The position numbers and the translations under genes were made by a program. This document shows, piece after piece, positions 1 through 64,000 of a stretch of 64,000 bases of DNA. The DNA comes from Cryptosporangium aurantiacum (GTDB taxonomy: Bacteria > Actinomycetota > Actinomycetes > Mycobacteriales > Cryptosporangiaceae): positions 62,001 through 126,000 of the forward strand of contig NZ_FRCS01000011.1 of NCBI RefSeq assembly GCF_900143005.1. Reading direction: 5' to 3'. Within the stretch, counting starts at the first letter, position 1. Each line of letters begins with the position of its first letter. Below the pieces are notes generated by a model. The model was not told where the DNA came from, did no database searches, and saw nothing but the letters and a program-made list of their open reading frames with translations.

Positions 1-698
1 GCGGCGATCAGCGTCACTTTCGCACCGCGTGCGGCCGCCGTCCGAGCCAGCGCGTAGCCTTGGCGTCCGGACGAGCGGTTGCCGAGGAACCGGACCGGGT
101 CGAGGAACTCGCGGGTGCCGCCCGCGGACACGACGACGCGCCGGCCGGCGAGGTCGGGCGCCCCGGCGCCGCGCCGCAGCAGCGCGAACGCCACCTCGGC
201 GATCTCGGCCGGGTCGGGCAGCCTGCCTTTGCCGGTGTCCGGGCCGGTGAGCCGCCCGACGGCCGGTTCCAGCACGACGACGCCGCGCGAACGGAGCGTC
301 GCGACGTTGGCCTGCGTGGCCGGGTGTTCCCACATCTCGGTGTGCATCGCGGGCGCGAACAGGATCGGGCACCGGGCGGTGAGCAGCGTGTTCGTGAGCA
401 GGTCCGGGGCCAGCCCGTTCGCCGCCCGCCCCAGCAGGTCGGCGGTGGCTGGCGCGACCACGACCAGCGAGGCGCGGCGGCCGAGCGCGACGTGCGGTAC
501 CTCGTGGACGTTCGTCCAGACGTCGGTGGCGACCGGCCGCCCGGAGAGCGCCGCCCAGGTCGGTGCGCCCACGAACTCCAGCGCGCTCGCGGTCGGCACG
601 ACGGTGACGTCCAGCCCCGACTCCGTGAGCCGCCGCAGCAGCTCACATGCCTTGTATGCCGCGATCCCGCCCGCTACGCCCAGAACGACTTCGGTCAC
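1..698 (-). CDS. coaBC: Phosphopantothenoylcysteine decarboxylase / phosphopantothenate-cysteine ligase (partial, C-terminus outside window)
   Basis: Bifunctional flavoprotein of coenzyme A synthesis: the CoaB part joins cysteine to 4'-phosphopantothenate and the CoaC part decarboxylates the product. The GTG at 698 opens a frame with the CoaC flavin-binding start (GGIAAYK at residues 10-16), the PAMHTEMW motif of the decarboxylase and, near the window edge, the CoaB entry motif (GGTREFLDPVRF followed by GNRSSG). The frame is still open at base 1, so about 232 residues of a roughly 400-residue protein are present. It lies downstream of rpoZ on the same strand, the usual actinobacterial order. 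A 248-bp gap holding a structured repeat separates them, so it may have its own promoter. Confidence 0.93.
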   Translation of the reverse strand, partial: MTEVVLGVAGGIAAYKACELLRRLTESGLDVTVVPTASALEFVGAPTWAALSGRPVATDVWTNVHEVPHVALGRRASLVVVAPATADLLGRAANGLAPDLLTNTLLTARCPILFAPAMHTEMWEHPATQANVATLRSRGVVVLEPAVGRLTGPDTGKGRLPDPAEIAEVAFALLRRGAGAPDLAGRRVVVSAGGTREFLDPVRFLGNRSSGRQGYALARTAAARGAKVTLIA

Positions 699-803
699 CG
701 CACAGGCTTACCATGCCGCCGCCGTGCGCGGCCGTGACCCCGAACACGCAGCAGCGGACGACCGGCCGCTGCCGATCGTCCGCATAACGCATGTGCTTGT
801 AAA

Positions 804-943
804 GCGCCGCCAGGCGCGCGCAGTTGCTCTGACCTGGAGCCCGCTGAGGGCGGGGCGCTGCCTAGCGAGCGCGATGACGCCGCGTATAAGTGATACTCAA
901 GTCGTCGCGCTCGCTTGGCAGCGTCGTTCTCAGCGGGCCGCCC
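804..943. repeat. Structured repeat element, copy R1 (between rpoZ and coaBC)
   Basis: One of four related elements of about 135-140 bp. In plus-strand order it has a GCGCC/GGCGC hairpin (804-817), an outer arm GCCCGCTGAG, a long inner hairpin built on GCGAGCGCGA/TCGCGCTCGC with a GTAT/ATAC tip, and a closing arm CTCAGCGGGC that pairs perfectly with the outer arm. It ends 3 bp from the rpoZ stop codon. The other copies keep the pairing with different bases. It could be a terminator, a 3'-UTR RNA structure or a REP/MITE-like element. Confidence 0.8.
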
Positions 944-946
944 ACC

Positions 947-1237
947 TCAGCCGCGGTGTTTTGCCGTGGGGTCGACTTCGTTGGTCTGCTCGTGGGTCAG
1001 CATGTCGCTGTTGATCTCGCGCAGCGCGATCGACAGCGGCTTCTCCTGCGGCGACGTCTCCACGAGCGGACCGACGTACTCGAGCAGGCCCTCGCCGAGC
1101 TGGCTGTAGTAGGCGTTGATCTGGCGCGCCCGCTTGGCCGCGTAGATCACGAGCGCGTACTTGGAGGAGGTCTTCTCCAGCAGCTCGTCGATCGGCGGGT
1201 TGGTGATGCCTTCGGGGGCAGCGACGGTTCCGGACAA
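947..1237 (-). CDS. rpoZ: DNA-directed RNA polymerase omega subunit
   Basis: Small RNA polymerase subunit that helps fold and assemble beta-prime. The 96-residue product has the actinobacterial omega sequence: an N-terminal [14 protein letters not shown] segment, the conserved AAKRARQIN core and a LSIALREI tail. The start is TTG at 1237, preceded by GAGG about 10 nt upstream; no better start exists. It follows gmk on the same strand (83-bp gap) and probably belongs to the mihF-gmk-rpoZ transcript. Repeat R1 sits 3 bp past the stop. Confidence 0.95.
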
Positions 1238-1320
1238 AACGGATCAGCCTCGATGATTTTCGGGAGATTGTGGTTTCTCGTGAACCGAGCCAACGGCCCA
1301 CATCAGCGCCCGACCGTCCC

Positions 1321-1920
1321 TCAGCGGACCGGCACGGAGAGCAACTCTACCAACTCCGTGGCAGCCTGACCGACATTGTCGTTGACGATCGTCACGTCGA
1401 ACTCTTTCTCCGCGGCGAGCTCGACGACTGCCGCGTCCAGGCGGCGGCGGATCGTGTCCTCGTCCTCGGTGCCCCGGCCGACGAGCCGGCGGACCAACTC
1501 GTCCCAGGACGGTGGAGCGAGGAACACGAACTGCGCGTCGGGCATCGCCTCACGGACCTGCCGGGCACCCTGCAGCTCGATCTCCAGCAGAGCGGGACGC
1601 CCGGCGGCGAGCCGCTCCTCGACGGCGCGGCGGGGGGTGCCGTAGCCGTTGCCGGCGAACTCCGCATGTTCCAGGAGCTCGCCGGCGGCCACCATCGCGT
1701 CGTACTCGTCCCGGCTGACGAAGTAGTACTGCTTGCCGTGCTCTTCGCCAGGCCGGGGCGGGCGCGTCGTCACCGACACCGACAGCCACACCGAGGGGTG
1801 GTGACGCCGGATCTCGGCCACGACGCTGCCCTTGCCGACTCCGGACGGACCGGAGAGCACCGTCAGCCGCGCCGCGTTGTCAGCGGCGCGGGACGGGAGA
1901 CCGGGAGATTCAGCGCCCAC
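1321..1920 (-). CDS. gmk: Guanylate kinase
   Basis: Converts GMP and ATP to GDP and ADP. The 199-residue protein carries the P-loop GPSGVGKG at residues 24-31, the GMP-binding [11 protein letters not shown] segment and the YYFV..EY region. The GTG start at 1920 overlaps the last codons of mihF by 11 bp. No clear Shine-Dalgarno is seen, which suggests translational coupling to mihF; upstream in-frame starts lie deep inside mihF. Length fits bacterial guanylate kinases. Confidence 0.95.
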
Positions 1921-2239
1921 CGGAGGTGGAGCCGAACTCCTGGAGCAGCGCGCGCTTCTGGTTGTCACCCAGGCCACGCACCCGCCGACTCTCGGCGATC
2001 TTGAACTTCTCCATGATCTGGACGGCACGGACCTTGCCGATGCCCGGCAGGGCCTCGAGAACGGCCGAGACCTTCATCTTGCCGATGACGTCGTCCTGTT
2101 CGGCCGAGTCGAGGACCTCTGACAGGGACAGGCCACCGTGCTTGAGCTTGTCCTTGACCGCGGCACGCTGCTTGCGCGCCTCGGCAGCCTTCTGCAGAGC
2201 AGCAGCGCGCTGCTCGGGGCTCAACGACGGAAGAGCCAC
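1910..2239 (-). CDS. mihF: Actinobacterial integration host factor (mIHF/sIHF)
   Basis: Nucleoid-associated DNA-binding protein specific to actinobacteria, unrelated in sequence to proteobacterial IHF. The 109-residue product has a basic coiled N-terminal region ([14 protein letters not shown]) and a helix-two-turn-helix region with the LPGIGKVRA motif and a basic C-terminus ([17 protein letters not shown]). The GTG start at 2239 has a GAGGTG ribosome-binding site 5 nt upstream. It heads the mihF-gmk-rpoZ cluster as in Streptomyces and Mycobacterium. A promoter-like sequence lies about 50 bp upstream. Confidence 0.93.
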
Positions 2240-2286
2240 AGGTCACCTCGGGTGTTCGTTGGGGAAGCGGACGATTCCAGCGCGTG

Positions 2287-2316
2287 AACCTAGCGAGGAA
2301 GTACGACAGGAATCAA
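2287..2316 (-). promoter_or_regulatory. Predicted promoter of mihF-gmk-rpoZ
   Basis: Read on the minus strand, TTGATT (-35) and TAGGTT (-10) are separated by 18 bp, a good match to an actinobacterial housekeeping sigma promoter. It lies in the 309-bp gap 2240-2548 between pyrF and mihF. The rest of the gap holds the hairpin at 2522-2538 and nothing else I can name. Confidence 0.5.
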
Positions 2317-2521
2317 TGCGGCCCCGAATTGGCACCCACCCAATCAGGGCAAGAAACCGCGCAAAGCTGCGATTTCCACCCATTTGTGCGACCGAGTGGC
2401 GCCCATCGGGACCAATGCAGTGATCGATGACACACTCCACACTGACAGCAACGAGGGTTCGCCGCGAGGGGTTCATGCAGGTCGGAGAGTACCCATCGAG
2501 ACGAAGGCAACACCTACGTCC

Positions 2522-2538
2522 GTTCGGGGCACCCGAAC
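2522..2538 (-). terminator. Hairpin downstream of pyrF
   Basis: A 7-bp perfect stem (GTTCGGG/CCCGAAC, loop GCA) begins 10 bp after the pyrF stop. It probably ends the pyr operon before mihF. There is no U tract, as is common in actinobacteria. Confidence 0.45.
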
Positions 2539-2548
2539 CGGCCTGCTC

Positions 2549-3400
2549 CTAGGCAAGCACAGTCCGAAATTCGTCCGCAGCCCGGGCTGCCGCCGAGCGC
2601 AACGCGGACACCCCCGGACCCGCCCGCAGCACCTCGCGGGAGACCGACGGAAGCACCGCCCGGCGGGCGTCCCCGAACACCGCGCGGAGGTCGTCGGCGG
2701 TGCCGCCCTGCGCGCCCAGACCGGGCGCGAGGAACGGTCCGCCGACCCGGCTCAGATCGTGCCCGGTGTCCCCCACGGTCGCTCCGACGACGACCCCGAC
2801 CGGCCCGTAGGGGTCGTACCCGGCGTTGGCGTCGGCGACGGAGTCCAGGATCGTCTGGGCCACGGTCCGGCCGTCGGCGGCGACCGCGTGCTGAACCTGG
2901 GGTCCCTCGGGGTTGGACGTCAGCGCGAGCACGAAGACCCCGTTGCCGTGTTCGCGCGCGGTGGCGATCAGCGGGGCCAGCGACCCGAAGCCCAGGTACG
3001 GGCTCGCGGTCATCGCGTCACCGCACAGCGGCGAAGCGGGGTCCAGGTACGCGGCCGCGTACCCGTCCACGGTGCTGCCGATGTCGCCGCGCTTGACGTC
3101 GTTCAGCACCAGGGCGCCCGCCGCACGGGCGTCGCGGATCACCCGCTCGAGTACCGCGATCCCGCGGCTGCCGAACCGCTCGAAGAACGCCGACTGCGGC
3201 TTGAGCACCGCGACCTGGGCGGCCAGGGCCTCGACCACCGTGCGGGCGAACCGTTCCACGCCGTCGGCGTCGCTGGTCAGGCCCCAGGCGTCGAGCAGCC
3301 CCGGGTGCGGGTCGATGCCCACGCAGAGTGGTCCCCGCTCGGCGACCGCACGGGCCAGCCGCGCACCGAAGTGGTCGGTCGTGGTCGCGACCTGCGTCAC
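2549..3400 (-). CDS. pyrF: Orotidine 5'-phosphate decarboxylase
   Basis: Last step of UMP synthesis: decarboxylates OMP to UMP. The 283-residue protein is of the long type-2 family found in actinobacteria, with CVGIDPHPG near the N-terminus, the catalytic lysine segment NDVKRGDIG around residue 99, TASPYLG, and the phosphate-binding VSREVL region. The GTG start at 3400 overlaps the pyrD stop as GTGA. It is the last gene of the pyr operon. Confidence 0.96.
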
Positions 3401-4610
3401 TCGGACCCCTCCCCGTTGCCAGGCCCGCTGAGCTTCGTCACCCCGCGGGTGGTCACCGAACCCTGCACCGCCTGTCGAAAACCGCTCTGCGGGCTGCTCA
3501 GCGGGCCGGGAACACCCTCGCCGAGCGGCGATCGTCCGACGCCACGCTGAGTGACGGTTCGGTTGATTTCCCGGACCAGTCCGGGACCGCGGTAGATCAG
3601 CCCGCTGTAGACCTGCACGAGCGCCGCGCCGGCGTCGAACAGAGCGGTCGCGTCGGCGGCGGTGAGGATCCCGCCGACGCCGATCACCGGCAGCCGTCCG
3701 TCGGTCTCCCGGACCACGAACCCGACCAGTTCCCGCGCCCGGGCGGTCAGCGGCGCGCCCGACAGGCCACCGGCCTCCGTGGTGTCCACGCCCGCGCGGC
3801 TCAGCGTGGTGTTCGCCACGATCACCCCGGCGACGCCGTGCGCCGCACAGACCTCGAGGACCTCGCCGATCGCCGCGTCGGTCAGGTCCGGTGCGATCTT
3901 GACGACGAGCGGCACCGGCTTTCCGGCCGGGCGGCGGGGTCCCGGGGAAACGCTGAGCGCTGCGGCCTCCGAAGCCAACGCGCCGATCAGCGCGTCGAGC
4001 GCCGCACGGTCCTGCAGCGCGCGCAGCCCCGGTGTGTTCGGCGAGCTGACGTTGACCGCGACGTAGTCCGCGTACCGGTGCACGAGCCGCAGCGACGTCA
4101 GGTAGTCCTCGACCGCCTCGTCCAGCGGCGTCACCTTGGACTTGCCGAGGCTGACGCCGACCGGGATCGGCAGCGGCGGCGTCCCACCGGCGGACAGGTC
4201 GGCCAGCCGGGCGGCCAGCGCCGCCGCGCCCCGGTTGTTGAACCCCATCCGGTTGACGATCGCCTCGTCGGCGGGGAACCGGAACAGCCGCGGGCGCGGG
4301 TTGCCCGGCTGGGCGTGCGCGGTCACGGTGCCGGCCTCGACGAACCCGAACCCGAGCCCCGCCCAGGCCGACAGCGCGACCCCGTTCTTGTCCATGCCGG
4401 CGGCCAGCCCGACCGGCCCCGGGAACCGGACGCCGAACAGCGTGCGGCTCAGCCCCGGGGCATCGCCGAGGGCCCAGCGACGCCCGGCAGCCACTGCGGC
4501 GGGCACGCGGCCGAACCGAGTCAGGAGAGCCAGCGTGCGCTCATGAGCCGGCTCGGCGTCACCGCCACCGAGCCGGAACAGCGCCTGGTCGCGCAGGACC
4601 CGGTAAACGC

Positions 4611-4614
<4 letters not shown>
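3397..4614 (-). CDS. pyrD: Dihydroorotate dehydrogenase (quinone), class 2
   Basis: Membrane-associated flavoprotein that oxidises dihydroorotate to orotate and passes electrons to quinone. The 405-residue product has the class-2 N-terminal extension, the NRMGFNN and GVSLGKSK motifs, [12 protein letters not shown], and the FMN-phosphate region GVGGI. The ATG start at 4614 overlaps the carB stop (ATGA) and precedes the conserved [12 protein letters not shown] start; further upstream in-frame residues lie inside carB. The C-terminus runs about 40 residues past the core and is low in complexity. Confidence 0.95.
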
Positions 4615-7930
<3,316 letters not shown>

Positions 7931-7931
<1 letters not shown>

Positions 7932-9046
7932 CAGGCCGCACCTTCCATGAGCTTCACGAACCGGTCGAAAAGGTAATCTGCGTCGTGCGGACCGGCCGCC
8001 GCCTCGGGGTGGTACTGGACGCTGAACGCCGGCCTGTCCAAGCAATTCAGCCCCTCGACGACGTCGTCGTTGAGGCAGACGTGGCTCACCTCGGCGCGCC
8101 CGAACTCGGTCTCGGCGGAGCCGGTGCGGGGGGCGTCGACCGCGAACCCGTGGTTGTGCGCGGTGATCTCGACCTTGCCGGTCTCCCGGTCGATCACCGG
8201 CTGGTTGATGCCCCGGTGCCCGTACACGAGCTTGTACGTGCCGAACCCGAGCGCGCGGCCGAGCACCTGGTTGCCGAAGCAGATGCCGAACGTCGGCAGC
8301 CCCTCGCCGAGCGCGGCCTGCGCGAGCTTCACCGCGGTGTCGGCGGTCGCCGGGTCGCCCGGACCGTTGGAGAAGAACACCCCGTCGGCGCCGCGCGCCA
8401 GCAGCTCCTCCGGCGACGACGTCGCCGGCAGCACGTGCACCTCGATGCCGCGCGCGGCCATCCGGCGCGGGGTGTTGCGCTTGATCCCGAGGTCGATCGC
8501 GGCGACCCGGAAGCGCGTCGGGCCCTCGGCGTTCACCACGTACGGCTCGGGCGTCGTCACGTCACCGACCAGGTCGGCGCCGGCCATCTGCGGGCTGGCC
8601 AGGACGCGTTCCAGCACCTCCTCGGCGCTGGCGCCGTTGCTGGAGACCGCGGCGCGCATCGCTCCGCGCTCCCGCAGGTGCCGGGTGAGCGCCCGGGTGT
8701 CGACGCCGGCGATGCCGACGATGCCCTCGTCGGCGAGCCGGTCGTTCAGCGCGCCGGTCGCGCGCCAGTTCGACGAGATCCGAGCCGGGTCGCGGACCAC
8801 GTACCCGGCGACCCAGATCTTCGCCGACTCGTCGTCCTCGAGGTTCACGCCGGTGTTGCCCACGTGCGGCGCGGTCATCGTGACGATCTGGCGGTGGTAC
8901 GAGGGGTCGGTGAGCGTCTCCTGGTAGCCGGTCATGCCGGTGGTGAAGACGGCCTCGCCGAACGTCTCGCCGACCGCGCCGAACGCCTCACCGCGGAACG
9001 TGCGGCCGTCCTCCAGGACGAGCAGGGCAGGGGTCTTGGTGCTCAT
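7931..9046 (-). CDS. carA: Carbamoyl-phosphate synthase small (glutamine amidotransferase) subunit
   Basis: Releases ammonia from glutamine and channels it to CarB. The 371-residue product has an N-terminal small-subunit domain and a class-I amidotransferase domain, with the catalytic cysteine at C256 (GICFGNQ) and the His/Glu pair at H346 and E348 ([12 protein letters not shown]). The start overlaps the upstream membrane-protein stop (ATGA) and the stop overlaps carB, so the two subunits are translationally coupled. Confidence 0.97.
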
Positions 9047-9573
9047 GCGGTCTTCTCCAGGATGACTTTCTCGATCTCGCGCAGATGAGTGGCGTTGTCG
9101 ATGCGGTGGTCGGCGCGGAAGCCGCTGTCCAGCAGGTAGCCGTTCTGCTCCCAGGTGACGACGAGCAGCCCGGCGCCGCCGACGACCTTGTTCGCCAGCC
9201 CGGCGTCCAGGCGGGCTTCCCGGACCGCGGCGGCCGGGATGAACAGCGGCGCGGTGCCGTCCCGCTCGATCAGCAGCCCTTCGGGGCCGGTGTGCAGGGT
9301 GGCAGCGGCCCGGTCGGCCAGCTTCCCGGCGTAGACCCGGGCCTGCCAGGAGCCCGCTTCGGTGGTGCCGACGTAGAGCCCGTCGGACGCCGGGGTGGCA
9401 TCGGTGACGGTTCCCTCGGGCAGCGGCAGCAGGTCGGCGTGCGCCGCGACACGGCGCTTCCAGGCTCGTCGGGCGGCCCAGACGATCAGCGCGAAGACCA
9501 CCAGGACGCCGAGCGTGAAGAGAATCCGGCCGGTCCAGTTGTCGGGTGGACGTTCGTACGCAGCGGCGATCAT
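9043..9573 (-). CDS. Membrane protein with PH-like domain in the pyr operon
   Basis: 176-residue protein with one N-terminal transmembrane segment (about residues 15-35, [19 protein letters not shown]), a basic stop-transfer stretch and a soluble C-terminal domain of beta-rich character. A gene of this kind sits between pyrC and carA in Streptomyces and Mycobacterium (Rv1382-type 'export or membrane protein'). Its function is unknown. Stop/start overlaps with pyrC upstream and carA downstream make it part of the operon, but nothing in the sequence links it to pyrimidine chemistry. Confidence 0.8.
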
Positions 9574-10849
9574 GCCTGTGCCTTCCCGTCGAGCACCGTC
9601 GCCCGACCCCGCAGGAAGGTCGCGACGATCTTCCCGGGCAGCGTGAGCCCGGTGTACGGCGTGTTGCGGCTGATGCTGGCCAGCCCGTCGGGGGTGACCG
9701 TCCAGGTGGCTGTCGGATCGACGAGCGTCAGGTTCGCCGGTTCACCGACGGCGAGCGGCCGGCCGTGCCTGCCGTCGAGGTTCGCGATGCGCGCCGGAGC
9801 GCTGCTCAGGCGCTCCGCCACACCGGCCCAGTCGAGCAGCCCGGTGTTGACCATCGTGTGGATGACGATCGGCAGCGCGGTCTCCAGCCCGAGCATGCCG
9901 GGCCGGGCCGCCGCCCACTCGCACTCCTTGTCCTCGCGGGCGTGCGGGGCGTGGTCGGTCGCGACCGCGTCGATCGTGCCGTCGGCGAGCGCCTCCCGCA
10001 GCGCGGTGACGTCCTCCGAGGTGCGCAGCGGCGGGTTGACCTTGTAGACCGGGTCGTAGGTCGCGGCCAGTTCGTCGGTGAGCAGCAGGTGGTGCGGCGT
10101 CACCTCGGCGGTGACCCGGATGCCCCGGCTCTTCGCCCAGCGCAGCACCTCGACCGAGCCTGCGGTCGACACGTGGCAGACGTGCAGCCGCGAACCGACG
10201 TGGGCGGCGAGCAGCGCGTCGCGGGCGATGATCGCCTCCTCGGCGACCGCGGGCCAGCCGGTCAGCCCGAGCCGGGCCGACTGCTCCCCCTCGTTCATCT
10301 GCGCGCCGACCGTGAGTTTCGGATCCTCGGCGTGTTGGGCGATGACCCCGTCGAACGCCTTGACGTACTCCAGCGCGCGGCGCATCACCGCGGCGTCGTG
10401 CACGCAGTGGCCGTCGTCGGAGAACACCCGGACCTGCGCGGCCGAGTCGGCCATCGCGCCGAGCTCGGCCAGCCGCTCGCCGCCGAGCCCGAGCGTGACC
10501 GCGCCGACCGGCTGAACGTCGACCAGGCCGACTTCGCGGCCGAGGCGCCAGACCTGCTCGACGATCCCGGCCGCGTCGGCGACCGGGTCGGTGTTGGCCA
10601 TCGCGCAGACCGCGGTGAACCCACCGAGCGCGGCGGCGCGGCTGCCGGTCTCGATCGTCTCGGCGTCCTCCCGGCCGGGCTGGCGCAGGTGGGTGTGCAG
10701 GTCGACGAGGCCGGGCAGGGCGCGCAGGCCCCGGGCGTCGATGACCTCGGCCTGCGGGTCGGAGCCGTCGGCGAGCAGGCCGTCGCGGATCAGCAGGTCG
10801 GTGACCGTGCCGTCCGGGAGCGTCGCGCCACGAAGCAGGTACGAGGGGT

Positions 10850-10853
<4 letters not shown>
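9570..10853 (-). CDS. pyrC: Dihydroorotase
   Basis: Zinc metalloenzyme that cyclises carbamoyl-aspartate to dihydroorotate. The 427-residue class-I protein has the metal-binding [10 protein letters not shown] motif (D51, H53, H55), a QHAED segment, TPHHLLLTD and the C-terminal ATDHAPH motif with the catalytic aspartate. The start overlaps pyrB (GTGA) and the stop overlaps the downstream membrane-protein gene. Confidence 0.97.
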
Positions 10854-12654
<1,801 letters not shown>

Positions 12655-12763
12655 CTATGGCGGTCACACCGCGCAGCAACATCGGGCACGGTTGCTTACC
12701 GCGTGGAATCGACTGAGGCGTTCAACGTCACATCGCCGGGCGGCTACGGTTTCGCCATTCCCC

Positions 12764-12793
12764 TTGACCGGATTGCCCCACTGGGCCTACGGT
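12764..12793 (+). promoter_or_regulatory. Predicted promoter of bldD
   Basis: TTGACC (-35) and TACGGT (-10) are spaced by 18 bp, about 100 bp upstream of the bldD start codon. The -10 runs directly into a BldD-like box. Confidence 0.5.
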
Positions 12794-12806
12794 CACTCTC
12801 CGTAGC
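12792..12806 (+). promoter_or_regulatory. Candidate BldD autoregulatory box
   Basis: The 15 bases GTCACTCTCCGTAGC match 7 of the 9 specified positions of the published BldD consensus nTnACnC(A/T)GnGTnAn. They overlap the predicted start point of bldD transcription. BldD is known to repress its own promoter in Streptomyces; the site here is inference. Confidence 0.35.
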
Positions 12807-12894
12807 GACCGGGCGCGGTGACGTGGCTCGGCTTGTCGCTGCCCGTCCGCCCGCATGCTTTCCCCGGGCATGCGCATTACCCCTCGGAGAACGA

Positions 12895-13371
12895 ATGTCC
12901 GATTACGCCAAGGCCCTCGGCGCCCGGCTGCGAGCCATCCGGCAGCAGCAGGGCCTCTCGCTACAGGGGGTGGAGGAGAAGTCCGGTGGTCGCTGGAAGG
13001 CGGTCGTCGTCGGGTCGTACGAGCGCGGCGACCGGGCTGTCACCGTCGCCCGCCTCAACGAGCTGGCCGAGTTCTACCGGGTCCCGATCGCGGAGCTCCT
13101 GCCCGGCGACGGCCCCGGTCGCCACGAGGGCGCGAGCAAGGTCGTGATCGACCTCGAGCGGCTCGAGCAGCTGCCCGGCGACGAGCTCGGTGCCGTGCAG
13201 CGGTTCGCCCGCAGCATCCAGCAGCAGCGCGGTGACTACAACGGCCGGGTGCTCTCGATCCGCGCCGACGACCTCCGCACGCTCGCGATCGTCTTCGACG
13301 TCTCGCCCGCCGGCCTGATCGAGAAGCTGACCGAGTGGAACGTGCTGGTCGCCACCCCGATCCGGCCGTAG
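12895..13371 (+). CDS. bldD: Developmental master regulator BldD
   Basis: Transcription factor that, bound to cyclic di-GMP, represses sporulation and development genes in streptomycetes. The 158-residue product has an XRE-type helix-turn-helix N-terminus (ALGARLRAIRQQQGLSLQGV, about residues 7-65) and a C-terminal domain of the BldD-CTD type. It lacks a signal peptide. The ATG at 12895 has GGAG 8 nt upstream and matches the family start; upstream in-frame residues fall in the promoter region. It is divergent from pyrR and convergent with nusB. The c-di-GMP motif (RGD followed by RQDDE) is not fully conserved: RGDYN and SIRADD occur at the matching place, so ligand binding needs testing. Confidence 0.9.
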   Translation: MSDYAKALGARLRAIRQQQGLSLQGVEEKSGGRWKAVVVGSYERGDRAVTVARLNELAEFYRVPIAELLPGDGPGRHEGASKVVIDLERLEQLPGDELGAVQRFARSIQQQRGDYNGRVLSIRADDLRTLAIVFDVSPAGLIEKLTEWNVLVATPIRP

Positions 13372-13413
13372 TACCCCTGGAGCGCCAGCCGGGGGTGTCG
13401 GCTGGAGCCACCT

Positions 13414-13456
13414 ACGACGAAGCCCCTCGCGCCGATGGCGCGGGGGGCTTCGTCGT
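13414..13456 (+). terminator. Hairpin terminator after bldD
   Basis: A 20-bp stem with one G-T pair (arms 13414-13433 and 13437-13456) and a 3-nt GAT loop follows the bldD stop by about 40 bp. Confidence 0.7.
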
Positions 13457-13502
13457 TGCCTGCGGCGGCTCGCGGCTCAACGTCCGCAGGATGCCGCGAA
13501 AA

Positions 13503-13640
13503 GCGCCGCCAGGCGCGTGCAGTTGTCTGAAGGTGGAGCCCGCTCAGGGCGGGGCTGGCAGTCGAGCGCGAGGCCGCCTCGTATTAGTCATACTCAAGGC
13601 CTCGCGCTCGCCTGTCAGCGTCGTCCTAGGCGGGCCGCCC
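13503..13640. repeat. Structured repeat element, copy R2 (between bldD and nusB)
   Basis: Same architecture and orientation as R1: GCGCC/GGCGC hairpin, outer arm GCCCGCTCAGG facing CCTAGGCGGGC, and a long inner hairpin with CGAGCGCGAGGCC/GGCCTCGCGCTCG and a GTAT/ATAC tip. The last base directly abuts the nusB stop codon (13641-13643). It lies between convergent genes. Confidence 0.8.
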
Positions 13641-14093
13641 TCAAAGTTCTGCTTTGACGAGTTGGAGACGGCCTAGCAGGCCGTTCACGAAGCGCGGGGA
13701 CTCGTCCGTCGAGAGTTCGCGGGCGAGATCCACCGCCTCGTCGATCGCTACCGCGTCCGGGATGTCCTCGCGGAACAGCAGCTCGTACACGCCGAGCCGG
13801 AGCAGGTTCCGGTCGACGGCGGGCATCCGGTCGAGCGTCCAGCCCTCGGCGTACGTCGAGATCAGCTCGTCGAGCCGGGGCCGGTTCTCGGTCACGCCCT
13901 CGACCAGCGTGATCGCGTAGTCCGGAACCGGAGGGTCGGACTGCGCGAGCCGGTCGCGGGCGGTCGCGAGTGGTTCGGTACCACGGACGTCGGCCTCGAA
14001 CAGGATGTCGAGGGCGCGCTTCCGTGCCTTGCGACGCGCCGACCGCCGATCCGGGTCGTTGTCTCGGCGCGGGTTGGAGCGAGGGGTAGTCAC
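13641..14093 (-). CDS. nusB: Transcription antitermination factor NusB
   Basis: RNA-binding protein that with NusE (S10) forms the rRNA antitermination complex. The 150-residue product has the arginine-rich N-terminus ([20 protein letters not shown]) and the conserved [11 protein letters not shown] and [12 protein letters not shown] segments. The GTG start at 14093 overlaps the efp stop as GTGA. It is the last gene of the efp-nusB pair; repeat R2 follows immediately. Confidence 0.95.
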
Positions 14094-14653
14094 CCGGTGA
14101 CCCGGCCGATGTATCGCCCGTCGCGGGTGTCGACCTTCAGCTTGTCACCGGTGTTGACGAACAGCGGGACCTGGATCGTCGCGCCGGTCTCCAGCTCGGC
14201 CGGCTTCGTGCCGCCGGTCGACCGGTCGCCCTGCAGGCCGGGGTCGGTGTGTGCGACGACGAGCTCGACGGACGCCGGAAGCTCGACGTACAGCGGCGTC
14301 GCGTCGTGCAGCGCGACCGTGACCTCGGCGTTCTCCAGCAGGTAGTCGGCGTTGCCGCCGACGGTCGCCGCAGGCACCGTGATCTGGTCGTACGTCTCCG
14401 AGTCCATGAAGACGAAGTCCTCGCCGTCCTTGTACAGGTACGACATGGCGGCCTTGTGGACGTTGGCGGTGTCAACTTTCACGCCGGCGTTGAACGTCTT
14501 GTCGACGACCTTGCCGGTCAGCACGTTCTTCAGCGTCGTCCGCACGAACGCTCCGCCCTTACCGGGCTTCACGTGCTGGAACTCGACGACGTTCCAGAGC
14601 TGACCCTCCAGGTTCAGCGTCATGCCGTTCTTCAGGTCGTTCGTGGTGGCCAT
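14090..14653 (-). CDS. efp: Translation elongation factor P
   Basis: Relieves ribosome stalling at polyproline stretches. The 187-residue protein has the three-domain EF-P fold: an N-terminal KOW-like domain with [16 protein letters not shown] and the modified-residue loop at PGKGG, a middle OB domain ([13 protein letters not shown]) and a C-terminal OB domain ending [17 protein letters not shown]. The ATG at 14653 matches the family start. Its gap to the divergent GH9 gene (14654-14927) must hold both promoters; I see no strong match there. Confidence 0.96.
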
Positions 14654-14927
14654 GCGGAAGCTCTTCGTCTCCTGGTCGGCCGGTCCGACAGGCCGTGTGG
14701 CAGGCCGTGGGCCGGTGCGCAAGTCGTAGGGATCAGCTGAGAGGCTGGGCGGCGGTGACCGCCCGCTTGGCAGGTCACCAGATACTACCTGTATCCGGTA
14801 GCCGCCCCACCGGCTACACGTCCGCCGGACCGTGGCCGGCGGCCGGATGCAGGTCGACCCACCGACCTGGCTCGTGCTGATCGGCCCGACGTCCGGGTCG
14901 CACCGATATCTGTCAGGAAGGGAACTC

Positions 14928-16877
14928 GTGCGCAACCGCCTCCCCCGGCTGCTCACCACGGCATCCGCCGTCCTCACCACGCTCGCGCTGGTCGCCGGCT
15001 GTACGGGCGAGTCCGACGAGAAGCCCGAACGGCCCAGCCAAGACGGCAGTTGGAGCCCGGTGGGACCCACCGACGCGGTGGTGCACACCGACCAGGTCGG
15101 CTACGGCACTCTCGAGACCAAGGTCGCCGTGCTGCTGGCGCCGCGTAAGGCGGACAGCGCCGGGTTCGTCGTCGAGCGGCAGGACGGGTCGGTCGCGCTG
15201 AAGGGCACGGTCGGCACCGACCGGGGGGCGTGGAGCGAGCGGTACCCGGCGACGTACCCGATCGACGTCTCCGGTTTACGCACCGCGGGCGCCTACCGGA
15301 TCCGGGTCACCGGCGGCATCACCGCGGTGTCGCCGGTCTTCGTGGTGGGCGCGAGCAGGGAGCTGTTCGGCCAGGTCGCAGCCGACACGGTCGAGTTCTT
15401 CGGGGTACAGCGGGACGGCGCCGACGTGCTGAGCAAGCCGATCCCCCGCGAACCGTCCCACCTCAACGACGCGAAGGCGACGGTCTACGACGCGCCGGAC
15501 TTCGCCGACGGCGACGACCTGGGCAAGAACCTGACCGCGACCGCGGGCGCCCCGGCCGTCGACGTCACCGGTGGCTGGTTCGACGCCGGCGACTACCTGA
15601 AGTTCACCCACACCACCGCGTACGCACTGGCCCTGATGCTGCTGGCCGAACGGGGAGGGGCCACCAGCATCGGCAACGGCAAGGCGATCGACGGTATCGG
15701 CGCGGAGGCGGCGTTCGGTGTCGACTGGCTGGACAAGATGTGGGACGAGTCGACGCAGACGCTGTATTTGCAGGTCGGGCTCGGCAGCGGTGGTGCGGAC
15801 GGGCTGCTCGGCGACCACGACGTCTGGCGGCTGCCCCAGGACGACGACAGCGCGTCCGGCGAGTCGAAGCGGTACCTGAGCCACCGGCCGGTGTTCCGGG
15901 CGAACCAGCCGGGCGAGGAGATCAGCCCGAACGTCGCCGGCCGGGTCGCGGCCGCGTTCGCGCTGGCCGCGCAGGTCGAGGCCGGTGACGACCCGACCGC
16001 GGCCAGGGCACACCTGGACGCCGCCGCGACGATCCTCGACCTGGCGGGCGGCGAGGACTACGGCACGCTGATGACGTCGTACCCGCGCGAGTACTACCCG
16101 GAGAGCTCGTGGGCCGACGACATGGCCCTCGGCGCGACCGAGCTGGCCCGGGCGGGCCTCGTGCTCGGCGACACCCGCGCGACCACCTGGACCCAGCAGG
16201 CGGCCCGCTTCGCGAGCCTCTCGATCAGCGCGGGCAACAAGGGTCCGCTCAACCTGTACGACGTCGGGCCGCTCGTCGACGCCGAGCTGCACGCGCTGCT
16301 GCAGGAGACCGGGAACCCGGCTACCGAGGTGACGCCGGAGACGCTGGTGGGCAACCTGAAGGCTCGCCTGGACACCGCGGTCGCGGCCGCGGCGAAGAGC
16401 CCGATCGGGGCCGCGGCGCCGATCACGCAGGACGACTTCACGTCCAAGACGTTCGGCTGGGCCGCGGTCGCCGCGCTCTACCACCGCGCGGCCGACGACG
16501 ACAGCTACGACGCGTTCGGCACCACCCAGCGCAACGTCGCGCTCGGGACGAACGGGTGGGGGCTCTCGCTGGTGGTCGGCGTCGGCCACACGTACGCGAA
16601 GTGCATCCACCACCAGATCGCGAACCTGGCCGGGAGCCTCACCGGCACCGGGAAGATCGCGACCGGAGCGGTCGTGAACGGGCCGAACGCGTCGAGCGCG
16701 TTCAAGGGGCTGACCACGTCGGATACCGCGAAGACGTGCACGGGCGTGAACGTGAGCCGCTTCGACCGGTCCGACGCGAAGTTCGTCGATCAGCCGCAGG
16801 CCTACTCCAGCGTCGAGCCCGCCATCGACTTCACCGCAACGGCTCTCCTAGCCGTGACGCTGCAGGCTCGGTTGTAG
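14928..16877 (+). CDS. Glycoside hydrolase family 9 lipoprotein (endoglucanase-like)
   Basis: Predicted cell-surface cellulase-type hydrolase of 649 residues. The GTG at 14928 follows an AGGAAGGGAA ribosome-binding site and gives a lipoprotein signal peptide with lipobox LVAGC (Cys25). An immunoglobulin-like N-terminal CelD domain follows, then the GH9 (alpha/alpha)6 barrel. Catalytic motifs: DAGD (D219, D222) and the C-terminal acid motif SVEPAIDF with E630; the HH motif before it (KCIHHQ) is a variant of the usual PHHR. It is an accessory gene on the plus strand inside a minus-strand core block, and is absent from the same place in Streptomyces as I know it. Codon 117 is TTA, rare in such genomes. 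Confidence 0.88.
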
Positions 16878-16900
16878 CGCTGCTCGGTTGATGCGCCGAG

Positions 16901-16946
16901 GCGCTGCACATTTTGTGCCCCTGGAGGGGCACAAAATGTGCAGCGC
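16901..16946. terminator. Perfect 22-bp palindromic terminator between GH9 gene and aroQ
   Basis: Arms 16901-16922 and 16925-16946 are exact reverse complements with a 2-nt GG centre. The right arm ends at the base before the aroQ stop codon. Placed between convergent genes, it can act in both directions. Confidence 0.8.
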
Positions 16947-19031
<2,085 letters not shown>

Positions 19032-19035
<4 letters not shown>

Positions 19036-20213
19036 TCGATCACCAGCGCGGCCTTGTAGCCGGCGAGGTTCCGGCGGACCTCGTCCACCGAGTCGCCGCC
19101 GAACTTCTCCATCGCCGCGTCCGCGAGCACGAGCGCGACCATCGCCTCGGCGACGATCGCCGCGGCCGGGACCGCGCAGACGTCGCTGCGCTGCGCGATC
19201 GCCTTGGCCGCCTCGCCGGTCGTGACGTCGACGGTCGCCAGCGCGCGGGAGATCGTCGCGATCGGCTTCATCGCGCCGCGGATCCGCAGCACCTCGCCGG
19301 TCGTCATGCCGCCCTCGAGGCCACCGGCGTGCCCGGTCAGCCGCCGGACGCCGTCGGGGGTGTTGACGATCTCGTCGTGGGCGGCCGAACCCCGGGAGCG
19401 GGCCTGGGTGAACGCGTCGCCGATCTCGACGCCCTTGAACGCCTGGATGCTGATCAGCGCGCCGGCCAGCCGGGAGTCGAGCTTGCGGTCCCACTGGACG
19501 TGGCTTCCCAGCCCCGGCGGCAGGCCGTAGGCGAGCACCTCGACGATGCCGCCGAGCGTGTCGGCGTCGGCCTTCGCGGCGTCGACCTCGGTGACCATCC
19601 GGGCGGAGGCGTCCGGGTCGGCGCAGCGCAGCGGGTCGGCGTCGATGCGCTCGCGGTCGGCCGGGGTCGGCAGCTCGGTGCCGTCCTTGACCGCGACCGA
19701 GCCGAGCTCGACGACGTGGCTGACGATCTCGACGCCGAGCGCCTGCCGGAGCAGGGATTGCGCGACGGTGCCGAGCGCCACCCGAGCGGCGGTCTCGCGG
19801 GCGCTGGCCCGCTCCAGGATCGGCCGGGCGTCGGTGAAGCCGTACTTCTGCATGCCGGCCAGGTCTGCGTGGCCGGGGCGGGGCCGGGTGAGCGGTGCGT
19901 TGCGCGCCAGCGTCGCGAGGACGTCCTCGTCGACCGGGTCGGCGGCCATCACCTGCTCCCACTTGGGCCACTCGGTGTTGCCGACCCGGATCGCCACCGG
20001 GCTGCCGAGGCTGCGGCCGTGGCGGATGCCGCCGAGGATCTCCACCTCGTCCTGCTCGAACTTCATCCGGGCGCCGCGGCCGTAGCCCAGGCGGCGGCGG
20101 GCGAGCTGTTCGGAGATCTCGGTCGTGGTCACCGCGACACCGGCGGGCAGGCCCTCCAGCATCGCGACGAGGGCGGGTCCGTGCGACTCCCCCGCGGTCA
20201 TCCAACGCAACAT
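19032..20213 (-). CDS. aroC: Chorismate synthase
   Basis: Last shikimate step: EPSP to chorismate, using reduced FMN. The 393-residue protein begins at the family start ([12 protein letters not shown], with the conserved histidine) and carries [33 protein letters not shown] and [10 protein letters not shown]. It opens the four-gene aro operon. Repeat R4 fills the 148-bp gap to the upstream prepilin peptidase gene. Confidence 0.97.
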
Positions 20214-20228
20214 ACCCCCTATCTTGCA

Positions 20229-20362
20229 CGGCCCGTCGAGGACGACGCTGACAGGCCAGCGCGCTCCTTATGACGGCCCCCTAAATGTCACGGCGTGGCG
20301 CGCTGGACCGCCGGCCCCGCCCTCGACGGGCTCCACGTCAGAACCAGAGCGCCTACGGCGCT
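20229..20362. repeat. Structured repeat element, copy R4 (inverted; between prepilin peptidase and aroC)
   Basis: Reverse-complement copy of the R1-R3 element. Read on the minus strand it has GCGCC-GTA-GGCGC, outer arm GCCCGTCGAGG facing CCTCGACGGGC (perfect), and the inner hairpin CAGCGCGC/GCGCGCTG with a TGAC/GTCA tip. The end with the small hairpin touches the prepilin peptidase stop codon (20362-20364), the opposite edge from the one used in the other copies. Confidence 0.75.
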
Positions 20363-21237
20363 CAGGGAGACAGCACGATGGCCGTGAGGGTTCCGGCTAA
20401 CAGGAAGGGGCCGAAGGCGAGGCGGTCGGTGCGGGCGAGGCGGCGGGTGGTGAGTAGGGCCGCGGCGCACAGCCCGCCGTAGACGAACCCGTACACGAGC
20501 CCGGCGAACACCGCCGACCAGCCGTACCAGCCGAGCGCGGCGCCGAGCAGCCCGGCGAGCTTCACGTCGCCGTAGCCGAAACCGGCGGGCACTGCGATCG
20601 CCAGCAGGTACAGCACACCGAACGCGACCAGGCCGGCCTCGGCGGCCCGGAGCGGCTGCGCGGCGTCAACGTCGCCGTTGACGCCGACGAGCAGCGCACC
20701 GGCGCCGAGGAGGATCGCGAGGATCGGGTACGCGGGTAACGTCAGCGCGTCGGGCAGCCGGTGGGTACGCACGTCGACCGCGGACAGGACCAGGCCGAGC
20801 GCGGCGAGGAACAGCATCCCGGGAAGCTCCGCCGCCGCGCCCACCGCCCAGGCCACCGCCCCGCCGAGCGCCGCCGCCGCGATCCCGACCTCCACGCCCT
20901 GCACAGGCCCGCTCCGCGCAGAGGCCGCCCGCCCGGGACCCTCTCGCGCGGAGACCGCCCACGCCGCGGACGCCGGGGCCCGGGGCGCCGAAGCCGACCC
21001 CGCAGAGGCCGCGCGCGGCGGGGCCGCGGGCTGTGCGGGCCTGCGCGGTGTTGGGCGCATCCACGAGACCGGCGGTAGCGCGAGGGCTGTGGCGGCGGCT
21101 CGGGCGAGCGCGGGTTCGCCCGCCACCGGTCCACCCGCCACCAGCGCGGTCCGCTCCAGCGTCTCGGCGAGCCACCGCCCCGCCACAGCGGCAACGACGA
21201 CAGCCACGATCACCGCGGCGACGTCAGCGCCGGTCAC
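20362..21237 (-). CDS. Prepilin peptidase (A24 family), lacking the N-methyltransferase domain
   Basis: Membrane aspartyl protease that cleaves type IV prepilin-like leaders. The 291-residue protein has several transmembrane segments and both catalytic aspartate motifs: DVRTHRLPD and the FGYGDVK (GxGD) motif. It lacks the cysteine-rich N-terminal methylase domain; instead residues about 50-115 are an Ala/Pro/Arg-rich low-complexity stretch. The GTG at 21237 has GGGAGGG 6 nt upstream. An equivalent gene lies between aroE and aroC in Streptomyces and mycobacteria. Codon 167 is TTA. No pilin gene is in the window, so its substrate is elsewhere. Confidence 0.85.
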   Translation of the reverse strand: MTGADVAAVIVAVVVAAVAGRWLAETLERTALVAGGPVAGEPALARAAATALALPPVSWMRPTPRRPAQPAAPPRAASAGSASAPRAPASAAWAVSAREGPGRAASARSGPVQGVEVGIAAAALGGAVAWAVGAAAELPGMLFLAALGLVLSAVDVRTHRLPDALTLPAYPILAILLGAGALLVGVNGDVDAAQPLRAAEAGLVAFGVLYLLAIAVPAGFGYGDVKLAGLLGAALGWYGWSAVFAGLVYGFVYGGLCAAALLTTRRLARTDRLAFGPFLLAGTLTAIVLSP

Positions 21238-21264
21238 GGCCGCCCTCCCGTCACCGCGCCCGGA

Positions 21265-22176
21265 TCAGCGCGCCAGCGCGAGCGCGGCCCGCATCGCCTC
21301 GATCGGCGCCTCGCGCCCGGTCATCAACCGCACCTGGTGCCCGGCCTGGTGGAGCAGCAGGTCGAGCCCGGAGACGACCCGGCACCCGGCCGCGGTGGCC
21401 GCGGTCGCCAGCGCGGTCGGCCACGGGTCGTACACGACGTCGAACACCACGGCGCCCGGGCGCAGCGCGGCGTGCGCGAGCGGATCGGCGATGCCCTTCG
21501 GCAACGTGGAGATCACCAGGTCGGCAGCGGTCAGCCGGGTCGGTGCCTCGTCGAGCGGCCGGACGTCGAGCGCCAAGCCGAGCCGCTCGGCGGTGGTGCG
21601 GAGGACATCGGCCCGGTGCGGCGACCGGACCAGCACGGTCACCGGCCCGTCGACCAGCGGCGCGATACCCGCCCCCGGGGCCGCCAGCGCGGCGAGCGCG
21701 GCCTGCGCGGTGCCACCGGCCCCCAGCACGAGCGGCGTCGACGCGATCTGCAGCCCGGCCTCCCGCAGCGCGTCAGCCATGCCAGGCGCGTCGGTGTTCT
21801 CGGCCCGGCGGCGACCCGGCGCGAGCAGCAGCGTGTTCGCCGCGCCGATCGCCTCGGCCTCGGCGCTGACCTCGGTGGCCACCTCGAGCGCGACCCGCTT
21901 CAGCGGCATCGTCAGCGAGAGGCCGGCCCACTCGGGGCCGAGACCTGCCACGAAGCCGGACAGGTCGTCCTCAGCGCACTCGACCCGGGTGTACGACCAG
22001 GTACCGAGGCCGAGCACGGCGTACGCGGCCTCGTGCAGCACCGGCGAGAGCGAGTGGGCGATCGGCGACCCGAGCACGGCGGCGCGGCGAACCGCACCGC
22101 CGGGAGCGTGCGACGTCACGGAGGGCTCAGTGGAGAACGTGGGCACCCGAACACAGTAGGCGGTTCGCGCGATCAC
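21265..22176 (-). CDS. aroE: Shikimate dehydrogenase
   Basis: NADPH-dependent reduction of 3-dehydroshikimate to shikimate. Motifs: GSPIAHSLSP (shikimate binding), LTMPLK with the catalytic lysine, ANTLL, ENTDAPG with the catalytic aspartate, VLGAGGTAQAALAAL (nucleotide binding) and GLDLLLHQAG. The start is uncertain: GTG at 22176 gives 303 residues, but GTG at 22146 or a later codon near the conserved core is equally possible. It follows mltG by 21 bp. Confidence 0.92.
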   Translation of the reverse strand: MIARTAYCVRVPTFSTEPSVTSHAPGGAVRRAAVLGSPIAHSLSPVLHEAAYAVLGLGTWSYTRVECAEDDLSGFVAGLGPEWAGLSLTMPLKRVALEVATEVSAEAEAIGAANTLLLAPGRRRAENTDAPGMADALREAGLQIASTPLVLGAGGTAQAALAALAAPGAGIAPLVDGPVTVLVRSPHRADVLRTTAERLGLALDVRPLDEAPTRLTAADLVISTLPKGIADPLAHAALRPGAVVFDVVYDPWPTALATAATAAGCRVVSGLDLLLHQAGHQVRLMTGREAPIEAMRAALALAR

Positions 22177-22197
22177 CCGCGTGCCCCGTCCACAGGC

Positions 22198-23376
22198 TCA
22201 GCAGCGCCCGACCTCGCGGCACTTCTCGATGTTCTCCTCGTGCTGCTGCAGGCTGTCGGTGAACGACGAGTGCCCGTCCTTCGACGTCACGACGAAGTAC
22301 GTCCAGTTCCCCGGCTCCGGGTTGGCGGCCGCCTTCAGCGCCGCGTCGCCCGGGTTGCCGATCGGGGTGGGCGGCAGGCCCTGCACCCGGTCGACGTGCG
22401 TGCTGTAGTTGTTGTCCGGGTCCTTGAGCTCGGCGTCGGTGACGATGGCCTTGCGTCCCTTGCCGGTGATGATCAGCCAGTACTGCGTCGTCGAGTCGAA
22501 CTGCAGGTACGAGAGCGCGTCGGTCGATTTCAGCCGGTTGTAGACCACCCGGGAGACCTTGCCGAAGTCGTCCTCGATGCCCTCCTGCTCGATCAGCGAG
22601 GCGATCTTCATCAGATCCCACTCGGTGACCCCGAGCTCCTGCGCCTTCTGGGCGAGTTCGTCCCTGGTCGCGGCCTGCACGGCCTTCGCGACCATCTGCT
22701 TGAGCAGGCCCTCCGCGGTCGTCTTGTCGTTGAACTCGTACTTCGCCGGGAACAGGAAGCCTTCGAGCACCCGCTTGTCCGGGCTCGGGCCGCCCCACTC
22801 GGGCACGCCGAGCGCGGCGGGGTCCTTCGCCGCCGCCTGGAACTCGGCGAGCGGAATCCCGGTCGCCTTGGCCAGCTCCGGGAGGATCTCGACGACCGTG
22901 AGGCCCTCCTTGATCAGCACCTCGTTCTCGGCGATCCGGTTCGACCGGTCGAGCAGCACCGCCAGCGCGTCCGAGGCCTTCATCTGCTTCTTGAGCAGGA
23001 ACTTGCCGGGCTGCAGCCCGGTCGTCGCGTCGGCGTTCTCCTCCGCCGCGTCGACGAACGCCTGGGCGCTGGCCACGACGTCGGCCTTGTAGAGCGTGTT
23101 GCCGATGTCGGTGACGTTCTGACCCTGAGTGATCGTGATCGTGACCTCGCCGCTACCCGGGCCCGGGTAGTCCTCGGCCGTGAAGAAGTCGCGCACCTTG
23201 TTCACGCCGTACCACCCGCCGAGCGTGAGCCCGGCGAGCACCGCAACCACGACCAGCAGAGCCACTAACGTCTTACCGCTGCTCCGCTCGGTCTTCCGCC
23301 GCCGATGACGTCCGGGGGTGCCGGGGCCGTAGCCACCCGACTCCTCCGTGAACGGCACGAGATCGAGGTCGTTCAC
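22198..23376 (-). CDS. mltG: Endolytic murein transglycosylase MltG (YceG-like)
   Basis: Inner-membrane lytic transglycosylase proposed to end glycan-strand growth. The 392-residue protein has a cytoplasmic basic N-terminus, one transmembrane segment at about residues 36-58, a LysM-like region and the catalytic domain with the glutamate motif ASLIEQEG and the LPPTPIGNPG segment. The GTG start overlaps the ruvX stop (GTGA). Codon 37 is TTA. The order alaS-ruvX-mltG-aroE is typical of actinobacteria. Confidence 0.94.
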   Translation of the reverse strand: MNDLDLVPFTEESGGYGPGTPGRHRRRKTERSSGKTLVALLVVVAVLAGLTLGGWYGVNKVRDFFTAEDYPGPGSGEVTITITQGQNVTDIGNTLYKADVVASAQAFVDAAEENADATTGLQPGKFLLKKQMKASDALAVLLDRSNRIAENEVLIKEGLTVVEILPELAKATGIPLAEFQAAAKDPAALGVPEWGGPSPDKRVLEGFLFPAKYEFNDKTTAEGLLKQMVAKAVQAATRDELAQKAQELGVTEWDLMKIASLIEQEGIEDDFGKVSRVVYNRLKSTDALSYLQFDSTTQYWLIITGKGRKAIVTDAELKDPDNNYSTHVDRVQGLPPTPIGNPGDAALKAAANPEPGNWTYFVVTSKDGHSSFTDSLQQHEENIEKCREVGRC

Positions 23377-23855
23377 GGTTGATCCGCACTCCGCTCCGCG
23401 TCCAACCAGGCCTGAAGGATCAGCACCGCGGCGGCCTGGTCCACCACAGCGCGGTGTTTTTTCCCGCGTACGCCCCTCTGGGAAAGAGTACGTCCCGCGA
23501 TGACGGTCGTCAGCCGTTCATCGGACAACTGAACCGGTGCCGGGTGGGGAGATTCACGTAGTCGTTCGGCCAATGAGTCCGCGTATTCACGCGCCGCCAC
23601 CGCCGCACGACCCTCCGCGCCGGACAGCGATCGGGGCAGGCCGACCACCACCTCGACCGCCTCGTACTCGGCGACCAGCGCGACGATCCGGGCCAGGTCG
23701 GAGCCGTTCTTGGGGTCCCGGGGGACGGTCTCCACCGGGGACGCCAGGATCCCGGACGGGTCGCTGGCCGCGACACCCACCCGTACCGATCCGACGTCGA
23801 CCCCGAGCCGGACGCCGCGTTTCACGTCCGCCCACCAGGGAGAAAGCGCTTCCAC
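23373..23855 (-). CDS. ruvX: Putative pre-16S rRNA nuclease / Holliday junction resolvase-like (YqgF)
   Basis: RNase H-fold protein of the YqgF family, implicated in 16S rRNA 5'-end maturation. The 160-residue product has the first acidic motif [22 protein letters not shown], the QLSDERLTT glutamate motif and the C-terminal VDQAAAVLILQ motif. It sits 73 bp downstream of alaS. Confidence 0.93.
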   Translation of the reverse strand: MEALSPWWADVKRGVRLGVDVGSVRVGVAASDPSGILASPVETVPRDPKNGSDLARIVALVAEYEAVEVVVGLPRSLSGAEGRAAVAAREYADSLAERLRESPHPAPVQLSDERLTTVIAGRTLSQRGVRGKKHRAVVDQAAAVLILQAWLDAERSADQP

Positions 23856-23928
23856 ATCTGCGATTGTGCCGTATCGGGCAGCCGGTTCCGGCCCGCTACG
23901 CGGACCGGAACCGGATTACCGGGTTCAT

Positions 23929-26628
23929 TCACGCGGACGCAGTGCCCGCAACCAGGTCGGAAATCGACGCCAGCACCGTGGGCGCCGCGTCGGCGGGCAC
24001 GCCGCCGCCCTGCGCCAGGTCGTCGCTGCCGCCGCCGCGGCCCGAGAGCGCGCCCTTGACCAGTGCGGACGCCGAGATTCCGCGGCCCCGCGCGGCCTGG
24101 TTCACCGCGACGACGAGCGACGCCTTGCCGTTCGCACGGGCCGCGACCGCGACGACGCCCGGACGGTCGGCCGCCAGCCGGCCCCGGATCTCCTGCGCCA
24201 GCCCACGCACGTCGTTGCCGGACGTACCTTCCGGCGCCTCGACCGCGGCGACGGCCACGCCACCGACGTCCTGCGCCCTGGCTGCGATGTCACCGGCGCC
24301 CGACAGCACCGCCGCCGCACGCAGTTTCTCCAGCTCACGCTCGGCGTCGCGCAGCTGCGCGACGACCGACGCGACCCGGTCGGGCAGCTCGTCGGGCTTG
24401 GCCTTGAACTGCTCGGCCAGCTTCGAGACCAGCAGGTGCTCCTTGGCCAGGAACCGGAACGCGTCGAGCCCGACCAGCGCCTCGACCCGGCGGACACCGG
24501 ACCCGATCGACGCCTCGGACAGCAGCTTGACGACGCCCAGCTGACCCGAGCGCGCCGCGTGCGTCCCACCGCACAGCTCCCGGGCGTACTCGCCGACCTC
24601 GACGACCCGCACCTCGTCGCCGTACTTCTCGCCGAACAGCGCCATCGCGCCGATCCGCCGCGCCTCGGCCTGCGAGGTGATGAACGCGCGCACCTCGAGG
24701 TCGTCGAGGAGGACGGCGTTCACCTCGTCCTCGACGTCCGAGAGCACCGACTGGGGCACGGCGCCGGGCGTGTTGAAGTCGAACCGCAGCCGGCCGGGCG
24801 CGTTGAGCGAACCGGCCTGGGTCGCGGACTCGCCGAGCGCACCCCGAATCGCGGTGTGGATCAGGTGGGTCGCGGTGTGGGCGCGGGAGATCGCCCGGCG
24901 GCGATCCACGTCGATCGTGGCCAGCACCGGGTCGTCCTGCTTGATCTCCCCGTCGACGACCTTGCCGCGGTGCACGATCAGGCCCGGCAGCGGCTGCTGG
25001 ACGTCGAACACCTCGAGCTTGCCGCCGGGTGTGACGAGCACACCCTGGTCGGGCTGCTGGCCACCGCCCTCGGCGTAGAACGGTGTCGAGTCGAGGATGA
25101 CCTCGACCTCCTCGCCCTGGCCGGCACCGCCGCGGATCGCGCCGTCGCGGCCGATGATCCCGCCGATCCGTCCCTCGCGCTCCACCTCGAGGTACCCGGT
25201 GAAGTTCGTCGGGCCGGTGCGGTCGAGCACCGAGCGCAGCACGGACGTGTCTGCGTGGCCGGTCTTCCGCGACTGCGCGTCGGCCTTGGCCCGCTGCCGC
25301 TGCTCGCTCATCAGGCGGCGGAAGCCCTCTTCGTCGACGGTCAGGCCCTGCTCGGCCGCCATCTCCAGGGTGAGGTCGATCGGGAAGCCGTACGTGTCGT
25401 GCAGCTGGAACGCGCTGCTGCCGGAGAGCTGAGAGCCGCCGCTCTTCTTGGTCTCCGCGACCGCGGTGTCCAGAATCGTGGTTCCGGAGCGGAGCGTCGC
25501 GCGGAACGCGTCCTCTTCGGCGTAGGCGTAACCGGCGATCCGCGCGTAGTCGGTCGCGACCTCCGGATAGGACCCGCTCATCGCGTCCCGGGCCACCGGG
25601 AACAGCTCCGGGAACGAGGGGTCCTCGTACCCGAGCAGGCGCATCGCGCGCACCGCGCGGCGCAGGATGCGCCGCAGCACGTAGCCGCGTCCCTCGTTGC
25701 CGGGCGTGACGCCGTCGCCGATCAGCATCAGCGCGGTGCGGACGTGGTCGGCCACGACGCGCAGCCGGACGTCGTCCGGGTTGGGGTGGCCGTCGTGTTG
25801 TTCGTGCGCGGGGTAGCGCTTGCCGCTCAGCGCAGCGGCCTTGTCGAGGATCGGGCGGACCTCGTCGACCTCGTAGAAGTTGTCGACGTCCTGGAGCAGG
25901 AACGCGACCCGCTCCATGCCCATTCCGGTGTCGATGTTCTGCGCGGGCAGGTCACCGAGGATCGGGTAGTCGGTCTTGCCCTGGCCCGGCCCCCGCTCGT
26001 ACTGCATGAAGACGAGGTTCCAGAACTCCAGGTAGCGGTCGCCGTCCGGCTCGACCCCCGGCGTGTTGACGTACTCCGGGCCGTACTCCGGGCCGCGGTC
26101 GATCAGGATCTCCGAGCAGGGACCGCACGGCCCCGGCACGCCCATCGACCAGAAGTTCGGGCCCTTGCCCAGCCGGATGATCCGCGACTCCGGGACGCCC
26201 ACCGCGTCGCGCCACAGCCGGTACGCCTCGTCGTCCTCTTCGTAGACCGAGACCCAGAGCTTCGACTCGTCGAACCCGTATCCGCCGTCCGCGATCGAGT
26301 TGGTGCACAACTCCCACGCGTAGCGGATCGCTCCGTCCTTGAAGTAGTCACCGAAGCTGAAGTTGCCGTTCATCTGGAAGAACGACCCGTGCCGGGTCGT
26401 CTTGCCGACCTCGTCGATGTCGAGGGTTCGAACGCACTTCTGGACGCTGGTCGCACGCGGGTAGGGCGGGGTCACCTGGCCCAGGAAGTACGGCTTGAAC
26501 GGCACCATTCCTGCGTTGACGAACAGCAGGTTGGGATCGTCGGCGATCAGGCCCGCGCTGGGTACCACGGTGTGGCCGCGCTGGGCGAAATGATCGAGGA
26601 AGCGTTGCCGGATCTCAGAGGTCTTCAT
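23929..26628 (-). CDS. alaS: Alanyl-tRNA synthetase
   Basis: Charges tRNA-Ala. The 899-residue protein has the class-II catalytic core (motif 1 around [17 protein letters not shown]; motif 2 with [21 protein letters not shown]), the editing domain with zinc ligands HTATHLIH at about 580-587 and CGGTH at about 683, and a C-terminal DHHA1/C-Ala domain ending in a Gly-rich segment. The ATG at 26628 matches the family start, but its ribosome-binding site is weak. The 342-bp leader (26629-26970) holds a palindrome and a tandem repeat array. Confidence 0.97.
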
Positions 26629-26660
26629 CGCCAGGTGTCCGTGAGTTCGAATGGGCTACA

Positions 26661-26672
26661 AGTGTCGACACT
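26661..26672. promoter_or_regulatory. Perfect 12-bp palindrome in the alaS leader
   Basis: AGTGTCGACACT is its own reverse complement and lies 33 bp before the alaS start codon. It could be an operator; no regulator can be named from sequence. Confidence 0.3.
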
Positions 26673-26749
26673 ATCTCTCGCGGACGCGGGATCGCGCTGC
26701 CCATATATGTCCGCAACGCACGACGGCGCAGCGCCACCGGGCAGCCGCT

Positions 26750-26984
26750 GCACCTCGGGTCAGTGCGCCCTGCCAGCAGAGTTCCGCCACACGGCGGCCG
26801 AGGCACCTCGGGTCAGTGTGCCCTGCCAGCAGAGTTCCGCCACACGGCGGCCGATGCACCCGGGTCAGTGTGCCCTGCCAGCAGAGTTCCGCCACACGGC
26901 GGCCGAGGCACCTCGGGTCAGTGTGCCCTGCCAGCAGAGTTCCGCCACACGGCGGCCGAGGCACCTCGGGTCAGTGTGCCCTGT
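26750..26984. repeat. 53-bp tandem repeat array between alaS and the upstream membrane-protein gene
   Basis: Four near-identical copies (26750-26802, 26803-26855, 26856-26907, 26908-26960) and a 24-bp partial copy. The third copy is 1 bp shorter. Each unit, on the minus strand, contains two small hairpins: CCGAGG-TG-CCTCGG and CCGCC-GTGT-GGCGG. The partial copy includes the stop codon of the 85-residue protein gene. The unit is not a multiple of three and the region is not coding. It resembles a duplicated terminator. Confidence 0.9.
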
Positions 26985-27228
26985 GGGCTCCGCCGTCGGC
27001 GCCGGACTGTCCCTCCGCGAGCGCGCGGGTCAGCTCGACCTCGTGCTCGGCCATCGCCACGCGCGCGTCCTCGACGAACGCCCGCACCGAGTCGAGCAGG
27101 TCCACGGCCGACCCACGCGCCGAGTCGGCCAGCCCGCGCGGGCTGTAGGCCTCCGCGGTCTTGGTGACCTTACGGACGACGAGGACGCCGACCGCGACGC
27201 CGATACCCAGCCAGAACAGCCGTCGCAT
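26971..27228 (-). CDS. Small membrane-anchored protein (DUF6167-like)
   Basis: 85-residue protein with one N-terminal transmembrane segment (LFWLGIGVAVGVLVV, residues 4-18), a basic cytoplasmic flank and an amphipathic helix (SVRAFVEDARVAMAEHEVELTRALAE). A protein of this kind sits between a DUF948 gene and alaS in Streptomyces; I recall it as DUF6167, which is not checked here. The ATG overlaps the upstream stop (TGATG). Function unknown. Its stop codon is inside the first unit of the tandem array. Confidence 0.75.
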   Translation of the reverse strand: MRRLFWLGIGVAVGVLVVRKVTKTAEAYSPRGLADSARGSAVDLLDSVRAFVEDARVAMAEHEVELTRALAEGQSGADGGAHRAH

Positions 27229-27653
27229 CAGGCGCCCCTCCGCCGCTTCTTCAGCTCGTCGCGGACCTCCCGCTCGGTCTCCGCGGCCCGCCGGGCCCGG
27301 AGCGCCGAACGGACGCCGTAGCTGAACGCGGCGGCCTTCACCAGCGGGCCGGACACGGTGGCGCCGAACAGCGTCGTCACCTGGGCGATGCTGCCGGTCA
27401 CCGCCGACACGTGATCGGTCAGCGTGTCGACCTTGTCGAGCTGGTGGTTGACGCCGCCGAGGGTCTGGTTCACCCCGTCGACCGTGACGTGGGCGCTCGC
27501 CAGGATCGGCACCGCCTGCTCGGTGATGTCGGTGATGGCCTTGGTCGCGGCGTCGACCGTGCGACCCAGCTTGATCAGCGGCACGGCGAGCGCACCGACC
27601 AGAAGGACGAACGCAATGGCGGCGATGAGGGCCGCGATTTCGCCGAGAGACAC
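27228..27653 (-). CDS. DUF948-family membrane protein
   Basis: 141-residue protein with a single N-terminal transmembrane helix (IAALIAAIAFVLLVGALAVPLI), then a helical region with heptad-like repeats of the form tau-D-tau (VDGVNQTLGGVNHQLDKVDTLTDHV) typical of DUF948, and a basic Arg/Lys-rich C-terminus. The GTG start has AAGGAGA 7 nt upstream. Function unknown; the coiled region suggests assembly at the membrane. It is coupled to the next gene. Confidence 0.8.
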   Translation of the reverse strand: MSLGEIAALIAAIAFVLLVGALAVPLIKLGRTVDAATKAITDITEQAVPILASAHVTVDGVNQTLGGVNHQLDKVDTLTDHVSAVTGSIAQVTTLFGATVSGPLVKAAAFSYGVRSALRARRAAETEREVRDELKKRRRGA

Positions 27654-27804
27654 CGGCGAGTCTCCTTGGGTGAGTGGGCTCGGGGTGAACAGACCCTACC
27701 GCCTGCGGCGATCACGCTCAGCGCAGGTCCCGGGTGTGCCGCGTGTGGCGCGTGTGGCCGGTGCTCTTCCGCCACGCCTCCGGCGCGCCGGGGGCTCAGA
27801 ATCC

Positions 27805-27854
27805 TGTCCACCTACCGACCCATCCCGGGCTGGGGATACGTCGGTAGGTGGACA
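27805..27854 (-). terminator. Long hairpin downstream of rarA
   Basis: A perfect 15-bp inverted repeat (27805-27819 and 27840-27854) encloses a second 5-bp stem (ATCCC/GGGAT). It begins 16 bp after the rarA stop and separates rarA from the DUF948-alaS genes. Confidence 0.65.
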
Positions 27855-27870
27855 CATTTCTTGGCGCGCC

Positions 27871-29460
27871 TTACGGCGCGGAGGTACCCCGCACCGCGGA
27901 CCGGATCCGGTCCAGACGCTCCGCGATCGGACGCTCTGCGCCGCGCCGCGTGGGTTCGTAGTAGTCGCGGCCGACCAACTCGTCCGGCGGGTACTGCTGG
28001 GCCACGACCCCCGCCGGGTCGTCGTGCGGGTAGCGGTAGCCCTTGCCGTGGCCGAGCGCCTTCGCTCCGGGGTAGTGCGCGTCCCGCAGCGCCGGCGGCA
28101 CCGCGCCCGCCTTGCCCGCCGCCACGTCGGACAGCGCCGCGGAGATCGCGGTCGTCACCGCGTTGGACTTCGGAGCGGTCGCCAGATGGACGACCGCGTG
28201 CGCGAGCGTCAGCTGCCCCTCCGGCAGACCGATCAGCTGGATGGTCTGCGCCGCTGCCACCGCGGTCAGCAGCGCGGTCGGATCGGCCATACCGACGTCC
28301 TCGCTGGCGAAGATCACCAGGCGCCGCGCGATGAAGCGGGGATCCTCGCCCGCGGTGAGCATCCGGGCGAGCCAGTGCAGCGCCGCGTCGACGTCGGAGC
28401 CGCGCATGCTCTTGATGAAAGCGCTGATGACGTCGTAGTGCGCGTCGCCGTCGCGGTCGTAGCGCACCGCGGCCTTGTCGACCGCCGCCTCCGCGGTCGC
28501 GAGATCGATCTCCACGGAGTTGCCCCCCGCCGCGCCGCCCGCCGCAGAACCGACCGCCGCTCCGCCGGCCGCAGACCCGACCGCCGCCGGACCGCCGGCC
28601 GCCGGGTCGGCCGCCGCAAGGCCGCCCGCTGCCGAGTCGGCCGCCGCAAGGCCGCCGGCCGCTGGGTCGGCCGCCGCAAGGCCGCCCGCTGCCGGGGCGG
28701 ACGCTGCCGGGTCGGCGGCGGCTAGGGCGGCGTCGGCGGCGGCTTCGAGAGCGGTGAGCGACCGCCGGGCGTCGCCGTCCGCCAGCCGGACGAGATGGTC
28801 CTCGGCGTCCGCCGCCAGGCGGACCGCCCCGCCCAGCCCGCGGGGATCGACCAGTGCGCGGCGCAGCAGCCGGCGGATGTCGTCCGCGTCCAGCGGGACG
28901 AGCGTCAGCAGCAGCGAGCGGGACAGCAGCGGGGACACGACCGAGAACGACGGGTTCTCGGTGGTCGCCGCGACCAGCGTCACGGTCCGGTCCTCGACCG
29001 CGGCCAGCAGCGAGTCCTGCTGGGTCTTCGAGAACCGGTGGACCTCGTCGACGAACAGCACCGTGTAGACGCCGCGGCGACGCTCGAGCTTGGCCTGCTC
29101 GATCACCGCCCGCACGTCCTTCACGCCCGCCGACAGCGCGGAGAGCGCGACGAACCGCCGGCTGGTCGCCCGCGAGACGAGGTGGGCGATCGTGGTCTTG
29201 CCCGAGCCCGGCGGCCCCCACAGGATCACCGAGAGCGGCGCGTCCCCCTCCACCAGGCGGCGCAGCGGACTACCCGGGCCCAGCAGGTGCCGCTGGCCCA
29301 CCAGCTCGTCGAGCGTCCGCGGGCGCATCCGGACCGCCAGCGGCGCGTGCGGGTCCACCCCGTCCGCGGCGCCCGCCCCGGCGATCGGCGCGGCGCGCGC
29401 GGGCGTCGGCTGCGAGGCCGGATCATCGGCGCGACCGTCGAACAGGCTTTCGGTCTCCAC
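27871..29460 (-). CDS. rarA: Replication-associated recombination protein A (MgsA/RarA AAA+ ATPase)
   Basis: AAA+ protein related to clamp-loader ATPases that acts at stalled replication forks. The 529-residue product has Walker A GPPGSGKT (82-89), Walker B VLFVDEVH (134-141), sensor 1 TTENPSF, and the RarA C-terminal tetramerisation region ([20 protein letters not shown] and [14 protein letters not shown]). Family members are usually about 430-470 residues; the excess is explained by a long N-terminus and a repetitive insertion at residues about 245-314. It is divergent from the MMPL gene. Confidence 0.94.
28519..28728 (-). repeat. In-frame 30-bp repeat expansion inside rarA
   Basis: The DNA encodes a run of 10-residue units of the form [10 protein letters not shown], decaying to [10 protein letters not shown] and [10 protein letters not shown]. 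It covers about 70 residues between the AAA+ lid and the C-terminal domain. Neighbouring units differ by a few bases, the pattern left by tandem duplication. Confidence 0.85.
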
Positions 29461-29610
29461 GCCCCGACCCTACTGAGTTCCGTTCCTCGAACGTGGAGCG
29501 CTGGGCGGGCCGCGCAATCCGGGAACTGGCCCCCTTGCGTCACTCGGAGCCGTACCGTCAACAGAACACCAGTGACCAGTGGCAACGTTGCCTGAGCTGC
29601 CGGAGATGAG

Positions 29611-32103
29611 TTGTTCGCACGTCTGGGTCGATTCTGCTACCGCCATCGAAGACTGGTCGTGGTGCTGTGGCTGCTCGTCTTCGTCGCAGGCATCGCGAAC
29701 ACCGGTCGGGTGACCGACCGGCTCGGCGGCGGGCAGCAGGCGTCCGAATCGATGGAGTCGGTGCGCGCGGCGACGCTGCTCGTCGAGTCCTCGGAGTACG
29801 GTGGCCGGGTTTCCGCCGTTGTCGACGGGGCACCGGTCGAGACACTGCGGAAGGCTGTCACAGACACTCGCAACGACCTCGGCCGCACCGAGGGTGTCGG
29901 CCGGGTGCTCGACCCGTTCGCCCCGCAGCTCCCGAAGCAGGGCCAGCAACTCCTCATCGCCACCGACGGCAACGCCGCGCTGATCGTCGTCGATCTGACC
30001 AGGGATCTGTCGGTGGACGCCCAGCACGCGGTCGAGGAGACGATCGCCGACCGGCTCCACGCGATCGCCGACGCCGTCCCCGGCACCGAGGTGACCGTCG
30101 GCGGCCCGACGCTGCTGCAGCGTCAGATCAACGAGCAGACCCGTCGCGACACCGAGAAGGGCGAAGTCATCGCCCTCCCGCTGACGCTGATCGCGATGGT
30201 GGCGATCTTCGGCGGCGCGGTCGCCGCGGGCATCCCGATCATCGGCGCGCTCGCCTCGATCGCCTGCGGAATGCTCGTCATGCTGGGCCTGCTCCAGCTG
30301 ATGGACCTCGACCCGAACGTCCTGTCGGTGAGCACCGTCCTGGCGCTCGGCCTCTCGATCGACTACTCGCTGCTGATGGTCAACCGGTTCCGGGAGGAGC
30401 GGTACGCGAAACGGACCGTCCCGGAGGCGATCGAGCGGACGGTCGCGTCGGCCGGCCGCACGATCACGTTCTCGGCGCTCACCGTCGCACTGTCGCTGGC
30501 CGGCCTGTTCGTGTTCCCCAGCCCGATCTTCCGCGGCATCGGCTCGGCAGGCGTCGGCGTCGTGCTGTTCGCGCTGCTGGCCGGCATCACGCTGGTGCCC
30601 GCGCTGCTCGCGATGAGCGCCCGCCGGGTCGGCGTCGGACGACACCGGTCGGAACGCCCGAGCGACAACGGCACGTTCGCGCGGCTGGCCCGGCTGACCC
30701 GGCGGAGACCGCTGATCGCGACCGTGCTGCTGGTGACCGTGCTGCTGGCGACCGGGATCCCGTTCCTGTCGGTGACGTTCGTGAACAGCAGCGCGAAGAT
30801 GCTCCCGGAGGGCTTCGAGGCGCGCCGCTTCGCCGAGGTCAGCGCCGAACGCTTCCCCGGCCAGGAAGCGCCGCCGATCACGATCGTCGCGAACACCAGC
30901 CAGACCGAACTCGCGCTCTGGGCGGCGAAGCTCGAGCGCGACCCCGAGTACGACGACGTCTCCCGGATCATGCCGCCCGCGCAGGTCACCGAGGGACTGT
31001 CCAGCATCGACATCATCCCGAAGGCGAGCGAGCACGACCGGATCGGCCAGCAGCTGGTGCGGCAGATCCGCGCCGACCGGCCCCCGTTCCAGATCTGGGT
31101 CACCGGCGACACCGCGGTACTCGTCGACTTCCTCGCCGAAGTGCGGCGGTACGCGCCGTGGGCGGTGGCGCTGATGGTCGTGGCGACGTTCGTCCTGCTG
31201 TTCGCGATGACCGGGTCGCTGCTGGTCCCGGCCAAAGCGCTGGTGATGAACGTCCTGTCGCTGGCCGCGTCGTTCGGGGCGCTGAAGCTGCTCTTCCAGG
31301 ACGGGCACCTGCACGAGTACCTGGACTTCTCCCCCACCGGCGGGCTGGAGCCGTGGGTACCGGTACTGGTGTTCTGCTTCGCGTTCGGGCTCTCGATGGA
31401 CTACGAGGTGTTCCTGCTCTCCCGGATCAAGGAGCTGCGGGACGCCGGTATGGACAACAACACCGCGGTCGAGATCGGGCTGCAGCGCTCCGGGAAGATC
31501 ATCACGTCCGCCGCGCTGCTGATGATCATCGTGTTCGCCGGGTTCGCGGTCGGGCGGATGCTGGCGATCAAGGAGCTGGGCGTCGCGATGGCGATCGCGG
31601 TCGCGGTGGACGCGACCGTGGTGCGGTGCCTGCTGGTGCCCGCGACGATGGCGCTGCTGGGCGAGGCGAACTGGTGGGCACCGCGCCCGCTGCGCCGCTT
31701 CTACGACCGGTTCGGGCTGCACGAGGCACCCTCCGTGGAGCCGCCGCGGGCGATCGCGGTGCGGCCGGTGACCCCGGCCCTTCCTGCGGCCCCACAGTCC
31801 CCTGCCCCGCCGATGGACGACTACCCCGCCGCCGACTACCCCGCCCCCGAGCACCCGAACGGCAACCACCCGGCCCCCGGCTACCCGGCCGCCGGGTACC
31901 CGAACGGCGACTACCTCGCCGCCGACCACCCAGCCACCGGCTACCCCACCGCCGAGAAGAACCCCGTCGAGGAGTACCCGGGCGCTGACGAGCGGCTCTA
32001 CGACGTTCCGCCGCAGCCGCGCGCCGCGCCACCGTTCCCCCGCCGGCCACCGCTGCCCAGGCCGCGCTCCGCGCCGGCCGAAGACACACCGCGCCGCCGG
32101 TGA
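29611..32103 (+). CDS. MMPL-family RND transporter
   Basis: Large membrane exporter of the MmpL type, which move lipids or other hydrophobic molecules. The 830-residue protein has an N-terminal helix (residues 11-30), two extracellular loops and two six-helix bundles; proton-relay GxxxDY motifs occur at LSIDYSLL (~248) and LSMDYEVF (~594). The TTG start at 29611 has CCGGAG about 8 nt upstream. The last ~120 residues are a Pro-rich tail with repeated YP/HP pairs. No substrate-synthesis gene is adjacent, so the cargo is unknown. Confidence 0.88.
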   Translation: MFARLGRFCYRHRRLVVVLWLLVFVAGIANTGRVTDRLGGGQQASESMESVRAATLLVESSEYGGRVSAVVDGAPVETLRKAVTDTRNDLGRTEGVGRVLDPFAPQLPKQGQQLLIATDGNAALIVVDLTRDLSVDAQHAVEETIADRLHAIADAVPGTEVTVGGPTLLQRQINEQTRRDTEKGEVIALPLTLIAMVAIFGGAVAAGIPIIGALASIACGMLVMLGLLQLMDLDPNVLSVSTVLALGLSIDYSLLMVNRFREERYAKRTVPEAIERTVASAGRTITFSALTVALSLAGLFVFPSPIFRGIGSAGVGVVLFALLAGITLVPALLAMSARRVGVGRHRSERPSDNGTFARLARLTRRRPLIATVLLVTVLLATGIPFLSVTFVNSSAKMLPEGFEARRFAEVSAERFPGQEAPPITIVANTSQTELALWAAKLERDPEYDDVSRIMPPAQVTEGLSSIDIIPKASEHDRIGQQLVRQIRADRPPFQIWVTGDTAVLVDFLAEVRRYAPWAVALMVVATFVLLFAMTGSLLVPAKALVMNVLSLAASFGALKLLFQDGHLHEYLDFSPTGGLEPWVPVLVFCFAFGLSMDYEVFLLSRIKELRDAGMDNNTAVEIGLQRSGKIITSAALLMIIVFAGFAVGRMLAIKELGVAMAIAVAVDATVVRCLLVPATMALLGEANWWAPRPLRRFYDRFGLHEAPSVEPPRAIAVRPVTPALPAAPQSPAPPMDDYPAADYPAPEHPNGNHPAPGYPAAGYPNGDYLAADHPATGYPTAEKNPVEEYPGADERLYDVPPQPRAAPPFPRRPPLPRPRSAPAEDTPRRR

Positions 32104-32122
32104 GCGTGCTCACCGGCGGCGC
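32091..32122. terminator. Bidirectional hairpin terminator between MMPL gene and aspS
   Basis: Perfect 15-bp stem (32091-32105 and 32108-32122) with a 2-nt loop. The left arm contains the MMPL stop codon and the right arm ends 6 bp before the aspS stop, so one hairpin serves two convergent genes. Confidence 0.75.
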
Positions 32123-32128
32123 GAGGAA

Positions 32129-33907
32129 TCAAGCCTTCTGCGGCTTCCCGTCGACGCCGGCTTCCTTGCGCTGACGCGCGGAGATCGGCGCGGGCGCACC
32201 GGTCAGCGGGTCACCACCGGAGGCGGTCTTCGGGAACGCGATGACGTCGCGGATCGACTCGACGCCGGCCAGCAGCGCGACCAAGCGGTCCCAGCCGAGC
32301 GCGATGCCGCCGTGCGGCGGCGCGCCGTACTTGAACGCCTCGAGCAGGAAGCCGAACTTGCCCTGGGCGTCCTCCTCGGACAGGCCCAGCACCTCGAACA
32401 CCCGCTCCTGGACGCGACGGTCGTGGATACGGATCGAACCGCCGCCGATCTCGGTGCCGTTGAGCACGATGTCGTAGGCCCAGGCCAGCGCCTCGGCCGG
32501 TGCCTCCTCGAACCGGTCGATCCAGTCCGAGTTCGGCGACGTGAACGGGTGGTGCACGGCAGTCCAGGAGCCCTGGGCCCCCTCGACGCCGATCTCCCCG
32601 CCGCCGACCGGCTCGAACATCGGCGCGTCGACGACCCAGAGGAACTCCCACCGGGACTCGTCGATCAGCCCGCAGCGGCGACCGATCTCCAGCCGCGCCG
32701 CGCCGAGCAGTTCCAGCGTGCCGGAGCGCTCACCCGCGCCGAAAAACACCGCGTCGCCCGGCTTGGCGCCGACCGCGTCGGCCAGCCCGGCGAGGTGCTC
32801 CTCGGAGAGGTTCTTGGCCACCGGGCCGCGGGTCTCGCCGGTCTCGGCGTCGAACAGTACGTACGCGAGGCCCTTCGCGCCGCGGGCCCGCGCCCACTCC
32901 TGCCAGCCGTCGAGCTCCTTGCGCGTCTGTGACGCGCCACCCGGCATGACCACGGCACCGACGTGCGGTGCCTGGAACACCCGGAACGACGTCCCGGCGA
33001 AGTACGACGTCAGATCGACGAGCTCGTTGCCGAACCGGACGTCGGGCTTGTCCGAGCCGTAGCGGGTCATCGCGTCGGCGTAGGTGAGCCGCGGCAGCGG
33101 CAGCGGGATCTCGTACCCGGCCAGCTCGCGCCAGATCGCCGACACCACGGCCTCGCCGACCGCGATGACGTCGTCCTGGGTGACGAACGACATCTCGATG
33201 TCGAGCTGGGTGAACTCCGGCTGCCGGTCGGCGCGGAAGTCCTCGTCCCGGTAGCAGCGGGCGATCTGGTAGTACCGCTCCATCCCGGCGACCATCAGCA
33301 GCTGCTTGAACAGCTGCGGCGACTGCGGCAGCGCGTACCAGGAACCGGGCTGCAGCCGCGCGGGCACCAGGAAGTCGCGGGCGCCCTCGGGCGTCGAGCG
33401 GGTCAGCGTCGGCGTCTCGATCTCGACGAACTCCTGCTCGTCGAGCACCCGCCGGGCGATCCGGCTCACGGAACTGCGCAGCCGCAGCGCCGCGGCCTGG
33501 TGCGCGCGCCGGAGGTCGAGGTAGCGGTACTTGAGCCGGGCCTCCTCGCCGACCTCACCGGCGGTCTGGCCGTCGATCGGGAACGGCAGCGGCGCGGACT
33601 CGCTGAGTACGGTGAGCGTCTCGGCGACGACCTCGATCGCGCCGGTCGGCAGCTCGGGGTTCTCGTTGCCCTCCGGCCGCGTCCGCACCTCGCCGGTCAC
33701 CCGGATGCAGTACTCCGCCCGCAGCGCGTGCCCGACCTCCTCGCGCAGGACGACCTGGACGTAGCCGGAGGCGTCCCGGAGATCGACGAAGATGACCCCA
33801 CCGTGGTCACGGCGGCGAGCCACCCACCCGGAGAGGGTGACGGTCTGCCCCGCGTGCTCGGCGCGGAGCACGCCGGCCTTGTGGGTGCGGTAGGTAGTGC
33901 CGCTCAC
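32129..33907 (-). CDS. aspS: Aspartyl-tRNA synthetase
   Basis: Charges tRNA-Asp. The 592-residue bacterial-type enzyme has an N-terminal OB anticodon-binding domain ([20 protein letters not shown]), class-II motifs ([52 protein letters not shown]) and the bacterial GAD insertion. The start overlaps the hisS stop. Whether it also serves tRNA-Asn cannot be told from this window. Confidence 0.96.
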
Positions 33908-35163
33908 GAGAGAAGCTCCTTGACGGTGCGGGCGAGGTCGGTCAGCGGTACGGCCCGCTGCTCGGCGGTGGTCAGGTCTTTCAGCTGCGCGGTCCCGTCG
34001 GCGAGGTCGCGCTCGCCGAGCACCACCGCGTACCGGGCGCCGGAGCGGTCGGCGGCCTTCATGGCCCCTTTGAGCCCCTTGCCGCCGAACGCGAAGTCGG
34101 CCGGGACGCCCGCGTTGCGCAGTTCGGTGACCAGCGCGAGGCCGCGACGCCGGGCCGCGTCACCGAGCGGGACGACGAACGCCGCCACCCGGGACGGCGC
34201 ATCACCGACCAGTCCTTCGGCGCGCAGCGCGAGCAGCGTCCGGTCGACGCCGACCGCGTAGCCGATCCCGGACACGTCCGGCCCGCCGAGCTGCTTCGAG
34301 AGCCCGTCGTACCGGCCGCCGCCGCCGATCGCCGACTGGGCGCCCAGGCCGTTGTGGACGAACTCGAACGTGGTCTTCGTGTAGTAGTCCAGCCCGCGGA
34401 CCAGCCGCGGCGCCTCCTGCCACTCCACGCCGAGGTCGGTGAGGTACTGCCGGACCTCGTCGTAGTGCCGCTGGCACGGGTCGCAGAGGTGGTCGACCAT
34501 CAGCGGCGCCTCGGCCAGCTGCGCGGCCACGTCGGGACGCTTGTCGTCCAGGACCCGCAGCGGGTTGATCTCGGCGCGGCGCCGAGTCTCCTCGTCGAGG
34601 TCGAGCCCGGCCAGGAACGACTGCAGCTTCTCGCGGTACTGCGGGCGGCACTCCGCGTCGCCCAGCGACGTCATCAGCAGGTCGAAGTCGGTCAGCCCCA
34701 GCTCCCGGAACCCGGCCACGGCCAGCGCGACGACCTCGGCGTCCAGCGCCGGGTCGTCGACGCCCAGCGCCTCCATGTCGACCTGGGTGAAGTGGCGGTA
34801 CCGACCGGCCTGCGGCTGCTCGTACCGGAAGTTCGACCCGACTGCGTAGAGCTTCACCGGCAGCTGCCCGGAGTAGAGCTTGTGCTCGATGAACGCCCGC
34901 ATCAGCCCCGCGGTCAGCTCCGGCCGCAGGCTCAGCGACCGCTCTTTGCGGTCGGTGAACGTGTACATCTCCTTGCTCACGACGTCCGTCGACTCGCCGA
35001 CGCCGCGGGCGAACAGCGCGGTGTCCTCGAAGATCGGCGTCTCGATGTACCCGTATCCGGCACGCCGCAGTGGCGCGGTCAGCGCGTCCCGAACCGCGAG
35101 GAACGTCGCCGAGTCGGGGGGAAGGGTATCGAACGTGCCCTTGGGGGCGGTAAAGCTGGTCAC
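33904..35163 (-). CDS. hisS: Histidyl-tRNA synthetase
   Basis: Charges tRNA-His. The 419-residue class-II enzyme has motif 2 in [20 protein letters not shown], the histidine-specific motif [14 protein letters not shown] and [11 protein letters not shown], plus a C-terminal anticodon-binding domain. It overlaps the metallo-hydrolase gene upstream and aspS downstream by 4 bp each. Confidence 0.96.
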
Positions 35164-35849
35164 AGTCCGGTCCTCGGAAGATTGGTAGCTTCGGCCACCT
35201 GCAGCAGGTAGGGGTTGGTGGCGCGCTCCCGGGCGATCGTGGTGTCGGGGCCGTGCCCCGGCTTCACCACGGTGGCGTCGTCCAGCGGCAACACGACCCG
35301 GGCCAGCGACGCCAGCATGTCCTGGGCGCTGCCGCCGGGCAGGTCGACACGGCCGATCGACCCGGCGAACAGCAGGTCACCGGAGAACAGCACCGGCGCG
35401 TCCGGCGTCCGCACGCCGAACACCAGCGAGCCGGGCGTGTGCCCCGGCGCCAGCGTGACGCTCAGCTCGACACCGGCGAGCTGCAGCGTCTCACCGTCGG
35501 TCAGCGTCTTCACGTCGCTCGGCTCGGTGTACTCCAGGCCGAACATCGGCGTGCCCTTCGGGGCGCCGATGTAGCTCCACGGGTCGGCGAGCTGATCGGC
35601 GTCGGCCGGGTGGATGTACGCCGGGATGTCCTTCGCGCCGCAGACCGGGGCCACCGAGAACGTGTGGTCGATGTGACCGTGGGTGAGGATCACCGCGGCC
35701 GGATGCAGCCGGTGCTTGGTTAGGACGTCCTCGAGCTGGTCGACCACGCCGATCCCCGGATCGATGACCACACACTGTTCGCCGGCCGCGGGGGCGACGA
35801 CCCAGCAGTTGGTGCCGAGCGCGGGGGCCGGAAATCCGGCGATGAGCAC
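35160..35849 (-). CDS. Metallo-beta-lactamase-fold hydrolase (glyoxalase II-like)
   Basis: 229-residue hydrolase with the two-metal site motif [10 protein letters not shown] (HxHxDH), a third histidine in APGHTPGS and the bridging aspartate in [13 protein letters not shown]. The GTG at 35849 is chosen because GGAGAAGAAGGGA lies just upstream and the protein then starts directly with the fold; the longer frame runs into the promoter region. The same gene lies next to hisS in mycobacteria (Rv2581c-type). Glyoxalase II activity is possible but unproven. The gap 35850-36156 holds promoters only; no gene is seen. Confidence 0.88.
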
Positions 35850-36156
35850 GAGCGTCCCTTCTTCTCCGACGGGGGGTCTTCTCCGGCGACGATCGCGCCG
35901 CCACGTTCCCACCAGCCTACCGATCGCAGTCGGCCGGAGCCGACCGCCTTTCCGTGCCGCAGCCTCGACGACGCGCCCGGCGCGTTCTCGACCGATGCAC
36001 GGCGCGCTGTCGTGGGGTATCAGCCCCTTCCCTAGGAGGGCGCCGTACACTCAGCCGCACGCGCGGGCCCCCGCTCGCGACATGCGCAGGCGGCTGAGCT
36101 AACGGTGCACCGGACCAGTTGGGCACGGCGCCGGAAACCGAACAGGAGAGCACGGA

Positions 36157-36960
36157 GTGCCGACGAAGGATCGCCAGCGGCAGCTGGCCCGCGCCAAGCT
36201 CGAACGGCAGATGGCCCGGCGGGCCGCGGCCGCGAAACGCCGCCGCCAGACCCAGGCGGCGGTGGGCGCCGGTATCGCGCTCCTGCTCGTCGTGGTCGGC
36301 GCCGTCTTCCTCGTCGTCAACCTGAGCGGCGACGACGACAAGGACACCACCACCGAGGCCGCCTCGGGCCCCACCTGCACGTACCAGAAGGCAGACAGCA
36401 GCACTGGCAAGGTGAAGGACGTCGGTCAGCCGCCCACGTCGAACATTCCGGACACCGGAACGCGCACCGTGACGATGACGACCAGCGTCGGCGCGATCCA
36501 GTTCACGCTCGACCAGGCGAACGCGCCGTGCACGAGCAACAGCCTCGCGTTCCTGATCGGCAAGAAGTTCTACGACAAGACGTCCTGCCACCGGATGACG
36601 ACGTCCGGCATCTTCGTCCTGCAGTGCGGTGACCCGTTCGGTGACGGCACCGGCGGCCCGGCTTACCGGTACGGCACCGAGAACCTGCCGACGAACCAGC
36701 ACCCGCCGTACCCGGCCGGGACGATCGCGATGGCGAAGAGCTCCGAGGAGATCTCGGTCGGCAGCCAGTTCTTCATCGTCTACAAGGACATCCCCGAGGA
36801 AGCTCTCGGCGCGGAATACACCGTGGTCGGCAAGGTCACCAAGGGCCTCGACCTGGTCGAGAAGGTCGCCGCGAAGGGCGTCGAGGGCAGCACCGGCGAC
36901 GGCAAGCCCAAGCAGGCCGTCAACATCACCACCGTCACGGTGTCTCCCGCCGCGAGCTGA
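36157..36960 (+). CDS. Membrane-anchored cyclophilin-type peptidyl-prolyl isomerase
   Basis: Extracytoplasmic proline isomerase or chaperone of 267 residues. A basic N-terminus (KDRQRQLARAKLERQMARR) precedes one transmembrane helix (~37-56), a Thr/Asp-rich linker and a cyclophilin domain with FYDKTSCHRM, QCGDPFGDGTGG and GSQFFIVYKD. Some classic active-site residues are changed (FVLQCGD in place of FMVQGGD). The gene sits next to rel in many actinobacteria (Rv2582-type ppiB). The start is GTG at 36157. Confidence 0.9.
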   Translation: MPTKDRQRQLARAKLERQMARRAAAAKRRRQTQAAVGAGIALLLVVVGAVFLVVNLSGDDDKDTTTEAASGPTCTYQKADSSTGKVKDVGQPPTSNIPDTGTRTVTMTTSVGAIQFTLDQANAPCTSNSLAFLIGKKFYDKTSCHRMTTSGIFVLQCGDPFGDGTGGPAYRYGTENLPTNQHPPYPAGTIAMAKSSEEISVGSQFFIVYKDIPEEALGAEYTVVGKVTKGLDLVEKVAAKGVEGSTGDGKPKQAVNITTVTVSPAAS

Positions 36961-36983
36961 CCGCTCACCCACGCGAGTTCACC

Positions 36984-37022
36984 CGAAACCGGGGTCTAAG
37001 CGCCGCTTAGGCCCCGGTTTCG
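36984..37022 (+). terminator. Hairpin terminator after the cyclophilin gene
   Basis: Nineteen-base-pair stem with one G-T pair (36984-37002 and 37004-37022), 23 bp past the stop codon. Confidence 0.75.
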
Positions 37023-37041
37023 CGTCAATCCGCGTCAGGCC

Positions 37042-37106
37042 GCCCGCAGCGGCGGCCCTCTGATACAGCAGAGCGCCCGCAGCGGCGGCCCCCGGCACAG
37101 CAGAGC
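37042..37106. repeat. 33-bp direct repeat between two terminators
   Basis: Two adjacent copies (37042-37074 and 37075-37106) share GCCCGCAGCGGCGGCCC and ACAGCAGAGC; a third starts but turns into the terminator hairpin at 37103. It lies between convergent genes and has no coding signal. Confidence 0.75.
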
Positions 37107-37134
37107 GCCCGCACGCAAATGCGTGCGGGCGCTC
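37103..37134 (-). terminator. Hairpin terminator of the rel transcript
   Basis: Perfect 15-bp stem with an AA loop (37103-37117 and 37120-37134), 10 bp after the stop of the small rel-linked gene. Confidence 0.75.
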
Positions 37135-37144
37135 GCGCGTTGCG

Positions 37145-37327
37145 TCAGCCTCGGTAGCCTGCCGACTCGGCGTTGCCGAGGTCCGGGGGCGGCTCGGGCG
37201 GCGGCGTCGAGGTCGCCTGCAGTGACCCGGTCTCCCGGAACGTCTCCAGCCCGACGATCTTCGCCCGCACCTTTCCGGGCTCCGACGCCCCCGCGGGACG
37301 ATCCGGCAACCTGCGCTCGATGCTCAT
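37145..37327 (-). CDS. Small protein of unknown function, translationally linked to rel
   Basis: 60-residue protein that I do not recognise. The first ~20 residues are charged (ERRLPDRPAGASEPGKVRAK), then comes a hydrophobic-polar stretch (IVGLETFRETGSLQAT) and a Pro/Gly-rich tail (PPPEPPPDLGN, ending SAGYRG). No cysteine, no transmembrane segment, no signal peptide. Support for a real gene: a perfect GGAGG site lies directly after the rel stop codon and 4 nt before the ATG, and a strong terminator follows the stop by 10 bp. It is thus the last gene of the rel operon. It might be a RiPP-like or regulatory peptide, but that is speculation. Confidence 0.7.
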   Translation of the reverse strand: MSIERRLPDRPAGASEPGKVRAKIVGLETFRETGSLQATSTPPPEPPPDLGNAESAGYRG

Positions 37328-37336
37328 CGCGCCTCC

Positions 37337-39766
<2,430 letters not shown>

Positions 39767-39920
39767 AGGCCGCTCCCTCTACTGAAGGCATCGAGCTCTC
39801 TCCATGCTACGCGGGCGAGCACTGCCGACCCCGGCGCCTTCCACAGGAGCCAGGGTCAACGACTGCTGCCCGTCTGGTCACAACAGCATGGCCGGACGGT
39901 TGATGCCCTGCAGGGTCGCC

Positions 39921-40553
39921 TCAGACCACGAGTAGCGCGTGGACTTCGCGCTCCGGTAGCCGCGCGCGGCCGTCCAGGAACGCCAGCTCCATCAGCACCG
40001 AGAACCCGACGACCTCGCCGCCGGCCTGCTCGACCAGCGAGATCGCGGCCGCCGCCGTACCGCCGGTGGCCAGGACGTCGTCCAGCAGCAGCACCCGCGT
40101 GCCGGGCTCGAACGCGTCCGCGTGCACCTCGAGGACGGCCTCGCCGTACTCCAGCGCGTACGCCGCGGACACGGTCGCGCGCGGCAGCTTCCCGGCCTTG
40201 CGGATCGGCACCAGCCCGGCGCCGCTCGCGTAGGCGACCGCGGCCGCCAGCACGAACCCGCGGGCCTCGATCCCGGCGACGACGTCGAACGCACCGCCGT
40301 ACTCGGTCGCGATCGCGTCGATCACCTGGGCGAACGCCGGCCCGTTGGCGAACAGCGGCGTCAGATCCTTGAACCCGACGCCCGGCTTCGGGAAGTCCGG
40401 GACGTCGAGCACGTGGGCGGCGATCAGGTCGCTCACCGCGGCCGGCGTCACCGGACCGTTGCCGACCCGCCCGGCCAGCGAACCGTGCGAGGCACGCTCA
40501 CCGAGCGGGTGCCCGGCCACCACGGGCTCGGGCACCGATTCCGCTTCGGTCAT
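39921..40553 (-). CDS. apt: Adenine phosphoribosyltransferase
   Basis: Salvages adenine to AMP with PRPP. The 210-residue protein has FPKPGVGFKDLTPLF, the GIEARGF motif and the PRPP motif VLLLDDVLATGGTA. The first ~35 residues are an extra poorly conserved extension. The ATG at 40553 overlaps the secF stop (ATGA), so apt is coupled to secDF, a conserved actinobacterial arrangement. Confidence 0.95.
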   Translation of the reverse strand: MTEAESVPEPVVAGHPLGERASHGSLAGRVGNGPVTPAAVSDLIAAHVLDVPDFPKPGVGFKDLTPLFANGPAFAQVIDAIATEYGGAFDVVAGIEARGFVLAAAVAYASGAGLVPIRKAGKLPRATVSAAYALEYGEAVLEVHADAFEPGTRVLLLDDVLATGGTAAAAISLVEQAGGEVVGFSVLMELAFLDGRARLPEREVHALLVV

Positions 40554-41737
40554 CGCTTCTTCCGGTTTCCACCGGAGCGGCCGGGACGGTTGCCGCTCGG
40601 CCGCCGCCGCTGCTGCTGGGACGGCCGGTTCGAGGACGTCGTCCGCGTCGTGCCGGAACCCGCACCGGCGGTGGCCGGCTCCCGGGCGTCCTCATCGGCG
40701 TCGGTCGGCTCCTCGGCCTCAGCCGTCTCCTCGACCTCGGCCTCCGCCTCGGCGCTCTCCGCGGCCCTGGCCGCGGCAGCACGCTTGGCCCGGACGCGCT
40801 CCTTGAGCGCCTTGTACCGGGGCTCGCGCTCCTTCATGTCGACCAGCCACGGGGTCGCCAGGAACAGCGACGAGTACGCACCGGCCGCCAGACCGACGAA
40901 CAGCACTAGCGCGAGGTCCTTAAGCGTGCCGACGCCGAGCAGCCCGGCACCGACGAACAGCAGACCACCGACCGGCAGCAGCGAGATCAACGAAGTGTTG
41001 ATGGACCGCATCAGGGTCTCGTTCACCGCGTTGTTCGCGGCCTCGGCGTAGTCGATCCGGGACCCGCCGACGATGCCCCGGGTGTCCTCGGAAACCTTGT
41101 CGAACACGACGACCGTGTCGTACAGCGAGAAACCGAGGATCGTGAGCAGACCGACGATCGTCGACGGCGTCACCTCGAAGCCGATGATCGAGTAGGCACC
41201 CGCGGTCAGCATCAGGTCGTGCAACAGCGCGAGCAGCGCCGCGATCGCCATCTTCGTCTCGAACCGGATCGCCAGATAAGCGGCGACCAGCACGAGGAAG
41301 ACGATCAGTGCGATCAACGCTTTGTCGGTGACCTGACCACCCCACGACGAACTCACCGCGTTGTCGGTGATGTCGTTGGCCTCGAGCTCGTACTTCGCGG
41401 CTAGTGCCTGCTTGACCTCGGTGGTCTCGGGGCCGGTGAGCGTCGCGGTCTTGATCACGAACTTGGCGTCCGCGCCGCGACCGGCTTCCTGCGTCGTCTG
41501 CACCTCGACGCCGGTGGCCTCGATGGTCTCGGTGACCTGCTCCGCCGTGACGCCGCTCGGCTGCTTGAACACGAACGACGTTCCGCCGGAGAACTCGATG
41601 CCCCAGTTGAAGCCGCGGAAGACGAACGCGCCGATGCAGATCAGGATCAGGATCGCCGAGGCGATGTACCACCGCTTCCGCGACCCGATGAAGTCGATGT
41701 TGGTCTCGCCCCGGTAGAGGCGTCCGGCCAGTCCCAT
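40550..41737 (-). CDS. secF: Protein translocase subunit SecF
   Basis: Membrane partner of SecD that uses the proton gradient to help complete Sec-dependent export. The 395-residue protein has the SecF core with six transmembrane helices (LYRGETNIDFIGSRKRWY start, GIEFSGGTSF, GFSLYDTVVVFDKV). A long acidic and then basic tail follows, rich in Glu/Ala and Arg/Gly, ending in RPGRSGGNRKKR. I chose ATG 41737, one base after the secD stop with AAGGAG 7 nt upstream, over the earlier in-frame start at 41761 that overlaps secD. Confidence 0.95.
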   Translation of the reverse strand: MGLAGRLYRGETNIDFIGSRKRWYIASAILILICIGAFVFRGFNWGIEFSGGTSFVFKQPSGVTAEQVTETIEATGVEVQTTQEAGRGADAKFVIKTATLTGPETTEVKQALAAKYELEANDITDNAVSSSWGGQVTDKALIALIVFLVLVAAYLAIRFETKMAIAALLALLHDLMLTAGAYSIIGFEVTPSTIVGLLTILGFSLYDTVVVFDKVSEDTRGIVGGSRIDYAEAANNAVNETLMRSINTSLISLLPVGGLLFVGAGLLGVGTLKDLALVLFVGLAAGAYSSLFLATPWLVDMKEREPRYKALKERVRAKRAAAARAAESAEAEAEVEETAEAEEPTDADEDAREPATAGAGSGTTRTTSSNRPSQQQRRRPSGNRPGRSGGNRKKR

Positions 41738-41738
41738 C

Positions 41739-43712
41739 TCAGGACTCCTTCGGGCTGACACGACGGGCGGTCGCCGCGGGCCGTCCGGCTGCCCCGGTTC
41801 CGGGAGCGGCCGGGGTCTTACGCAGCGTACCGAGGCCCGAGAAACGCGGAGACGTGAACCGGCGCGAGCGGGACAACACGGCGACCAGCGGGTGGGTGAA
41901 GAGGAACACGATGATGACGTCGACGAGCGTGGAGAGGCCCAGCGTGAACGCGAAGCCCTTCACGGCGCCGACCGCGAGGATGTAGAGCACCGCGGCGGCG
42001 AGGAACGAGACCGCGTCCGCCGAGAGGATCGTGCGCCGGGCACGCACCCAGGCCCGCGGCACCGCCGAGCGGACGCTCCGGCCGTCGCGCACCTCGTCCT
42101 TCAGACGTTCGAAGAACACGACGAACGAGTCCGCGGTGATACCGACCGCGACGATGAAACCGGCGACACCCGCCAGCGTCAGCGTGAACCCGATCTGCCT
42201 GCCGAGCAGGATCACCGACGCGTAGATGATCGCGCCGGACGCGACCAGGCTGGCGATCGTCACCAGCCCGAGCGCCCGGTAGTAGAGCAGCGAGTAGACG
42301 ACGACCAGGCCCAGACCGATGCCGCCGGCCAGCAGACCGGCCTCCAGCTGCTCGATGCCGAGCGTCGGGCTGATCGACTCTGCGGTCTCGACCGTGAACG
42401 ACAGCGGCAGCGCGCCGAACTTCAGCTTCGCGGCCAGGTCCTGCGCGTCGGCCTTGCTGAACTGGCCGCTGATCTGGGTGTCACCAGTGATCACCTCGTT
42501 GGTGGTCGGCGCGGAGATCACCTCGTTGTCGAGGACGACCGCGACCTGCTTCTGCAGCGTCGCCTTGGTCAGGTTGGTCCACTTGTCCTGACCCTTGCCG
42601 GTGAACTTCAGGTTGACGACCCAGCCGCCCTGCTGCTGGTTGAACGTGAAGCTCGCGGTGTCGATGTCGGTACCGACGACGCCGGCCTTCTCCAGCTTGT
42701 ACTTCGTGTTGCCGTCACACGCGACGACCTGCTGGTTCACGGCGTCGATCGAACCGGCAGGCCGGTTGTCGAGCATCGTGCAGGTGATCCACGGCACCTT
42801 GAACTGCCAGTCCAGCGGCAGCGCGGCGACCTCGGCGTCGGTCAGCTTCTTGGCGCCCGGCTCGAAGATCGCGGCGAGCTGCGGGTTGGTGGCCGCTCCC
42901 GCGAAGTCCTCGGCGGTGCCCTGCGAGACGTAGGTCGCGGCGTCCTTGGGGAACTTGGCCAGCGCGGACTTCTGCAGCGCGGCCTGGCTCGCCGACGTCG
43001 GGGTGGCCGACGGGGTAGCGGACGCCGAGGGGCTCGCGCTGCCCGACGGGGTGGCGCTCGGAGCGGCCGACGGCGATGCGGACGTCGTCGGGCTGGGCGT
43101 GTCCTCCGCGGCCGGGACCGCAGCCGGGGCCGCCTCGGGCGCACCACCGCCGCCGCCGCTGCCGGACGCCGTCGGGCTCGCCCCGACCTCGGCGCTCGTG
43201 CTGGGTGACGGCGACGCGGTGCCCGACGTGGACGGGCTCGGGCTGGCCGTGCCGGACGTCGACGGGGTGGGGGTGGCGCTGACCGTTGCCGACGCCGCCG
43301 CCTTGATCGCCACGATGTCCTGGGCGGACTCGAGCACCGCCCGGAACCGCAGCTGGGCCGGTTCGCCGACCTGCTTGATCGCGTCGTTGTTCTCGCCGGG
43401 GGCGTTGATGACGATGTTGCTGTCGCCCTCGGTCACGACCTCGGCCTCGGCGACGCCGGTGCCGTTGACCCGGTTCTCGATGATCTGCCGGGCCTGCTCG
43501 AGCTGCTCGGCGTCCGGTGCCTTGCCGCCGGCCTGCGCGGCCCGCAGCGTGACGGTGGTGCCGCCCTGCAGGTCCAGTCCGAGGCGGGGGGTGAGCTTGT
43601 CCTCCAGCGAGCCATCGCCTGTGAAGAACACGAGCGCGTAGAGCGCGATCACGAGGACCGCGAGGGAGGTGAGATACCGCCCGGCACGCAGCTGTCCGCG
43701 AGGTGGTGCCAC
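41739..43712 (-). CDS. secD: Protein translocase subunit SecD with low-complexity insertion
   Basis: SecD half of the export motor. The 657-residue protein has an N-terminal transmembrane helix, the LGLDLQGGTTVTLRA motif, the periplasmic P1 head region, six helices in total and the SecD C-terminal signature (GVAGFIVAVGITADSFVVFFERLKDE). Residues about 139-243 are a Ser/Pro/Thr/Ala-rich tract not found in most SecD proteins. The start is GTG or nearby; the gap 43713-43919 separates it from yajC. Confidence 0.95.
   Translation of the reverse strand: MAPPRGQLRAGRYLTSLAVLVIALYALVFFTGDGSLEDKLTPRLGLDLQGGTTVTLRAAQAGGKAPDAEQLEQARQIIENRVNGTGVAEAEVVTEGDSNIVINAPGENNDAIKQVGEPAQLRFRAVLESAQDIVAIKAAASATVSATPTPSTSGTASPSPSTSGTASPSPSTSAEVGASPTASGSGGGGGAPEAAPAAVPAAEDTPSPTTSASPSAAPSATPSGSASPSASATPSATPTSASQAALQKSALAKFPKDAATYVSQGTAEDFAGAATNPQLAAIFEPGAKKLTDAEVAALPLDWQFKVPWITCTMLDNRPAGSIDAVNQQVVACDGNTKYKLEKAGVVGTDIDTASFTFNQQQGGWVVNLKFTGKGQDKWTNLTKATLQKQVAVVLDNEVISAPTTNEVITGDTQISGQFSKADAQDLAAKLKFGALPLSFTVETAESISPTLGIEQLEAGLLAGGIGLGLVVVYSLLYYRALGLVTIASLVASGAIIYASVILLGRQIGFTLTLAGVAGFIVAVGITADSFVVFFERLKDEVRDGRSVRSAVPRAWVRARRTILSADAVSFLAAAVLYILAVGAVKGFAFTLGLSTLVDVIIVFLFTHPLVAVLSRSRRFTSPRFSGLGTLRKTPAAPGTGAAGRPAATARRVSPKES
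42984..43298 (-). repeat. Ser/Pro/Thr-rich repetitive insertion inside secD
   Basis: About 105 residues with repeated blocks such as STSGTASPSP (twice in tandem) and SASPSASATPSA. It lies in the periplasmic P1 region. The base pattern is that of local tandem duplication. Confidence 0.8.
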
Positions 43713-43919
43713 GCTGAAAGGTCTCCTTCAGTGGTCGGGGCGGCAGGGTCTGTCGCCCCGGTGATTTCGCGCTACCGCCACCCGTGCCGGCGCTCGGCTT
43801 GCCGGGGACGGTGACGGTACGTCCGATTGGTGACGCTATCCGGTTGGCCCGCGCAGCGCAGGCCCTTGCGGCTCCGGTCGGCGGCGCGGCGCCGAGCACA
43901 CCGCGCTGCCGACACGGGT

Positions 43920-44408
43920 TCAGCTGCGGTCGGTGCTGCCCTTGGCCGGATCGGCGGCCGGGTCGCGAGGTGCCTCGGGCGCCGGCTTCTCGGCGACCGG
44001 CGTCTCGACGGCGGACGGCTCCACGGCGGGCGACTCGACGACCGCGGCGTCGGTGACCGGCACGTCGTCCTCGTCGACGGCGTCCTCGTTCGGCGCGAGG
44101 CCGGCCTTCACGGCCTCCTCGTCGGTGAGCACCTTGGCGATGGCGGCGCGCGCGTACCGGTTCGTCACGCCCGGCGAGACCTCCAGGACGACCGAGTCAC
44201 CCTCGGAGGAGACGACCGTGCCGTAGAGACCACTGAGGGTCATCACCGGCGCGCCCTCTTCCACCGCGTTCTGCATCTGGGTCATCTGCTTACGGCGCTG
44301 CGACTGCGGTCGGATGACCAGGAAGTACATCAGCGCGAACACACCGACCAGGAGCAGCAGCGGCAGGATGCTCCCGCCGCCCTGGGACTGTTCTGCGGCG
44401 TCTACCAC
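43920..44408 (-). CDS. yajC: Preprotein translocase subunit YajC
   Basis: Small single-span accessory subunit of the SecDF complex. The 162-residue product has a hydrophobic helix (ILPLLLLVGVFALMYFLVIRPQ), the basic RRKQM segment and the SLYGTVV / EVSPGV core, then a long Pro/Glu/Ala/Val-rich tail. The GTG at 44408 is chosen because GAAAGGG lies 6 nt upstream; an earlier in-frame GTG at 44423 has no ribosome-binding site. Confidence 0.93.
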   Translation of the reverse strand: MVDAAEQSQGGGSILPLLLLVGVFALMYFLVIRPQSQRRKQMTQMQNAVEEGAPVMTLSGLYGTVVSSEGDSVVLEVSPGVTNRYARAAIAKVLTDEEAVKAGLAPNEDAVDEDDVPVTDAAVVESPAVEPSAVETPVAEKPAPEAPRDPAADPAKGSTDRS

Positions 44409-44607
44409 GGAGGGCCCTTTCACACATTCGTCAGCGGGGTCTTGCGGGGGTGCGACTGCGGAAGTCTAGTAGCAGATGCTCGAGCGGCCGCCACGCGGTA
44501 ACCCTCCGCAGCAGATCGGGTCGCCGTGAGCCCCGATCACACCCGCCCAGAGCATTGTCGACGGATCGTCAACGACTCACCCACCGTCATCGTTCCGCGC
44601 CCGCACG

Positions 44608-45714
44608 CTAGGGGGCCGCGCGGAACGAGCCGCCGAACAAGTCGTCGGCGTCCGGTGCCACGGCACCCGCGGCGCCCGCCGCGAGCGCTGCCGGGGACCC
44701 GGGCGCCGGAGTCTTCCCGAGATGCGCCCACGCCGCGGGCGTCGCGATCCGCCCGCGCGGCGTCCGGGCCAGCAGGCCGGCCCGCACCAGGAACGGCTCC
44801 GCGACCTCCTCGACGGTGCCCGGCTCCTCTCCCACCGCCACCGCGAGCGTCGAGAGCCCCACCGGGCCACCCCCGAACGACGAGACGAGCGCGTCCAGCA
44901 CCGCGCGGTCGAGCCGGTCGAGCCCCACCCGGTCGACCTCGTAGACCGCGAGCGCGGCCCGCGCGACCTCCTCGGTGACGTAACCGTCGGCCCGCACCTC
45001 GGCGTAGTCCCGCACCCGGCGCAGCAGCCGGTTCGCGATCCGCGGGGTTCCGCGGGACCGGCCGGCGATCTCCGCCGCGCCCGCCGGGTCGATCCGGACG
45101 CCGAGGATCGCCGCCGAGCGGGCGAGCACCCGGCGCAGCTCCGCGGCGTCGTAGAAGTCGAGGTGGGCCACGAACCCGAACCGGTCGCGCAGCGGCCCGG
45201 TCAGCAGACCCGACCGGGTGGTGGCGCCGACCAGCGTGAACGGCTCCACGTCCAGCGGGATCGCGGTCGCGCCCGGGCCCTTGCCGACGACGACGTCGAC
45301 CCGGAAGTCCTCCATCGCCGAGTAGAGCAGTTCCTCGGCCGGACGGGCGATCCGGTGGATCTCGTCGATGAACAGGACGTCGCCGGGCGCGAGCGTGGTG
45401 AGCACCGCGGCCAGGTCGCCCGACCGTTCGATCGCCGGGCCGCTGGTCACCCGGATCGCGCTGCCCAGCTCGGCGGCGACGATCATCGCCAGGCTGGTCT
45501 TACCGAGGCCGGGCGGGCCGGAGAGCAGGATGTGATCCGGCGGGCGGTTGCGGCGCTGCGCGCTGCGCAGCAGCACTTCCAACTGCTCGCGGACGCGATG
45601 CTGGCCGATGAAGTCGGAGAGCATCCGCGGCCGGAGGCTGGTTTCGACGTCCCGCTCGTCCGGCGCGGCGTACGCCGAGACCACGTCATCCGCCGGGCCG
45701 CCGTCGGCGGTCAT
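44608..45714 (-). CDS. ruvB: Holliday junction ATP-dependent DNA helicase RuvB
   Basis: Hexameric AAA+ motor for branch migration. The 368-residue protein has [11 protein letters not shown] at the N-terminus, Walker A GPPGLGKT, Walker B LFIDEIHR, the sensor [18 protein letters not shown] and a winged-helix C-terminus. The ATG at 45714 overlaps the ruvA stop (ATGA); the longer open frame lies inside ruvA. The tail after the winged helix is Ala-rich. Confidence 0.96.
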
Positions 45715-46313
45715 CGGTTGCGTCCGAGCAGCTGGATGGCCCGGCGGAGCGCGGTGGACACCTCGACCGACCGGCCGTCGAACTCGCCCGCGACCGCCGT
45801 CACCGCGTCCTCGGCCTCCTTCGCCGACCAGCCGAGGCCGGTCAGCCCGTCGCGGACCTGCGCCTGCCACCCCGTGCCCGGCCCGGCGAGCCCCGGAACC
45901 GCGACCGGGTCCACGGACCCGATCCGGTCGCGCAGCTCGAGCACCAGCCGCTCCGCGCCCTTCTTGCCGATGCCCGGTACGCGGGTCAGCGCCGCGGTGT
46001 CGGCCCCGGCGATCGCCACGCGCACAGCGTCCGGAGAGTGCACGGCCAGCACGGCGAGGGCCAAGCGGGGCCCGACGCCGCTCGCCGTCTGGAGCAGTTC
46101 GAACAGCGACCGTTCGTCGTCGGAGGCGAAGCCGTAGAGCGTCAGCGAGTCCTCACGGACGACCAGGCTGGTGGCCAGCCGGGCCGGGGAACCGACCCGC
46201 AGGCCGGCCAGCGTCGCCGGGGTGCACTGCACGGCCATGCCGACGCCGCCGACCTCGACGACCGCACCGTCCGGCCCGACCGCCGCCACCTGTCCACGCA
46301 CCGACGCGATCAC
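45711..46313 (-). CDS. ruvA: Holliday junction DNA helicase subunit RuvA
   Basis: Tetrameric junction-binding protein. The 200-residue product has the OB-fold N-terminus ([12 protein letters not shown]), two helix-hairpin-helix motifs ([16 protein letters not shown] and [16 protein letters not shown]) and the C-terminal domain that contacts RuvB. It overlaps ruvC and ruvB by 4 bp. Confidence 0.96.
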
Positions 46314-46996
46314 GCGCCCACCGCCCGACCCGGCGCCTGCGGCCCCGCATCCGGCCCCGCCGCCGACCCGCGCTCACCAGGCGCCCGGCCCGGCCCGGCC
46401 GCCGACCCGCGCTCACCGGGCGCCCGGCCCGGCCCCGCCGCCGACCCGCGCTCACCGGGCGCCGTTCGCGGCCCGGACGAGGTGCCACGGCCGCGCGCGA
46501 CCGCGGCCGCCAGGCGGGCCTGGGCGGGCGCCCGCCACAGGTGGCAGATCGCCAGCGCCAGCGCGTCCGCCGCGTCGGCGGGTTTCGGCGTGGACGAGAG
46601 CCCGAGGATCCGGGTCACCATCATTCCGACCTGCGCCTTGTCGGCGGTGCCCGACCCGGTGACCGCGGCCTTGACCTCGGACGGCGTGTGCAGCGCGACC
46701 GGAAGGCCCGCCCGCGTCGCCGCCACGATCGCCAGCGCCGCCACCTGCGCGGTGCCCATCACCGTCCGCACGTTGTGCTGGGCGAAGACCCGCTCGACCG
46801 CGACGACCTCGGGGCGGTGCTGCGCGATCGCCGATGCCAGCGCGTCCGCGAGGGTCACCAGCCGATGACCGAGCTCGGCGTCGGCCGGGGTACGGATCAC
46901 GTCCACGTGGACGAGGCCGCAGCGCCGCCCGGGCGCCCCTTCCACCACACCGACCCCGCAGCGGGTGAGACCCGGATCGACCCCGAGCACACGCAA
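46310..46996 (-). CDS. ruvC: Crossover junction endodeoxyribonuclease RuvC
   Basis: Resolves Holliday junctions. The RNase H-like core carries the acidic residues D7 (GVDPGLTR), E68 (AVERVF) and the C-terminal pair D141/D144 ([11 protein letters not shown]). The protein is 228 residues, about 50 more than usual, because of a repetitive tail from residue ~165. The start is TTG at 46996 with GGAGGTG upstream. It heads the ruvCAB operon; a LexA-like box lies just upstream. Confidence 0.95.
46352..46462 (-). repeat. 39-bp tandem repeat encoding the RuvC tail
   Basis: About three copies of a 13-residue unit ([13 protein letters not shown]), residues ~179-215. The copies are almost identical at the DNA level, which points to recent duplication. 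The unit is basic and disordered. Confidence 0.85.
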
Positions 46997-47009
46997 ACCC
47001 GTCCACCTC

Positions 47010-47023
47010 CGTACAGCTGTTCG
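47010..47023 (-). promoter_or_regulatory. Candidate LexA (SOS) box upstream of ruvCAB
   Basis: On the minus strand CGAACAGCTGTACG matches the actinobacterial SOS box CGAAC-N4-GTTCG with a single mismatch. It lies 14-27 bp before the ruvC start codon, in the 53-bp gap after yebC. ruvCAB is damage-inducible in mycobacteria; regulation here is inferred. Confidence 0.45.
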
Positions 47024-47049
47024 GTACGGACGTGATCAAACCACAGTTG

Positions 47050-47799
47050 TCAGCCGACCTCGGCCATGACCTCGTCGGAGACGTCGAAGTTGGCGTACAC
47101 GTTCTGCACGTCGTCGCTGTCTTCCAGCGCGTCGATCAGCTTGAACACCTTGCGCGCGGCCTCGGCGTCGAGCGGGATCTGCATGCTGGGCACGAACGAC
47201 GAGTCGGCCGAGTCGTAGTCGATGCCGGCGTCCTGCAGCGCGGTACGCACCGTGACCAGGTCGGTCGGCTCGCTGACGACCTCGAACTCCTCGCCCAGGT
47301 CGTTGACTTCTTCGGCGCCGGCCTCCAGCACCGCGAGCAAGACGTCGTCCTCGGAGAGCGAACCCTTGGGGACGATGATCACGCCCTTGCGGTGGAACAG
47401 GTACGCGACGCTGCCCGGGTCGGCCATCTGGCCGCCGTTGCGGGTCATCGCGGTGCGCACTTCGGACGCCGCCCGGTTCCGGTTGTCGGTGAGGCACTCG
47501 ATCAGCACCGCGACACCGTTGGGGCCGTAGCCCTCGTACGTGATCGTCTGGTAGTCGGCGCCACCGCCCTCGGCCCCGGAACCACGCTTGACCGCGCGGT
47601 CGATGTTGTCGTTCGGGACCGAGCTCTTCTTCGCCTTCTGGATGGCGTCGTACAGCGTGGGGTTACCGGCCGGGTCACCGCCGCCGGTGCGTGCCGCGAC
47701 CTCGACGTTCTTGATCAGCTTGGCGAACATCTTGCCGCGCTTGGCGTCGATGACGGCCTTTTTGTGCTTCGTGGTAGCCCATTTGGAGTGGCCGCTCAC
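47050..47799 (-). CDS. yebC: YebC/PmpR-family protein
   Basis: Conserved protein described as a transcriptional regulator in some bacteria and, more recently, as a factor that helps ribosomes on proline-rich sequences. The 249-residue product has the diagnostic N-terminus [22 protein letters not shown], the [14 protein letters not shown] core and the acidic C-terminus. The GTG start overlaps the pdxT stop. The proximity to ruvC is widely conserved. Confidence 0.95.
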
Positions 47800-48454
47800 C
47801 GTACTGCCTCCTCGATCGTCTGCCCGCCGTTGGTCGGCACTGTCGCTGTCTCCCGAACCATCCGCACGAACAACTCGTGCACGCGGAGGTCACCCGTCAA
47901 CTCCGGGTGGAAGGAGGTCGCCAGCAGGTTGCCCTGCCGGACCGCGACGATCCTACCGTCCGCGGGGCCACCGCTTACCCGAGCGAGGATCTCGACGTCC
48001 GGACCGGTCGATTCCACCCACGGCGCGCGAATGAAGACCGCGTGGACGGGGGCGCCCTCGACCTCGGCGAACGCCAGGTCGGTCTCGAACGAGTCGACCT
48101 GGCGTCCGAACGCGTTACGGCGGACGACCATGGTGATGCCGCCGAAGCTCTCCTGATCCGGCCGTCCGTCGAGGACGGTCGAGGCCAGCATGATCATCCC
48201 GGCGCACGATCCGTACACCGGCAGCCCGCCGGCGATCCGCTCGCGAATCGGGTCGAGCAGGTCGAACACCCGGGACAACCGGCTCATCGTGGTCGATTCG
48301 CCGCCGGGGACGACCAGCCCGTCGACCTCCGCCAACTCGGACGGGCGACGCACGGGCACCGCGACGGCGCCTGCGGCCCGCAACGCGCTCAGGTGTTCAC
48401 GCACATCACCTTGCAGGGCGAAAACACCGATGAGGGGGGAGCTCACAGGGGAGG

Positions 48455-48458
<4 letters not shown>
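47796..48458 (-). CDS. pdxT: Pyridoxal 5'-phosphate synthase glutaminase subunit
   Basis: Supplies ammonia to PdxS. The 220-residue class-I amidotransferase has [22 protein letters not shown], the catalytic cysteine at C85 (YGSCAGMI) and the His/Glu pair in SFHPELTGD. It overlaps pdxS and yebC by 4 bp. Confidence 0.96.
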
Positions 48459-49363
<905 letters not shown>

Positions 49364-49443
49364 GGTTATCCGGCCTTTCGGTCGATTCTGGGTGTGTTTC
49401 TTACCGGAGAAATCTCTTCATCGTAGCTCCGGCGGCGGGGAGC

Positions 49444-49980
49444 TCACGACTGGCCGGTTGTGGCCCTTCCGACATCCTCGGCGGCCCGGCGCAGGGCTTC
49501 CTGCTCCCGGCGCTCGTGGTCGACGGCGTCCAGATCGAGCTCGTCGACGTCGAAGTACTGCGGGAGCGGCCGCCTGCGGGCCAGCCAGAACGTGCGCGGG
49601 ATCCGGGCCGTGCGCAGCGAGCGGGTGTCGCGGACCGCGTCGTTGTAGACCTGCCTGGCGACGACCAGGCGGCGGTTCTCGGCGAGCAGCGCGGGTGCCT
49701 CCAGCGCGTCGGCACCGAGGTGCCGCAGCTCGCGCACCAGGTCGTTCTCGGCGCCCTGCCGGGCGTCGGAGTCGGGGCGGCCGCTGGTCAGCGCGGCCTT
49801 CGCCACCTCGTGCACGCCGGGTAGCTCAGCGGCGGCCTCGGCACGACGGCCGAGCTGCTCCTCCAGCGCGTCCAGAGCGGCGCGGGTGCGGGCGGTGAGC
49901 CTGGCGATGCGGCGGGAGAGCCACCAGACGTAGAGCAGCACGAGCGTCAGCGCCACGACGATGACGACGGGCCAGTCCAC
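49444..49980 (-). CDS. LemA-like membrane-anchored helical protein
   Basis: 178-residue protein with one N-terminal transmembrane helix (VVIVVALTLVLLYVWWL, residues 5-21) and a long helical domain. Segments such as ENDLVRELRHLG, LLAENRRLVVARQVYNDAVRD and IPRTFWLA resemble the LemA fold. It lies 80 bp upstream of pdxS and 71 bp downstream of pimA on the same strand. Function unknown; LemA assignment is by motif resemblance. Confidence 0.7.
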   Translation of the reverse strand: MDWPVVIVVALTLVLLYVWWLSRRIARLTARTRAALDALEEQLGRRAEAAAELPGVHEVAKAALTSGRPDSDARQGAENDLVRELRHLGADALEAPALLAENRRLVVARQVYNDAVRDTRSLRTARIPRTFWLARRRPLPQYFDVDELDLDAVDHERREQEALRRAAEDVGRATTGQS

Positions 49981-50051
49981 GCGTCGACTGTATCGGGTAT
50001 GTGCATCGTGAGTGTTACGGCGTGATGGTTACGACAGCGCGCAGTAAAACC

Positions 50052-51248
50052 TCACCGCAGCCGCTCGCGCAGATACTGCGGCAGACGGTGCGTGGAGATC
50101 TCGTCCGCGTCGGTCACCATCGGTTCGCTGGGGTATGCCGCGACCGCGCTCTGGTACACGTCGACGACCCGTGCCGCCACCACCGGCCAGTCGAACGCCT
50201 CGACCGTCGAGCGCCCGACCGCCGCCAGTGCCGCCCGCTGCGCCGGGTCGTCGAGCAGCTCACCGACCCGCTCGGCCAGCGCCGCCGGCCTGCCGGTCGG
50301 GAACAGTGCACCGGCCCGCCCGTCGTCGAGCACGCGGCGGAACGCGTCCAGGTCGCTGGCGACGATCGTGGCACCGGCCGCCATCGCCTCGGTCAGGATG
50401 ATCCCGAACGACTCACCGCCGGTGTTCGGTGCCACGTACAGGTCGACGCTGCGCAGCATCCGGGCCTTGTCGGTCTCCGAGACCATGCCCAGCAGCGTCA
50501 CCCGCGGCCGTAGCGCGCGGGGCAACGCATCGAGCGCGTCGTCGGCGTCGCCGGGTCCTGCGACGAGCAGCCGGAGGCCCGGCCGCTCCGGTGCCAGCGC
50601 GGCGAACGCGTCCGCGAGCACCGTGAAGCCCTTCCGCGGCTCGCCGAACCGCCCGAGGAACCCGAGCGCGCCGCCCTCCCCCGGCCACCCCGGGAGCGGG
50701 GCCGCGTCCGCGAACTTCCCGACCGCCACGCCGTTCGGGATCTCCACCGCCCCGCCGTCCAGGTGCTCGACCTGCACCCGGCGGGCCAGCGCGGAGACCG
50801 CGATCCGCGCGGTGATCTTCTCCAGCACCGGTTGCAGGGCGCTGTGGACCGCGGCGAGGGTGCGCGACCGCTGGGTCGCCGTGTGGAACGTCGCCACGAT
50901 GGGACCGGTCGCCACGACACAGGCCAGCAGCGACAGCGACGGCGCGATCGGCTCGTGCACGTGCAGCACGTCGAACCGGCCGTCGCGCAACCACCGCCGC
51001 ACCCGCGCCAGCGAGATCGGCCCGAACGCCAGCCGGGCCACCGACCCGTTGTACGGCACCGGCACGGCTCGCCCGGCGGGCACCACGTACGACGGCAGGT
51101 CAGCGCCACCGTCCGCGGGCTCCTCGGCCGGTGCGAGCACCGACACCTCGTGGCCGAGGCCGATCAGCGCCTCGGCCAGGTCCCGGACGTGCGCTTGCAC
51201 GCCCCCGGGCACGTCGAACGAGTACGGGCAGACGATTCCGACACGCAT
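50052..51248 (-). CDS. pimA: Phosphatidyl-myo-inositol mannosyltransferase (GT4)
   Basis: Membrane-associated transferase that adds the first mannose to phosphatidylinositol. The 398-residue GT-B protein begins with the PimA signature MRVGIVCPYSFDVPGGVQAHV, has the LHVHEPIAPS region, EIPNGV, GRFGEPRKGF and the nucleotide-sugar motif ESFGIILTEAMA. The ATG at 51248 is the conserved start; upstream in-frame sequence lies in patA. It sits in the pgsA-patA-pimA order known from Mycobacterium (Rv2612c-Rv2610c). Confidence 0.93.
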   Translation of the reverse strand: MRVGIVCPYSFDVPGGVQAHVRDLAEALIGLGHEVSVLAPAEEPADGGADLPSYVVPAGRAVPVPYNGSVARLAFGPISLARVRRWLRDGRFDVLHVHEPIAPSLSLLACVVATGPIVATFHTATQRSRTLAAVHSALQPVLEKITARIAVSALARRVQVEHLDGGAVEIPNGVAVGKFADAAPLPGWPGEGGALGFLGRFGEPRKGFTVLADAFAALAPERPGLRLLVAGPGDADDALDALPRALRPRVTLLGMVSETDKARMLRSVDLYVAPNTGGESFGIILTEAMAAGATIVASDLDAFRRVLDDGRAGALFPTGRPAALAERVGELLDDPAQRAALAAVGRSTVEAFDWPVVAARVVDVYQSAVAAYPSEPMVTDADEISTHRLPQYLRERLR

Positions 51249-51265
51249 CCGTGCGTCCCCGGCGA

Positions 51266-52405
51266 TCAGTCGGCTGTCCGCCGCCGCCGCCGTGGCGGCA
51301 GGTCGGCCAGCCAGAGCGGCTGCAGCATGTGCCAATCCACCGGATGCTCCGCGATGCCTTCCGCGAGCGCGTCGGCAACCCGCTGCGTCACGGCCGCGAC
51401 CCGCGCGGCGTCCCGGTGCCCGTCTTCGATTTTTACGCTGTGCGGCGCGTCACCGCCCGAACGGTCACCACCGTCCGACGTACCGCCGTTCGCGTGCACC
51501 TTCGTCGGGGTGGCGTCCGGCTGCTCGTCCGCCGCAACCGTGGCCACCGCACCCGCGGCGGCCGGCTGCTCGGCGTCCGCCTGCGCAGCGGCCTGCGGGG
51601 CAGGCAGGCCCGGCGTCACCGCCTCCCCCCGCACCACCGCACTCCCGGGGCCGGTCTCGATCGGACCGATCAGCCGCGCCCGGGTCACCGGGCCGTCGTT
51701 CCAGAGCGCGAGCCCGAACAGCGGCGCGCCGGTCCGCAGCGCCAGTACCGCGGGCCCGGCGGGCATCTTCGTCCGCTCCCCGAAGAAGTCGACCTCGATC
51801 CCGCGCGCCGAGAGGTCCCGCTCGCTGAGCAGCACCGCCACCCGGCCCGCGCGCACCCGCTCGGTCAGCACGTCCAGCGGTGGCCGGGACGCGCCGGTGA
51901 GCGGCAGGATCTCCATCCCCAGCGCCCGCCGGAACGAGAGGAACCGCTGATAGAGGTCCTCGGGCTTGAGCCGCTCGGCGACCGTGGTGACCGGGACGCC
52001 GTGCAGTGTCGCCCAGGCACCGGCCAGGTCCCAGTTCCCGGCGTGCGGGAGCGCGACGACCACGCCCCGCCCGGCCGCGACGGCCCGATCGAGCTCCTCG
52101 ACGTTCTCCAGCACGAACCGCCGCTCGATCTCCGCGTGCGACCACTCCGGCATCCGGAACGCCTCGTACCAGTACCGGGCGTACGACTGCAGGCCGCGCT
52201 TCGTCAGGTCGGCCAGGTCGGCGTCGGACATCTCGGGACCGACGACCCGGCGCAGGTTGGCAGCCAAGCGGCGCACGCTCGCGCCGCCGCGACCGGCCAT
52301 CCAGCCGGCACCGCCCTCGAACAGCGCCCGCACCGGACGCTCCGGAAGTACCCGGACCAGCTTCCACCCCGCGGCGTAGGCCGCGCCCGTCACCCGCTCG
52401 TTCAC
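51266..52405 (-). CDS. patA: Phosphatidylinositol mannoside acyltransferase
   Basis: Lauroyl/palmitoyl-transferase-fold enzyme that acylates phosphatidylinositol mannoside. The 379-residue protein has the catalytic H121/D126 motif (LPHAGNWDLAG), the VLLSERDLSARGIEVDFFG segment, MPAGPAVLALR, and the C-terminal HPVDWHMLQPLW motif. A low-complexity Ala/Gly/Asp insertion at residues ~261-330 splits the domain. It overlaps pgsA by 4 bp. Confidence 0.92.
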   Translation of the reverse strand: MNERVTGAAYAAGWKLVRVLPERPVRALFEGGAGWMAGRGGASVRRLAANLRRVVGPEMSDADLADLTKRGLQSYARYWYEAFRMPEWSHAEIERRFVLENVEELDRAVAAGRGVVVALPHAGNWDLAGAWATLHGVPVTTVAERLKPEDLYQRFLSFRRALGMEILPLTGASRPPLDVLTERVRAGRVAVLLSERDLSARGIEVDFFGERTKMPAGPAVLALRTGAPLFGLALWNDGPVTRARLIGPIETGPGSAVVRGEAVTPGLPAPQAAAQADAEQPAAAGAVATVAADEQPDATPTKVHANGGTSDGGDRSGGDAPHSVKIEDGHRDAARVAAVTQRVADALAEGIAEHPVDWHMLQPLWLADLPPRRRRRTAD

Positions 52406-53115
52406 CCCTGCTCCCGCCCGGCCTCAGCGGTGGGCCCACCAGTGGGCTCAGCAGGGGGCTCAGCGGGCGGGGGTGGAACCGGGCCGGTGTCCAGCGGCCG
52501 GGCCGGGCGGACGCGGTCGTCGCGGGTCTGGTTCCAGACCGCCCGCACCCGCTGCCCGACCGTGAACGCCGCCAGCGCGGTGAGCAGCCAGAGGACCCAC
52601 TCGATGCCGCCGGGCACCCCGAGCACCTCGAGGACGCCACCGAAGCCGACCAGCACCAGCCGCTCGGTGCGCTCGGCGATGCCGACGTTCGCGGTCAGCC
52701 CGAGGCCTTCCGCCCGAGCCTTCGCGTACGACACCAGGACGCCGGTGATCAGGCAGAGCAGCGCCGCGATGCCGGCCGAGTCGCGCCCCTCGGTGAACAG
52801 CCAGTACGCGGCCGCGGCGAAGATCGACGCGTCGGCGAGCCGGTCGCAGGTCGAGTCGAGGAACGCGCCCCACCGGCTCGACCAGCCGCGCGCTCTGGCC
52901 ATCGCGCCGTCGAGCATGTCGGTGAGCGCGAACAACGTGATCGCGATCCCGCCGGCGAGCACGTGGCCGGGGACGACCAGGAAGATCGAGGACAGTACGA
53001 CACCGGTCGTCCCGATCAGCGTCATCGCGTCCGGGGTGAGGCCGGTGCGCACCAACGCGGCGCCGATCGGGCCGGTCACGCGGGTGATCCGGGCGCGCGC
53101 CAGGACGTTGAGCAT
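52402..53115 (-). CDS. pgsA: CDP-alcohol phosphatidyltransferase (phosphatidylinositol phosphate synthase)
   Basis: Membrane enzyme that joins a CDP-diacylglycerol to an inositol phosphate head group. The 237-residue protein carries the full CDP-AP motif D66xxDG(70)xxAR(74)...G83xxxD87xxxD91 and several transmembrane helices; residues ~196-237 are a Pro-rich tail. Its place before patA and pimA fits inositol-phospholipid synthesis. The 362-bp gap 53116-53477 to the divergent GTPase gene shows no further gene; it must hold both promoters. Confidence 0.92.
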   Translation of the reverse strand: MLNVLARARITRVTGPIGAALVRTGLTPDAMTLIGTTGVVLSSIFLVVPGHVLAGGIAITLFALTDMLDGAMARARGWSSRWGAFLDSTCDRLADASIFAAAAYWLFTEGRDSAGIAALLCLITGVLVSYAKARAEGLGLTANVGIAERTERLVLVGFGGVLEVLGVPGGIEWVLWLLTALAAFTVGQRVRAVWNQTRDDRVRPARPLDTGPVPPPPAEPPAEPTGGPTAEAGREQG

Positions 53116-53477
53116 CGGAATCCGTTCTCGAAGGGGGCGGCAGCGGCGTGCCCACGATAGCCGCTACCTGGGCGGCTCCCACTCGGGCGCCGGATCCGCC
53201 CCGGCGGCGCCCTCGTGGGCACTCCCGCCGCGACGGCCCGCGCGGGCAGGCGGATCCGACCCGCGGAGGAAGGGCGCCCTTACTCACCTCGCGTCCGGAT
53301 CGCCCGACACAATTGGGCTTGTCGGATCGGTGCAGCAAGTCCCGGCGTCCGCCAGGGCTTGCCCCGTACCGGGGCGGCGGTGTGGGATCGATCACACGGA
53401 CCTGTCTTCCGGTGGCGCGGCCGGGATGTGCGCCGGCCGCCGGCCAGGCGTCCCGGCGAGCGCGAGGAGGCACCCCG

Positions 53478-55760
53478 ATGGCGCAGAAAGTGGCTGGTAG
53501 CCCCGACCGGGCGGCATCCGCCGGGCCGGTGGTCGACGATCCCCGGTCCCTACGCAACGTCGTCCTGGTCGGCCATTCCGGGGCCGGCAAGACGACGTTG
53601 GTCGAGGCTCTGCTGGTAGCAACCGGAACAATCTCCCGGGCCGGATCGGTGGTCGACGGGACGACGGTCTGCGATTGCGACCCCGCAGCGGTACGGCAGC
53701 AGCGGTCGGTGACGCTGACCCCGGCGCCGATCGTCCACCGCGGCGTGAAGATCAACCTGCTCGACACCCCCGGCTACGCGGACTTCGTCGGTGAGCTGCG
53801 GGCCGGCCTGCGCGCGGCGGACGCGGCGCTGTTCGTCATCTCCGCGGTCGACGGCGTGGACGCCAGCACGATCGCGCTGTGGGAGGAGTGCGCCCGGGTC
53901 GGGATGCCGCGGGCGGTCGTCGTCACCCGGCTCGACCACCCGCGCGCGGACTTCGACGAGGCGGTGGCGATCTGCCAGCGGGTGTTCGGCGACGGGGTGA
54001 TGCCGCTGTACCTGCCGGTGCACGAGGCGATCGAAGGCACCGTGGGGTCGGCCGCTGAATCCGGTAGCCGCCAGACGCTGTCCGACTTCCTCGGCGGCAT
54101 CGACGGCGCCACCGAGCAGACCCGCACCGCCGGTCTGTTCGGTCTGGTCACCCAGCAGATCTACGACTACAGCGCCGGGGGCCCGGAACCGGTCATCCGC
54201 CCGGCCGACCCCGAGCACCTCGAACTGGTCGAGGAGTCCAGGAACAACCTCATCGAGGGGATCATCGCCGAGAGCGAGGACGAGACCCTGATGGACCGGT
54301 ACCTGGCCGGCGAGGAGATCGACCCCGACGTGCTGATCACCGACCTGGAGACCGCGGTGTCCCGGGGCTCGTTCTACCCGGTCCTGCCCGCCGACCCGAC
54401 GACCGGTGTGGGGCTGGCCGAGCTGCTGGACGGCATCGTCCGCGCGTGCCCGCCCCCGACCGAGCGGCCCACGCCCGCGGTGACGACGATCGACGGCGAC
54501 CCCCGTGACGCGCTGACCGCCGACCCGAACGGCCCGCTGGTGGCCGAGGTGGTGAAGACGACCGTCGACCCGTACGTCGGCCGGGTGTCGCTGGTCCGGG
54601 TGTTCTCCGGGACGCTGCGCGCGGAGGACACCGTGCACGTCTCCGGCCACGGCGTCCGGACCCGGGACGACACGCACGCGCCCGACGAGGCCTGGGCCGA
54701 CCACGACGCCGACGAGCGCGCCGCACACCTGTACTCCCCGCTCGGCACGCAGCTGCGCGAGGTGCCGTACGCGGTGGCCGGTGACCTCTGCGCGCTGACG
54801 AAGGTCGGCAGCGCGGAGACCGGCGACACGATCTCGTCGAAGGACAACCCGCTGCTGGTGGCGCCGTGGGACCTGCCGGAGCCGCTGCTGCCGGTCGCGG
54901 TCGTCGCGCGCAGCCGCAGCGACGAGGACGCGCTGGCCAAGAACCTCTCCCGGCTGGTCGCGGGCGACGCGACGCTGCGGATGGAACGCAACCCGGAGAC
55001 CGGTCAGCTGGTGCTCTGGACGATGGGCGAGGCCCACGCGGACGTCGTCCTCGAGCGGCTGCGCGCGGGCGGCGTCGACCTGGACACCGAGCCGGTGCGG
55101 GTGCCGCTGCGGGAGACGCTCGCCGGCCCGGCCAAGGGGCACGGGCGGCACGTGAAGCAGTCCGGCGGGCACGGCCAGTACGCGATCTGCGACATCGAGG
55201 TGGAGCCGCTGCCGACCGGTTCGGGGTTCGAGTTCGTCGACCGGGTGGTCGGTGGGGCGGTGCCGCACCAGTACATCCCGTCGGTGCAGAAGGGCGTCCG
55301 GCAGCAGATGGAGCGCGGCCTGGTGGCCGGCTACCCGGTCGTCGACCTGCGGGTGACGCTGGTGGACGGCAAGGCGCACAGCGTCGACTCCTCCGACGCG
55401 GCGTTCCAGATGGCCGGTGCGCTGGCGCTGCGCGAGGCGGCGGCATCCGGGACGGTCAGCCTGCTGGAGCCGGTCGACGAGGTCGACATCACGGTGCCGG
55501 ACACCTACGTCGGCCCGGTGATGAGCGACCTCTCCGGACGCCGCGGCCGGGTGCTCGGCACCGAACCGACTGGTGCTCGCGGAGAACCGGGACACGAGCG
55601 GACGATCGTGCACGCGGAGGTGCCGGCGACCGAGCTGGTGCGCTACTCCCCCGAGCTGCGGTCGCTGACGTCCGGCACCGCGACGTTCACCCGGACGTTC
55701 GCCCGCTACGAGCCGATGCCGCCGAACCTCGCCGCGAAGGCCCTCGCCGACCAAACCTGA
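53478..55760 (+). CDS. EF-G2-like translational GTPase (FusA2 type)
   Basis: 760-residue paralogue of elongation factor G. The P-loop is GHSGAGKTT, G3 is DTPGYADF, and the G4 NKxD motif is changed to TRLD. The effector region reads QRSVTLTPAP rather than the RGITI of EF-G. Domains II-V follow (the GHGQYAICDIEVEP segment of domain IV and a C-terminal ARYEPMP tail). ATG 53478 has GAGGAGG 7 nt upstream. M. tuberculosis FusA2 is similar; those proteins lack normal translocation activity and their role is unclear. It is followed by the HIT gene (22-bp gap). Confidence 0.88.
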   Translation: MAQKVAGSPDRAASAGPVVDDPRSLRNVVLVGHSGAGKTTLVEALLVATGTISRAGSVVDGTTVCDCDPAAVRQQRSVTLTPAPIVHRGVKINLLDTPGYADFVGELRAGLRAADAALFVISAVDGVDASTIALWEECARVGMPRAVVVTRLDHPRADFDEAVAICQRVFGDGVMPLYLPVHEAIEGTVGSAAESGSRQTLSDFLGGIDGATEQTRTAGLFGLVTQQIYDYSAGGPEPVIRPADPEHLELVEESRNNLIEGIIAESEDETLMDRYLAGEEIDPDVLITDLETAVSRGSFYPVLPADPTTGVGLAELLDGIVRACPPPTERPTPAVTTIDGDPRDALTADPNGPLVAEVVKTTVDPYVGRVSLVRVFSGTLRAEDTVHVSGHGVRTRDDTHAPDEAWADHDADERAAHLYSPLGTQLREVPYAVAGDLCALTKVGSAETGDTISSKDNPLLVAPWDLPEPLLPVAVVARSRSDEDALAKNLSRLVAGDATLRMERNPETGQLVLWTMGEAHADVVLERLRAGGVDLDTEPVRVPLRETLAGPAKGHGRHVKQSGGHGQYAICDIEVEPLPTGSGFEFVDRVVGGAVPHQYIPSVQKGVRQQMERGLVAGYPVVDLRVTLVDGKAHSVDSSDAAFQMAGALALREAAASGTVSLLEPVDEVDITVPDTYVGPVMSDLSGRRGRVLGTEPTGARGEPGHERTIVHAEVPATELVRYSPELRSLTSGTATFTRTFARYEPMPPNLAAKALADQT

Positions 55761-55782
55761 CCCGCTCCGTAGGATCGCTTGC

Positions 55783-56358
55783 ATGACGGGCCCGGAGATC
55801 GAACGGCAGCAGGGGGCCGGCGACCCCGATCACTTCCAGCGACTGTGGACGCCCCACCGGATGGCGTACATCAAGGGCGAGGGCAAGCCTGCCGGCGAGG
55901 GAAGCGACGGGTGTCCGTTCTGCCTGATGCCGTCGCTGCCGGACGACCAGGGACTCATCCTGGCCCGGGGCGACACCGTGTACGCGCTGCTCAATCTGTA
56001 CCCGTACAACTCGGGTCACCTGATGGTCGTCCCGTACCGGCACGTCCCCGACTACACCGACCTCGACGAAGCCGAGGTGGCCGAGCTCGGCGCGTTCACC
56101 CAGGACGCGATGCGCGCGGTGCGGAAGGCGTCCGGTGCCCACGGGTTCAACATCGGGATGAACCAGGGGTCGGTGGCCGGTGCGGGGATCGCCGCGCACC
56201 TGCACCAGCACGTGGTGCCGCGGTGGGGCGGGGACACCAACTTCATGCCCGTGGTCGGCCAGACCAAGGTCCTCCCCGAACTCCTCGGCGAGACCCGCAC
56301 GCTGCTCGCCGCGGCCTGGGCCGACACCGCCGAAGCCGCCACCCTCGAGCGCCCGTAG
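55783..56358 (+). CDS. HIT-family hydrolase (Ap4A phosphorylase-like)
   Basis: 191-residue nucleotide hydrolase or phosphorylase. It has the HIT motif H139LHQHVV (HxHxHxx) and a CPFC pair at residues 44-47 in the N-terminal region, as in the Ap4A phosphorylase-like Rv2613c group. In mycobacteria this gene stands beside thrS and pgsA on their strand; here it faces thrS, so the local arrangement has changed. Confidence 0.9.
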   Translation: MTGPEIERQQGAGDPDHFQRLWTPHRMAYIKGEGKPAGEGSDGCPFCLMPSLPDDQGLILARGDTVYALLNLYPYNSGHLMVVPYRHVPDYTDLDEAEVAELGAFTQDAMRAVRKASGAHGFNIGMNQGSVAGAGIAAHLHQHVVPRWGGDTNFMPVVGQTKVLPELLGETRTLLAAAWADTAEAATLERP

Positions 56359-56395
56359 CTCGCTTGCCCGGCGTCCACCGCAGCAATTGCTTGAG

Positions 56396-56531
56396 GCGCC
56401 GCCAGGCGCTGTTGTTTGAACCTGGAGCCCGTCCAGAGCGGCGCCGGCAGTCGAGCGGGCCGACGCCGTGACATCAGCGAAGCGTCATCAGGAGGCCCGC
56501 TCGCCTGTCAGCGTTGTTCTGGGCGGGCCGC
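56396..56531. repeat. Structured repeat element, copy R3 (between HIT gene and thrS)
   Basis: Same orientation as R1 and R2: GCGCC-GCCA-GGCGC hairpin, outer arm GCCCGTCCAGA facing TCTGGGCGGGC (one G-T pair), inner hairpin CGAGCGGGCC/GGCCCGCTCG with a TGAC/GTCA tip. It abuts the thrS stop codon (56532-56534) with no gap, between convergent genes. Confidence 0.8.
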
Positions 56532-58535
56532 CTACAGGGCGGACGGGCTCACGTTGGTGCGGGAGCGCACGACGTCGACGACGTGCTCGATCGCCTCGTC
56601 CAGCGGGACGCCGTTCCGCTGCGACCCGTCGCGGTACCGGAACGAGACCGTGCCCGCCGCCACGTCGTCGTCACCGGCGATCACCATGAACGGGATCTTC
56701 TGCTTCTGCGCGTTCCGGATCTTCTTCTGCATCCGGTCGCTCGCGGTGTCCACCTCGACCCGGATGCTCTGGCTGCGCAGGCGCGCGGCGAACTCCTCCA
56801 GGTACCCGACGTGGCCGTCCCCGATCGGGATCCCGATCACCTGCACCGGCGCCAGCCACGCGGGGAACGCACCGGCGTAGTGCTCGGTCAGCACCCCGAA
56901 GAACCGCTCGATCGAACCGAACAGCGCCCGGTGGATCATCACCGGCCGCTTCCGCGATCCGTCGGCGGCCTGGTACTCCAGCTCGAACCGCTCAGGCAGC
57001 ATGAAGTCGAGCTGGATCGTGGACATCTGCCAGGTGCGGCCGATCGCGTCCCGCGCCTGCACCGAGATCTTCGGCCCGTAGAACGCCGCACCGCCCGGGT
57101 CCGGCACCAGGTCCAGCCCGGACTCGGTGGCGACCCGCCGCAGGGTCTCGGTCGCGACGTCCCAGACCTCGTCGTCCCCGATGTACTTCTCCGGGTTCTT
57201 GGTCGACAGCTCCAGGTAGAAGTCGTCGAGGCCGTAGTCCTTCAGCAGGTCCAGGACGAACTGCAGCAGCGAGGTGAGCTCACCCTCGATCTGCTCCTGG
57301 GTGCAGAAGATGTGCGCGTCGTCCATGGTCAGGCCGCGCACGCGGGTCAGGCCGTGGATGACGCCGGACTTCTCGTACCGGTACACGGTGCCGAACTCGA
57401 ACATCCGCAGCGGCAGCTCGCGGTACGACCGCCCACGCGACCGGAAGATCAGGTCGTGCATCGGGCAGTTCATCGGCTTGAGGTAGTACTGCGCGCCCTC
57501 CAGCTCCATGGGCGGGAACATGCCGTCGGCGTACCAGTCGAGGTGGCCGGAGACCTCGTACAGGTGGCCCTTGGTGATGTGCGGGGTGTTGACGAACGAG
57601 TATCCGGCTTCCTCGTGCCGCTGCCGGGAGTAGTTCTCCAGCTCCCGGCGGATGATGCCGCCCTTCGGGTGGAACACCGGCAGGCCGGAGCCCAACTCGT
57701 CGGGGAAGCTGAACAGGTCGAGTTCTGCGCCGAGCTTGCGGTGGTCGCGCTTGGCGGCCTCTTCCAGGCGCTGCTGGTACGCCTTCAACGCGTCCCGGGT
57801 CGGCCACGCGGTGCCGTAGATCCGCTGGAGCTGCGGGTTCTTCTCGCTGCCCCGCCAGTACGCCGCCGCCGAACGCTGCAGGCTGAACGCCGGGATGTTG
57901 CGGGTGGTGGGCAGGTGCGGGCCGCGGCACAGGTCGGTCCAGACCCGGTCGCCGGTCTTCTTGTCGAGGTTGTCGTACATGGTCAGCGCGCCTTCGCCGA
58001 CCTCGACCGACGCGCCCTCGGCGGCGTCGTCACCGGCTCCCTTGAGCGAGATGAGCTCGAGCTTGAACCGCTCGTGGGCGAGCTCGTGCCGCGCCTCGTC
58101 GTCGGTGATCGGGCGGCGGGAGAAGCGCTGACCGGCCTTGATGATCTCCTGCATGCGCTTCTCGAGGCGCTTGAGGTCGTCCGGGGTGAACGGCTTCTCC
58201 GGCAGGAAGTCGTAGTAGAAGCCGTTCTCGATCGGCGGGCCGATACCGAGCAGGGTGCCCGGGAAGACGTCCTGCACGGCCTGGGCCAGGACGTGCGCGG
58301 TGGAGTGGCGCAGCACGTTGAGCCCGTCGGGCGAGTCGATGAGCACCGGCTCGACCTCGGCGTCGGCGTCCGGGACCCACTCCAGGTCGCGGAGCTGACC
58401 GTCCGCGTCACGGACGACGACCGCGGCCTGCCCGCCGTCGACGGGGATCCCGGCGGCGACCAGCGCGTCCGCGGCCGTCGTCCCGGCCGGCACCACGACG
58501 GCGGCGGTCACGGGCGCGGAACGGGGTGCGGACAC
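56532..58535 (-). CDS. thrS: Threonyl-tRNA synthetase
   Basis: Charges tRNA-Thr. The 667-residue protein has a TGS-like N-terminus, the editing domain ([12 protein letters not shown] with the HxxxH pair), the second editing and catalytic core with the zinc-ligand MNCPMH, the motif [15 protein letters not shown] and the C-terminal anticodon-binding domain. The GTG at 58535 has GAGGAGAG 4 nt upstream; the longer frame has no such site. The actinobacterial thrS-HIT-pgsA order is modified here by the GTPase gene. Confidence 0.95.
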
Positions 58536-58776
58536 AGTTCTCTCCTCGACATCTCTGCGGGTGCCGGCTACTCGCTGCCGACTCGCCACGATGCTAGTCG
58601 GCGGGCGTCCCGAACCCGGCACCGGTTAATCCCGACACCGCCATCGGTTGCCAACTGTCGCCTGCACGACGGAACGGGGTCCGCAGGTGGCACGAAACCG
58701 GGATCCCCCGGCACACCGCCGTCCGTAGTGTCGTCGGCAAGCAAGCACACCCCTTTTGACGAGAACGGAAACCACG

Positions 58777-59523
58777 ATGAGCGACAGCGGCGACACGATC
58801 GACTCCGGCGCCGACGCCCCCACCAGCACGATCGCCGACAACGATGTGCCGCTGGACTACGACGGCGACGGCGTCGTCGACGGTTACCTCCACCGGGAGG
58901 ACGACGGCACGGCGTACGCGGTGCTCGACCTGGACCACGACGGTGAGTCCGAGACGGTCGCGGCCGACACCGACGGCGACGGCTACGTGGACGTCGTGGC
59001 GTCCGACACCGACGGTGACGGCGCGGTGGACTACGCGGTCGTCGACACCGACGGCGACCACATCGCGGACACCGCGGTCTACGACCGGGACGGCGACGGC
59101 GACTTCGACTACGCGGCCGTCGACACCAACGGCGACGGCGTGATCGACGGGACCGCCGCCGACACCGACAACGACGGTGACTTCGACGCGGTCGAGGTCG
59201 ACTCCGACTACGACGGTGTCGTGGACGCGGTGGTCGTCGACACGAACGACGACGCCGAGTTCGACACGGTCTACTCCGACACCGACGGCAACGGCACCGT
59301 CGACACGGCGACCCCGATCGAGGACACGCCGGACCCGACGCAGCAGACCGCGGCCACCGACGCTGCGGCCGAGCCGACCACGACCACCACGACGACCACC
59401 ACCACGACGACCACGACCGACAGCGCCGACAGCGCGACGACCGACACCACGACCGAGACGTCGACCGACCCGGCGACCGACCCGGCCACGGTCTCCGCCC
59501 AGCCGGCCGCCCCGGCCAGCTGA
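58777..59523 (+). CDS. Aspartate-rich calcium-loop repeat protein (unclassified)
   Basis: 248-residue, very acidic protein. After a ~30-residue N-terminus, about 11 units of 13 residues follow, each of the form D-T-D-G-D-G-x-V-D-x-x-x-x, as in EF-hand or thrombospondin-3 calcium loops. Then comes a poly-Thr tract of 14 residues and a Ser/Thr/Ala/Pro tail. No signal peptide or transmembrane segment is seen. ATG 58777 has GGAA 7 nt upstream. It may bind calcium or act as a spacer. No known family matches the whole protein. Confidence 0.75.
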   Translation: MSDSGDTIDSGADAPTSTIADNDVPLDYDGDGVVDGYLHREDDGTAYAVLDLDHDGESETVAADTDGDGYVDVVASDTDGDGAVDYAVVDTDGDHIADTAVYDRDGDGDFDYAAVDTNGDGVIDGTAADTDNDGDFDAVEVDSDYDGVVDAVVVDTNDDAEFDTVYSDTDGNGTVDTATPIEDTPDPTQQTAATDAAAEPTTTTTTTTTTTTTTDSADSATTDTTTETSTDPATDPATVSAQPAAPAS

Positions 59524-59529
59524 TTCTCC

Positions 59530-59562
59530 CGCTCAGTGGGCGCTTCCGGCGCCCACTGAGCG
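59530..59562. terminator. Bidirectional hairpin between the repeat protein and tetR
   Basis: Perfect 14-bp stem (59530-59543 and 59549-59562) with a 5-nt loop, starting 7 bp after the stop of the plus gene and ending 2 bp before the stop of tetR. Confidence 0.75.
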
Positions 59563-59563
59563 C

Positions 59564-60175
59564 TCAGGCGGCGAGCAGGGCCGTGACCGACGCGCGGAGC
59601 GTCGCCCGCACCTCGGTGGGGTCGTCCAGTTGCCCGCCGACCACAACGCCGTCCCGCAGCATCACGAGCATCCGCGCCGCCGCGTCCGGGGTGGGGTGGT
59701 CGCTCGCCAGCAGCAGATCCCGCAGCGCGTCCGCGTACCAGCGCCGGTGGTCGGCGACGACCCGCCGCACCGGGCTGGCCGGGTCGGGGTATTCGACCGC
59801 GGCGTTGACGAACGCGCAGCCGCGGAAGCCCGGCCCGCAGGTGAATTCGCCCAGCGCGTCGAACATCGTCAGCACCACGTCGACCGGTTCGATGCCCGCC
59901 GACAGCGTGGCCAGCGCCGCCGCCTGGCGGTCGTGCAGGTCGGCGAGGTAGGCGCAGACCAGGGCGTCCTTGGTCGGGAAGTGGTGGTAGAACGTGGCCT
60001 TCGCGACGCCGGCCTCGGCGATGATCCGATCGATGCCGACCGCGCGGATGCCCACCGTGTAGAACAGCACGCTCGCGGTGCCGAGGATGCGACGGCGCGC
60101 GCTCGCCGGGCGTGCGTCCGGCGCGGTCTCGGACGCGAGACCGCCGGGGAGTTCGAGGGGAGGAAACGTCGGCAC
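59564..60175 (-). CDS. TetR-family transcriptional regulator
   Basis: 203-residue repressor with an N-terminal helix-turn-helix (VGIDRIIAEAGVAKATFYHHFPTKD, about residues 46-70) and a ligand domain with GFRGCAFVNAAVEYPDP, seen in the GCPF/GCAF subgroup. Three cysteines (C74, C113, C120; the last two 7 residues apart) could sense thiol stress. It is divergent from ohr. Two identical-type palindromes between the genes are its likely operators. Confidence 0.88.
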   Translation of the reverse strand: MPTFPPLELPGGLASETAPDARPASARRRILGTASVLFYTVGIRAVGIDRIIAEAGVAKATFYHHFPTKDALVCAYLADLHDRQAAALATLSAGIEPVDVVLTMFDALGEFTCGPGFRGCAFVNAAVEYPDPASPVRRVVADHRRWYADALRDLLLASDHPTPDAAARMLVMLRDGVVVGGQLDDPTEVRATLRASVTALLAA

Positions 60176-60191
60176 GCCTTGAAGTTACCAG

Positions 60192-60205
60192 ACAGACCTG
60201 TCTAT
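60192..60205. promoter_or_regulatory. TetR operator 1 (predicted)
   Basis: ACAGACCTGTCTAT, near-symmetric half-sites ACAGAC and GTCTAT about a CT centre. It shares its half-site pattern with operator 2, 26 bp centre to centre. Confidence 0.6.
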
Positions 60206-60217
60206 TCTGCGGGGTAG

Positions 60218-60231
60218 ACAGACCAGTCTGT
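60218..60231. promoter_or_regulatory. TetR operator 2 (predicted)
   Basis: ACAGACCAGTCTGT, a palindrome (ACAGAC/GTCTGT about CA). It lies about 26 bp before the ohr start codon and may overlap the promoter of either divergent gene. Confidence 0.65.
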
Positions 60232-60257
60232 ATGGCAACTTCGACGAAGGGACCGGC

Positions 60258-60677
60258 ATGTCTGCGCTCTACACCGCGATCGCCACCGCCGACGGAAACG
60301 GCCGCAACGGGCACGTGCGCACGTCCGACAGCAAGCTCGACGTCCAGCTCTCGTTCCCGAAGGAGATGGGTGGCAGCGGCGCCGGGAGCAACCCCGAGCA
60401 GCTGTTCGCGGCCGGGTACGCGGCCTGCTTCTCCAGCGCGCTCGGGCTGATCGCCGGTCAGCGCAAGATCGACGCGTCCGAGGCCGCGGTGACCGCTGAG
60501 GTGGGCCTCGTCGCGGGCGAGAACAACGCGTTCGGGCTGGCCGTGACGCTGCGGGTCGAGCTGCCGGAGAGCCTGCAGGGAGAGGTCGGTCGCGAGCTGG
60601 TCGAGGCCGCCCACCAGGTGTGCCCGTACTCCAACGCGACCCGCGGCAACATCCCGGTCGAACTCGTCGTCGAGTAG
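60258..60677 (+). CDS. ohr: Organic hydroperoxide resistance protein (OsmC/Ohr family)
   Basis: Thiol-dependent peroxidase that reduces organic and lipid hydroperoxides. The 139-residue protein has the two catalytic cysteines C57 (AAGYAACFSSAL) and C122 (HQVCPYSNATRGN) and the SNPEQLFAAGYAA motif of Ohr. It is divergent from a TetR regulator rather than the usual MarR-type OhrR. The next gene, a type III PKS, starts 50 bp downstream on the same strand. Confidence 0.93.
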   Translation: MSALYTAIATADGNGRNGHVRTSDSKLDVQLSFPKEMGGSGAGSNPEQLFAAGYAACFSSALGLIAGQRKIDASEAAVTAEVGLVAGENNAFGLAVTLRVELPESLQGEVGRELVEAAHQVCPYSNATRGNIPVELVVE

Positions 60678-60726
60678 GACGCGGCGCTGAGAGGCGCGGG
60701 CGGCGATCAGCGCCTACGGTCGAGCC

Positions 60727-61860
60727 ATGACGCAGCTCGTCGCGGTCCATGGCGTCCTCCCCGACCACCGGTACCCGCAATCCGAGCTCACCGATCTGGT
60801 CGCCGAGGCCTGTCGGCTCGATGACGCCCAGCGGCGTTTCCTGGAGCGCGTCCATCGCGGCGCGGGCGTCCAGACCCGGCACCTGGTGCTGCCGATCGAG
60901 GAGTACCGCACGTTACGGGACTTCGGCGCCGCGAACGACGCGTTCCTCACCGGCGCGGTCGACCTCGGCTCGCGTGCGATCCTCGGCGCGCTGGCCGAGG
61001 CCGGCCTCACCGTGGACGACGTCGACGTGATCCTCGCGGTCAGCTCCACCGGCCTGGCGATCCCGTCGCTGGACGCCCGGATCGCCGGCCACATCGGCCT
61101 GCGCCCGGACGTCAAGCGCACGCCGATCGTCGGCCTGGGCTGCGCTGCTGGGGCGGTCGGCATCTCGCGGCTGCACGACTACCTGCGCGGCTGGCCGGAC
61201 CAGGTCGCGGTCCTGGTCACGGTCGAGCTCTGCTCACTCACCGCGCAGTACGACGACCGGTCGCCGACCAACCTGGTGGCCAGCGGCCTGTTCGGCGACG
61301 GCGCCGCCGCCGTGGTAGCCGTCGGCCCGGAACGCGCAGCCGCCACGCCTGGCGTGGCCGGCTCGGCCGCCACGGCCGGGTCGGCCGCCACAGCTGGCTC
61401 GGCCGGCGCGCGGGCCTCGGCGCGGGGGCCGCGCGTGATCGCGACGCGCAGCGCGCTCTATCCCGGCACGTTCCGCACGATGGGCTTCGACGTCGGCGCC
61501 GGCGGCCTGCGGGTCGTGCTCGGCACCGAGGTCCCCGCGCTCGTCGCGGAGCACCTGCGCGCCGATGTGGACACGTTCCTCGCCGACCACGGGCTGACCA
61601 GGAAGGACATCACGACCTGGGTCTCCCACCCCGGCGGCCCGAAGGTGCTGGAAGCCGTGGAGACCGGCCTGGAACTCCCGGAGGGCGCGCTCGGCGCCAG
61701 CTGGAGCTCGCTGCGCCGGATCGGCAACGTCTCGTCGGCGTCCGTGCTCCACATCCTGCGGGACACTCTGGTGGATCGCCCACCGGAGCCGGATACGCCC
61801 GGCATGCTGTTGGCGATGGGCCCCGGCTTCTCCGCGGAACTGGTGCTGCTGCAGTGGTGA
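60727..61860 (+). CDS. Type III polyketide synthase (alkylresorcinol/phloroglucinol-type, SrsA-like)
   Basis: Homodimeric chalcone-synthase-like enzyme that extends acyl-CoA starters with malonyl-CoA. The 377-residue protein has the catalytic triad C139 (GLGCAAGA), H301 (VSHPGGPK) and N334 (RIGNVSSASV). Residues ~205-233 are an Ala/Gly-rich repeat (GSAATA units) in a loop. Codon 63 is TTA. The following overlapping genes (methyltransferase, flavin hydroxylase) give the order of the S. griseus srsABC phenolic-lipid operon. The starter acyl group cannot be deduced. Confidence 0.9.
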   Translation: MTQLVAVHGVLPDHRYPQSELTDLVAEACRLDDAQRRFLERVHRGAGVQTRHLVLPIEEYRTLRDFGAANDAFLTGAVDLGSRAILGALAEAGLTVDDVDVILAVSSTGLAIPSLDARIAGHIGLRPDVKRTPIVGLGCAAGAVGISRLHDYLRGWPDQVAVLVTVELCSLTAQYDDRSPTNLVASGLFGDGAAAVVAVGPERAAATPGVAGSAATAGSAATAGSAGARASARGPRVIATRSALYPGTFRTMGFDVGAGGLRVVLGTEVPALVAEHLRADVDTFLADHGLTRKDITTWVSHPGGPKVLEAVETGLELPEGALGASWSSLRRIGNVSSASVLHILRDTLVDRPPEPDTPGMLLAMGPGFSAELVLLQW

Positions 61861-62372
61861 GCTTCTACACGATCCTCGTCCTGGCGGTCGGTCTCGAACG
61901 CGTCGCCGAGCTGTTCGTCGCCGTGCGCAACATGCGCTGGAGCTTCGCCCGCGGCGGCCGGGAGTACGGCAAAGGCCACTACCCGTTCATGGTCGTCCTG
62001 CACACCGGGTTCCTCGCCGGGTGCCTGATCGAGGTCTGGCAGGCCGACCGGCCGTTCCTGCCCTGGCTGGGATGGCCGATGCTGGTGCTCGTGGTGGCCG
62101 CGCAGGGTCTGCGCTGGTGGTGCATCCGGACGCTCGGCCACCAGTGGAACACCCGGATCATCGTCGTTCCCGGGATGCCGCTGGTCACCGGCGGCCCGTA
62201 CCGCTGGCTCCGGCACCCGAACTACGTCGCGGTCGTCGTCGAGGGCTTCGCGCTCCCGCTGGTGCACACCGCCTGGGTCACCGCGCTGGTCTTCACGGTG
62301 CTGAACGCCGGGCTGCTGACCGTCCGGATCCGCGCCGAGGACGCGGCCCTGCGGGCTGCCTCGAGCACGTGA
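61857..62372 (+). CDS. Isoprenylcysteine carboxyl methyltransferase-family protein (SrsB-like)
   Basis: 171-residue membrane methyltransferase with several hydrophobic helices and the ICMT/PEMT C-terminal signature (GPYRWLRHPNYVAVVVEG). In S. griseus, SrsB of this family methylates alkylresorcinols. The GTG at 61857 overlaps the PKS stop (GTGA); a GTG one codon earlier is also possible. Probably methylates a phenolic hydroxyl of the PKS product. Confidence 0.85.
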   Translation: MSFYTILVLAVGLERVAELFVAVRNMRWSFARGGREYGKGHYPFMVVLHTGFLAGCLIEVWQADRPFLPWLGWPMLVLVVAAQGLRWWCIRTLGHQWNTRIIVVPGMPLVTGGPYRWLRHPNYVAVVVEGFALPLVHTAWVTALVFTVLNAGLLTVRIRAEDAALRAASST

Positions 62373-63406
62373 CCGGGGTGATCGACCTGCTGGTGGCCGG
62401 GGGCGGCCCGGCGGGGCTGGTCACGGCGCTGCTCGCCGCGCGCCGCGGCCTCACGGTGACCGTGCTGGAGCCACGGGCCACCCCGATCGACAAGGCGTGC
62501 GGCGAGGGCCTGATGCCCGGAGCCGTCGAGCTCCTGTCGGAGCTCGGTGTCCAGGTTCCCGGCCTGCCCTTCCGCGGCATCCACTACGCGGACGCGACGC
62601 GCGGGGTCGACGCGCTGTTCCGGAGCGGCTCGGGACGGAGCGTCCGGGGCCTGGGCGTCCGGCGCACGGCGTTGCACGCGAACCTCGTCGACGCGGTAAC
62701 GAGGGCCGGTGTCGAGATCGTGCCCCGCGCGGCGGACACCGTGGCCCAGGACGCCGACGGCGTCCGCGTCGCCGGGATGAGGGCCCGGTACCTCGCGGCA
62801 GCCGACGGGCTGCACTCGCCGATCCGGCGGCAGCTCGGGCTGCAGCGTCCGTCGAGAGGCCCCGCCCGGCACGGGCTCCGGCAGCACTATCGCGTCGCCC
62901 CGTGGACGGACCTCGTCGAGGTGCACTGGACGTCCGGCGCTGAGGCGTACGTGACCCCGGTGGCCCCCGACCTGGTAGGCGTCGCGCTCCTCACCACCGC
63001 ACGGGGGCCGTACAACGACCACCTCGACGCGTTCCCCGCGCTGACGGCCCGCCTGGAACACCCGGTCGGCGCGGTCCGCGGCGCGGGCCCGCTCCGGCAG
63101 CGGGTCGCCTCCCGCGTCGCCGGCCGGGTGCTGCTGGTCGGCGACGCCGCCGGGTACGTCGACGCGCTGACCGGCGAGGGCCTCGCGGTGGCCTGGGCGA
63201 GCGCCGCCGAGCTCGTGGCCTGCGTCGCCGCGGACCGCCCGGCCGCGTACGAGCGACGCTGGCGCCGGGCATCCCGGCGGTACCGGGTGCTGACCGGTGG
63301 TCTGCTCTGGGCCCGCAACCGGCCGCTGCTGTCCCGGACGATCGTCCCGGCGGCGGCGCGGCTACCCCGCACGTTCGCGACGGTCGTGAACCAACTGGCC
63401 CGCTGA
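62369..63406 (+). CDS. FAD-dependent monooxygenase (SrsC-like hydroxylase / geranylgeranyl reductase-like)
   Basis: 345-residue flavoprotein of the PHBH/GGR superfamily. It has the N-terminal Rossmann GGGPAG motif (residues 11-16), the CGEGLMPGAVELL segment, and the second FAD motif VGDAAGYVDALTGEGLAVA. The GTG at 62369 overlaps the methyltransferase stop; the frame open upstream is out of context. By analogy with SrsC it hydroxylates the alkylresorcinol to give a quinone precursor; a reductase role is the alternative. Confidence 0.88.
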   Translation: MTGVIDLLVAGGGPAGLVTALLAARRGLTVTVLEPRATPIDKACGEGLMPGAVELLSELGVQVPGLPFRGIHYADATRGVDALFRSGSGRSVRGLGVRRTALHANLVDAVTRAGVEIVPRAADTVAQDADGVRVAGMRARYLAAADGLHSPIRRQLGLQRPSRGPARHGLRQHYRVAPWTDLVEVHWTSGAEAYVTPVAPDLVGVALLTTARGPYNDHLDAFPALTARLEHPVGAVRGAGPLRQRVASRVAGRVLLVGDAAGYVDALTGEGLAVAWASAAELVACVAADRPAAYERRWRRASRRYRVLTGGLLWARNRPLLSRTIVPAAARLPRTFATVVNQLAR

Positions 63407-63432
63407 CGCCCCCGCTCAGGCGACGCCCGATC

Positions 63433-64000
63433 ATGGCGTCCATGGACGACGCCCTGCTCCGCACCCCCTCCGGCCGGCTGCGCGCTCGCGCGCTCGGAGT
63501 CCCGTTCCTCGGCACGCCCGGGCCCTGGAACGCGCTGACCGACGTGCCCGGCGTGGCCGTGGGCTACACGACGCTGGTCGAGGGTGCGGGCGTGCGGACC
63601 GGTGTCACTGCGATCCTGCCGCGCGGACGCGACGGCGTCGGCGTGCCGTGCGCGTCCGGCTGGTTCTCGTTCAACGGCAACGGCGAGATGACCGGGACGA
63701 CGTGGATCAGCGAGAACGGCGCCCTGAGCACGCCGATCGCGATCACGAACACCCACGCGGTCGGCCCGGCGCACCAGGGCGTCGTCGACTGGATCGCCAC
63801 CCACCACCCCCGGGTCGCCGAGCAGTGGCTGCTGCCGGTCGTCGCCGAGACGTACGACGGCGAGCTCAACGACATCAACGGGCGCCACGTCCGTCCGGAG
63901 CACGCGATCGCCGCGCTCGACGCAGCCACCACCGGGCCGCTCGACGAGGGCAGCGTCGGCGGCGGTACCGGCATGATCTGCCACGGGTTCAAGGGCGGTT
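63433..64000 (+). CDS. P1-family (DmpA/BapA-type) aminopeptidase, partial
   Basis: The first ~189 residues of a Ntn-hydrolase aminopeptidase that self-cleaves at a serine; that serine lies beyond the window. Family features seen: N-terminal NALTDVPGVAVGYTT, the GNGEMTGT segment, ITNTHAVGPAHQGVVDW, VAETYDG-LNDINGRHV and the GGGTGM motif. ATG 63433 and ATG 63442 are both possible starts; no clear ribosome-binding site is seen. Confidence 0.88.
   Translation, partial: MASMDDALLRTPSGRLRARALGVPFLGTPGPWNALTDVPGVAVGYTTLVEGAGVRTGVTAILPRGRDGVGVPCASGWFSFNGNGEMTGTTWISENGALSTPIAITNTHAVGPAHQGVVDWIATHHPRVAEQWLLPVVAETYDGELNDINGRHVRPEHAIAALDAATTGPLDEGSVGGGTGMICHGFKGG

Follow-up and report, generated by a model that had tools for sequence, protein, structure and literature searches.

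The window analysed here, a 64,000-nt stretch of the genome of Cryptosporangium aurantiacum (9.58 Mb, referred to as G000), holds four copies of a hairpin element of about 118 nt, lying next to predicted genes that include nusB, aroC and thrS (Table 1). No tRNA gene was found within the 64 kb. The copies sit where the sequence-only reading had put them, and each of them folds more stably than all 200 of its dinucleotide shuffles. Superposition of the four sequences gives a common order: a small GC hairpin, a T-rich spacer (ending, for example, in CTGACC or TGAACC) and the ~118-nt hairpin GGAGCCCG ... CGGGCCGCCCAC, which has an asymmetric loop below its apex.

Table 1. Features of the 64-kb window. 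Bounds of the four copies are those of the covariance model, which places them in G000 at C11:62825-62944, C11:75524-75641, C11:82225-82345 and C11:118413-118534; z-scores are relative to dinucleotide shuffles.
Feature	Position	Strand	Evidence
Small 5' hairpin GCGCCGCCAGGCGC of copy 1	804..817	+	sequence and fold
Copy 1 of the ~118-nt hairpin element	825..944	+	covariance-model match; fold z -6.9
Predicted gene, stop codon 2 nt from the 3' end of copy 1	947..1237	-	gene prediction
Inverted repeat before copy 2, resembling an intrinsic terminator of the upstream gene	13414..13456	+	by eye
Small 5' hairpin of copy 2	13503..13516	+	sequence
Copy 2 of the ~118-nt hairpin element	13524..13641	+	covariance-model match; fold z -7.5
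nusB, overlapping the 3' end of copy 2 by 1 nt	13641..14093	-	Pfam NusB, 4.3e-34
aroC (chorismate synthase), downstream of copy 3	19032..20201	-	Pfam Chorismate_synt, 5.9e-114
Copy 3 of the ~118-nt hairpin element, between tandem genes, upstream of aroC	20225..20345	-	covariance-model match; fold z -4.7
Small 5' hairpin GAGCGCCGTAGGCGCTC of copy 3; overlaps the upstream gene's stop codon	20347..20363	-	sequence and fold
Small 5' hairpin of copy 4	56396..56409	+	sequence
Copy 4 of the ~118-nt hairpin element	56413..56534	+	covariance-model match; fold z -6.1
thrS, overlapping the 3' end of copy 4 by 3 nt	56532..58511	-	Pfam tRNA-synt_2b, HGTP_anticodon, tRNA_SAD

The GCGCC hairpin that had been described as common to the four is exact in front of copies 1, 2 and 4 (at 804, 13503 and 56396) but has another loop in copy 3 (GAGCGCC and GGCGCTC around GTA, 20347-20363). 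By itself it proves little, because 7 of 100 shuffled versions of the window also reached three matches to the 14-mer with one mismatch allowed (0.86 on average). The stem arms quoted in the same description are present, with outer stems that are less clean than stated: copy 2 has one G.U and one C.A pair, copy 4 one G.U. The terminator-like repeat preceding copy 2 also has a match, in reverse, in the orthologous DNA of G003, a second genome of the genus.

Together with the small 5' hairpin the element is often about 145 nt long. Its best-conserved part is its ends (TTCTGAACCTGGAGCCCG ... CGGGCCGCCCAC; also CTGGAGCCCG / CGGGCCGCCCAC). The loop below the apex is conserved in the commonest type (CGCCGC/CTCAAG); the apex itself is variable, and shortened forms of 47-72 nt occur. 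The 3' flank is mostly GCCCAC followed by a stop codon (131 of 147 copies with a recognisable 3' anchor). The ATAAGGAGG apex type is found, for example, in L018 and in the window at 20225-20345 (a variant) and 56413-56534 (ATCAGGAGG). This apex type bears TAAGGAGG, which we take to be a Shine-Dalgarno-like match, in a loop of the element strand; no start codon was seen after TAAGGAGG. Two long forms (L171:2996-3185, minus strand; L182:5940-6122, plus strand) have some 50-60 nt of extra, partly similar apex sequence (AAGCTCAG...GTGACC...GGCCGTGACATCAG) and may be the older or complete form of the element. Many copies of G000 and G003 are preceded by a further 5' module resembling GCGTCC(G/A)C..GCAGTTGCCGTTGAAGCGCCGCCAGGCGCGCGCAGTTG (compare 804-817 of the window), so the units may be mosaic.

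The four copies are part of a much larger set. A BLAST search with copy 1 returned 44 matching pieces from the whole of its own genome, some being parts, or the reverse strand, of one copy. The covariance-model search of the same genome found further copies: a 31-copy model gave 115 matches at E ≤ 0.01, on both strands and many of them the two strands of one palindrome (150 candidates scored). After merging, 147 distinct copies were counted in the fetched loci of four genomes of the genus, namely G000 (56), G003 (at least 53), G002 (20) and G001 (at least 18); as a count of fetched loci this is a set that genome totals may exceed. The profile cut-off removed from this count nine copies of G000 that are short or partial (L088, L089, L093-L096, L098, L100 and L101) as well as short forms of G002 (L175, L177 and one in L174).

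Matches were found in 5 of 61 searched genomes: all four that belong to the genus, plus G004 from a sister genus. The 56 other genomes of the order gave none under strict filters. A class sample of 394 genomes, which overlaps the order sample, gave matches in the own genome and in none of the 393 others, again under strict filters; since these were strict and nine candidates per genome were scored in the class sample, weak or diverged families could be missed. The copies of the sister genus are of equal length, with a diverged but alignable interior and ends that are again best conserved. Four elements of the G004 type were identified in the MAG 'Actinomycetes bacterium isolate RYN_140' by a contig scan, and these were the only stretches with matching arms among the 80 of 119 that were folded. 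Judged by these searches, the element is family-restricted, occurring among the genomes searched in one genus and one sister genus. The sequence-only reading knew no family that matched, and Rfam likewise has no match at the gathering threshold in the window. Over the copies in L171, L182, L044 and L121 nothing lies above gathering either; the sub-gathering hits there at E ≤ 2 are mostly miRNA families and are most likely long-hairpin artefacts.

The original description was right about a structured four-copy element and missed its most unusual feature, the flush position at stop codons. Genes were predicted on both sides of 145 copies, and in 126 of these the gene next to the 3' end runs on the opposite strand. 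The element's 3' end comes to no more than 4 nt from the stop codon of that gene in 89 of the 126, overlaps the gene end by more in 26 (at least four of which, L086, L090, L173 and L176, are short forms with ends extrapolated to full length) and lies farther away in 11. Ten of the farther copies have a clear 3' anchor, and in seven of these A-rich sequence follows, by eye a terminator T-tract read backwards. Between tandem genes 37 of 42 copies are flush or overlapping, where 2.5 are expected from uniform placement in the free room and the largest of 100,000 simulations had 11; lack of room is therefore not the reason for flush ends there. Element-free convergent pairs are often close too (24 of 78 gap entries ≤ 14 nt, each pair being entered from both genes), so flush ends are less telling for convergent pairs alone, and scarce room may contribute to them. 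Ordinary hairpins start anywhere over 0-49 nt after stops (108 of 190 gene ends with a strong hairpin).

Among the 89 abutting stops TAG is over-represented (TAG 55, TGA 28, TAA 6) relative to all 618 predicted genes of the loci, the 89 included (TGA 404, TAG 155, TAA 59). Eight copies of the sister genus were read with both ends, and every one of them lies within 1 nt of a stop codon on the opposite strand; these eight are not all copies of that genus, as L387 is cut by a contig end and one more place is listed. Sixteen copies lie between same-direction genes, up to 315 nt before the next start, and no shared function or regulon was seen among 10 neighbouring genes examined. In the single-contig genome G002 the origin was taken to lie at dnaA (1.4 kb), and 18 of 20 copies are turned towards it, as are five of seven further short forms. 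Genes abutted by a copy in G002 are on the leading strand in 17 of 19 cases, compared with 102 of 173 for the remaining genes of the fetched loci (Fisher p 0.011). The long form in L182 starts shortly after the terminator-like hairpin of an Ms_IGR-5 sRNA gene (L182:5693-5906, RF02471, 73.4 bits); the repeat thus also sits at the end of a non-coding gene.

The fold is conserved by compensatory change. RNAalifold on 31 copies gives 36 consensus pairs, 22 of which show double changes, and none of 500 column shuffles reaches the observed value on any of five measures. Sliding the registers by 1-3 columns lowers the paired fraction from 96% to 33-43%; for both tests the structure was derived from the same 31-copy alignment, which favours it on this measure. 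Orthologous pairs between species provide a separate comparison, with the structure taken from the fold of one member. In the 19 of 31 pairs with identity ≥ 0.75 (827 base pairs; the 12 pairs below 0.75 were left out of the sum), 58 base pairs are changed on both sides, against 11.9 expected if the sides were independent, and 53 of the 58 are still paired. Some loci recur in these comparisons and some orthologues differ by arm or apex type, so the double changes are not all independent substitutions. The covariation proposed earlier thus exceeds the shuffled, slid and independence controls. With further copies found, covariation above these controls and no Rfam match in the window, none of the refuting outcomes named in the sequence-only reading has come about. 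That it marks selection on a folded structure is supported by these comparisons beyond the four copies, with the reservation that part of the covariation is whole arm types arriving as units, since the repeat disperses and orthologous loci carry different arm or apex types.

Comparison of the two strands shows that the GGAGCCCG-first strand is the more stable in 119 of 127 full-length copies with RNA parameters (mean -85.7 vs -77.2 kcal/mol; 20 of the 147 are not full length) and in 97 of 127 with DNA parameters. The element strand is also the more stable in 8 of 8 copies of the sister genus. Single changes from Watson-Crick pairs lead to G.U 46 times vs 15 times to A.C (among the change types listed for the 31 orthologous pairs), and a strand-neutral set of 27 pairs has 60 G.U vs 23 A.C cells. 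The consensus fold of the complement is as good (-49.8 vs -47.9 for the element strand) and has many G.U-type cells of its own (172 vs 65 the other way), so the preference for the element strand appears only moderate. Folded RNA and folded single-stranded DNA fit these strand data alike.

Copies at different loci of one genome are up to 95.8% identical. Relatives that lack a copy have empty sites, with convergent stops that are 3 nt apart at sites 1 and 2 and 1 nt apart at site 6, or an operon junction TGA GA ATG (site A). These two observations indicate that the repeat spreads. No target-site duplication was seen by eye at sites A, 1, 2 and 6, where the 5' boundary is not sharp. Copy 1 is present in G000 and G003 and absent from G002; copy 2 is present in G000 and G002 and absent from G003, and about 2 kb of non-aligning DNA takes its place in G001. 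Copy 3 was seen only in G000; at its place G001 has a short gap, and G002 and G003 have other DNA. Copy 4 is shared by G000 and G003, and G002 carries a short form in the opposite orientation. As judged by aroC identity to G000 over ~430 nt (G003 94.7, G002 89.9 and G001 89.7%), G000 and G003 are closest to each other, and for several sites this agrees with a gain in the lineage of the two; at sites empty in a single genome, loss rather than gain may have occurred. Decay by apex loss is seen in L175, where ~57 nt are missing.

Orthologous copies can differ in arm or apex type (L054/L190, L059/L189, L037/L160/L193; sites E, F, G and I), pointing to conversion among copies or to more than one insertion at a given site. 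Tandem arrays of element parts or related sequence occur in G002 and G003 (L145:1533-1725, L185:2560-2760, L192:3002-3233, L397 and L382). G002 (C1:7407702-7416483) has a segment of ~2.5 kb between two copies (L145 10854-13323) in the opposite orientation to G003, and both breakpoints coincide with element sites; the inversion in G001 (C9) concerns the adjacent segment L145 5978-10697 instead.

Searches for a mobilising enzyme gave the following picture. The Y1 transposase domain (PF01797) is found in none of the four genus genomes and in 5 of 14 control genomes, which weakens mobilisation by IS200/605 or RAYT proteins. The reverse transcriptase domain (PF00078) is likewise absent from the four genomes and found in 3 of 14 controls, which weakens group II intron or retro-mobilisation by a resident enzyme; one supplied from elsewhere is possible. 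A search for a parent insertion sequence by the 5'-end pattern with three mismatches gave 60, 57 and 44 matches in G001, G002 and G004; the reversed control gives 36, 38 and 25, so most of the matches are chance. Thirteen of 30 pattern loci in these genomes were read and contained hairpin copies, odd tandem forms, one copy cut by a contig end and one chance match; no autonomous parent element was found in this limited search.

Short palindromic repeats are common in bacteria, and several known kinds can be compared with the element by description. Pneumococcal BOX, RUP and SPRITE are small, interspersed, base-paired, non-autonomous repeats; SPRITE is described as terminator-like and enriched near gene 3' ends, and 36 BOX copies extend over the very 3' end of a gene and supply its stop codon (PMC3049150). 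The element resembles BOX and SPRITE in being multicopy, base-paired and at gene ends, and it differs from all three as a single near-complete hairpin of ~118 nt, mostly in one orientation to the gene, with an end flush with the stop in most copies and a strand-biased fold. REP, BIME and REPIN sequences are also dispersed intergenic palindromes, proposed to be the folded single-stranded DNA target of the trans-acting RAYT (TnpAREP) (PMC8266576, PMC3116915). REPs are described as 20-50 nt long, most often with a GTAG tag (PMC8266576), whereas our element has ~118 nt, the ends CTGGAGCCCG / CGGGCCGCCCAC and no Y1 domain in the four genomes of its genus. CGTC-tagged REPs, apparently without a dedicated transposase (PMC3733652), are of different size and end tags. 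Identity with them was rejected: the CGTC of the element is internal, and no such tetranucleotide stands at its end, as far as the ends are listed.

Like MITEs, the element is short and non-autonomous with terminal inverted arms that pair almost end to end (the 36 consensus pairs); unlike them, it ends flush with stops. No target-site duplication was seen by eye at the four empty sites, and no parent insertion sequence was found in the limited search. Intrinsic terminators share with it a GC-rich hairpin at gene ends, and the small 5' hairpin with the T-rich spacer resembles one, but the large hairpin is far longer and is followed by GCCCAC and a stop codon instead of a U-tract. Integron attC sites carry R boxes (RYYYAAC/GTTRRRY) and depend on the integron integrase; no GTTRRRY was seen by eye at the element's 3' end. 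Among the papers listed by topic searches, with most subscription journals outside their scope, none describes this repeat in its title or the beginning of its abstract. The best reading is a family of its own that is REP-, BOX- or MITE-like, with a placement rule that we have not seen described for the nearest kinds as compared here. We know of no element that explains a family with one end within a few bases of a stop in most copies, mostly in one orientation, in two genera.

Our main reading (probability of about 0.5) is that of an interspersed, non-autonomous palindrome family that would be moved in trans by putative machinery and would act as a hairpin barrier at gene ends. The machinery presumably recognises the conserved ends and the folded strand, and the element would settle with its 3' end at the stop codon, or less often at the apparent terminator T-tract, of a gene on the other strand. 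RNA of the element strand would then fold into the hairpin just before running antisense into the neighbouring gene. The complementary hairpin would stand at the end of the neighbour's own mRNA, where it could aid termination or protect the 3' end, and copies at gene ends may be kept because they are harmless or helpful. Both the trans-acting mobiliser and the role, as a barrier against antisense transcription or as a 3'-end hairpin for the neighbour's mRNA, are hypothesized from sequence. Against a barrier or terminator role counts that the large hairpin lacks the U-tract that standard intrinsic termination needs. Clusters of hairpins have been reported to induce termination (PMC8355165). A barrier does not require flush placement, and this too speaks against it, as do the lack of a common function among the 10 neighbours and the 16 copies between same-direction genes.

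The element may instead be purely selfish, with the fold as substrate of the mobilising enzyme, the stop position as target choice or safe haven and no function for the host; we regard this as a real, if tentative, possibility. Ends that are best conserved while the interior diverges between genera at equal length, the excess of TAG among abutting stops and the different arm and apex types at orthologous loci all agree with it, and the G.U preference would suit folded single-stranded DNA as well. It has to contend with the absence of both enzyme domains from all four genus genomes, with positive controls, and of target duplications seen by eye at empty sites. Another reading, which we think rather unlikely, has a mobile element inserting just after the stop codons of arbitrary genes in fixed orientation, where it would target the end of translation or of the transcript and not a DNA sequence, as a general safe-haven strategy; the target could be, for instance, the single-stranded DNA left open in the wake of RNA polymerase at the point where the ribosome that follows comes off the mRNA.

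Two further readings concern the fold itself. The strong fold, the strand-biased tolerance of G.U and the conserved loop of the commonest type would also be expected if the element strand were transcribed into a family of structured regulatory or non-coding RNAs, yet the apex varies and is shortened to 47-72 nt forms, the 10 neighbours share no regulon, no promoter was identified (without a systematic search) and Rfam gives no gathering match in the window and sub-gathering hits only over copies in four loci, so that such a family is improbable. Compensation might also arise without selection, if palindrome correction by template switching and conversion between copies kept the arms matched. 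Whole arm types that differ at orthologous loci (sites E, F, G and I) and the tandem partial copies point in that direction; correction should however yield perfect Watson-Crick arms, and G.U pairs and conserved mismatches persist. Double changes are seen, too, in orthologous pairs of identity ≥ 0.75, and we consider this explanation very improbable.

Either, then, densely packed genomes use the repeat as a movable hairpin for gene ends, or the element finds stop codons as it inserts.
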